From Candidatus Omnitrophota bacterium (GTDB taxonomy: Bacteria > Omnitrophota > Gorgyraeia > Tantalellales > Tantalellaceae), in contig JADHWG010000012.1 of NCBI GenBank assembly GCA_016783605.1, forward strand, positions 1 to 35,931: a DNA stretch of 35,931 nt, given 5' to 3'. Below the pieces are notes generated by a model. The model was not told the DNA's origin, ran no database searches, and worked only from the letters and a program-made list of their open reading frames with translations. A program made the position numbers and the translations under genes. Shown here piece after piece: positions 1-35,931 of the stretch; the first letter of the stretch is position 1; each line of letters starts with the position of its first letter.

Positions 1-1125
1 GTCGAGATTTCTCTGGGTGTCGTCTTTGAAAAGTTTCTCTTTAAGATCCGTTTCTATTTTCGCGATTTCTCTGAACAAATTTTCGTTGTTGATGCCGTCG
101 TATAATTTTGTGTAAATGTAGTAATAGAAGAGATTGGGATAATCCTGGACCATCGCGAGGTTATGAACCCTCGCAAGATCCCTTAAGTAGGAATAGAAAT
201 GAACCGCCTCAATATGACCTTTTTTGAACTTTATACTTTGCGCGACAAGTTCCGCCATTTCTTTTTTCGGCAGTTTTTTGCTTAAAAGATCTATGTAGCT
301 TGTTCTTTCCTGATCGACAATATCAAAATCTATTTTTCTTTCGTATTCAAGGGTTTGAAGAAGTTTGCTGAAATTTTTGCAAACCGTAATATCAACTTTG
401 TTTTTTAGAGCGGTTTTTTGCAAATACTCGGAATAATCGCTTAATTCCGTTTCTTTTTCTTTGAACGATTTTATTTTTGAGTCTACAGCTTTGAGTGCGG
501 GGTGATACACTATCGATTTAAGACGTGAAGTAATGGTTTGAGTGTTCGTAAGATATTTTTCGATGCGGTCTTTGTAAGGATACACTTCGGTAAAAGCTTT
601 AAGGTTTTTAACATAATAGTCTCTTGTTTCCGCGCCAAAAATGCTTCCTTCATAATCTGAATTTATCGAAAAGAATTCCGCGCCCGTTATTTCACCCTTC
701 TTCATGAAATAAGTCGCGACTTCTTTTCTGATCTCCGCGTCCGGAAACGCTCTGAACCAAGCCGTGTCAACAAGACCTTCCGCGCCTTCGACGGAAATCA
801 TATCGATCCCGTTTTCTTTTGTAAGCTGGCCAAGAATTTTATTTATGTTGGATTGAGCTTCGAAATTACAATGAGCGTCCTGGATATGCACGATAACTTT
901 TCCGCTGGAGCCGGAATATTTTGACTTTACCGCGCCCGCGTCAATGGCAACTCCGATATCATCTACAGACACCGCCGGCACGCTAAGCTCGATATCCGCC
1001 GCCGAAGGCGCCGAAACTATTCTTTTGGCTTCAGCAACATTCACGTTACAAAAAGAAAACGCGAACACCAAAACAAGACTCACCGCTTTAGAAAATAAAG
1101 ACTCCTTTGATATGCCGCCTATCAT
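1..1125 (-). CDS. Secreted protein with HIQDAHCN motif, C-terminus off the left edge
   Basis: The frame is open from the ATG at 1125 to base 1 (375 codons), so only the N-terminal part is seen. The start is supported by an AAGGAG ribosome site six bases upstream and a promoter about 100 bases further. Residues 1-28 form a signal peptide: a Lys, a hydrophobic stretch (AVSLVLVFAFSF) and an Ala-x-Ala-like end. After it come VIVHIQDAHCNFEAQ (about 65-80), ISVEGAEGLVDTAWF, FPDAEIRKEVATYFMKKG and ITGAEFFSINSDYEG, followed by a charged helical region. I do not recognise a named family with certainty. A beta-strand ending in H/D, a Gln-rich helix and a later VEG strand recall the ChaN/TraB/Tiki-like fold, but that is an inference. 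Comparable N-termini are, to my knowledge, common in Omnitrophota exported proteins, some very large. The gene is likely exported, and its full size is unknown. Confidence 0.8.
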   Translation of the reverse strand, partial: MIGGISKESLFSKAVSLVLVFAFSFCNVNVAEAKRIVSAPSAADIELSVPAVSVDDIGVAIDAGAVKSKYSGSSGKVIVHIQDAHCNFEAQSNINKILGQLTKENGIDMISVEGAEGLVDTAWFRAFPDAEIRKEVATYFMKKGEITGAEFFSINSDYEGSIFGAETRDYYVKNLKAFTEVYPYKDRIEKYLTNTQTITSRLKSIVYHPALKAVDSKIKSFKEKETELSDYSEYLQKTALKNKVDITVCKNFSKLLQTLEYERKIDFDIVDQERTSYIDLLSKKLPKKEMAELVAQSIKFKKGHIEAVHFYSYLRDLARVHNLAMVQDYPNLFYYYIYTKLYDGINNENLFREIAKIETDLKEKLFKDDTQRNLD

Positions 1126-1233
1126 GCTGTACTCCTTTTCCTTTGATTTCAAATGCCCCAAACTCACAATTTCCCCTCAAATTTGAACGCCCACCCATTC
1201 TCGCTTTCCACTAGTTTACTGAGTAGTTTACTT

Positions 1234-1262
1234 ATTATAATAGGAATCCCCAAGACCGTCAA
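1234..1262 (-). promoter_or_regulatory. Sigma-70-like promoter of the secreted-protein gene
   Basis: On the minus strand TTGACG (1262-1257) and TATAAT (1239-1234) are separated by exactly 17 bases. Transcription should start near 1227, giving a leader of about 100 bases before the ATG at 1125. Just downstream of the -10 box the octamer AGTAAACT occurs twice, 12 bases apart (about 1213-1232), a possible operator. A small perfect hairpin (1284-1289 with 1294-1299) lies upstream. Confidence 0.75.
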
Positions 1263-1310
1263 GCCTCATAATCTAACTATTTTATAGGCTAACGCCTATG
1301 AGCTTCTCCA

Positions 1311-1364
1311 CCCAAAACACCAATCTGGGGGCTGTCGCAAAATCCCCCAATCTCGTAGGTTAAT
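1311..1364. repeat. Left repeat unit with possible element end
   Basis: This AT-poor patch contains CCCAAAACACCAATCT (1311-1326), a 15-base GGGCTGTCGCAAAAT (1329-1343) and an ATCTCGTAGGTT motif (about 1350-1361). The first and third are found again in direct orientation at 5949-5971. The 15-mer is found inverted and identical at 6034-6048. GGGCTGTCGCAAAA resembles terminal inverted repeats of some IS families, but no transposase is present here. Confidence 0.55.
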
Positions 1365-1403
1365 AGTCGGCAAGTTTAGCAAGGCTGATATTTTGGGTAG
1401 ATT

Positions 1404-2798
1404 TTAGAAGCAAAATTGTCCGCCGGAAACGTGGATCATAAAATGTACGATTGGAATTATTTTGTTTTGGCCAAGCCTTTTATGCTCAGCTTGAGGGGTA
1501 AGAATTATACCGTTTTTATATTGCTTTATCTGTTTAAGCTCTTCTTTTCTTAACTGCTTCGTCCACTTGATCTCAATAGGACAAAACGTTTTATTCTGCA
1601 GAATCGCGACATCCACTTCACCCTTTTTCCCCTTAATGTAGAACGTCGAATTCCATCTTTTACAGTGATCAACGACGGTCATTTCCACGAATTGCGAAGC
1701 ATATTGCGGCTTATTCATTCGTTCTTTCATGGAAACAAAAGAATAATTTTGCTCGATATGCGACAATACCGAGTGATATATGAATGGATCTCGAAAATAT
1801 AGTTTTTTATTTTTTTTAGGCGCGGCTGAAAGCTTATGTTCACTTAAAGCTTCCAAAATATATATCACGTTAATTGACTGCAAAAGCATACAATAATCCG
1901 CTACGGTTTTATGGTGGTCAATAGAAAGATGCTTTGCTAAATTATTCCAGGAAATCTGGCTGGAATAAGTCGCCTTAATGCCTTTCAGTATTTCATACAG
2001 GTAATGTTCGCTCTTGTTATGTTTAAGCACGTCACCTATGATCCATTCCACGTACGTATTAAAAACCGCCTTTGAAATAATTTTTGTTGTCAAATAATCA
2101 GAAATTGCCGGCAGATAACCGCCATGAAGAAGATATTCTAAAAAATATCTCATTAAAACTTCGTGATGATCACAATATTCCGCGAGGGGGCGCGTAACAG
2201 GCGCGTCAGCAATTTTTTTACATAATGAGTTTAATTTTGGATTTTTTAAAATCACAGATTCTTTAAAAGAAATCGGCAGAAAAATAAAATCGACTTTATC
2301 AGCCTTTCCACGTCTTCCGGCAAATCGCTTCATAGCGGTTCGAATGATCTGATTATCGGAACCAGTCAAGATAACACTCATATGTTCAAATATCCCCGAA
2401 TCCGCCAAATATTTAATTGACTTATCCCATTCAGGGATATAGCTGACTTCGTCCACAAATAGATATTGAAACGCCTTTTGATCATAAAATTTCTCAATCA
2501 TTCTGCGCAAAATATGATGTGAATCAATAAGCTCACCCGTAAGAAAAAGTATATTGTCAGGCTTACACTTTCCTTTCGTAAGCAATTTGAGAATGAGCTG
2601 TTTGATAAAGGTGGTTTTCCCAACTTGCCTTCCTCCGGTAATTAAATAAATTCCCGGGATATGAAATTCCGGCGCGTCAATAAGAGAAGATTGGTACTTA
2701 AAGGAAAGATTCTTGATCTTTTTAAGATGAGGATCAAAATTCCGATACCGGGTTACGGACTCTTTAAACTGATTATGTATCAAAAATTCTTCAAACAT
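1404..2798 (-). CDS. AAA_14/DUF4143-type ATPase with C-terminal nuclease-like domain (copy 1)
   Basis: A 464-residue protein of the ATP-binding AAA_14 plus DUF4143 group. Walker A is GGRQVGKTT (55-63), Walker B is YLFVDEVSYI, and the sensor strand is SVILTGSDNQ. A winged-helix-like middle follows (SQISWNNLAKHLSIDHHKTV). The C-terminus carries GEVDVAILQ and CPIEIKWTKQ, the D and ExK signature of a PD-(D/E)XK nuclease fold. The cellular role of this family is poorly known; members are frequent in accessory and defence regions. I chose the ATG at 2798 (MFEEF) over the upstream ATG at 2816, because the upstream one lies within the promoter and the predicted transcription start falls on the A of the 2798 codon. 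The mRNA would therefore be leaderless. It is the most divergent of the three ATPases here, with a longer N-terminus before Walker A. Confidence 0.85.
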   Translation of the reverse strand: MFEEFLIHNQFKESVTRYRNFDPHLKKIKNLSFKYQSSLIDAPEFHIPGIYLITGGRQVGKTTFIKQLILKLLTKGKCKPDNILFLTGELIDSHHILRRMIEKFYDQKAFQYLFVDEVSYIPEWDKSIKYLADSGIFEHMSVILTGSDNQIIRTAMKRFAGRRGKADKVDFIFLPISFKESVILKNPKLNSLCKKIADAPVTRPLAEYCDHHEVLMRYFLEYLLHGGYLPAISDYLTTKIISKAVFNTYVEWIIGDVLKHNKSEHYLYEILKGIKATYSSQISWNNLAKHLSIDHHKTVADYCMLLQSINVIYILEALSEHKLSAAPKKNKKLYFRDPFIYHSVLSHIEQNYSFVSMKERMNKPQYASQFVEMTVVDHCKRWNSTFYIKGKKGEVDVAILQNKTFCPIEIKWTKQLRKEELKQIKQYKNGIILTPQAEHKRLGQNKIIPIVHFMIHVSGGQFCF

Positions 2799-2804
2799 GA
2801 CATA

Positions 2805-2868
2805 AGTATACCACATACAAAAAATTTAGTCAATGCCCATTATCCATTTTTAGTCAATGGTCATTATC
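2805..2868 (-). promoter_or_regulatory. Promoter of ATPase copy 1, with overlapping direct repeat
   Basis: TTGACT (2833-2828) and TATACT (2810-2805) are 17 bases apart on the minus strand. The expected start point is at about 2798, exactly the ATG. The -35 box lies inside an 18-base direct repeat present twice at a 24-base period (2827-2844 and 2851-2868; TAGTCAATG followed by CATTATC, two mismatches). A regulator could bind this repeat and block the -35 region. Confidence 0.7.
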
Positions 2869-2950
2869 TAAAATGACTCATTCGGTCCTGTGCCACAGAT
2901 AAACACGTACCCTGATTATCCCAACCAAAGACTTTAACCGCACTCCTTTC

Positions 2951-2972
2951 ATCCCGGCCGAAGAGCCGGGAT
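2951..2972. repeat. REP-like palindrome
   Basis: ATCCCGGC (2951-2958) and GCCGGGAT (2965-2972) form a perfect 8-bp stem with a CGAAGA loop, followed by CTCCTCTCGG. A related ATCCCG/CGGGAT palindrome sits at 4506-4541, and a GCCCGGGATGG remnant near 6751-6761. This suggests a small dispersed intergenic family. The surrounding gap (2869-3031) holds no gene that I can see. Confidence 0.6.
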
Positions 2973-3014
2973 CTCCTCTCGGCTTAATCGCAAACCTTTT
3001 AATCTTAACTACTT

Positions 3015-3031
3015 ACAGGGAGTGCCCCTGT
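3015..3031 (-). terminator. Hairpin directly after the antitoxin stop codon
   Basis: ACAGGG and CCCTGT form a 6-bp stem with a 5-base loop immediately downstream of the AbiEi-like stop codon. There is no U-tract on the minus strand, so it may be a 3'-end stabiliser or a weak terminator rather than a classical intrinsic one. Confidence 0.4.
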
Positions 3032-3661
3032 TTATTTTCCATTTGAATTTTTCAAAAGTAGGTCTAACTTTTTTTGAACATATGTCCTAACCTTACTGTT
3101 AGATATTTTTTTTACCCACTCTTTCGCCCTTTTAAACCGGAACGATTTTGGAAAATGCAATTCAGGAAAGTAGGCAAATTGTTTTTTCTTAAAAGCGGAC
3201 AAATAAAGACAATCAATTAACGCTTTTTCAGGCTCCGCTATTAAAAATTTGCTTTCCCCCCGATACCAAACAAAACCTTTAAAAAACGAAGGAGCTATGT
3301 GGTGAACAGAAAAAGTTCCTATTTTTGTCTTAATGCTCTTCGTGTGAGCTGTCGAAGCAAGTGTGATTTCTTGAGGAATCTGCTCCACCATCCCATATAA
3401 ATGCAAAGCGCTTATGAATGAAAGATACGCTCTGTGTCTGGAAAATAAAAAAGGAATTACCACGTATGGACTAAGCCGCGTTCCAATGGCTTCCGCCCAA
3501 ATCCCGCGATACAGTTTTTGGATTAGTCCTTCTTTCCGCAAAAAATTAAGCGCCTGCGTTGTAGCGGATAAAGATTTTCCTGAAAAGGCGGCTAATTCAT
3601 TTGTTGTAAATACAACTCTGTTTAATTGTTTAATGGAAACTAAAATCGATTTTTTATTCAT
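3032..3661 (-). CDS. AbiEi-like antitoxin/transcriptional regulator
   Basis: A 209-residue protein with the layout of type IV AbiEi-family antitoxins. An N-terminal winged helix (about 17-55: FTTNELAAFSGKSLSATTQAL, then FLRKEGLIQKLYRGIWA) is followed by the typical middle part (ISALHLYGMVEQIPQEITLAS) and EPEKALIDCLYLSAF. AbiEi proteins neutralise the AbiEii nucleotidyltransferase and repress their own operon. The ATG at 3661 lies one base after the toxin stop codon (3663-3665), and GAGAGG inside the toxin gene serves as ribosome site, so the pair is translationally linked. The order is reversed compared with the usual antitoxin-first arrangement. The family call rests on motifs and on the adjacent toxin. 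Confidence 0.85.
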   Translation of the reverse strand: MNKKSILVSIKQLNRVVFTTNELAAFSGKSLSATTQALNFLRKEGLIQKLYRGIWAEAIGTRLSPYVVIPFLFSRHRAYLSFISALHLYGMVEQIPQEITLASTAHTKSIKTKIGTFSVHHIAPSFFKGFVWYRGESKFLIAEPEKALIDCLYLSAFKKKQFAYFPELHFPKSFRFKRAKEWVKKISNSKVRTYVQKKLDLLLKNSNGK

Positions 3662-3662
3662 C

Positions 3663-4433
3663 CTAGGAGCCTCTCATTTCTTCAATAAAATTGCCGACTT
3701 TTAACCTAATTTCGTCCCATAGAACCGAGGAACTGTATACAGCCTGATCTTCGGAAGACAGATAAAACACCACAGTATCACGAAATTGTTCAAAACTGAC
3801 AGCAAAAATATTTTCATATGCTTCCTTCAATCGTTCCGGCTTTATTTCGAGTTTTTCCGTCTTTCGCGGATCGTATTGAGAATTCAAAATATATAAGTCA
3901 AAAATATCTCTTGCCTGAATTACAGTTCTTGAAGCAAGCGCTTCTATTTTTTGTGTTATTGCCGATTGACTATCATAATGCGGGATTACTAAAGGCGCCA
4001 GTTTATACATACGCAAAACAACATCCGAGATAGGCTGTATATCAATTTTTCCATTAAACCCTCTGCGGGAAAATTCAATCTTAGTAAAAAGATCCTCTCC
4101 CGAATAAGTAATCAAATGGATTTTAAATCTTTGCGTAGTCTCTGTTTGTTTAGCTCGTGTAATATTCGGAGGCACAATTTTGCTAATACCAAACGACTTA
4201 AGAATTTCACTGAACGATGCCGTCTCCAATATATCCATGACCGTATCCTTGAGAATGCTCACTTCCACTTCGCCGACATCTAAATCCATGTCTTCCGAGT
4301 AACGAAAACTGTTAAAGAAAAAACGCAGATTGGTCCCGCCTTTAAGCGCGTAAAGACTCGCTTTGGTCTTTTGACCAAACCACCTTAAAAATTCTAAATG
4401 AAAAAGCTCCCTCAATTGCAACGTATTATACAT
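3663..4433 (-). CDS. AbiEii-like nucleotidyltransferase toxin
   Basis: A 256-residue protein of the AbiEii nucleotidyltransferase family. The nucleotidyltransferase core is plain: KGGTNLR (31-37), then RYSEDMDLDV with S46 and acidic residues D48, D50 and D52. The family's C-terminal motif follows as QKIEALASRTVIQARDIFDLYIL. Such toxins transfer nucleotides to target RNA, in characterised relatives tRNA, and cause growth arrest and phage abortive infection. I placed the start at the third of three clustered ATGs (4433), because GGAGG ends five bases before it; the ATG at 4445 would overlap that ribosome site. It is the first gene of a two-gene operon with the AbiEi-like antitoxin. The active-site motif looks intact. 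Confidence 0.87.
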   Translation of the reverse strand: MYNTLQLRELFHLEFLRWFGQKTKASLYALKGGTNLRFFFNSFRYSEDMDLDVGEVEVSILKDTVMDILETASFSEILKSFGISKIVPPNITRAKQTETTQRFKIHLITYSGEDLFTKIEFSRRGFNGKIDIQPISDVVLRMYKLAPLVIPHYDSQSAITQKIEALASRTVIQARDIFDLYILNSQYDPRKTEKLEIKPERLKEAYENIFAVSFEQFRDTVVFYLSSEDQAVYSSSVLWDEIRLKVGNFIEEMRGS

Positions 4434-4452
4434 CATATCCTCCATAATATGT

Positions 4453-4481
4453 AGTATAGTTTAGTTTTAACTAAATTGCAA
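4453..4481 (-). promoter_or_regulatory. Promoter and palindromic operator of the AbiE-type operon
   Basis: TTGCAA (4481-4476) and TATACT (4458-4453) are 17 bases apart. The spacer is almost completely filled by a perfect 7-2-7 palindrome, TTTAGTTTTAACTAAA (4460-4475). AbiEi-type antitoxins repress their promoter by binding inverted repeats, so this is a likely autoregulatory operator. The transcription start would be near 4446, a leader of about 12 bases carrying GGAGG. Confidence 0.75.
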
Positions 4482-4500
4482 GCCATATTTCAATTTTTTT

Positions 4501-4560
4501 TTGCCATCCCGACCGAGAACTTTTAGTCTAAGTGCCGGGATCTCTTCTTTTTTTAGGCAA
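4501..4560. repeat. Nested inverted repeat (REP-like)
   Basis: TTGCC (4501-4505) pairs with GGCAA (4556-4560), and ATCCCG (4506-4511) with CGGGAT (4536-4541), enclosing an A/T-rich loop. The inner arms and the following GATCTC resemble the palindrome at 2951-2972. It lies between ATPase copy 2 and the toxin promoter. A T-run follows the hairpin in the + direction only, where no gene ends, so I do not call it a terminator. Confidence 0.5.
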
Positions 4561-4585
4561 TTATTTTCTGTAATTGGTATAATTT

Positions 4586-5878
4586 CTACACCACATAAAA
4601 CGGCATAAACTTGAATTCTTTCATTTTCATTGTAGACTTCTTGTTAAGAACCACTGCTTCTCGCGAATTATAGTTATGCAAAAACGCGGCAATTCCCGAA
4701 GGGACCATTTTCGTGTCCTTTAGTTTGACTTCTATCGGCAAAAGTTTTTCTTCATCAATAACAAAATCCACTTCTACTCCATATTTCATTCTCCAAAATT
4801 TTATATTTTCCTTATTCTCAACGCGTTTTAACAAATTTTTAAACACCGTATTTTCGATTAAAGCTCCCGCGTCAACCCTATCTTCCACCTTCCGAAAATC
4901 ATTAATTATGCGATTCCGTAAACCCGTATCATAAAAATATACCTTGGGCATTTTCACGATCTCTTTCTTCTTGTTGGTAAAATACGGTTGGACAAATCTA
5001 CATATATAGGTATTTTCTAAAATGAAAAAATATTTTTCGATAGTCTGCCTGGCTATTCCAACTTCCTTGGAAATTTCCTGAATATTTACCAAATTCCCGA
5101 TATTAAGCGCCAATAACTTTATCACTTTGTTAAAAGCCGTTACATTCTCCAGAGAAAAGATCGTGTTAATATCCTTTCTCACATAAGAAATATGAATGTC
5201 GTCAAGATATTTCCTTTTTTCCGCGTAACCATCAATCAATACAATCGCGGGGTATCCGCCGAATAGGGAATATTCAAAATAATAGTTTGACAACTTGTTA
5301 TGTGAAATCTCTGAAATCGATTTCACGATATTTAAAGATTCATTTTTCTCTATAATCTCTTTTAATCGTTTTTCTTTTTTAAAAACAAGAAACTCTTTAA
5401 AGTTAAGTGAAAAAATCTCAAAAGTTATTTTTCGACCAACAAGAGAATCTTGAAACTTTTTCTTAATGGTTAACGCGGAAGAGCCCGTGGCGAATATTTT
5501 TATTCGATCAGAATAATGATCAACAAGAATCTTGAGTATATTACTCGGATTGTCCAAATATTGAATTTCATCAATAAAAACATATTTTTTGGTATCGGTT
5601 GGGCTTTGCTCACTTATATAATTGATTATGCTCTCAACACCGGCATTCACAACTTCGAGAGCCTCCATTCTTTCTAAATCCAGATAAAAAATATCTTCCG
5701 AAGGAATATTCATTTTCTTGACAAGATGCCGGATAAGCAAATAAAGCAAACTGGTTTTTCCCACTTGTCTTGACCCTACCAGGATGATAGCTTCTTTCCG
5801 TGAGATCCACTTTATAATATCCGTAAAAATATCTCGTTCCACTAACAACTGTTTCAATATATTCATCAAAATGGACAT
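4586..5878 (-). CDS. AAA_14/DUF4143-type ATPase with C-terminal nuclease-like domain (copy 2)
   Basis: A 430-residue member of the AAA_14/DUF4143 group. Walker A GSRQVGKT is at 35-42, Walker B is KYVFIDEIQYL (D103-E104), and the sensor strand is KIFATGSSAL. A winged helix follows (NIQEISKEVGIARQTIEKYF), then VYFYDTGLRN, typical of DUF4143. The C-terminal fold has GALIENTVF, VEVDFVID and LPIEVKLKD, which match the E, D and ExK positions of a restriction-endonuclease-like fold. The substrate is unknown. The start at 5878 was chosen because GGGAGG ends four bases upstream; two in-frame upstream codons (5893, 5890) lie before this site. It has its own strong promoter. It is Lys/Ile-rich compared with copy 3, and the two are only distantly related, so this is not a recent duplication. 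Confidence 0.87.
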   Translation of the reverse strand: MSILMNILKQLLVERDIFTDIIKWISRKEAIILVGSRQVGKTSLLYLLIRHLVKKMNIPSEDIFYLDLERMEALEVVNAGVESIINYISEQSPTDTKKYVFIDEIQYLDNPSNILKILVDHYSDRIKIFATGSSALTIKKKFQDSLVGRKITFEIFSLNFKEFLVFKKEKRLKEIIEKNESLNIVKSISEISHNKLSNYYFEYSLFGGYPAIVLIDGYAEKRKYLDDIHISYVRKDINTIFSLENVTAFNKVIKLLALNIGNLVNIQEISKEVGIARQTIEKYFFILENTYICRFVQPYFTNKKKEIVKMPKVYFYDTGLRNRIINDFRKVEDRVDAGALIENTVFKNLLKRVENKENIKFWRMKYGVEVDFVIDEEKLLPIEVKLKDTKMVPSGIAAFLHNYNSREAVVLNKKSTMKMKEFKFMPFYVV

Positions 5879-5913
5879 AAATCCTCCCATCATTTCTATT
5901 TTAGAATAACTAA

Positions 5914-5941
5914 ATTATAGCACATGTTGGAATTTAGTCAA
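5914..5941 (-). promoter_or_regulatory. Sigma-70-like promoter of ATPase copy 2
   Basis: TTGACT (5941-5936) and TATAAT (5919-5914) are 16 bases apart on the minus strand. The start point should be near 5907, giving a leader of about 29 bases with GGGAGG before the ATG at 5878. A TTTAGTTATTCTAAAA imperfect palindrome overlaps the start region and resembles the AbiE operator core TTTAGTT. Confidence 0.75.
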
Positions 5942-5948
5942 CCAATTT

Positions 5949-6048
5949 CCCAAAACACCAACCTCGTAGGTTATGGTGGTCGCAAACCGGTTCTTTCCAC
6001 TTGTTGAACCTACCATGATGACATTTTGGAGGTATTTTGCGACAGCCC
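5949..6048. repeat. Right repeat unit, MITE-like, with inverted copy of the 15-mer
   Basis: The unit begins with CCCAAAACACCAACCT (5949-5964), shared in direct orientation with 1311-1326, and includes an AACCTCGTAGGTT motif (5960-5972). It ends with ATTTTGCGACAGCCC (6034-6048), the exact reverse complement of 1329-1343. Inside, GGTCGCAAACC (about 5978-5988) and GGTATTTTGCGAC (6031-6043) are imperfectly complementary, so the unit can fold on itself. It has no coding capacity and looks like a miniature element or element end. Confidence 0.55.
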
Positions 6049-6068
6049 AATTAGTATGTATAAAAATA

Positions 6069-6097
6069 TTGACAAATAACCATACAACAAGTATACT
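6069..6097 (+). promoter_or_regulatory. Near-consensus promoter of the BrnT/BrnA operon
   Basis: TTGACA (6069-6074) and TATACT (6092-6097) are 17 bases apart. The expected start is at about 6104, one base before the brnT ATG at 6105, so translation would be leaderless; no ribosome site is visible. CATAC (6081-6085) and GTATG (6103-6107) are inverted around the -10 box, with GTATAC between them, a plausible binding site for the BrnA-like repressor. Confidence 0.75.
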
Positions 6098-6104
6098 TTA
6101 ATGT

Positions 6105-6395
6105 ATGAAAGACACCGTAAGTAGTTTTATCTGGGATCCTAAGAAGGAACTTGAAAATGTAGATAAACATAGAGTAGATTTTCTGACAGCGGCAAAAGCA
6201 TTTAAAGATCCCAAAAGAAAAATAGTTATTGATAGAAAACATAGCAGAAAAGAACCCAGATTATTTTGTTTGGGTAAAGTAGCAGGGAAAATAATAACAG
6301 TGAGATTTACATATCGAGAGGATAAGATTCGAATATTCGGAGCAGGATATTGGCGAAAAGGAGTAAAATATTATGAAGAAAATCAGAGGAATTGA
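6105..6395 (+). CDS. brnT: BrnT family toxin (ribonuclease)
   Basis: A 96-residue protein with the BrnT pattern: FIWDPKKELENVDKHRVDF near the N-terminus, a central F(K)DP segment, EPRLFCLGKVAGKIITVRFTYRED and the C-terminal IRIFGAGYWRKGVKYYEE. BrnT toxins are RelE-fold ribonucleases that stop translation. They are neutralised by BrnA, and the complex represses the operon. Length and motif order agree with the family. The gene overlaps the next one by 23 bases, as usual for this module. It is the only operon on the + strand in the window. Confidence 0.9.
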   Translation: MKDTVSSFIWDPKKELENVDKHRVDFLTAAKAFKDPKRKIVIDRKHSRKEPRLFCLGKVAGKIITVRFTYREDKIRIFGAGYWRKGVKYYEENQRN

Positions 6396-6609
6396 TAATA
6401 ATAAACCAATAGGAGAACTGACAGAAGTGGCTGATTTTTTGCCGCCTCCGGAAGAATTGGTTTTATCAGAGAGAACAATAAAGGTTACATTAAGATTGGA
6501 TGAATCAAGTTTAAAATTTTTCAAAGAACAAGCGAGAAAGAATCATACAAAATATCAAAAAATGATTCGGAAAGTTTTGGAGAAATATTCAGCCAAATAT
6601 GCTGATTAA
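6373..6609 (+). CDS. brnA: BrnA-like antitoxin (ribbon-helix-helix)
   Basis: A 78-residue protein overlapping the end of brnT. The C-terminal half is a ribbon-helix-helix DNA-binding segment: KVTLRLDESSLKFFKEQAR, then KYQKMIRKVLEKYS. The N-terminal half (about 1-35) is flexible and Pro/Glu-rich, as expected for a toxin-binding region. AAAAGGAG (6356-6363) precedes the ATG at 6373 at a good distance. It should neutralise BrnT and repress the shared promoter. The family is called by position and by the RLD...F(K)...YQ...I..VL..Y pattern; it could also be labelled a CopG-type antitoxin. Confidence 0.85.
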   Translation: MKKIRGIDNNKPIGELTEVADFLPPPEELVLSERTIKVTLRLDESSLKFFKEQARKNHTKYQKMIRKVLEKYSAKYAD

Positions 6610-6641
6610 AAAGTATATCTTTAACAAATAGCATTAAACAT

Positions 6642-6668
6642 AAAAAAGCCCATTAAGTTGGTTTTTTT
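6642..6668 (+). terminator. Probable intrinsic terminator of brnTA
   Basis: A-tract, GCCCA, short loop, TTGG and a run of seven T form a small imperfect hairpin about 33 bases after the brnA stop codon. The stem is short, so efficiency is uncertain. Confidence 0.5.
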
Positions 6669-6693
6669 GTGTCTTAGGTGACAAACGAGATTC

Positions 6694-6764
6694 CGAGCCC
6701 CTTCGGCAAGCTCCTCTCGACTTCGCTCGAGACAGGCAGGACAGGCGCAAGCCCGGGATGGCAA
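6694..6764. repeat. Palindromic intergenic element between brnA and ATPase copy 3
   Basis: TCTCGA (6715-6720) and TCGAGA (6727-6732) form a hairpin, followed by two GACAGGC copies nine bases apart (6731-6746) and GCCCGGGATGG. It is rich in G+C compared with the flanks, as expected for a dispersed extragenic repeat. The gap 6669-6852 holds nothing else that I can support. Confidence 0.45.
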
Positions 6765-6852
6765 GGTACGTATGTGCCATACATGATAACCCCTTCATTA
6801 TAGAATACTCCAAAATGGCACATGCTTACATAATAGAGTATACAGCTCGCCC

Positions 6853-8076
6853 CTAAAAAGCTGTCCAAGGAACAGCATAAATATTTGTGGCTATCGGATA
6901 AATTTTCTCCCCTGCATATACAATGATACCTTTGGTAACTTGCGAATGAGATTTAAGCAATTTCCGCATTGAGCGCGCATCCTTAAAAGTTATTTCTTTA
7001 GAAGACTTTACTTCTATTCCAATGGATCTTCCTGCCGAAGAAACAACAAAATCAACTTCTACATCGCCAGCTTTTGGTTTCCAGTAAAATATTTCAGGCA
7101 TCGTCAACTGCAAAGAAGCCCATGCTAAAATTTGCTGTAAGATAAAATTTTCTAAATATCGCCCTTTGACACGAGATTTTTTGAGATCTGCTGAAGAATG
7201 AATGCCGGCAAGAAAACACGCTGAACCTGAATCAAACCAGAAATATTTTGATTGCCTGTATGCTCTCTCGCCCTTTTCGACATATCCTTTAAGCTCGTAT
7301 AGAAGACTGGTATCTTTCAGCAAACTCATATACCTTGAGACATTTACCCTATTTTCGCCACAAGCATTTGACAGTTCTTCCTGCACCGATTCCCATCCCG
7401 TTGCTCGTGCTAAAGCCTCCATTAGGCGGCGAAAATTCTCTGGATGTCTAATTTTAACCAAATCCTGAATATCCCGCTGAATATAAGTATCGACATAGCT
7501 ACTCAAACGTTCTAAGGCTATTTTTTCATTAGAAGCAAGCACAATGCCTGGAAGTGACCCTCTCCATATAGCTTTCGTCATGTCGCAGTTTACTCTGATA
7601 CTTGAAAATCCAATCTCTCGGCCGGTCCATACCTTATCGAGAACACCTTGAGCAAATAAATTCCTCAATTCTCTGAACCCAAATCCAGTCAAATGTAAAT
7701 ATTTTGCCCGACCGGCTAATGTCTCACGTGGCGTCTGTCTTAAAGACATATTTCCAGAACCTGAAAGTATGAAATTTCTTCGGCGTCTGGATTTGTCAAC
7801 AAAATATTTAACTGTTATCAATAACTCCGGACATCGCTGAACTTCATCGATTATGGTCGGCTTGTCTTCCCACAACAGACCCTTGGGATCCTCTTTAGCT
7901 TGCTCGAGGACATCAGAATCATCTAACGTCAGATAACGCCAGTTTTTCAGAAAACTAGCATTCTCCAAAAGCGTGCTCTTACCAACCTGTCTTGGCCCAG
8001 TTAAGACAACCACAGGATGTGATTTCAACACTTCGCTAAGCCTTGTTTCCATCCATCTTGGAATATATTTCGCCAT
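6853..8076 (-). CDS. AAA_14/DUF4143-type ATPase with C-terminal nuclease-like domain (copy 3)
   Basis: A 407-residue AAA_14/DUF4143 protein and the most canonical of the three. It starts MAKYIPRWMETRLSEVLKSH, has Walker A GPRQVGKST (27-35), the family motif RYLTLDDSD, Walker B TIIDEVQRCPELL (D77-E78), sensor NFILSGSGNMSL and AGRAKYLHLTGFGFREL. The middle is a winged helix, then YFWFDSGSACFLAG. The C-terminal nuclease-like fold shows YLENFILQQ, GDVEVDFVV and IGIEVKSSKE. Function is unknown beyond probable ATP- and nucleic-acid-linked action. The start at 8076 has GAGGTG (8091-8086) upstream; a longer frame begins at a TTG at 8130 but lies within the promoter region. Base use is less A-rich than that of copy 2, which suggests a separate origin. 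Confidence 0.87.
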   Translation of the reverse strand: MAKYIPRWMETRLSEVLKSHPVVVLTGPRQVGKSTLLENASFLKNWRYLTLDDSDVLEQAKEDPKGLLWEDKPTIIDEVQRCPELLITVKYFVDKSRRRRNFILSGSGNMSLRQTPRETLAGRAKYLHLTGFGFRELRNLFAQGVLDKVWTGREIGFSSIRVNCDMTKAIWRGSLPGIVLASNEKIALERLSSYVDTYIQRDIQDLVKIRHPENFRRLMEALARATGWESVQEELSNACGENRVNVSRYMSLLKDTSLLYELKGYVEKGERAYRQSKYFWFDSGSACFLAGIHSSADLKKSRVKGRYLENFILQQILAWASLQLTMPEIFYWKPKAGDVEVDFVVSSAGRSIGIEVKSSKEITFKDARSMRKLLKSHSQVTKGIIVYAGEKIYPIATNIYAVPWTAF

Positions 8077-8098
8077 ACCTGTCTTCACCTCGTGTGTA

Positions 8099-8127
8099 AG
8101 CATACCACATAGGTATGTACAAAACAA
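8099..8127 (-). promoter_or_regulatory. Putative promoter and operator of ATPase copy 3
   Basis: TTGTTT (8127-8122) and TATGCT (8104-8099) are 17 bases apart. CATACC (8101-8106) and GGTATG (8112-8117) form an inverted repeat over the -10 box. The block TATGTGGTAT-R-CTTA around the -10 is shared with the promoter of ATPase copy 1. The -35 match is weak. Confidence 0.5.
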
Positions 8128-8278
8128 CAAAATATTATGTACAACTTGACATTTAAATTTGAACAGATTAACAACAAAAAACCAATACTATCCGGTTTAC
8201 GTTTTAAATCGGACACATAGTTTACAAATCGTCCCTTATTTTACATTCGTATTACATCAATCGAGCTCTTTCATTCCA

Positions 8279-8320
8279 CCAAAACAACCTCGTAGGTTTC
8301 AACCTACGAGGTTGTTTTGG
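8279..8320. repeat. Near-perfect 20-bp palindrome containing the AACCTCGTAGGTT motif
   Basis: Bases 8279-8298 are the reverse complement of 8301-8320, with only two bases between the arms. The core AACCTCGTAGGTT/AACCTACGAGGTT recurs at 5960-5972 and 8483-8511, and in shortened form near 1350-1361. It could act as a bidirectional transcription barrier or be a REP-type element; it is too symmetrical to be chance. Confidence 0.8.
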
Positions 8321-8335
8321 GAAAAAGATCTTATT

Positions 8336-8423
8336 GCGCCTCTCTTGGCGGGGTCGGCTTGCGCCGATAGGGGCCCGCCAAAAGAGACGCTTCTGAGACA
8401 CAAGAAAGATCTTTGCGTCTCAG
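8336..8423. repeat. Block of nested hairpins between ATPase copy 3 and the giant gene
   Basis: A 17-base arm (8336-8352) pairs with 8374-8390 with two mismatches, enclosing a TCGGC/GCCGA hairpin (8354-8367). Next, CTGAGAC (8393-8399) pairs with GTCTCAG (8417-8423) around an AAAGATCTTT palindrome. GATCTT...TGCGYCTC occurs on both sides in direct orientation. This part of the 448-base gap 8077-8524 has no coding frame with recognisable content. It may be a structured RNA, a miniature mobile element or a decayed one. Confidence 0.55.
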
Positions 8424-8485
8424 ATGGTTAATTTTTCACGCTTCTTCAAATCTTCAAAAATCTCAGAATTCGCCAAAAATTCAAC

Positions 8486-8511
8486 CTCGTAGGTTGAATT
8501 CAACCTACGAG
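8486..8511 (-). terminator. 26-base perfect palindrome after the giant gene
   Basis: Bases 8486-8511 form a perfect palindrome starting 14 bases after the stop codon of the giant gene. On the minus strand it is followed, after GTTGAA, by five T. It carries the AACCTCGTAGGTT-type arms of the local repeat family. It is probably both a family member and the terminator or 3'-end stabiliser of the very long transcript. Confidence 0.55.
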
Positions 8512-8524
8512 ATTGGTAGCGGGA

Positions 8525-11500
8525 TTACGCTTTTGTCAGCACTTCTTGTACGTATCTTTCGTAATCTTTGACTTCGGCGTTGAGATCAACGGCTTCTATG
8601 TTGGGGAAATAGAGGAATACGTTGTATCCGGCTATTTTCTGAAGCATTCCGTCTCTTACGCCTACTGTCGGAATTTGGTTATTGTTCGCCATGATCTCTA
8701 GAGTTTTTCTGTAGAGCTGGCTTATTAGTCCCGTATCCATTCTGACCAGAAGCATATTGGCGTCGGAATTCTCCGCGAGGAGAGCTGTTATGTCTCGCGC
8801 GCCGGAGGTGTCATCTATTTCCGTTTTCACCGCGATTATTCCTCCCCTTGTAGCGAGGGCTACATGGTCAGCTTTTACGCTCTTTCCCGTAATTTTGTTG
8901 ATCTTATTAAGAACTTCTTCCGGAGATACTCTCTCTCCTTCTTTAACCTTGATCACTTCGTCAACATTTACGTATTTCGCCAATCCGTTAAATTCAAGCG
9001 CTTTTGCCAGACTTTCCGTTATCTTGTTGTTTCGGATAACAAGAATATCTTTTATCGGATCGGATTCATTATTCGATATTTTCATACTCGCGCGTCTTTC
9101 TTTTATTGACGCGGCTAACAGTTTCATATCCATAGCGGAATTGATCGCCGTTACCATATACTGCTTGGAACCGCCATCTCTTTGTTTTACTCCCAAATTT
9201 TCCATATACGTTTTGGTGTTTTCCTGATAGGAAACTTTATGCGTCCGGTATATCTTATCGATCTTTATGTTATACAAACTCTTTTCAGCGATTTTAAAAG
9301 ATTTTAAAGCTCTTGTATCGTCAAAAAACTTTACAAAAGTTCGGATACAATCCCTTAACTGACTTTCTTGAAGTTTGTTAACATCGTCGGGAGTAAAAGT
9401 ATCCATTTTTTTGATTTTCTCAATATCTTCTTTGGTTAACCTGGTTTTTTTAGATTCAACGAGTTTAGGGATGTCTTTTCGCGCTTTCGTCGCGAAATCT
9501 TTTATAATTTTGAACACTTCTCCATTATCCACGGAAGGCTCAATATCCAAAAGCGCGGCAATACATTTTTCATCGCCTATTTTCCATTCAAATTCATCCA
9601 TCATTTTTTCTTGAGCTTTGGTCGACACTTCTATCAGCGTGATGCCTTCCTCTTTAAGAGTTTTGACTTGTCCAAGTTCCAATTTACCATACACGCTTTT
9701 AGGAATACCTATTTGGACATCGAGATCTTCATCGAGATCCATCGAGCGCGGCATTACGCTCATTTCTTTATCCGTCACATTTTCTATATTTTCCACATCA
9801 AAGATCTGTATGCCGGCTTGCGTAGGATCTTCCATCTGCATTATGCGGCTTATAAATGAATCAATGTTCCTATTTGTTCCCGCAATTATAAAATCAAGTT
9901 CACCTTCTTTATCAAGATCGAGCTCTATCAGATCGTTGAGGCGTTCCAATTCTTTCCCACTTCCCCGAAACACATCCGTAACCTCATATTGTTTTGCGGA
10001 TCCTTCAGCGGGAATAAGCTGTTTTCTTACGGCCTTATCCAAAAACAGCTTAACTTTCTTTTCTTTCGCGGCATTCATGATCTCTTTCGACGTCCATATC
10101 GCCAAACCATAATTGATCAGAATTTTAAGCTGAATTCTCTTTTTGTTCTCTTCATCCAAAACCTTTATTTTGTTCATCAAGATCTGCGCTTCTCTAAAAA
10201 CCCATTCGTTCGGGAACTTCTCTTTCAGTCTCAGCAATATCGGCTGAGCTTCGGTTATGCCGTAATCGTCGATGATACGCATAACTTTCGCGGCAAGAGT
10301 GAAAGTTCTGTCGGATTTTTTAATATATTTTTGGGTTATTACGTCTAAGGCATCTACTGCTTTATTGTGCAATCCTAACCTTGCCGCGGCCTCGGCAAAG
10401 CCAAACATATTGCGATGACCCGAAATCGCCTCTCCCTGTAAATCCAAACTTGTACAAAAACCTCTTATTTTCTGAACCTGTTTATCGTCAATATCGTTTA
10501 ACCTGCCTAAAATGTCAAAGATCAATCCATGGGTTACTCGGCCATCTCTGCGTCCGGCGATATCTATGAACGTATTGACCATATCTTCCGTTACCTCGTC
10601 ACGTATTTTTTTCTCACAGAGAAGTTGCTCCAAATACCATAACGATATGATCTTCTTCCCTGTTTGTTTAAGCCTATCTGTTTCGTCAAGTTCCGCTTTA
10701 TCCTGCGTAACAGAATCTTTCACTTTGCCAAATAGAGCTTTTATATCTTTCTTTTTTCGAAATCCGTTAAGCGTTCTGAGTTCGCGGTCTCCAATCAAAG
10801 GTAAATATCGTTCGAACAGAAAAACATCGAACAAATTCATCTCTTCCGGCACCGTATGCGGAAGTTCCTCAGGTATCGGTTTGGCGTAATTTATGTAAAT
10901 TTTGCCATCCGTTCGCACCGACCAGCCTATTTCATACGGCCAGCCGTTATTTATCGCGACTACCCTTTTGGCAAATTTTACCAGTCGTCTTGCAAGCCCC
11001 GCGGGCAAAATTTTTCCGCCATCGATAACTTTTTCCGTTACAAGTTTTCCGTTTTTCAAAACCTGTTTTTTATAAAGTGTTCCCTCATTGATCACTTCAA
11101 CAATTTCCGTAAATCTGTTACTCATAATTTCCGCGGGTGTTTCACCGTTTTCCACACTCCCGCCATCAACACCCCAAACCCCCGTTATGTAGATCATCCC
11201 CTTGGATTTTGTTAACGGATCATATGTGCGTATTACACCATGGCGTTCTTTGTAGCCCGTATTTACGATTTTCGGGATATCCTTACTTACCGCCTCACCC
11301 ACCGGCACCTGTAAAATTACAGCGGGATACACATCACATTCCCTGATTTTATAATCTAATCTTAACCTAAACGCGTTATAAGAATATTTCTGGGCTATAC
11401 AACGCTTTACGGCTTCAAGAATCTGTTTCTCCGTTTTGATCTCGGGAAAATCAATATTTGGATACGAAGCATATACCTCGTCAGCATTTACTGTTGTCCA

Positions 11501-14500
11501 GTCCCCGAAATTAAAACTCGGAACCACCTGAAAGGTCTTATTATTATTTCGTTTCCTCAATTTTCTTACGCTTTCCAATATTATGTGCTCCAGACCTTCC
11601 GTCATCATCCCTGCAATTATGACGTCTCGTACTTTTTTCAATCTGCTTTCAAGCTCTTGCTTATTTATCGTCAGAGTCCCTGTTTCATCTCTGACGCCTT
11701 TCATTAGATCGTCAATTTTGTCCTGGATAGAGTGACCTGTTTCTTTATTCGCGTGCGTTAAAAATCGCCTTACAAATTCAAAAGAAAGAACAACTCCCGG
11801 AGCGATATTTTCCTCCAGCGAAGCGTTATTTTCTTCCGCGCCGTTATTGTTATTGATCATTTCCCCCAAATGCGCGGTCTTTGGACCAACCACGTTCATA
11901 TGGGACATATTCACATTTTTGAGGTCAAACACCAGTTTACGCCTTTTTCCAACAATTGCTTTCACTGTTCTGACTTTATTTATCGATCTCGCTTTTCTAT
12001 ATTCTTTCTTCTTTTCTATCTCATGGTTTTCCGCGACCCTGATGCGGACAATTTTATCAACATTCACCCTGAACATTATGTCTTTTTTCCCATATGGCTC
12101 TAATATGTTCACGGCATCCGGGATATGCGCCATTGGGATACACTCAGAACACGCTAATCGACGCGCGTGCCCATTTCCTCTTGAGCTAACAATTATCCCG
12201 GCAATATTCAGTTTATTTACTCTTTGGCGCATATCTTCCGGCAAAACTAAAATATCGTCTTTGCCCGCGCGCGGAATATAGTTTTCCAGATCTTCCGGTC
12301 CTTTTATCAAAACCAGCTTCCCTACCGCGATACCGCAGTTCAACCCGCCGTTGGCGCTGTATATGCCAAGTTTCTTTACGTGCTGTGCCAAAACTTTGTT
12401 AATATCTCCGGACAATGACTCAAAATTCTCACTACTCCCTATCTCCCTTATAAACTCCCCGATTTCGTCATCTCTTTCAGACAAGATCCTCCTCAACACA
12501 TTGATACTTCCCCAATGCGTTACGGCGCCGTCATTATCTCGTTCTTTTACACTTTTCTGAAACAATTTTATTTTATCGCTTAAATCCAGAAGTTCAGCCA
12601 CTCGTCCGCCCATTTTCTTATTTTTTTCATTTATTCGTTTTAAACATACACTCAATAACCGCTCTTCAAATCCTAAGCTTTGCGCGAACATTTTCGTCTC
12701 ATACTTTTCTACCGCATCAATTTCTTTTCGTATTACTTCATCCACGATCTGAATAACTCCGGCAGGATCAATTTTTTTCTGTATTTTTCTCGCGAGAATA
12801 GACCTAACAAACGTATCTATTTCCGATGTATATTTCGCGTTAAAAGGATATACTTTCTCACCAACATGCGCGTTCCAATAAAGACGCAGATATACGGCCC
12901 TGACTATCTGCAGATACAGCACCTTAAGCACTATTTCCATCGGCATATCCTCAAAAAACGCCCGGGTTAAATATACGGACGGATACCTGCCTTCGCGGCT
13001 TCTTGAAAAAGCGATCTGCCATTTTTTATCGCGGCACATAAGCAGATGTGGATGAAGCGCTTCGATACTTTTCTTTGCCGGTTCAACCAGATAGATCTTT
13101 AATTCTTTTAACAAGCCACAATTTTTTCTTAAAAATTCGTTAAATTCCTTATTGCTTTCAATTCTCTCCATTTTAGTCCAAAGAGATGATCCGCTTTCAA
13201 ATTGATTTCCTTGCGTCACAATTTTAAACTTATGTGTAGCAGGATCAAAAGCGACACATGTAAACTTGCCCTCGGTCATCCCGTCCCTAAGTTCCTTTAT
13301 TTTAAGATCTTTATTGTATCTTCCTTTGAATCCGACATCCGGGGGATATCTTCCGTCTTTCGGAAAACCTTTTGATTCCATCTCCATATTTATGTCGCCG
13401 TCTTCGTTCAGATATGGCTTGATAATACCAATACTGCTCGCGATCTCCGGCTTATGAGACATGACAATATTAAGACCCGCTTCACCTTGAACATTTAAGC
13501 CATTCGGCTCTTTCTTCAACCTATCGTCACCTTTTCCTTCGGCGTTAAAAACATACACGCTTCTTTGCTGCACTACCTTAAGGTCTAAATTCGTAAGCCT
13601 TGTGATATCCCGCCCGGCCAATTCTTTAACCTTATTAAGCATTGCCACCAAATCTTGGGGCATTGTTTTTACGCTTACATCCCGTAAAAGAACAGCTATG
13701 CTTTTTTCACCGCGCGTCTTTTCCCCAAGTTCGCGTATCATACCTTTTTTGTCAGTCGCGCCAATACTCACTAATTTTACACCCGTTTCTTTTTCCAATA
13801 TCGGACGAAGCTGTTCTCCAAATCTTTCATACACGGAAGCGGGAATTCCCACTTCTATCACAAATTCACTTCCCGGCGGCGGTGACAGCATTAGTAACGG
13901 CTCTTGAACTCTTTCGATCCTTTTTGTATCTTCAAGAGATTTTCTCACATTTTCATCGATTATTTCCTGCACCCGCGAAAGCCCGGCTATTCTTCCCTCA
14001 ACTATCTCCACTTTTTTCGCGGCATTCAACTGCAGAAAATCTTTATCTTTACTACTTTCTACACCAAAAACCGGAACAAGCCCTTCATTTCCAAAATTTC
14101 TCATAAACTCTTTAGTTTCAGCAACTTCCACAAAAGGAATACTCGGACGTATGTTAACTCCATACTTTGACCGTATATAGATCATATGCAGAACGTATTC
14201 TTTTATACCGGCGCTATCTCCGCATACGGTTACCGGTATTTTTCTATTTAGTTCTTTTTGTATTTTCGCGACCGATTCCGCTATGAGTTCTAACTTCTCC
14301 GTCAGTTCCGGCTGTATCGCACTAAAGAGCATAATGGCCTTTATGGTCTGTCTGAGATTGCCGCGTCCCAACTCTTTTTCAAAATCCCTGAATATGCTCC
14401 TTAAGAGATCGTTGGTTCCGATGCTAATGAAATCCGATAAAGTAATTATTTTTTCCCTGTTTTTCACGCCTTTAACACTCTCTATCATAGATCCGATCGG

Positions 14501-17500
14501 CACAGCTTCAAGCTTCTTCGCAATACTAGCTATCAAACTCTTATCAATCTCCGTTTCTTCTTCTCCTTCTTTCGAGACAGTTTCTTTGGCGGTTTTTAGC
14601 CACTCGCGGATGTCCAGCACATCCCGTTCTGTCTCAACCTGCGGAAACAATATTTGCACGTTTTCGGCGTCTTCTTCAACAATAGATTCATAAAGCGCTT
14701 CCAGTTCAACCGATAAAATCCGCGCGCCGACAGAGGTTCTATAAAAATCAATTCCGACGGCATTTGTCTCGGCACCTGTAATCCTTTTATCTTCACTTAC
14801 GTCAATTGTCCTAAAAGTCAGCGTTTTCCCGCCGGAATGGCGTATTAGGCTTTTAATGTTTTTCTTAAAAAACTGTTTAATCTCATTTCGCGCCTTCAAA
14901 TTTTCTTCGTCCGAGAGAAACGTGTCTAAGTACGGAATATTCTTGTTGAGCCACACTTCCGTGCGGACAAGCCCCACACCGTCAGCGCCATTTAAAAGCG
15001 CGGTATTAAGAGCGTCTTTTTCATCCACATTCGCGAGCACTTCCACGACATCGCCTTTCTCGATGCCTCTCCTCACACCAACCTGAGCCGGCTCCATCAT
15101 TATCTCTTTATGATATTTGTTAAAAGCACTTTGGCGTACGGCTTTTTTTCTATGGCTCTCTATCATCTGCCTGTCAGGTTTTGCCGTTAAAGAACCGATA
15201 GAACCATCCGAAAGAACGAGATCGCCCACTTTCACACTTTCGGTGATCTCATCCATCGTAATGTCGTCTTTGCCATTATGCCCTTTACCATCGACAAAAA
15301 ACACCGGAACATTAAGCCCTTTGAGGGCAAGAACCCAATGCGCTGTTGGTCCGGCAGTTGTCGTGACTATCTCGCACACATTCTCGTTTTTAACCAAACT
15401 AACCGCTTCCGGCGGAAGAAGATTGCCTTTTAGGAATAATATATGTTTTTCCCCGTGATCGGTTTCCTTAAATTCCTTTACCGTAACTTCAATTCCTTCC
15501 AAAAGAGAAGCTGTTTGTTTCAATATGCTTTGATAATCTTCTAACTCCGCGATAAATTTCTGATTATTAGCATCTCCTATTAAACTTTTTTTCCGCATTT
15601 CTATATCTGCGAACAAATCTTCCAGTATGACTGACGCCGGTAAATATTCCTCAACCATTCTTTTAATAACCTTTGTTTCAATATCTTCAAATACTATCAT
15701 CATCGCGGAAGTAATATCTTCATTCTCATCAGGCATAACAGAGAATTGCTTCTTGATTTTTTTAAGAGCCTCTTTGAATTTTGTCCTTTCATCCCTTATC
15801 GCGCCGGGGGCGATCTTGCGGGAATAAAAAATATCCGAGATGATCGCCTTATCCATAGCCTTCAAAACATTTATAGTAGTTGCGACTGGCACCGCTTTCA
15901 TCGCGGATATTGTTTCTTTGCCTTTTTCTTTTCTTTCCAGTTCAAAAATTTTGTTATTTATCTTGCGGTGCAGAAGAACCGCGGCTTTGGGTTTAATGAT
16001 GGGCTTTCCCGGCGTAATTGTCCGCAATTCGTCCTTTACGCTAAAGATAAGTTCGTTAAATATCTTAAATGTATCTCCGTTTAGCAAGTTCTTTAGGTCA
16101 CCACAGTTCGCTATCACCTTATGCAATTCATCTATTTCCTTCTCAATAATTTCTTTCGCTTTTTCCTCATCTCGCCGCGCTGTTTCCGGTATTATGTTAT
16201 GCACAACAGCCGCTATATCAACATCCTCACCCGCGTCATAATACGCGGCATATCCTGAAGCAAGCGCTTTTTTAATGCTAGAAACGCCTCTATATTCCGT
16301 CAAGGGCACTACCCTGTAACTTTTTAGCGACGTACTAATGGCCCGTTTTGTCTCTTCATTTATTTCCGCGCCGTCCGATTCGATACCTTTAACTTCCACA
16401 TTTATACTGACTTCACGCCCCGCGTACGGCACTTTGATCCTGACCGTTTCTTCCTGCGCGATATTCACCCCGTTTTCATAAAGCGTATCCTGAATAAACT
16501 TCTCAATCCCCCTTCTCACGTCACAAAACGCTATGATCAGCTGATCGCCCTCATACGAACCATAACATTTTGAATCCGAACAATACTCAAAACTTAACTT
16601 GTCCGGTTTCTCCAACACTTTAAGCGCCATCACATACGAAACCCTAAGAAGTTTTTTCGCGTATTCCTTATCCTCAAACACTTTCCGCGGCATATTGTCC
16701 TGAAACTGTCTAATAAATATCCTCTTATCGATTTTCCGCCCCGCATCCGAGAAGTTCGCGTCTTCCAGCCAGCTCAGATATTCATCGTCAGCAGTCTCCT
16801 CCTCGTCATCTGTTCTCTGCATATTCGCCGCCACAGCCAGCACCACGCCGCCGGCAATAAACATAACCTTCACCCCAAAAATACGCGCGCCCAAAGCCAA
16901 AGCCTCGAGCCCCGCACAAACCGCCAGCACGATTAAAAATGTCCGTAAGATATCATTCTCTTTCGACACAGGACGGTTTATTCTCCGTAAGTCTTCTTTT
17001 TCTTCGGATGTTAATGAAAACGCGTCTTTTCTTATATTTTTAAACTCTTTTGTTTCTTTTATCGCGTTAAAAGCTTTGAGTATTTTTTCTAAATAAGCCG
17101 GCGATATCCCAGGATATTTCTTCAGAAAAACCGCTGTTTCTGCCGCAGTTTCTGTCTTATAAACATTCTTAAAAAATACCCGTTTGAACCGGTTCATGCC
17201 AAGCTCAATAATATCGGCGGCAATGAGAAAAGCGGACATCTGCCGCGCTTCTGTCTTTTTTAATTCTGTCCAAGATTTTTGTTTTAAGTACTCTTCAAAT
17301 TCATCCGAACGTGCGTGATGAAAAAGAACTACTGCTTCCTGAACATCAGAGAGAGAAATACCGTTTCTTTTCGCGGCGGCGAGTGTTGCCGGTCCCTGGA
17401 ACTGATCAACCGCGTAATCCATTTCATCCTGAGTAAATTGGAATCCCCTGCTCTCGAAAATATTAATCAACTCTTCATATCGGCTTACATCATGAGAAAT

Positions 17501-20500
17501 ATCCCGCGGAAGCCCTATGCCCTTTTCAGATAAACTTGCTCGCAGTCTTTTCACCCTGGTTGTATCCAAATCAATGGATTTTGCAGGCGTCCCCACATCA
17601 TGAACAGCCGCCGCAACCCTGATCTTGTTTATACCCTTAACAGAAACCTTCGCCGCACGAGCAAGAAGAACAGCGATTTTCTCAACCCTTTGAGCATGGC
17701 GCCGTGCAAAATGAGATCTATACCCATCGTATATCTTCCGGCAAACCCGCGAATTCCACCTACGAGGTAAAACTTGTTTCTTATGTCTTAAATAAGCTTC
17801 TCTCATATCGCTAACAAACGGCAATAACACCAGCATACCGGCAAAATGGCTTTTTATGCCTTCATGTAAATTAATGAAACTTTGTATTTTTGGAGAAAGT
17901 CTGCTGAATGCGGGGTGCCTGTAACCGTCACGCCTCGCAATTTCTATTTTTAGTATTTCTTTTAAGGTTGGAATGCCTTGTGTACTAGGATAATTTTCGA
18001 GGTCGGAATTAGCTTCATAATATTCTTCAAGCGCGGTGTAAGTAGCTTTCCCTATAAAGAAATATCTCACCGTGGCCCAGCTGAAATATATACCAATAAC
18101 AACCGGCGTGATATTTATCCAATTAAAATTGCCAAGTATAAGATATCTTAAAAACGCGGCTACAGTTAACGTTCCCGTTAAAAGACCCGCCTTGTATCCG
18201 GAAATGGTTTTGAAAGCATGTGAATCTGTTTCTTTAGCCGATTTCTCTTCACCGGGATTATGGCTAAAATAAGTCCATCTGCCTTCTTCCTCTCTATCCA
18301 GAGACAATTCTTTCTCGATTTTAGCACATGCATTAATCTGAGCCTTATACTTGCCATCAACAGTAATTTTAACACCAATATTTGACTCTTTTCCCCAGTC
18401 TATAACTGCCTTAACCAATATTTTCGTCATTGCCTTCTGATTTATTCCCCAGGGCAAACATTTGAACTCTTTCGGCAGTTTAATAAGGATGTTGCTATGT
18501 TCTTCATTATCACCTTCCTTAATTAACCCAAAGGTCTCATCACGCTCTCTAAATTTAGCTATAATGTCCCTTCTACGAGCCTTTTTGTTTACAACAGTTA
18601 GCCCCGTAATAGTTTGATCGAAATCTGTTCTGAGTGTTATTTTAAGCTTAGACCCATCATATATTAATGATTTGGGTTTCTTCGTTTTTATGTGGCTTCC
18701 AGCCTTTTTCGAATCTTCTTTAGTATCAAGCGAGACAGTTTTATCTTCGGACGTTTTCTTACCACTGTGATCATACTCAAAATAAACCGAACTACTGCGC
18801 TCTGTTGTTTCCAGTACGCTTAATGACAATTTTTTTTGGTATTTCTCGCAAAAATCAATACCACCCTTGTCTTTTTTAGATACTTCGATCCTACAGGTCA
18901 TATTGGAACTATTCGCCTCTTTTATAATCTCCTGAATTAACGCCTTTCGGATTTCGTCTTTTTTCATTCCTTTAGGCAAATTTTTAAAAGTCTTCGGGAG
19001 TTCAATGCATACATCATTATATCCACCACCTTCCGCTCCCCCACCAAAAATATAGTAATGCTTTTCAAGTTCGGCTATAATCTTCTTTTTTTTCGTTGTC
19101 AGATTTACAACAATAAGCTTTTTGCTATTTTTAACTTTACCTTCTTCACATCTTATCTCAATTTTAGGATCTCCATCTTCTAACGATTCGGATATTTTCG
19201 TTTTGCTGTTTTCTATGGGCGCATTGTCTAAATCGAAATCCACATTTTTTGAGTCTTCATCATTGGAAAGTTTTTCTTCTTCGTAAACATGTGCAAAATT
19301 AGTCCAGGACTCCTTCTCCGGTTCCGATAATACTAGCAAACTTAATTCATCTTTTTTTCTTCGACAAAAATTACCACTTGCCGCATCGCGAGTATGAGTC
19401 CCAACCTTAAGGTTCACTTTAAACTCATTCGCCATTTTTATAGCTTCCTGAATTAACGCTTTTCTGATATCGTCTTCCGTTACTTCCTCAGGCAAATTGC
19501 TAAAAGTTTCCGGCAGTTCAATGTATACGTTTTGGCATGCATCCTCTCCCCCTACCAACTCAAAAGTCTCTTCGCTTTCTTGAAGTTTAACTATAATTTC
19601 CCCATGTTTATTCAAAACAGTAAATCCAACGATTCCTTTATCCAACGCTTCGTTCCTTTTTATAGTGTAAGAGCTTCCCAGAACTTTATTTGAATCTTGT
19701 TCAATTTCGGACTCGTCACTTACAAATGATGCCTTGTTATCAATATTTTTCATATCTCCGGCATAGGAATCAATTTCAAAGTCGTCTTCATTGGCGGTCT
19801 CTTCCCCAAGATCAACCTGATCTGTTTCATCTGCACTCGAAGTAAATGTTTCTGTCTCTTCCGGATTTCTCGATATTTTGTCCTCTTTGTAATCGTGTGA
19901 AAAATAAAACAGCTGCCAAAATCTTTTACTTTCCGTTCCCGCTTCTCTTAGATCTAATTCTTCCGCATTCTTCCGGCAGAAGGTGAGACCTTCCCGGTCT
20001 ATTATGGGCCACCAAACTCCAATTATGACATTCGTTTTTAATCTATTTGCCTCGTTTATGACTGTCAAAATTAACGCTTTTCTAATAGTATTTTTTGTTA
20101 CTCCCTTTGGTAAATTATGAAAAATAATCGGCAACTCGACATAAAGATTAATAAGTCCACCACTGATTTTCACCAAATCAAAACTATCCTTTGACTTGTT
20201 AAATTCGGCAATAATTTTTCTTTTTTTCGTTTTTGTGTTTACAATAGTGAACCCCGAAATAATCTGCTCACTATCCCTTTCACATATTATTTCAAATTTG
20301 GTATCTTTTTCTTCGATTATTGATTCAGATGGTTCCAATTTTTTCATTTTTTTCAGCGTTTTGTGCAAATCTAAACTAAAGAAAATCATTGTCGTTATAA
20401 ATACCAGCCCCAAAACAGCAACACTCCGCAGTCTATCGCCCGCATACCATAGTCCGCCTGCAAATAAGAGACCTACAATCGAGCCGATAATTCCCGCTAT

Positions 20501-23500
20501 GTCTCTCTTCTTCTCAAAACGAAGGTGGGAAATTTGTTCTTGTTTTGTTTTTTCGCTGAAAATTTCCGGAGTTTTGTTTATGTACGTACCATATTCATGC
20601 CAAAAACACATCCATTTTTCTTTCTGATTCGGTTCATCTAATAAGAGTTCCTTTCTATGTCGCCTGCAATAATCGATACCGACACTGTCATTTAGAGATA
20701 GCCTGACGCTTACATTTACCTTTACTTTGTTCGCTTCCATTACAACTTCGCGGATTAGAGCATGGCGGATCTCATTTTCTGTTACATCTATAGGTAAATT
20801 CTGAAACGTTTCAGGAAGTATAATGTCCATATATTTTATCAACTCTATCGTTACCAGATTATAAGTGCCGTCAGAATCCTTAAGCTCAGCTATGGTTTCA
20901 TTTTTGTTTAGAACAGTAAATCCTGTAACTATTCCGTCTTTCGTTTCGTTTTTCGTTATAACGTATGCTTGTCCTTCAGACGTTTCTATTTGCTCGACAG
21001 GTTTTGACGAAGATACTTCACATTCAAAAACAACATAAAGAGCACCTTCTTTAACTTCACGTTTTTTCATATCTTTATTTTTTTCGCAAGAATTGATGCC
21101 TTCCGTATCTCCCGCGGGAAGCAATAAAATAACGGTGTTCACCTTCGTTTTTTCGGCTGTTTCTTTTGCCGCTCCGAAAACAGCGGATACCACGTCCGCA
21201 CGACTGACACCTTCTATTTCTTCCGGCGACATCAGCAACATTACTTTAATCTCATCAGTTTCCTTTGCAAGCGGGCACTCCAATATTGTTTCCTTATTTT
21301 CGCCTGAAACAGCGTAAACAACCCGATCATTTTTCTCCCCGCCAAGTTTCATGCTTACACTGAGTTTAACTTTTCTTTCGGTTGTAGATGATTTTTCTGC
21401 GGACGTTCCATTCTGTTCAGCAGCTGCGGAGGTTTCCTTTGCCTTTCGTTTTTTCAGTCCAAGCCATCCGGCTACAAGTAACAAGAGACTTAATATACCG
21501 GCTGTTATTTTCTTCCAATTGTTTGCAAGAAATTGGATTTCTTTTAGCGCTTTTAGATCATTTTTCTCGTGCGCAGCGGATATCTTTTTCATAAAAACAT
21601 CTTTAGCATCATATTTCATTTTTATTTTTTTCTTTCTGATCTCCGTAAACTTTTTTTCAGCCTGCTTTTTTAATTCCTCATCTTTTAAAGGAGGAATCAA
21701 CGTTTGTTTCTGTATGTTTAGCTTTATCCTGGTCTTGGCTTTTTCAATTTTTTCTTTTATTTCTTTTACTTCCTCGTCGGAGACACCTTTTTCAGACAAA
21801 ACCTCTATCGCTTTTTCAGCAAAATTCAGTTCTTTTGTTTCATTAGCTTCAATCGCGTCACGAATATCGGCTTCAATGTCCTTAATTAAATCATCCGCGG
21901 AAGATTCTTCCATATACACTTGATCTCCCGAATATGCAGGTTCTCCTTTTTCCAGAGTCGCACCAAAACCCATCGCTGTTTTGGCCATATCAACCGTCTG
22001 CCCTAAAATGCTGTAATCAACATTAATTTCCGGAGCCGATAACGGCTGATCCTGTATTATCGGCATGCCAAACTTTATAGTTCCTTTAAAGTCAGAAATA
22101 ACACCTCCGTCGATTATTATTCTGATCCCTTTAATCTTTTTGGGATTAAATACCTTCGCCTCATCCGCCGAGGATATAAATCCTTTTAGTCTGGCCAAAG
22201 GTAAATCACCTTGGACACTTGAACTATTGGCAAACCCCGCGCTCCACCTACGGTGCTTTGAATAGATATTGCCGTTTTCATCTATTAGTATTGTCTCGAT
22301 CCGGCGCGACCATTCATCTTTTTCTTTAGCAACATCCTTTCCTTCCGCGTTAAAAACCTCAAATGGTATTACAAATTCTCTGCCCGTCATATCCAAGACC
22401 TTCGGTAGATTTGACAGAAGCACAATACTACCCGCGTCCTCTTCAACTGTTTTGCCGCAAATATTAATTCCTAAAGAAAAAGAACCATCATCCATTGCAT
22501 TCGTCTCGCTAATTACGGCACGTTCAGTATAGATCGACCATGCCCGATGAGAAATAACCTGTTTTTTTACCGAGAAAACCTTATAGTAAAAATCCATTAG
22601 CCCAAAGCGGGAACAAAACACCATAAATTCTTCACTAAGCGCGGCAAATTCCTTTTTATTTTCAAATGTTACGCCATTCCCCGCGTCTATCCAAACTTTC
22701 TGCCGTTCTATACCTATAATGATCCATTTTAAACATGTTTCAGCCCTGGCCATATCGCCCTGCACAATATAATCTTTAAAATCTCCTTCCATTTTTCCAA
22801 ATAACCACCTGTTTTGTTTTTTGAAATATGGATCCTGTTCAAGAATAGACTCTATATCACTTGGAAAAAGTTCGTACTCTTCGGAAATATCACGCTGATA
22901 AACTGACTCTATACTTCTTGTTCTCGCTTTTGTGATCAAACTAGGAATAAAATCTTCAAACAATAACGGTTGGGCGATAATCACACCAATACCGATAACA
23001 AGTGGGATAAGAACGAGATTAATAAAAATCGTTTTCCAAACCAATTTTACGCGATATAAAAAAGTTTTTTTCTGTCCAAATTTAAGCGCGCCTAACATCT
23101 GTCTTCCTCTCGGCCAGAAACGCTCTCCCTGATACGGGGCAAAAGCCGTAAAAGTGATCAATACACCCGCTATTTTAAGATTTTCAAACATTGACACCAA
23201 TCGATGCTGTTTTGTAAAATAGTCGACCATATGCCCTGGGCGCAGACCTATAGAAGTTACGCGTTTTTGGCTTCCGGGACCCCTTGGAATCCGGCTTAAA
23301 ATCTGTGTCAAAACTGTGCTAATAAGCATAAACAGGCCAAGTCTTGTCATAAAAATAGCTATTGCGGAATGGAGTCCACAGGTTACAAGGATACTTGCCG
23401 CATAAGCTATCCCAACACCCGCCATGCCAAAAAACCAGCTGAACCGAATATCTCCCCTGACTCTGGATTGAACGTTTTCAGCATACGCCTCGGCAGTTTT

Positions 23501-26500
23501 TAAAGCACGTTCATAAATCGCGGTCAGCTCATTTAAAGGTATCGCCGCTATACCGCCCTTCCAATTCCCCAAAAGATCTCCCAAGCCAAAAGGATCGTCT
23601 CCAATTTGGGTGTCGATGTACGCTTTAGCAGCATTATCTGTACACGGAGGTTTCGTTTCCCAAATTTGTCGATACGCAGTCATATGAGCTAACGCGATAC
23701 TTTCATCAGCTTTAAGTTCCGCCAAAGCTCCCCTAACATTCCTCAGATACTTATCTATAAATTTCAAAACAAATTCTTCATCCGAAAATCGAGAATTATG
23801 CTCCGCGACGTGGCGATGCGGAATCAGCTCATTAAGTATTCCTGTCCCGCCGGCATCCATAGACGGTATACCTATCAATGGGCTTTTCTTAACCTTAGTT
23901 AACATCATCCTAAGCATTTCTGTTGTTGATTCTTCGTCTTGTATGTCATGCTGAAAGCTTGAGAGCCAACCATGCACAGTTTGTATGAGAGGTGGTGATA
24001 AAAATAAAGCCGCACCGATGAATGACGTCGGTAGCCATCCGTTCATAAGTGGAATCCATATCTTTAAAACCTCAACAGCATCTGCTATAAACAATCCTAA
24101 TCCAAACCCCAAAAACTCCAAGGACGAAAGAAGACCTAAAACCGCCACTCCATAAAAAATAGTCATAGCTAGCGTATATATCGCGGCAAGAACTGACGGA
24201 GTTGATGCCGCCAAATGCGAAATATGCTGAAACTTCCAGTATCCCATAGCCTTGACAGGGTCTATCTGCCACGCCGCGTTTCTTTTGAATCCTGTCCATA
24301 CAAGAAGTCTGTTAACCACATGACCAATGTAATAAAAGATTATTCCGCCGGCAACAAATCCAATGCAAGCCGCCGTAAGTCCCGCAAAAATATATCCATG
24401 AGCACTTCCAAGAACCGCCCATCCTAAAGCCATGCCGCATAAATATTGTCCAAAAAACATAAAGAAAGCCGCCGGATGGGACAAAACAACAGCAAATGTC
24501 TGCATAGTGATCCATCGGGATCTCTGACGCCACCAAGGGGAACCCATGCCAGGCAGGAGATCTTCATAAATCTGGGTAAACGGACCAACAAGCCGCGTTA
24601 CTGAAAGCTTATACAGGCTGAGCCTTCGACCTAATTCTGAGTCTTCAATTATGTTATAAGAATCCCATGTGCCGCTGATACTGTATGTGTTAAGATGATT
24701 CCGAAGCAAATTTGAGGAAATACGTATTTTTCGAATTTCAGGATCAAATAAAGACCGCAGAGGGTGTACAATCACCTGGGCGAAAAAACGAATTAAAACC
24801 GGCATTTTCGCGTATTGTTCAGCAACCCTTGTCTCTTCTTTTTGAACAATTTCTCTCAGCGGCATCAAAAGATTTTGAATTCGTGCTCTGTCATTTAAAC
24901 ATCTCGTCAATCTCCCGCATTCATCCAATTCTTCTCCCGCGAGCATATCCCAACGAAACCCGTTACCTGTCCCGCCAAGAAAAAGAAACCCTAGCTCCGT
25001 CTGGCCGATCTGAATTTTTGTATGCCACAACATATAATCCGAATGTCCCATATATATCTCGTCAGGATGTTTTATAGGCACCTGCCTCAGCTCTGCCTGC
25101 ACGATCGCCGGAAGGTTTCTCGCGTTAAATTCTGACATGGCAAAATATTCCGCGCTCTCATACACCCCTATAAAACTTTTCAGCATAAACGAAGAGCGTT
25201 CTTTTGCTCCTCCATTAATATCAGAATCAGCCAGTATTATTTCCCTTTTTAGTAAAGATTTTCCCCAGCATATCGCTTTAAAGGCTAATACAAAAGTTGT
25301 CCACCAATATGTAACTTTTAATTTCCATCTCTGACCTGTCAATCCCCTGTATTTAATTCCCCATCTTCTCAGATCTCTCCTATTTGTCCTTCCAACTATC
25401 TCATCGTCAATAGCCCTTTCCTTCATTCTCCATAAAAGCGACTTTGACTTCAGTAAAAGCGGACCCAGCCTATCTTCCTGGTCAACCAATTCGACAAATC
25501 CCGGTAACTTAAAATATTCTCCTTCTCTCTCCGCTCTCGCCTTCCTTTCTCCATACATTTTTTTGAGATACTGCACAGTTTCAACATTAAGCACCGGTTT
25601 CATACGTACCTTTTTTTGGTTCTTTTTTGAGTTCACACCCCACATTGACCCTGTATAAATCATTATGTTATCGCGATATTGCGCTATTTCACCCCCCTCC
25701 TGCATTGCTTCACGCACTTTGTCTACATTAGGGTCATCATCATCCATACATAGAACCATATCAATATGCCCGTTATAGCTTTTTGCGGCACTATCTAATG
25801 TATCTTTTATCTGCCATACACTATCTCCAAAAAATGTGTTCATCAAGACAACTGACTCGAATATCTTCTCGGCTATACTCGTTGTCTGAACAATTTTATC
25901 CCATTCTGCCAAAGTAAATTTAGAAACAATATCCTGATTCGTTGAACGTCCGTTTTCATCAATAGGCGCGGATGTTCCGTTTAAAGATCTCATTCTCTCA
26001 ACATACTCGGGTTCTTCCATCAACGCGTCAATTATCTCCTGCCTATGTCTTGTATCATTGGCAATAAGAGCTATATCCAAAACACTGCATGTTCTTTTTG
26101 TGGGATTTCCGGGGACAGAACTGGAAAATTTTATTCTGTGAAGAATCCAGTTAGATAAAGCCTCATTTTTTGAAAGTCTGACAACTTTTCTCCACCCTGC
26201 ATAGGATTTACAGATTTTTTTAAAAATATTTTTTATTTTCTCAGGTTGATTTTCTCCAACAGCATCCAGCTCATAAATAATTCTCGGCAGATAATGTGCT
26301 TTACCCTCTTGTATCAGTTCCTCTCGCGCTCTGATTAGGGCTTCTTTTATCAATTTCGGTGGCACATAATCAAGCACATCTTGATCTTGTACCTCATTAT
26401 TTTGTTCTTCAGAACCCGGAATAATCATATACAAAAGATACGTACCAATTAAAAATACAAGCGCGTAATGCCATATGTGCGCTTTCGCGATAAAAGCCAA

Positions 26501-29500
26501 AACCTTTGGCGAAAAAGACGCAACTTTATCTGGAAAAAATTCTACTGAAGCTTGAATAAGAGTTCTGCTTATTTTAGCAAATCCAGACTTAAAAGTTGTT
26601 GCCCACAATTTAATGAAGAAAAATCTTTTCTCCCCCACTACCTTTAATAACCCATATTTCATTAAACGCGCAAGATTAGTTCCCCACGAAATGTATCCTT
26701 TGTATGCCAAAAACCCTAATCCGCCCGCGAAACAAACTTTTAAAAAATTTCGCGTCTTTCTGGTGTAACCGGTGATAAATAAAATGTTTTTCAAAATGCC
26801 CACAACAGTAAGAAACCCAACAACTGCCGCGGTAATCAGCACAATCGTAAACGTTCCGCCGCTCATTACAGTTATGTTTTCGACCAATCCCCGCACAGTA
26901 AGAAAAATTCTTAAATTAAACGCATATTTACAAATTGGAACAGCTATCGCTGTAAATATCACGGTATGCCACAAATGCCTCTGCCAAAAAAGTTTTGGAT
27001 AACTTGTATTTTCCGGTCCCGGACCGAATCTTCCCTTTACTGTTCCAACCGCGAGATCCGCGGTTACTTCTTCTCTTTCAGTAATAAGCTCTATGGCTTG
27101 TTGCTCCGGGTAGCCTTGCTGAATTGCCGCGCGAACCTGTCTTACTCTGTCTCTGATATGCGGCAGATATCCATAAATATTGTTAAAAGGCACAATCGGC
27201 TGTACAGGATCCAGATAAGGAATACCCGTCCAATTTGAATATGAACTAAACCCGTTGCGAGGCATATCTTCTGTCACCATAGGATATGAAAGATGATCTT
27301 GCGGTTTTCCGGGCATAAGAGTTGTCGAAGGGTGGTCTCCGGGGGTTTGAGTCATATAAAAGTGAGGACCTTGCACATAAAACGTAGGCATAACATCATG
27401 CCGTTGTTGGTCGGGAGGATAATGTACTCTCGCGAATAAGGTATAGTTCTTATGTGTTTTTAAAAAATTAACCCACTCTTCTAAATAGTTCAGATAGGAT
27501 ATAAAAGAAATCTGCTGAGTATTAAGCTCAATCGCGTCATTTACGCCTCCAAAAGGAACCTGAATCGGAAAAACCAATAATTCCCGCCATTCTTCTGCAG
27601 AAAAGCCGTAGCTGTTTTCCTCTGTTATGAGCTTCTCATAATATACCCTTAACGTCTTCACTTCTTGCTCCATGACATTCAAGGCATTTTTTTGAGATCC
27701 AAATCCTTTTCTTAAAAACGGAAATATCATCAGGATTACGTCACCGAAAAGTTTAAAACTTGAGACTATCCCCAACGCCATGAAAATCAGCGCTATAATC
27801 GCCGGACCCGGACCATATCCCAAAACAAACCCTGTACTCTTCGCTTTTAGATAATTAGCTCCAAAAAGAAAGACACCCGTAATAAAAAACAAAAAGGAGC
27901 TAATCTTATACCTATATTCCGGCACATAAGGACCTGTACGCCGTCCATAAAACCTATTTCCTCTAAACGCCGTACGGAACGGTTCAACGCTTCTGTAAAC
28001 ATTCCACATAGCGGTCTGCATATGGTCAATAAGCCTGTTTTGGTCCGCCCACATTCTGTCATAATCAGCTTGCGGTGTAAAAACTTCTCGGCTGATCGTA
28101 ACAGGTTTACTCCAATCTCGATAAAATCCGGGTATTTTACTTAAAATCTTTTCTTTCCATCCAACCGGTTTCTCTTTCCTTTTGATACTGTTATTAACAA
28201 CCGCAAAATCATATACGGCCTTTATCGCTATTATGAGACTTATGCAATAAAATATTAACCACGGCCATGATGTAGGTGCTACTAATATAACTTTCGAAAA
28301 CGTGCCCTGAAGCAAATAGAGCGAATTTTGCAAACCCGCCGCCTTGCTTGATATAACCTTAATAGCTGCGTCTTTAAACGAGGCATCTACTCCTGAGGCT
28401 ACGATTAAAGCTGATATAAAAAATGTAACAAAAACTATTAATTTTCCAAATGGTCCCTGTTTATGTTTTGTTTCCTCTTTCTTTTTTTCATCCATAACTT
28501 TATCATCCGAGAAGTCTTCATCTTCGGAATCAGTTTTTTCCTTTTTAGAACTTTTTTCGGCACGCCGTCCGGCACCAGGTCCGCTTCTATCATTTCCGGT
28601 ACCGTTTCCTTTTCCACCTTTCCATTTTCTATATTTCTTATGTGAACCCGCACCGATCAAAAACATCACAAAAACAATTATGCCCGCCATGATAACCTTC
28701 GCTATCATCCTGACCACATTAACAAATTCACGTTTTATAACTTCAAAAGGCGTTGTTTTCGTTTTTTCATTATAAAAATCCATTGCCTTTTTGAAATCTG
28801 CGGAAGTAAAGCTTCCGTCGTTTAGGTCTACTGCTTTTATAATTTCGGTCTGTGTAAGTATGTGAGCTTTTAGTTCTTCCAAAGTAAGTTCGCCCATTTT
28901 ATCGTTAGCAAAACGAATCACGGTTTTTACAAAAAGATTGAATTTTTCTCTCCGCGGCAAAGAATCATATTCTTTACTCTCCGCGGCGGAGCGGATTTTT
29001 AGATAGCCCCTTAGATCTTCGCCATATTCATTAGAAGCAACTTCTTTAAAAATTTCAATAAAAGTTTCAAAATCGAAATCTTCTTGATTATTCCCTGCCC
29101 AATAAGCAATTGTACCGATCGAGTCCCCTCCAACTTTAGTTGTCAGATCAAGGTAATCCACAGTTTTTTGTTTCTTAACACCGTGTAATATCCCGAACCT
29201 TTCTATAGCGGTGTTCGCCAATATTACCATTTTATCTTTTAAAACTCTGAATTCTTCATTTTTCGTTAAAACAGGTTCTCCTGTCAACGGATTCTTCTCA
29301 ACCGTTAGCCTTGCCGTCCAGTATAAAATATTTCCCGTACTTACAGCGCTAACAGGTATTTTTCCGACCAAATCTGTAAAAATATTTTTTATTTTTACGG
29401 CATTATTGAACAATTTCACAAGTTCATCTTCGGTATTTATATTATTAAAACGTGCGACAGTATAAATCGTATCTAAAACTTCCCTTCCAACATTTTCTTT

Positions 29501-32500
29501 AAACATCTCATCTTCATCTTGGTGTTTCTTTTGTCTCTGGCTAGAGAATTTCCGTAACGCGTTTAGAACAAAATCCCTGGCCTTTCTATTGGTTCCTATT
29601 TTAAGGGAATATTGCTCTTCCAAAATCGGCGCGTCATGTGGGTCAAAATACTCGGCCAAAATGAGCCCTTTGTCCTGCGGAGTAAAAGAAAGAGATCTAT
29701 ATCGTGGGAGTTCTATTACTTTCCCCATCTCGGATCTGTCAATTTCTTCCTCAATCCAGTTTCTATTCTCTGTACCAAACAGTACAATATTTGAAGTTTT
29801 AAGTTCATCCGGCAAGAAACCTTCTAATAGTTTTATTTGCGAAAGATCTACCCCTCTCGTTTCTTGTTTTAAAGCCACTTGCCCTTTCACTTGTCCGGCT
29901 TCACTATGGATCAGTTCATATCCTCTCGCGGAATCCGCCTGCCCATCTATATACGGAAAGGCAAAAATTTTGTCTCCTATTTTCTTTTCTATAATCGAAA
30001 CTTGAAATAAATACCGCGTGTCCTTTTCTTTCCCCTTATAGCCTACATAATAAACATTTCTGAGATTACACTTTCCGGGGAGATCTGCTTTCGCAAGATT
30101 AATTTTAAATGTCTCCGCGTTCCTGCACGCGTTTATCTCTTCCCATAAATCCGGGATAGTTTTACCATCTTTAGGCTCTAGCTCAAACTCCGCGATAATA
30201 ATAAGCTCTTTTTTGTCGCCGACGGGCACTCTTTTGTGAAAATACAATATGCCCTGATTATAAGCGTCTTCTCCTTCTACGGTTTTAGCTAACCCGCTAT
30301 ACAAACTCAATACATTTGTTTCATCTTGATCATCAATCGCGAAATACTTTTCACATGTTTTCTCAAATTCAGTCAATATTCCGGTTTCTATGTTGTCAAC
30401 TGTCCCGGTCTCTTCATTTATGTCCACCGTCTCAAGCGGCAATTGATAACCCTCAACCACCTCTCTCCACCCGATCTCAGTCTTATGTGGTTTACCTAAA
30501 AATACCTTTTGGGGATAATAAAATCCTTTTACCCCGCCTATTTCGATCGTCAAAAACCATTCATCCCCATCAAGAAGATAATGTACAGGCTGACGCCGCA
30601 GTTCTAAATCCGCGTCTACATAATTAACGGCAAAACTATCACCATTTGTCTTCACTAAATATGCTTTCCATTGTTCTGATTCAAATTCTATTTCTGTTGG
30701 GATATAGGTTTTGAATATAGATACAGGTCGACCTTTTTCTGATATTTCTTGTAAAACATTTTGCGGATTTTTTGTTTCTAACAATTCGGGTTCGAACGCG
30801 TCTATTCTTACTACCGCTCTCGTCTTTTCCTCATCATCGTATATGTATACTACCTGTTCTAAAACAGTACCATCTTGCGTCTCTAAATATCTTTGAACGG
30901 GGAATTCTCCGGAATAAACATCCGCAGTGAACTTCCCTTCATCGTATGTATAACTAAGATTTTCTTTTCTTACATTATCTTTCAGCTCGCTTATTCTATA
31001 TAAATCCGGCTCATCCGCGTTTCTACGCCTTGTTAAAAGAGAAGTTTTTTCATAATCAATAGTATCGAGACTATCCTTCGAAAAATTTTCGGAAACCCTG
31101 TAGATGTATTCTTTCATTTCCTTTTCATCTTCATCATAAATCATTATCTGATGATCCCTTTCTTTCTCATCTGGATCATATTTCCTTACATCTTCGTACA
31201 ATAGCTTTCCTTTAAAATCGTAAATACCATACACTTCTTCAAGGGGCTCATCTACACCAGGTTCTCTTATCACCTTGTGTCCCCATTTCACGTCCGGAGG
31301 GAAACTTATAACTTTTGTTTTACCGCTAATAGTGCCTTTGCCTTCACCCAAATAGATCACAGCTTCTCTGGAATTAATATCTATTTCCGTTATTATTCTT
31401 CCTTGCCTGTCCGTCTTCTCGCCGCTTGTTAAATCGCTTAAATTAAATACTTCGGGAATAAAATTGAATGTTTTATCGGTTGTTTCATCGTATAAAACTC
31501 CTGTAGAGGAAACTTTTATAGTATTGTCATTTATCCCCTTTGTAACAACTCTATCAACACAAACATTATTCTCATAACGTATTGTCTCAGAATGAATGCT
31601 TCCACCGCGTAAAAATATAGGATTATTAAATTCTATTTCTACGGTTTTATACCCTTTCAATTTTCTTGTTTTTTGGGCAAGAGGATCATATTTTATTTCT
31701 TTAAAGGTCATATCTCTGCCGCCAAGAAAAATAAACTTTTTCCTGTTCCTGTAACGCGCTTCGCCGACTACTATAATTTCGTTACCTAATTCGTCATATC
31801 CATAAACGCGTTTTATAACTTCATCTTTCTTAGTATCCTTGTCATATTCGTATATCTCTATTTCATCCACTTCCATCTCATCTAAATTTCGGTTAAATCT
31901 GTAATTCCATACTACTTTAAATAAAAACTCGCCGTTTTTATCCGTAATCATATCAATATATTCTTTAATCCTAACCTTTTCGGCGATATATTGCTTTTTC
32001 GTCTGGGTTATATGATGAACTGCTCTATTATCCGTTATCTTTTGTTCCAATACACGCTCCCGAGCGGGATCCCATCTGATAGCAATTAAAGCTTTTCCAC
32101 CAACCACTCGTTCACAACTTCGGTTAATCCCTTGAAACCATTCCTTTTCGTCAGCAGTCTTTATTTTTCGACCTAAAACATCTCCGGCTTTTAACTTCGT
32201 ACCCGCGATAAATGTCTTCTGAACAGGCACATGTGTAAAGTCAGGTGCCGGAGAAACTGTTACATCAGGTGTAAATGCCGGTTTAGAAATTTTTGGTTTT
32301 TGAGAAGGCATCGGCGGGATAATTTTAGTAGGGGGCTCGGGCTTTTTCTGGATTTTTGTCGGATCAGGCATAGAAGGCGCGCGCGGTCTTATTGTCTTTA
32401 ACTCTTCCAACGACTTCTCTAACACCCCGGGATGTCTTCTGTATTTGATGTATGTCGAATTTTCTTTGTTATCAAACCATATGTTTATCCCGGTCATCCC

Positions 32501-35500
32501 CGCTTGATATGCCGCTTCCACTATCTCCGGTATGATACACTTGCCGCCTTTGTCTATATTTCCCGGCGCTTCTCCCACAAATATACTTACTCCATCCGGC
32601 ACATTCAGACGTTCCACGATATACTTAAATTTGTCGTACCAACTTCTACCCCTTGCAGGCACCGCTTTTATTACATCCGGATATGCATGCACCTGTACCG
32701 AATCTCCCGGCCTTAATCCTAACCAACTAAAATATCCTAAATTCATCAATTTCCCCACACTCATGCTCAACGGAATCTCCGCATCCACTCTTTTAAACAT
32801 ATCCATAGTTTTTTGCACAAATCTCTGCACTTTTTCTCTTTCTATCTCCGGATTAACATTATCGGGCTCATTCATTGCCTCTACAAAGCTAATGTATTTT
32901 TTATCATCCCCCACCACCGCCAATGCCTTCCTCCATGCTTCTTCAACTATCGCTATCAATTTATCTGCTTTAGCCTCATCCCTTAGAACATCGGGATGCC
33001 CTGGACTGTACGCATGCTTCCTATCATTACCTAATCCAAAATCAAAAAATGCCAGCCCTGGAGTTTTGCCACTAATCTTTGCTTTTCTAAATATCTCAAC
33101 AAAATCCGCTACCGCCTTATCTATATCTTTCCATCCTATGGGCGTATCATCTGCCGCATATTCTATCCCGCTCGCATTCTTTGACCCTATGTTTAAAAAG
33201 AGCCTCGGAGAACCTCCTCCGTAATTAAATATCTCTTCTATATCTCCTCCTCGATTCGTTACCCCCCTATTCGTCCCTATTGTCCCTTCATATTTCTTCA
33301 GATACGCACTTGCTCCCGAATTATTCGCAAATGTTTCTATGGATATCGGCTTTGTTTCTCTAAAAGTGCTCGAATCCGTTTTGTATGTGGGATCTCTTTT
33401 AACTGCTACAGTTGTCTTTCCTGTCTCCTCTATACTAAACTCTGTTACCTCTATCAACCCGCCAGCCTTCTCTGTTAGACTAAAATTCCTTTTGTCCCCA
33501 TCATTCAACGCTAATACAAGCCCTACCTCATTTACTTTACTGCCATCATATCCTGATTCAACATAACCCGCGCCTGACCCTACAATATAACTTATTTCGT
33601 ATTCCCCTGTCTTCGAATCTAACATCTTCCTATTAACCTCTTTCCAACCGGTATCCTGCCACTTCCCTCTACTCTTTGTCATAATCTGGATAACATTATT
33701 TCCCGGCCTTATGAATGTCTCAAGCCCTTTTCCTTTTACTTTAAGAGTTATCTTTGCCCCGTTTAAATTTTTTGCCCTGCCTAACGACTTTGAGATTATT
33801 GTTTTTCTGTGCTTACTTCTGCTCCTTATGAACGATGTGCTTATCTTCATCTTCCCGGCTTCCCGCATAACTTTCGTACGGCTTGCCCCCTCTTCCCACA
33901 CTTTCCAGCGACCGCCGGATAATACATCCATCTTTCCTTTTAAAGAAACTCCTGTTGTCTTAACTAAAGGAGCTGTAATAATTGGCGAAACGCCGCCCGG
34001 TATAATTGCCGGAGCAATACCTGTAACGGCTTTCTGTAAAGAACTCTTCATTAAATCCGGAACTTGCTCTACCGCAGAGGCCGGAAGAAACATTGACTTT
34101 TCTTCGGGCTTTATTCTGTATATCTTATTCTCTTCAAATATCTCCCTCTCCATATCTTTGTCCCCCACGGTCGAAAGAATATACCTTGTTTTAAATTCCC
34201 TGCCGAATTTATCCAAACCGTGTTCTTCCACGAGATAAGCATCTTTGTCAGATATTCCGTCATTATAAGTAATAGGGGTATACTTTACCGGTTCTAAAGA
34301 CATCTCCGGCGTATTGTAATATTCATAAGTCAGCCTGTTCCAATATACCGTCTCCCGACCATACATATCTTTGCCGGAAACCAATTCAAAAGTTTCATAG
34401 CAATTCTGAATAGAACTTTTTTCCTTTTCACTTTCTTTTTTGTATCCAAACACAGACTTATTTTTTGTTTCTTTGCAGTAATCATTAAACGTTTTCTCCG
34501 AATCCGCGACAAATTTATAGCCATGCACAACCCCATCATCACCTCTTCTATAAAAACCAACATGTCCAAAATCAGCTGTATCCGTATAGTCCCATAGAAC
34601 TTTGTCCAATAGAACTTTATCCGCGTCAATTCTAACCTCTTGTTCTTCCTTAACGGATCCATCAATATCAAACCGTTTGCCATGCATGGTTGATGTATCG
34701 TCAACATTGTAGGTATGACTAAATTCTGCGGTAATTTTAGAAGTGATCGGGTCAAATTGAATTTCCGTAATTAACCGGTGTAAACTATCATAAGTGTATC
34801 TTGATATCACGACGGGCTCTCCTATCACTATCCCGTTTTCCAAGGTAACGTTTATAACCTCTTCATTTATATTTGGAGTACTTTTTTCTACAGTAAAAAT
34901 TCTTCCTTCAAGTTCCGGCGTTACTCCTGCCTGGACAAGATTTTCAGTAAAGTCAACCTGAGACCAAAGATCTTCGCCTTCAGCATAAAAGCTATAAAGT
35001 TTGCCATTTTCCTCTGCCATGCGGGCTATTGTAGTACGACTAACACTTTCAAAATTTTCTATTCTAAATCCAACCGGGTTATATATGAACAATTCACTTG
35101 CCACTTTACTTTCACCATAAGTCGTAAACCCCTTACCTGTATCTTCAAACGTATCACTTCTGAGAGTATCAAAATCAAGGTTTTTGGTTATACCAACAGT
35201 ACTGATCACAATTTCTTCCCCGTCTATCATTGACGTTTTATACCCGTAAAGAACAATTCTCCTATTCGGTATGTCAACTCCGGCTTTCTCGATTATGTCG
35301 AGGGCATCGGGACGAAGGGCATCTTTGAAATCGAGCGTTCTTTCGCCGTTTTGGTATATGATATTCGCGAGATGTCTTCCGTTTGGCGCTATCAGGGGGA
35401 AACCAAACTTCCGGTTAGGCTGAGCATTCAGGGAGACTATTTCCCAGTTTCCTTCGCTGTCCGCCTCATCGGCAGGGAAAAAGCCTCGCACTGTTTCTTG

Positions 35501-35931
35501 TAGCACTTTAAAGGCATTTTGGATATCTGAATCCACATTTTGCTCCGCGTTTCGGAATCCTTTGGCACCTGTTTTTTCAAAGGCGGTATCCGCTTCCTGA
35601 AACACTTTGTTTAACGCCTCGCTTAAATTTTTGGAAAAACCTTTTTTTCGTCCGCTCAGCATAATTCCCAGCGCCCTTTGAAGCATTTTTATTTCCTTGC
35701 TGAATATTTTCTCCAATTCGAGCTGAAGCTCTAATCTTGAACCCGATTCAAACGCGCCGTCAAGGGTTTTGAAAAAAGCTTCTCTGGTTACGGCATGCGG
35801 ATGTTTTTCGTATCGGGCGAGCGCTCTCAAAACGTTCGCTTTTGCCGATAATGGTTTATTTTCTCCCGGAACGCGCCTCATCGCCGCGTCGGGCTGGACG
35901 TACATATTGCCCTTTTCGGAATATTGCGTAA
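8525..35931 (-). CDS. Giant multidomain membrane protein, >9100 residues (GH-A, GT2 synthase, HD, enzyme I); N-terminus off the right edge
   Basis: One frame without a stop runs from the stop codon at 8525 to the window edge. The first in-window ATG is at 35905 (9126 residues, about 1 MDa), but the frame is open upstream of it (…TQYSEKGN) and there is no signal peptide, so the real start is probably outside. Order by residue: YD-like repeats (to ~640), beta-sandwich (~640-860), GH-A barrel (~870-1175), Pro-rich linker, YD-like repeats (~1226-2000), membrane GT2 synthase (~2400-4320), beta-sandwich (~4480-4620), coiled coil (~4640-4790), six ~130-residue repeats (4841-5887), HD domain (~6060-6270), enzyme I (~6680-7275), phosphohistidine-like and PPDK_N-like domains (~7840-8345), unrecognised C-terminus. 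Membrane segments split it into probable outside (glycan) and inside (phosphotransfer) parts. Domain content is consistent throughout, which argues against a chance frame. Giant genes are known in Omnitrophota; I know of no described protein with this combination. Confidence 0.9.
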   Translation of the reverse strand, partial: TQYSEKGNMYVQPDAAMRRVPGENKPLSAKANVLRALARYEKHPHAVTREAFFKTLDGAFESGSRLELQLELEKIFSKEIKMLQRALGIMLSGRKKGFSKNLSEALNKVFQEADTAFEKTGAKGFRNAEQNVDSDIQNAFKVLQETVRGFFPADEADSEGNWEIVSLNAQPNRKFGFPLIAPNGRHLANIIYQNGERTLDFKDALRPDALDIIEKAGVDIPNRRIVLYGYKTSMIDGEEIVISTVGITKNLDFDTLRSDTFEDTGKGFTTYGESKVASELFIYNPVGFRIENFESVSRTTIARMAEENGKLYSFYAEGEDLWSQVDFTENLVQAGVTPELEGRIFTVEKSTPNINEEVINVTLENGIVIGEPVVISRYTYDSLHRLITEIQFDPITSKITAEFSHTYNVDDTSTMHGKRFDIDGSVKEEQEVRIDADKVLLDKVLWDYTDTADFGHVGFYRRGDDGVVHGYKFVADSEKTFNDYCKETKNKSVFGYKKESEKEKSSIQNCYETFELVSGKDMYGRETVYWNRLTYEYYNTPEMSLEPVKYTPITYNDGISDKDAYLVEEHGLDKFGREFKTRYILSTVGDKDMEREIFEENKIYRIKPEEKSMFLPASAVEQVPDLMKSSLQKAVTGIAPAIIPGGVSPIITAPLVKTTGVSLKGKMDVLSGGRWKVWEEGASRTKVMREAGKMKISTSFIRSRSKHRKTIISKSLGRAKNLNGAKITLKVKGKGLETFIRPGNNVIQIMTKSRGKWQDTGWKEVNRKMLDSKTGEYEISYIVGSGAGYVESGYDGSKVNEVGLVLALNDGDKRNFSLTEKAGGLIEVTEFSIEETGKTTVAVKRDPTYKTDSSTFRETKPISIETFANNSGASAYLKKYEGTIGTNRGVTNRGGDIEEIFNYGGGSPRLFLNIGSKNASGIEYAADDTPIGWKDIDKAVADFVEIFRKAKISGKTPGLAFFDFGLGNDRKHAYSPGHPDVLRDEAKADKLIAIVEEAWRKALAVVGDDKKYISFVEAMNEPDNVNPEIEREKVQRFVQKTMDMFKRVDAEIPLSMSVGKLMNLGYFSWLGLRPGDSVQVHAYPDVIKAVPARGRSWYDKFKYIVERLNVPDGVSIFVGEAPGNIDKGGKCIIPEIVEAAYQAGMTGINIWFDNKENSTYIKYRRHPGVLEKSLEELKTIRPRAPSMPDPTKIQKKPEPPTKIIPPMPSQKPKISKPAFTPDVTVSPAPDFTHVPVQKTFIAGTKLKAGDVLGRKIKTADEKEWFQGINRSCERVVGGKALIAIRWDPARERVLEQKITDNRAVHHITQTKKQYIAEKVRIKEYIDMITDKNGEFLFKVVWNYRFNRNLDEMEVDEIEIYEYDKDTKKDEVIKRVYGYDELGNEIIVVGEARYRNRKKFIFLGGRDMTFKEIKYDPLAQKTRKLKGYKTVEIEFNNPIFLRGGSIHSETIRYENNVCVDRVVTKGINDNTIKVSSTGVLYDETTDKTFNFIPEVFNLSDLTSGEKTDRQGRIITEIDINSREAVIYLGEGKGTISGKTKVISFPPDVKWGHKVIREPGVDEPLEEVYGIYDFKGKLLYEDVRKYDPDEKERDHQIMIYDEDEKEMKEYIYRVSENFSKDSLDTIDYEKTSLLTRRRNADEPDLYRISELKDNVRKENLSYTYDEGKFTADVYSGEFPVQRYLETQDGTVLEQVVYIYDDEEKTRAVVRIDAFEPELLETKNPQNVLQEISEKGRPVSIFKTYIPTEIEFESEQWKAYLVKTNGDSFAVNYVDADLELRRQPVHYLLDGDEWFLTIEIGGVKGFYYPQKVFLGKPHKTEIGWREVVEGYQLPLETVDINEETGTVDNIETGILTEFEKTCEKYFAIDDQDETNVLSLYSGLAKTVEGEDAYNQGILYFHKRVPVGDKKELIIIAEFELEPKDGKTIPDLWEEINACRNAETFKINLAKADLPGKCNLRNVYYVGYKGKEKDTRYLFQVSIIEKKIGDKIFAFPYIDGQADSARGYELIHSEAGQVKGQVALKQETRGVDLSQIKLLEGFLPDELKTSNIVLFGTENRNWIEEEIDRSEMGKVIELPRYRSLSFTPQDKGLILAEYFDPHDAPILEEQYSLKIGTNRKARDFVLNALRKFSSQRQKKHQDEDEMFKENVGREVLDTIYTVARFNNINTEDELVKLFNNAVKIKNIFTDLVGKIPVSAVSTGNILYWTARLTVEKNPLTGEPVLTKNEEFRVLKDKMVILANTAIERFGILHGVKKQKTVDYLDLTTKVGGDSIGTIAYWAGNNQEDFDFETFIEIFKEVASNEYGEDLRGYLKIRSAAESKEYDSLPRREKFNLFVKTVIRFANDKMGELTLEELKAHILTQTEIIKAVDLNDGSFTSADFKKAMDFYNEKTKTTPFEVIKREFVNVVRMIAKVIMAGIIVFVMFLIGAGSHKKYRKWKGGKGNGTGNDRSGPGAGRRAEKSSKKEKTDSEDEDFSDDKVMDEKKKEETKHKQGPFGKLIVFVTFFISALIVASGVDASFKDAAIKVISSKAAGLQNSLYLLQGTFSKVILVAPTSWPWLIFYCISLIIAIKAVYDFAVVNNSIKRKEKPVGWKEKILSKIPGFYRDWSKPVTISREVFTPQADYDRMWADQNRLIDHMQTAMWNVYRSVEPFRTAFRGNRFYGRRTGPYVPEYRYKISSFLFFITGVFLFGANYLKAKSTGFVLGYGPGPAIIALIFMALGIVSSFKLFGDVILMIFPFLRKGFGSQKNALNVMEQEVKTLRVYYEKLITEENSYGFSAEEWRELLVFPIQVPFGGVNDAIELNTQQISFISYLNYLEEWVNFLKTHKNYTLFARVHYPPDQQRHDVMPTFYVQGPHFYMTQTPGDHPSTTLMPGKPQDHLSYPMVTEDMPRNGFSSYSNWTGIPYLDPVQPIVPFNNIYGYLPHIRDRVRQVRAAIQQGYPEQQAIELITEREEVTADLAVGTVKGRFGPGPENTSYPKLFWQRHLWHTVIFTAIAVPICKYAFNLRIFLTVRGLVENITVMSGGTFTIVLITAAVVGFLTVVGILKNILFITGYTRKTRNFLKVCFAGGLGFLAYKGYISWGTNLARLMKYGLLKVVGEKRFFFIKLWATTFKSGFAKISRTLIQASVEFFPDKVASFSPKVLAFIAKAHIWHYALVFLIGTYLLYMIIPGSEEQNNEVQDQDVLDYVPPKLIKEALIRAREELIQEGKAHYLPRIIYELDAVGENQPEKIKNIFKKICKSYAGWRKVVRLSKNEALSNWILHRIKFSSSVPGNPTKRTCSVLDIALIANDTRHRQEIIDALMEEPEYVERMRSLNGTSAPIDENGRSTNQDIVSKFTLAEWDKIVQTTSIAEKIFESVVLMNTFFGDSVWQIKDTLDSAAKSYNGHIDMVLCMDDDDPNVDKVREAMQEGGEIAQYRDNIMIYTGSMWGVNSKKNQKKVRMKPVLNVETVQYLKKMYGERKARAEREGEYFKLPGFVELVDQEDRLGPLLLKSKSLLWRMKERAIDDEIVGRTNRRDLRRWGIKYRGLTGQRWKLKVTYWWTTFVLAFKAICWGKSLLKREIILADSDINGGAKERSSFMLKSFIGVYESAEYFAMSEFNARNLPAIVQAELRQVPIKHPDEIYMGHSDYMLWHTKIQIGQTELGFLFLGGTGNGFRWDMLAGEELDECGRLTRCLNDRARIQNLLMPLREIVQKEETRVAEQYAKMPVLIRFFAQVIVHPLRSLFDPEIRKIRISSNLLRNHLNTYSISGTWDSYNIIEDSELGRRLSLYKLSVTRLVGPFTQIYEDLLPGMGSPWWRQRSRWITMQTFAVVLSHPAAFFMFFGQYLCGMALGWAVLGSAHGYIFAGLTAACIGFVAGGIIFYYIGHVVNRLLVWTGFKRNAAWQIDPVKAMGYWKFQHISHLAASTPSVLAAIYTLAMTIFYGVAVLGLLSSLEFLGFGLGLFIADAVEVLKIWIPLMNGWLPTSFIGAALFLSPPLIQTVHGWLSSFQHDIQDEESTTEMLRMMLTKVKKSPLIGIPSMDAGGTGILNELIPHRHVAEHNSRFSDEEFVLKFIDKYLRNVRGALAELKADESIALAHMTAYRQIWETKPPCTDNAAKAYIDTQIGDDPFGLGDLLGNWKGGIAAIPLNELTAIYERALKTAEAYAENVQSRVRGDIRFSWFFGMAGVGIAYAASILVTCGLHSAIAIFMTRLGLFMLISTVLTQILSRIPRGPGSQKRVTSIGLRPGHMVDYFTKQHRLVSMFENLKIAGVLITFTAFAPYQGERFWPRGRQMLGALKFGQKKTFLYRVKLVWKTIFINLVLIPLVIGIGVIIAQPLLFEDFIPSLITKARTRSIESVYQRDISEEYELFPSDIESILEQDPYFKKQNRWLFGKMEGDFKDYIVQGDMARAETCLKWIIIGIERQKVWIDAGNGVTFENKKEFAALSEEFMVFCSRFGLMDFYYKVFSVKKQVISHRAWSIYTERAVISETNAMDDGSFSLGINICGKTVEEDAGSIVLLSNLPKVLDMTGREFVIPFEVFNAEGKDVAKEKDEWSRRIETILIDENGNIYSKHRRWSAGFANSSSVQGDLPLARLKGFISSADEAKVFNPKKIKGIRIIIDGGVISDFKGTIKFGMPIIQDQPLSAPEINVDYSILGQTVDMAKTAMGFGATLEKGEPAYSGDQVYMEESSADDLIKDIEADIRDAIEANETKELNFAEKAIEVLSEKGVSDEEVKEIKEKIEKAKTRIKLNIQKQTLIPPLKDEELKKQAEKKFTEIRKKKIKMKYDAKDVFMKKISAAHEKNDLKALKEIQFLANNWKKITAGILSLLLLVAGWLGLKKRKAKETSAAAEQNGTSAEKSSTTERKVKLSVSMKLGGEKNDRVVYAVSGENKETILECPLAKETDEIKVMLLMSPEEIEGVSRADVVSAVFGAAKETAEKTKVNTVILLLPAGDTEGINSCEKNKDMKKREVKEGALYVVFECEVSSSKPVEQIETSEGQAYVITKNETKDGIVTGFTVLNKNETIAELKDSDGTYNLVTIELIKYMDIILPETFQNLPIDVTENEIRHALIREVVMEANKVKVNVSVRLSLNDSVGIDYCRRHRKELLLDEPNQKEKWMCFWHEYGTYINKTPEIFSEKTKQEQISHLRFEKKRDIAGIIGSIVGLLFAGGLWYAGDRLRSVAVLGLVFITTMIFFSLDLHKTLKKMKKLEPSESIIEEKDTKFEIICERDSEQIISGFTIVNTKTKKRKIIAEFNKSKDSFDLVKISGGLINLYVELPIIFHNLPKGVTKNTIRKALILTVINEANRLKTNVIIGVWWPIIDREGLTFCRKNAEELDLREAGTESKRFWQLFYFSHDYKEDKISRNPEETETFTSSADETDQVDLGEETANEDDFEIDSYAGDMKNIDNKASFVSDESEIEQDSNKVLGSSYTIKRNEALDKGIVGFTVLNKHGEIIVKLQESEETFELVGGEDACQNVYIELPETFSNLPEEVTEDDIRKALIQEAIKMANEFKVNLKVGTHTRDAASGNFCRRKKDELSLLVLSEPEKESWTNFAHVYEEEKLSNDEDSKNVDFDLDNAPIENSKTKISESLEDGDPKIEIRCEEGKVKNSKKLIVVNLTTKKKKIIAELEKHYYIFGGGAEGGGYNDVCIELPKTFKNLPKGMKKDEIRKALIQEIIKEANSSNMTCRIEVSKKDKGGIDFCEKYQKKLSLSVLETTERSSSVYFEYDHSGKKTSEDKTVSLDTKEDSKKAGSHIKTKKPKSLIYDGSKLKITLRTDFDQTITGLTVVNKKARRRDIIAKFRERDETFGLIKEGDNEEHSNILIKLPKEFKCLPWGINQKAMTKILVKAVIDWGKESNIGVKITVDGKYKAQINACAKIEKELSLDREEEGRWTYFSHNPGEEKSAKETDSHAFKTISGYKAGLLTGTLTVAAFLRYLILGNFNWINITPVVIGIYFSWATVRYFFIGKATYTALEEYYEANSDLENYPSTQGIPTLKEILKIEIARRDGYRHPAFSRLSPKIQSFINLHEGIKSHFAGMLVLLPFVSDMREAYLRHKKQVLPRRWNSRVCRKIYDGYRSHFARRHAQRVEKIAVLLARAAKVSVKGINKIRVAAAVHDVGTPAKSIDLDTTRVKRLRASLSEKGIGLPRDISHDVSRYEELINIFESRGFQFTQDEMDYAVDQFQGPATLAAAKRNGISLSDVQEAVVLFHHARSDEFEEYLKQKSWTELKKTEARQMSAFLIAADIIELGMNRFKRVFFKNVYKTETAAETAVFLKKYPGISPAYLEKILKAFNAIKETKEFKNIRKDAFSLTSEEKEDLRRINRPVSKENDILRTFLIVLAVCAGLEALALGARIFGVKVMFIAGGVVLAVAANMQRTDDEEETADDEYLSWLEDANFSDAGRKIDKRIFIRQFQDNMPRKVFEDKEYAKKLLRVSYVMALKVLEKPDKLSFEYCSDSKCYGSYEGDQLIIAFCDVRRGIEKFIQDTLYENGVNIAQEETVRIKVPYAGREVSINVEVKGIESDGAEINEETKRAISTSLKSYRVVPLTEYRGVSSIKKALASGYAAYYDAGEDVDIAAVVHNIIPETARRDEEKAKEIIEKEIDELHKVIANCGDLKNLLNGDTFKIFNELIFSVKDELRTITPGKPIIKPKAAVLLHRKINNKIFELERKEKGKETISAMKAVPVATTINVLKAMDKAIISDIFYSRKIAPGAIRDERTKFKEALKKIKKQFSVMPDENEDITSAMMIVFEDIETKVIKRMVEEYLPASVILEDLFADIEMRKKSLIGDANNQKFIAELEDYQSILKQTASLLEGIEVTVKEFKETDHGEKHILFLKGNLLPPEAVSLVKNENVCEIVTTTAGPTAHWVLALKGLNVPVFFVDGKGHNGKDDITMDEITESVKVGDLVLSDGSIGSLTAKPDRQMIESHRKKAVRQSAFNKYHKEIMMEPAQVGVRRGIEKGDVVEVLANVDEKDALNTALLNGADGVGLVRTEVWLNKNIPYLDTFLSDEENLKARNEIKQFFKKNIKSLIRHSGGKTLTFRTIDVSEDKRITGAETNAVGIDFYRTSVGARILSVELEALYESIVEEDAENVQILFPQVETERDVLDIREWLKTAKETVSKEGEEETEIDKSLIASIAKKLEAVPIGSMIESVKGVKNREKIITLSDFISIGTNDLLRSIFRDFEKELGRGNLRQTIKAIMLFSAIQPELTEKLELIAESVAKIQKELNRKIPVTVCGDSAGIKEYVLHMIYIRSKYGVNIRPSIPFVEVAETKEFMRNFGNEGLVPVFGVESSKDKDFLQLNAAKKVEIVEGRIAGLSRVQEIIDENVRKSLEDTKRIERVQEPLLMLSPPPGSEFVIEVGIPASVYERFGEQLRPILEKETGVKLVSIGATDKKGMIRELGEKTRGEKSIAVLLRDVSVKTMPQDLVAMLNKVKELAGRDITRLTNLDLKVVQQRSVYVFNAEGKGDDRLKKEPNGLNVQGEAGLNIVMSHKPEIASSIGIIKPYLNEDGDINMEMESKGFPKDGRYPPDVGFKGRYNKDLKIKELRDGMTEGKFTCVAFDPATHKFKIVTQGNQFESGSSLWTKMERIESNKEFNEFLRKNCGLLKELKIYLVEPAKKSIEALHPHLLMCRDKKWQIAFSRSREGRYPSVYLTRAFFEDMPMEIVLKVLYLQIVRAVYLRLYWNAHVGEKVYPFNAKYTSEIDTFVRSILARKIQKKIDPAGVIQIVDEVIRKEIDAVEKYETKMFAQSLGFEERLLSVCLKRINEKNKKMGGRVAELLDLSDKIKLFQKSVKERDNDGAVTHWGSINVLRRILSERDDEIGEFIREIGSSENFESLSGDINKVLAQHVKKLGIYSANGGLNCGIAVGKLVLIKGPEDLENYIPRAGKDDILVLPEDMRQRVNKLNIAGIIVSSRGNGHARRLACSECIPMAHIPDAVNILEPYGKKDIMFRVNVDKIVRIRVAENHEIEKKKEYRKARSINKVRTVKAIVGKRRKLVFDLKNVNMSHMNVVGPKTAHLGEMINNNNGAEENNASLEENIAPGVVLSFEFVRRFLTHANKETGHSIQDKIDDLMKGVRDETGTLTINKQELESRLKKVRDVIIAGMMTEGLEHIILESVRKLRKRNNNKTFQVVPSFNFGDWTTVNADEVYASYPNIDFPEIKTEKQILEAVKRCIAQKYSYNAFRLRLDYKIRECDVYPAVILQVPVGEAVSKDIPKIVNTGYKERHGVIRTYDPLTKSKGMIYITGVWGVDGGSVENGETPAEIMSNRFTEIVEVINEGTLYKKQVLKNGKLVTEKVIDGGKILPAGLARRLVKFAKRVVAINNGWPYEIGWSVRTDGKIYINYAKPIPEELPHTVPEEMNLFDVFLFERYLPLIGDRELRTLNGFRKKKDIKALFGKVKDSVTQDKAELDETDRLKQTGKKIISLWYLEQLLCEKKIRDEVTEDMVNTFIDIAGRRDGRVTHGLIFDILGRLNDIDDKQVQKIRGFCTSLDLQGEAISGHRNMFGFAEAAARLGLHNKAVDALDVITQKYIKKSDRTFTLAAKVMRIIDDYGITEAQPILLRLKEKFPNEWVFREAQILMNKIKVLDEENKKRIQLKILINYGLAIWTSKEIMNAAKEKKVKLFLDKAVRKQLIPAEGSAKQYEVTDVFRGSGKELERLNDLIELDLDKEGELDFIIAGTNRNIDSFISRIMQMEDPTQAGIQIFDVENIENVTDKEMSVMPRSMDLDEDLDVQIGIPKSVYGKLELGQVKTLKEEGITLIEVSTKAQEKMMDEFEWKIGDEKCIAALLDIEPSVDNGEVFKIIKDFATKARKDIPKLVESKKTRLTKEDIEKIKKMDTFTPDDVNKLQESQLRDCIRTFVKFFDDTRALKSFKIAEKSLYNIKIDKIYRTHKVSYQENTKTYMENLGVKQRDGGSKQYMVTAINSAMDMKLLAASIKERRASMKISNNESDPIKDILVIRNNKITESLAKALEFNGLAKYVNVDEVIKVKEGERVSPEEVLNKINKITGKSVKADHVALATRGGIIAVKTEIDDTSGARDITALLAENSDANMLLVRMDTGLISQLYRKTLEIMANNNQIPTVGVRDGMLQKIAGYNVFLYFPNIEAVDLNAEVKDYERYVQEVLTKA
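8528..9290 (-). other. Giant protein: unrecognised C-terminal region
   Basis: Residues ~8873-9126 contain YMVTAINSAMDMKLLAASIK, ILVIRNNKITESLAKALEF, VALATRGGIIAVKTEIDD, MLLVRMDTGLISQLYRKTL and IPTVGVRDGMLQKIAGYNVF. It looks like a compact alpha/beta domain with no membrane helix, hence probably cytoplasmic. No family is recognised. Confidence 0.45.
9325..9722 (-). repeat. Giant protein: VGIPxSVY module, copy B
   Basis: Residues ~8729-8860 begin DVQIGIPKSVYGKLELGQV and continue ITLIEVSTKAQEKM, EKCIAALLDIEPSVDNG and TKARKDIPKLV, matching copy A motif by motif with a Lys/Glu-rich tail (TKEDIEKIKKMDTF). Sequence identity is modest, so the duplication is old. Confidence 0.55.
10860..12370 (-). 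other. Giant protein: degenerate phosphohistidine-like domain plus PPDK_N-like ATP-grasp
   Basis: Residues ~7840-7950 read GLNCGIAVGKLVLI, DDILVLPEDMRQ, AGIIVSSRGNGHARRLA (H7913) and CIPMAHIPDA, which parallels the swivelling His domain of PEP-utilising enzymes. Residues ~8000-8345 follow PPDK_N/PpsA: VVGPKTAHLGEM (K8009), GDWTTVNADEVY, GVIRTYDPLTKS, TGVWGVDGGSVENGE and YEIGWSVRTDGKIYINYAKP (E8325). The VRSSAxxED segment is missing (VVPSFNFGDW) and the final LQxRP is NYAKP, so ATP catalysis is doubtful. It may be a pseudoenzyme that still binds nucleotide or partner. The order (His domain before ATP-grasp) is opposite to PpsA. Confidence 0.65.
13525..13873 (-). repeat. Giant protein: VGIPxSVY module, copy A
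   Basis: Residues ~7345-7460 begin VIEVGIPASVYERFGEQL and continue with VKLVSIGATDKKGM, EKSIAVLLRDVSV and ELAGRDITRLT. A diverged second copy lies at 9325-9722. The fold is unknown, probably alpha/beta. It follows the enzyme I module directly. Confidence 0.6.
14080..15870 (-). other. Giant protein: complete PTS enzyme I (PEP-protein phosphotransferase) module
   Basis: Residues ~6680-7275, the length of free enzyme I. The phosphohistidine domain has TTTAGPTAHWVLALKGLNVP with H6856. The PEP barrel has LANVDEKDALNTALLNGAD, GLVRTEVW (R6981, E6983), TFRTIDVSEDKR (R7032), FPQVETERD, MIESVKG (E7142), SIGTNDLL (N7165-D7166) and VTVCGDSAG (C7228). The E7142-D7166 spacing (24) equals the Mg-ligand spacing of E. 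coli enzyme I (431-455). By eye the Arg of the GWR motif is replaced (VGIDFYR), the one conspicuous loss. Enzyme I transfers phosphate from PEP to HPr; no HPr is seen in the window. Confidence 0.8.
17090..17720 (-). other. Giant protein: HD-superfamily phosphohydrolase domain
   Basis: Residues ~6060-6270: HAQRVEKIAVLLARAAKV (H6070), AAAVHDVGTPAKS (H6102-D6103), LFHHARSDEF (H6196-H6197) and LIAADIIELG (D6231). This is the H…HD…H…D metal-ligand order of HD domains and is most like HD-GYP or tRNA-type phosphodiesterases. Two membrane helices precede it (~5903-5960) and another pair follows (~6315-6355), so it is membrane-tethered, probably on the cytoplasmic side. Confidence 0.65.
17740..17768. 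repeat. In-frame repeat remnant inside the giant gene (copy 1)
   Basis: GGCAAACCC-GCG…CCACCTACGAGG resembles 22229-22255 and carries the ACCTACGAGGT core of the intergenic palindromes. In the protein it gives RRWNSRVCR, an Arg-rich patch just before the HD domain. Confidence 0.4.
18240..21385 (-). repeat. Giant protein: six tandem copies of an unrecognised ~130-residue repeat
   Basis: Copies start at about residues 4841, 4978, 5199, 5408, 5578 and 5752; the first is the most diverged. The shared pattern is GFTVVNK, KIIAE, (V/I)xIELPxTFxNLP, VTxxxIRKALIxE, EANxxKVN, then (G)I(D)(F/Y)C(R/E)K, EL(S/L)L and WxxFxHxY. One Cys in the I-D-F-C position is present in all six. Low-complexity acidic linkers and a double membrane helix between copies 2 and 3 separate them. 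I know no named family with this pattern. Confidence 0.75.
22060..22500 (-). other. Giant protein: second beta-sandwich, carbohydrate-binding-like
   Basis: Residues ~4480-4620: FSLGINICGKTVEEDAG, REFVIPFEVFNAEGK, RRIETILIDENGN and IKGIRIIIDGGV, strands with a terminal IKFGMPII. It has the look of a ligand-binding jelly-roll placed right after the synthase helices, and may hold the nascent glycan. The family is not recognised. A Lys/Glu-rich coiled coil (~4640-4790) and a hydrophobic helix (AGILSLLLLVAGWLGL, nt ~21510-21455) come next. Confidence 0.4.
22229..22255. repeat. In-frame repeat remnant inside the giant gene (copy 2)
   Basis: GGCAAACCCCGCG…CCACCTACGGTG matches 17740-17768 except for a short gap and the last bases. 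It encodes HRRWSAGFAN within the second beta-sandwich. It may be a palindromic element absorbed into the coding sequence. Confidence 0.4.
22940..28720 (-). other. Giant protein: polytopic membrane GT2 polysaccharide synthase module
   Basis: The first membrane helix is at ~2400-2419, then a long charged Lys/Glu/Asp linker, and further helices at about 2488-2507, 2543-2568, 2668-2735, 2979-2999, 3017-3041 and 3146-3162. The cytosolic core has CMDDDDP (D3388-D3391), LADSDING (D3560, D3562), the acceptor-site-like GTGNGFRWDML (~3642), IIEDSELGRRL (E3754-D3755) and WWRQRSRW (Q3794, R3797, W3798). These are the D, DxD, (T)ED and QxxRW motifs of processive GT2 enzymes, in correct order. More helices follow (3802-3864, 3906-3949, 4156-4202, 4291-4314). 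The core is longer than in cellulose synthase because of large inserts. It should polymerise a nucleotide sugar at the inner membrane; product unknown. Confidence 0.75.
29900..32230 (-). other. Giant protein: YD/RHS-like region B
   Basis: Residues ~1226-2000 show many short strands with YD-type motifs: VYGYDELGNEIIV, IKYDPLAQKTRKL, VYGIYDFKGKLLYED, LSYTYDEGKFTADV. Spacing and Tyr/Asp/Gly use match region A. An LPxL-like or intein-like cleavage site is not seen. From about 2000 to 2390 the sequence is helical, ending before the first membrane helix. Confidence 0.5.
32380..33300 (-). other. Giant protein: clan GH-A-like glycoside hydrolase barrel
   Basis: Residues ~870-1175. VEAMNEPDN carries the Asn-Glu pair of the acid/base (N1012-E1013). 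VQVHAYPD follows, and IFVGEAPGN carries the candidate nucleophile E1112, 99 residues later, then GINIWFDN. These are the strand-4 NEP and strand-7 Glu positions of clan GH-A (GH5-, GH39- and GH2-like) retaining enzymes. The substrate is unknown. A proline-rich linker (nt 32383-32227) follows and releases the domain from the next repeats. Confidence 0.65.
33300..33990 (-). other. Giant protein: beta-sandwich, CBM-like
   Basis: Residues ~640-860 contain ITLKVKGKGLETFIRPG, NNVIQIMTKSRGKWQDTGW and VNEVGLVLALNDG, the alternating strands of a jelly-roll such as those of carbohydrate-binding modules. It stands directly before the glycosidase barrel, where CBMs are commonly found. The exact family cannot be told by eye. 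Confidence 0.45.
33990..35905 (-). other. Giant protein: N-terminal helical part and YD/RHS-like region A
   Basis: Residues 1-120 are charged and helical. From about 150 the sequence turns into short beta motifs such as RYTYDSLHRLITEIQFD (about 365-382), YNRL-type and LDKFGREFKTRYILS segments with regular spacing. They recall degenerate YD repeats of RHS/Tc-toxin shells. Such repeats usually make hollow beta cages or surface stalks. No RHS core or autoprotease motif (DPxG) is seen. Confidence 0.5.

Follow-up and report, generated by a model that had tools for sequence, protein, structure and literature searches.

A giant Omnitrophota gene joining a putative membrane glycan synthase, a hydrolase barrel and phosphotransfer modules

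The locus and its reading frame

The window analysed here, namely a complete contig of 35,931 bp (G000:C10) from a Candidatus Omnitrophota bacterium, is dominated by a single giant open reading frame (ORF) on the minus strand (Table 1). A preliminary description had claimed one uninterrupted frame of more than 27 kb of Omnitrophota origin, and both points hold: positions 8525-35929 (-) are stop-free over 27.4 kb (9,134 codons), and all 11 named relatives of the encoded glycosyltransferase (GT2) domain, found with a conserved sub-alignment as query, are Omnitrophota records. At this length the frame lies well above the 20 kb by which giant genes in Omnitrophota genomes are recognized. The four domains named earlier, i.e., a glycoside hydrolase (GH)-A-like barrel, a GT2 synthase, an HD domain and an enzyme I (EI), were all upheld; a second phosphotransfer module and a C-terminal domain had been overlooked. 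No alternative genetic code is needed to read the frame, and searches of the window for Rfam RNA elements, introns and tRNAs returned none. Phage origin was also considered, and a phage collection gave no match to part of the EI stretch.

As the window is the whole contig, the end of the contig truncates the giant ORF, which must be at least this long. The first ATG lies at 35905 (8525-35905 (-), 9,126 aa), and the full-length protein probably exceeds 9,134 aa, with an N-terminus beyond the contig. In G004, an independent genome, about 2,540 extra residues precede the first part matching the giant ORF. Complete relatives have a signal-peptide-like segment at their start (...FKTVSVLVALLFVHQQTGWVQE in G005 and ...FIKCVCVIVAFIFAHQQLGWAQGG in G002, for instance) bearing the motif F.K...IF..QQ..WAQ, which is shared by two other giants of the window's genome; no such start is visible in the window, where the ORF is open at the contig end. 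Searching the same genome with the N-terminal part of the G004 protein gave no match, and no contig-end overlaps leading to the missing N-terminus were found. A search of that genome for the QQxxWA motif returned only two giants on contig C35, both of them complete, and thus no contig joining to the missing end.

These two further giants (G000:C35:1840-12606 and 43739-59353; L064, L080 and L081) encode 3,589 and 5,205 aa. Both have a QQxxWAQGG signal-like start, and the first also encodes a PKD domain together with a related GH barrel. More widely, complete giants in G001, G002, G005, G011, G059 and G000 share an N-terminal signal-like segment (F.K....IF..QQ..WAQG) and a C-terminal domain of about 400 residues, which together may mark out a sorting class among the giants of the phylum.

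Comparison with G004 indicates coding sequence under selection across the GT2 stretch as well as the HD/EI stretch, since third codon positions differ most (0.61-0.66, versus 0.32-0.34 at second positions). At the other end of the gene, a strong terminator-like hairpin lies 10 nt past the stop. We infer that the ORF yields one polypeptide. An alternative is that the frame is real, but that protease cutting or internal starts give GH, GT2 and EI as separate proteins. In two relatives, EI and the C-terminal domain indeed form a shorter ORF of their own (G002, with 2,971 aa, and G017), and a former protein end may be marked by the linker repeat at aa 7354-7460. We nonetheless judge such a split improbable: on the minus strand within the gene there is no terminator comparable to the post-stop hairpin (longest match 9 pairs), promoter-like matches inside it are not above those in shuffled sequence, and GT2, HD and EI remain in one frame in G004.

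Two further features of the contig deserve mention. Third-position GC is about 0.34-0.39 earlier in the ORF and 0.41-0.49 over aa 6001-9134, where the phosphoenolpyruvate (PEP) modules sit. Directly downstream of the giant gene, positions 1404-8130 (-) hold AAA_14/DUF4143 ATPases (1404-2816, 4586-5893 and 6853-8130), which flank an AbiEi/AbiEii type IV toxin-antitoxin-like pair (3032-4445).

Table 1. Features of the giant gene in the window, in order of the encoded protein
Feature	Residues (aa)	Position	Strand	Basis
Giant ORF	9,134 codons	8525..35929	(-)	open at contig end
Beta-rich, carbohydrate-binding-like domain	~662-840	33410..33946	(-)	AF2 secondary structure/confidence; aligned in relatives
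GH-A/GH5-like (beta/alpha)8 barrel	~860-1180	32390..33352	(-)	conserved motifs, AF2 model, Foldseek, profile
Module M1, predicted extracytoplasmic	1258-2367	28829..32158	(-)	relatives G001, G004, G010, G059
First strong transmembrane helix, very basic loop after	2408-2426	28652..28708	(-)	hydropathy/charge
Membrane module ahead of synthase	2497-3170	26420..28441	(-)	hydropathy; relatives
GT2/GT-A glycosyltransferase domain (putative)	3320-3830	24440..25972	(-)	motifs, predicted fold
Transmembrane helices following GT2	3822-4319	22973..24466	(-)	hydropathy; conserved in GT2 alignment
Domain between two membrane segments, predicted extracytoplasmic	4330-4654	21968..22942	(-)	G004 same frame/order; positive-inside flanks
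Five diverged ~130-aa repeats	4985-5903	18221..20977	(-)	tiled self-comparison
Transmembrane hairpin	5914-5960	18050..18190	(-)	hydropathy/charge
HD domain	6070-6321	16967..17722	(-)	sub-threshold Pfam; alignment
Transmembrane hairpin ahead of EI	6330-6368	16826..16942	(-)	hydropathy/charge
PTS enzyme I-like module	6399-7345	13895..16735	(-)	Pfam, NCBIfam, profile, residues
Linker like start of C-terminal domain	7354-7460	13550..13870	(-)	sequence cross-matches
Second phosphotransfer module: His swivel, then PPDK_N ATP-grasp	7490-8600	10130..13462	(-)	Pfam, alignment
C-terminal domain common to the group's giants	8600-9134	8528..10132	(-)	alignment; ends YERYVQEVLTKA
Intrinsic-terminator-like hairpin past stop		8482..8515	(-)	15-bp stem, then T-rich tail

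Glycan-active and membrane modules

The profile search proposed with the preliminary description bore out its domain list only in part: Pfam returned PEP-utilizers_C and PPDK_N, with HD below threshold, and matched neither the GH nor the GT2 region of the window. A profile search of PDB sequences with the GT2 region gave no match either, and structures were therefore predicted.

GH-A barrels cut or transfer glycans. The barrel of the giant, directly preceded by the beta-rich domain, carries E1021 as the putative acid/base, H1081 in an HxY motif and E1120 as the putative nucleophile, and its N, E, H, Y and E (NE, HxY, E) are invariant in an alignment of nine sequences. In Foldseek, at E~1e-9, the AlphaFold2 model (pLDDT 80.7) matched GH barrels that include GH5 mannanases, and a profile of the barrel reached GH5 mannanase sequences at E=3e-14. 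With an NE(P) acid/base and a Glu nucleophile on a predicted (beta/alpha)8 barrel, the region classifies as a putative clan GH-A glycoside hydrolase. Module M1, which follows it, is in frame with GT2, GH or both in all four relatives listed for it in Table 1.

Membrane GT2 synthases show the canonical motif series D / DxD / TED / QxxRW. The window has MDDDD, D3483xED, GGTGN, IED (D3763) and Q3802RSRW, and in an alignment of 11 homologues (several of them partial) the order is MDDDD, VELVDxED, FLFLGGTGNGF, YNIIEDSELG and WWxQRSRW. Over the 11 GT2 sequences ED, QxxRW and GGTGN are near-invariant, and the D and DxED motifs are kept where that part is covered. The AlphaFold2 model is of modest confidence (pLDDT 62, with the GT-A core at about 75-90). 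Searched against the PDB with Foldseek, it found dolichyl-phosphate-mannose synthase (DPMS), BcsA and other GT-A enzymes with probabilities up to 0.99 and a best E of 0.011, so none at or below 0.001. Its ordered motifs and predicted GT-A fold mark the region as a putative membrane GT2 synthase.

The envelope topology supposed earlier is matched by our crude positive-inside reading, which places the GH outside and GT2, HD and EI inside; M1 would also lie outside, and the chain from the ATP-grasp module to its C-terminal end inside. Helix 2408-2426 has six basic residues directly after it, and the domain at 4330-4800 is predicted to be outside, given the basic residues before helix 4301 and after helix 4807. 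The hairpins that follow (5144-5188, 5914-5960 and 6330-6368) are even and would thus keep HD and everything after it on the inner side. The predicted arrangement fits the chemistry, as both GT2 and EI require cytoplasmic substrates. When helices were counted in the same crude way in the separate EI protein of G002, a cytoplasmic position of EI did not emerge clearly. Of the membrane-flanking parts, the five repeats of about 130 aa have no match in the relatives or in Pfam; they are inserted at a point where, in G004, the HD hairpin directly follows the post-GT2 domain.

Phosphotransfer modules and their relatives

The HD domain is recognized by Pfam below the cut-off in the window (0.018) and at 4.8e-4 in G004. 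Residues H6078, H6110-D6111, H6204 and D6239 are conserved in an alignment of three sequences and form the metal-binding pattern H...HD...H...D.

EI moves phosphate from PEP to His. The EI-like module of the giant has the swivel His (H6864) and the PEP-barrel residues R6989, R7040, E7150, N7173, D7174 and C7236, and Pfam PEP-utilizers_C matches its barrel at E=1.4e-25. A profile built from five EI modules aligns with EI structures starting at residue 25 or 41 and ending at 459, the HPr-binding part included. All homologues carry the His, both Arg, the Glu, the Asn and the Asp, and the four that extend as far as the active-site Cys carry it as well; the catalytic residues are kept in every covering homologue at an overall identity of 31-45%. 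Judged by these residues, the module looks complete and catalytically competent. NCBIfam PTS_I_fam (TIGR01417) gives it 78 bits, short of the 341.7 set as the cut-off for a PtsI equivalog. The same genome encodes, on contig C42, a canonical EI (NCBIfam PtsI, E=1e-205, score 682) clustered with EIIA and with HPr at 19589-19828, and by its sequence the EI of the giant is a diverged paralogue distinct from this PtsI. The earlier label of a "sugar-PTS energy enzyme" is therefore too strong. Nor is there support for the idea that glycan synthesis is powered by PEP: GT2 synthases build their polymers out of nucleotide sugars, and nothing ties EI to GT2 activity.

The second phosphotransfer module has the His swivel first (H7921), followed by a PPDK_N ATP-grasp that Pfam detects in the window as two halves (E=2.7e-9 and 6.2e-8) and in G007, where the module occupies L029:13184-16333, at E=1e-42. 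The order is that of glucan water dikinases, whose intact ATP-binding residues the window does not share. While K8017 is kept, V8136, G8142, Y8348 and K8350 stand in place of the relatives' R, E, Q and R, and the ATP site is therefore probably inactive. The SSxNFED and QxR residues of the ATP-grasp are kept in G005, G007 and G012, and in G011 together with a rearranged stretch. In these four genomes GT2 and the ATP-grasp module share a frame from which EI is absent. The C-terminal domain that follows spans about 400 residues, occurs in most of these giants and ends in YERYVxEVLxxA. Its weak PDB matches to Rab GTPases and designed proteins (E 0.005-0.7) were taken as chance.

A purely regulatory role would account for part of this picture. 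Here, EI would sense the PEP:pyruvate state or trade phosphate with HPr and so gate GT2 or HD, leaving the glycan unphosphorylated. HPr, canonical EI and EIIA are clustered in the genome, the EI of the giant keeps the HPr-binding part at profile level, and an HD domain adjoins EI in G004 as it does in the window, with L093 again pairing HD and GT2. In Vibrio cholerae the PTS phosphorylation state governs biofilm output, that of EIIA-Glc controlling a c-di-GMP phosphodiesterase and biofilm formation (PMC6877527), and this precedent keeps regulation a strong rival. On the other hand, a phosphate receiver was not found in the chain and a c-di-GMP-binding domain was not identified, and regulation leaves unexplained the ATP-driven His-swivel module at a comparable place in relatives. 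On balance we regard it as possible, if somewhat unlikely.

How widely these joins recur bears on whether the frame is real. In G004 the order GH, GT2, HD, EI is distributed among three contigs, with every contig forming one frame that is open at both ends: C198 is homologous to aa 406-2335 (GH and M1), C203 to aa 2539-3590 (the membrane module plus the N-terminal part of GT2), and C216 to aa 3593-4654 and 5902-7343 (the rest of GT2, the next domain, HD and EI). The ends of the three contigs do not overlap; we infer one gene from their order, as C203 ends at 3590 and C216 starts at 3593. C216 by itself already carries GT2, HD and EI within a single frame. In G059, from another family, GH, M1 and GT2 share a 9,518-aa frame, and GT2 and HD do so in both L093 and L094. 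That separate genes were misjoined in assembly is suggested by the window being a short contig of a 72-contig genome and by the join from EI to ATP-grasp (aa 7345-7490), which is seen only in this contig. Against this, chance in-frame joining over several domain boundaries is unlikely, and the GH-M1, M1-GT2, GT2-HD-EI and ATP-grasp-C-terminal-domain joins occur in independent assemblies from other genera. The preserved order in G004 likewise argues against misassembly, which we consider largely refuted and highly improbable.

Across 384 Omnitrophota genomes, 16 gave a total of 20 GT2 matches, all in frames of 1,004 to 26,281 aa. EI is less fixed: the shorter ORFs of G002 and G017 combine EI and the C-terminal domain without the ATP-grasp module, that of G002 having a signal-peptide-like start, and EI-like barrels occur in other large frames of the phylum (e.g., G138 with 4,182 aa, G117 with 4,574 aa, G052 with 8,346 aa and G206 with 11,160 aa). 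Two side observations concern the relatives themselves. G011:C70 holds a 26,281-aa open frame with a distant copy of the GT2 core, and the homologous genes in G009:C615 and G017:C4 (L033 and L038) are frame-broken within the GT2 module and the C-terminal domain, through sequencing error or decay.

Such turnover could also mean that a surface or predation protein gained domains by recombination, with the PEP modules as passengers or structural pseudo-enzymes that have no joint function. The strong turnover of modules among relatives, the ATP-grasp residues lost in the window, the EI-like barrels in many other giant frames and the post-EI linker (which looks like the beginning of the C-terminal domain, as would be expected had an EI/C-terminal-domain protein and an ATP-grasp/C-terminal-domain protein fused) all fit this reading. 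However, EI catalytic residues would hardly be kept in every covering homologue at such low overall identity, and the codon-position differences show selection on the protein. Mere shuffling thus appears unlikely to us.

Proposed function and known systems

The overall reading we propose, to which we would give an even chance, is that of a conserved giant membrane glycan synthase-hydrolase with a cytoplasmic phospho-histidine module whose donor has changed from ATP to PEP. Its core would be an inner-membrane GT2 polysaccharide synthase with a GH5-like barrel on the outer face, both in the same chain. The glycan would be made by GT2 from a cytoplasmic nucleotide sugar, passed through the chain's own membrane helices, and cut, trimmed or cyclised outside by the GH barrel. 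On the cytoplasmic side would lie HD and an EI-like module taking phosphate from PEP onto a swivelling His. In four relatives, the stretch between the synthase and the C-terminal domain holds a self-contained His swivel and ATP-grasp, as in glucan water dikinases, which transfer phosphate from ATP via His onto glucan (PMC7569903).

Because the module is ATP-driven in those relatives and its ATP site degraded here, our best-supported guess is a C-terminal third that serves as a phospho-His module and has switched its donor from ATP to PEP, a pattern drawn from few genomes (the ATP form in G005, G007, G011 and G012, the PEP form in the window). The phosphate might end up on the glycan or serve as a metabolic switch on synthesis. 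A more specific version, which strikes us as rather improbable, is a PEP-driven counterpart of glucan water dikinase, in which PEP phosphate would go via the swivelling His directly onto the glycan, or would gate the synthase, of the same chain that makes the glycan inside and cuts it outside.

These results give one group of giants a readable core, namely a GT2 family found only in large frames and often accompanied by a barrel of the GH5-like type, plus a phosphotransfer end on the cytoplasmic side that exists in an ATP and a PEP form. With so few recognizable domains, Omnitrophota giants have mostly been viewed as adhesins or weapons; our findings suggest that some are enzymes building and editing a surface glycan. 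If so, the PEP phosphotransfer fold would gain a role within a membrane polysaccharide synthase. Specific histidines and glutamates of single modules are now identified for testing.

Giant Omnitrophota genes as such are already known (Seymour et al. 2023, PMC10066038; PMC12057145). The present gene shares with the giant ORFs of the former study the phylum, a frame above 20 kb, many transmembrane helices, few Pfam domains and a large predicted extracellular part. Those giants differ in having adhesion-type domains (discoidin, laminin_G, dockerin) or none recognized, and the passages of that study consulted here mention neither a synthase nor EI. The view that a fusion of EI and GT2 is undescribed agrees with the literature searched, whose scope left aside preprints and most subscription papers: within it we found no work joining Omnitrophota, giant, glycosyltransferase and phosphoenolpyruvate.

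Among better-known enzymes, BcsA (bacterial cellulose synthase) and other membrane GT2 synthases have the GT-A fold, the order DxED / ED / QxxRW and transmembrane helices on both sides in common with the giant, in which no PilZ domain was found and which differs by an insertion of about 150 residues past DxED and by having no Pfam GT2 match. Glucan water dikinases, with their swivel-first order, and PEP synthases likewise combine a His swivel with a PPDK_N ATP-grasp, the swivel also coming first in the giant; unlike them, the window has lost the ATP-site residues, and a starch-binding domain is not recognized. PTS enzyme I (PtsI) resembles the EI module in its His swivel, its PEP barrel with R, R, E, N, D and C, and a recognizable HPr-binding part, whereas the module of the giant is embedded in a membrane chain, is strongly diverged and coexists with a separate canonical PtsI. 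Finally, the pseudomonad Orphan/NdvB GH17-GT2 proteins are far smaller, consist of two domains with a GH17 rather than a GH5-like barrel, and lack HD, EI and a dikinase module, yet they too place a TIM-barrel hydrolase outside and GT2 inside in one membrane chain, so that GH and GT2 in a single chain is of a known kind (PMC10237404).
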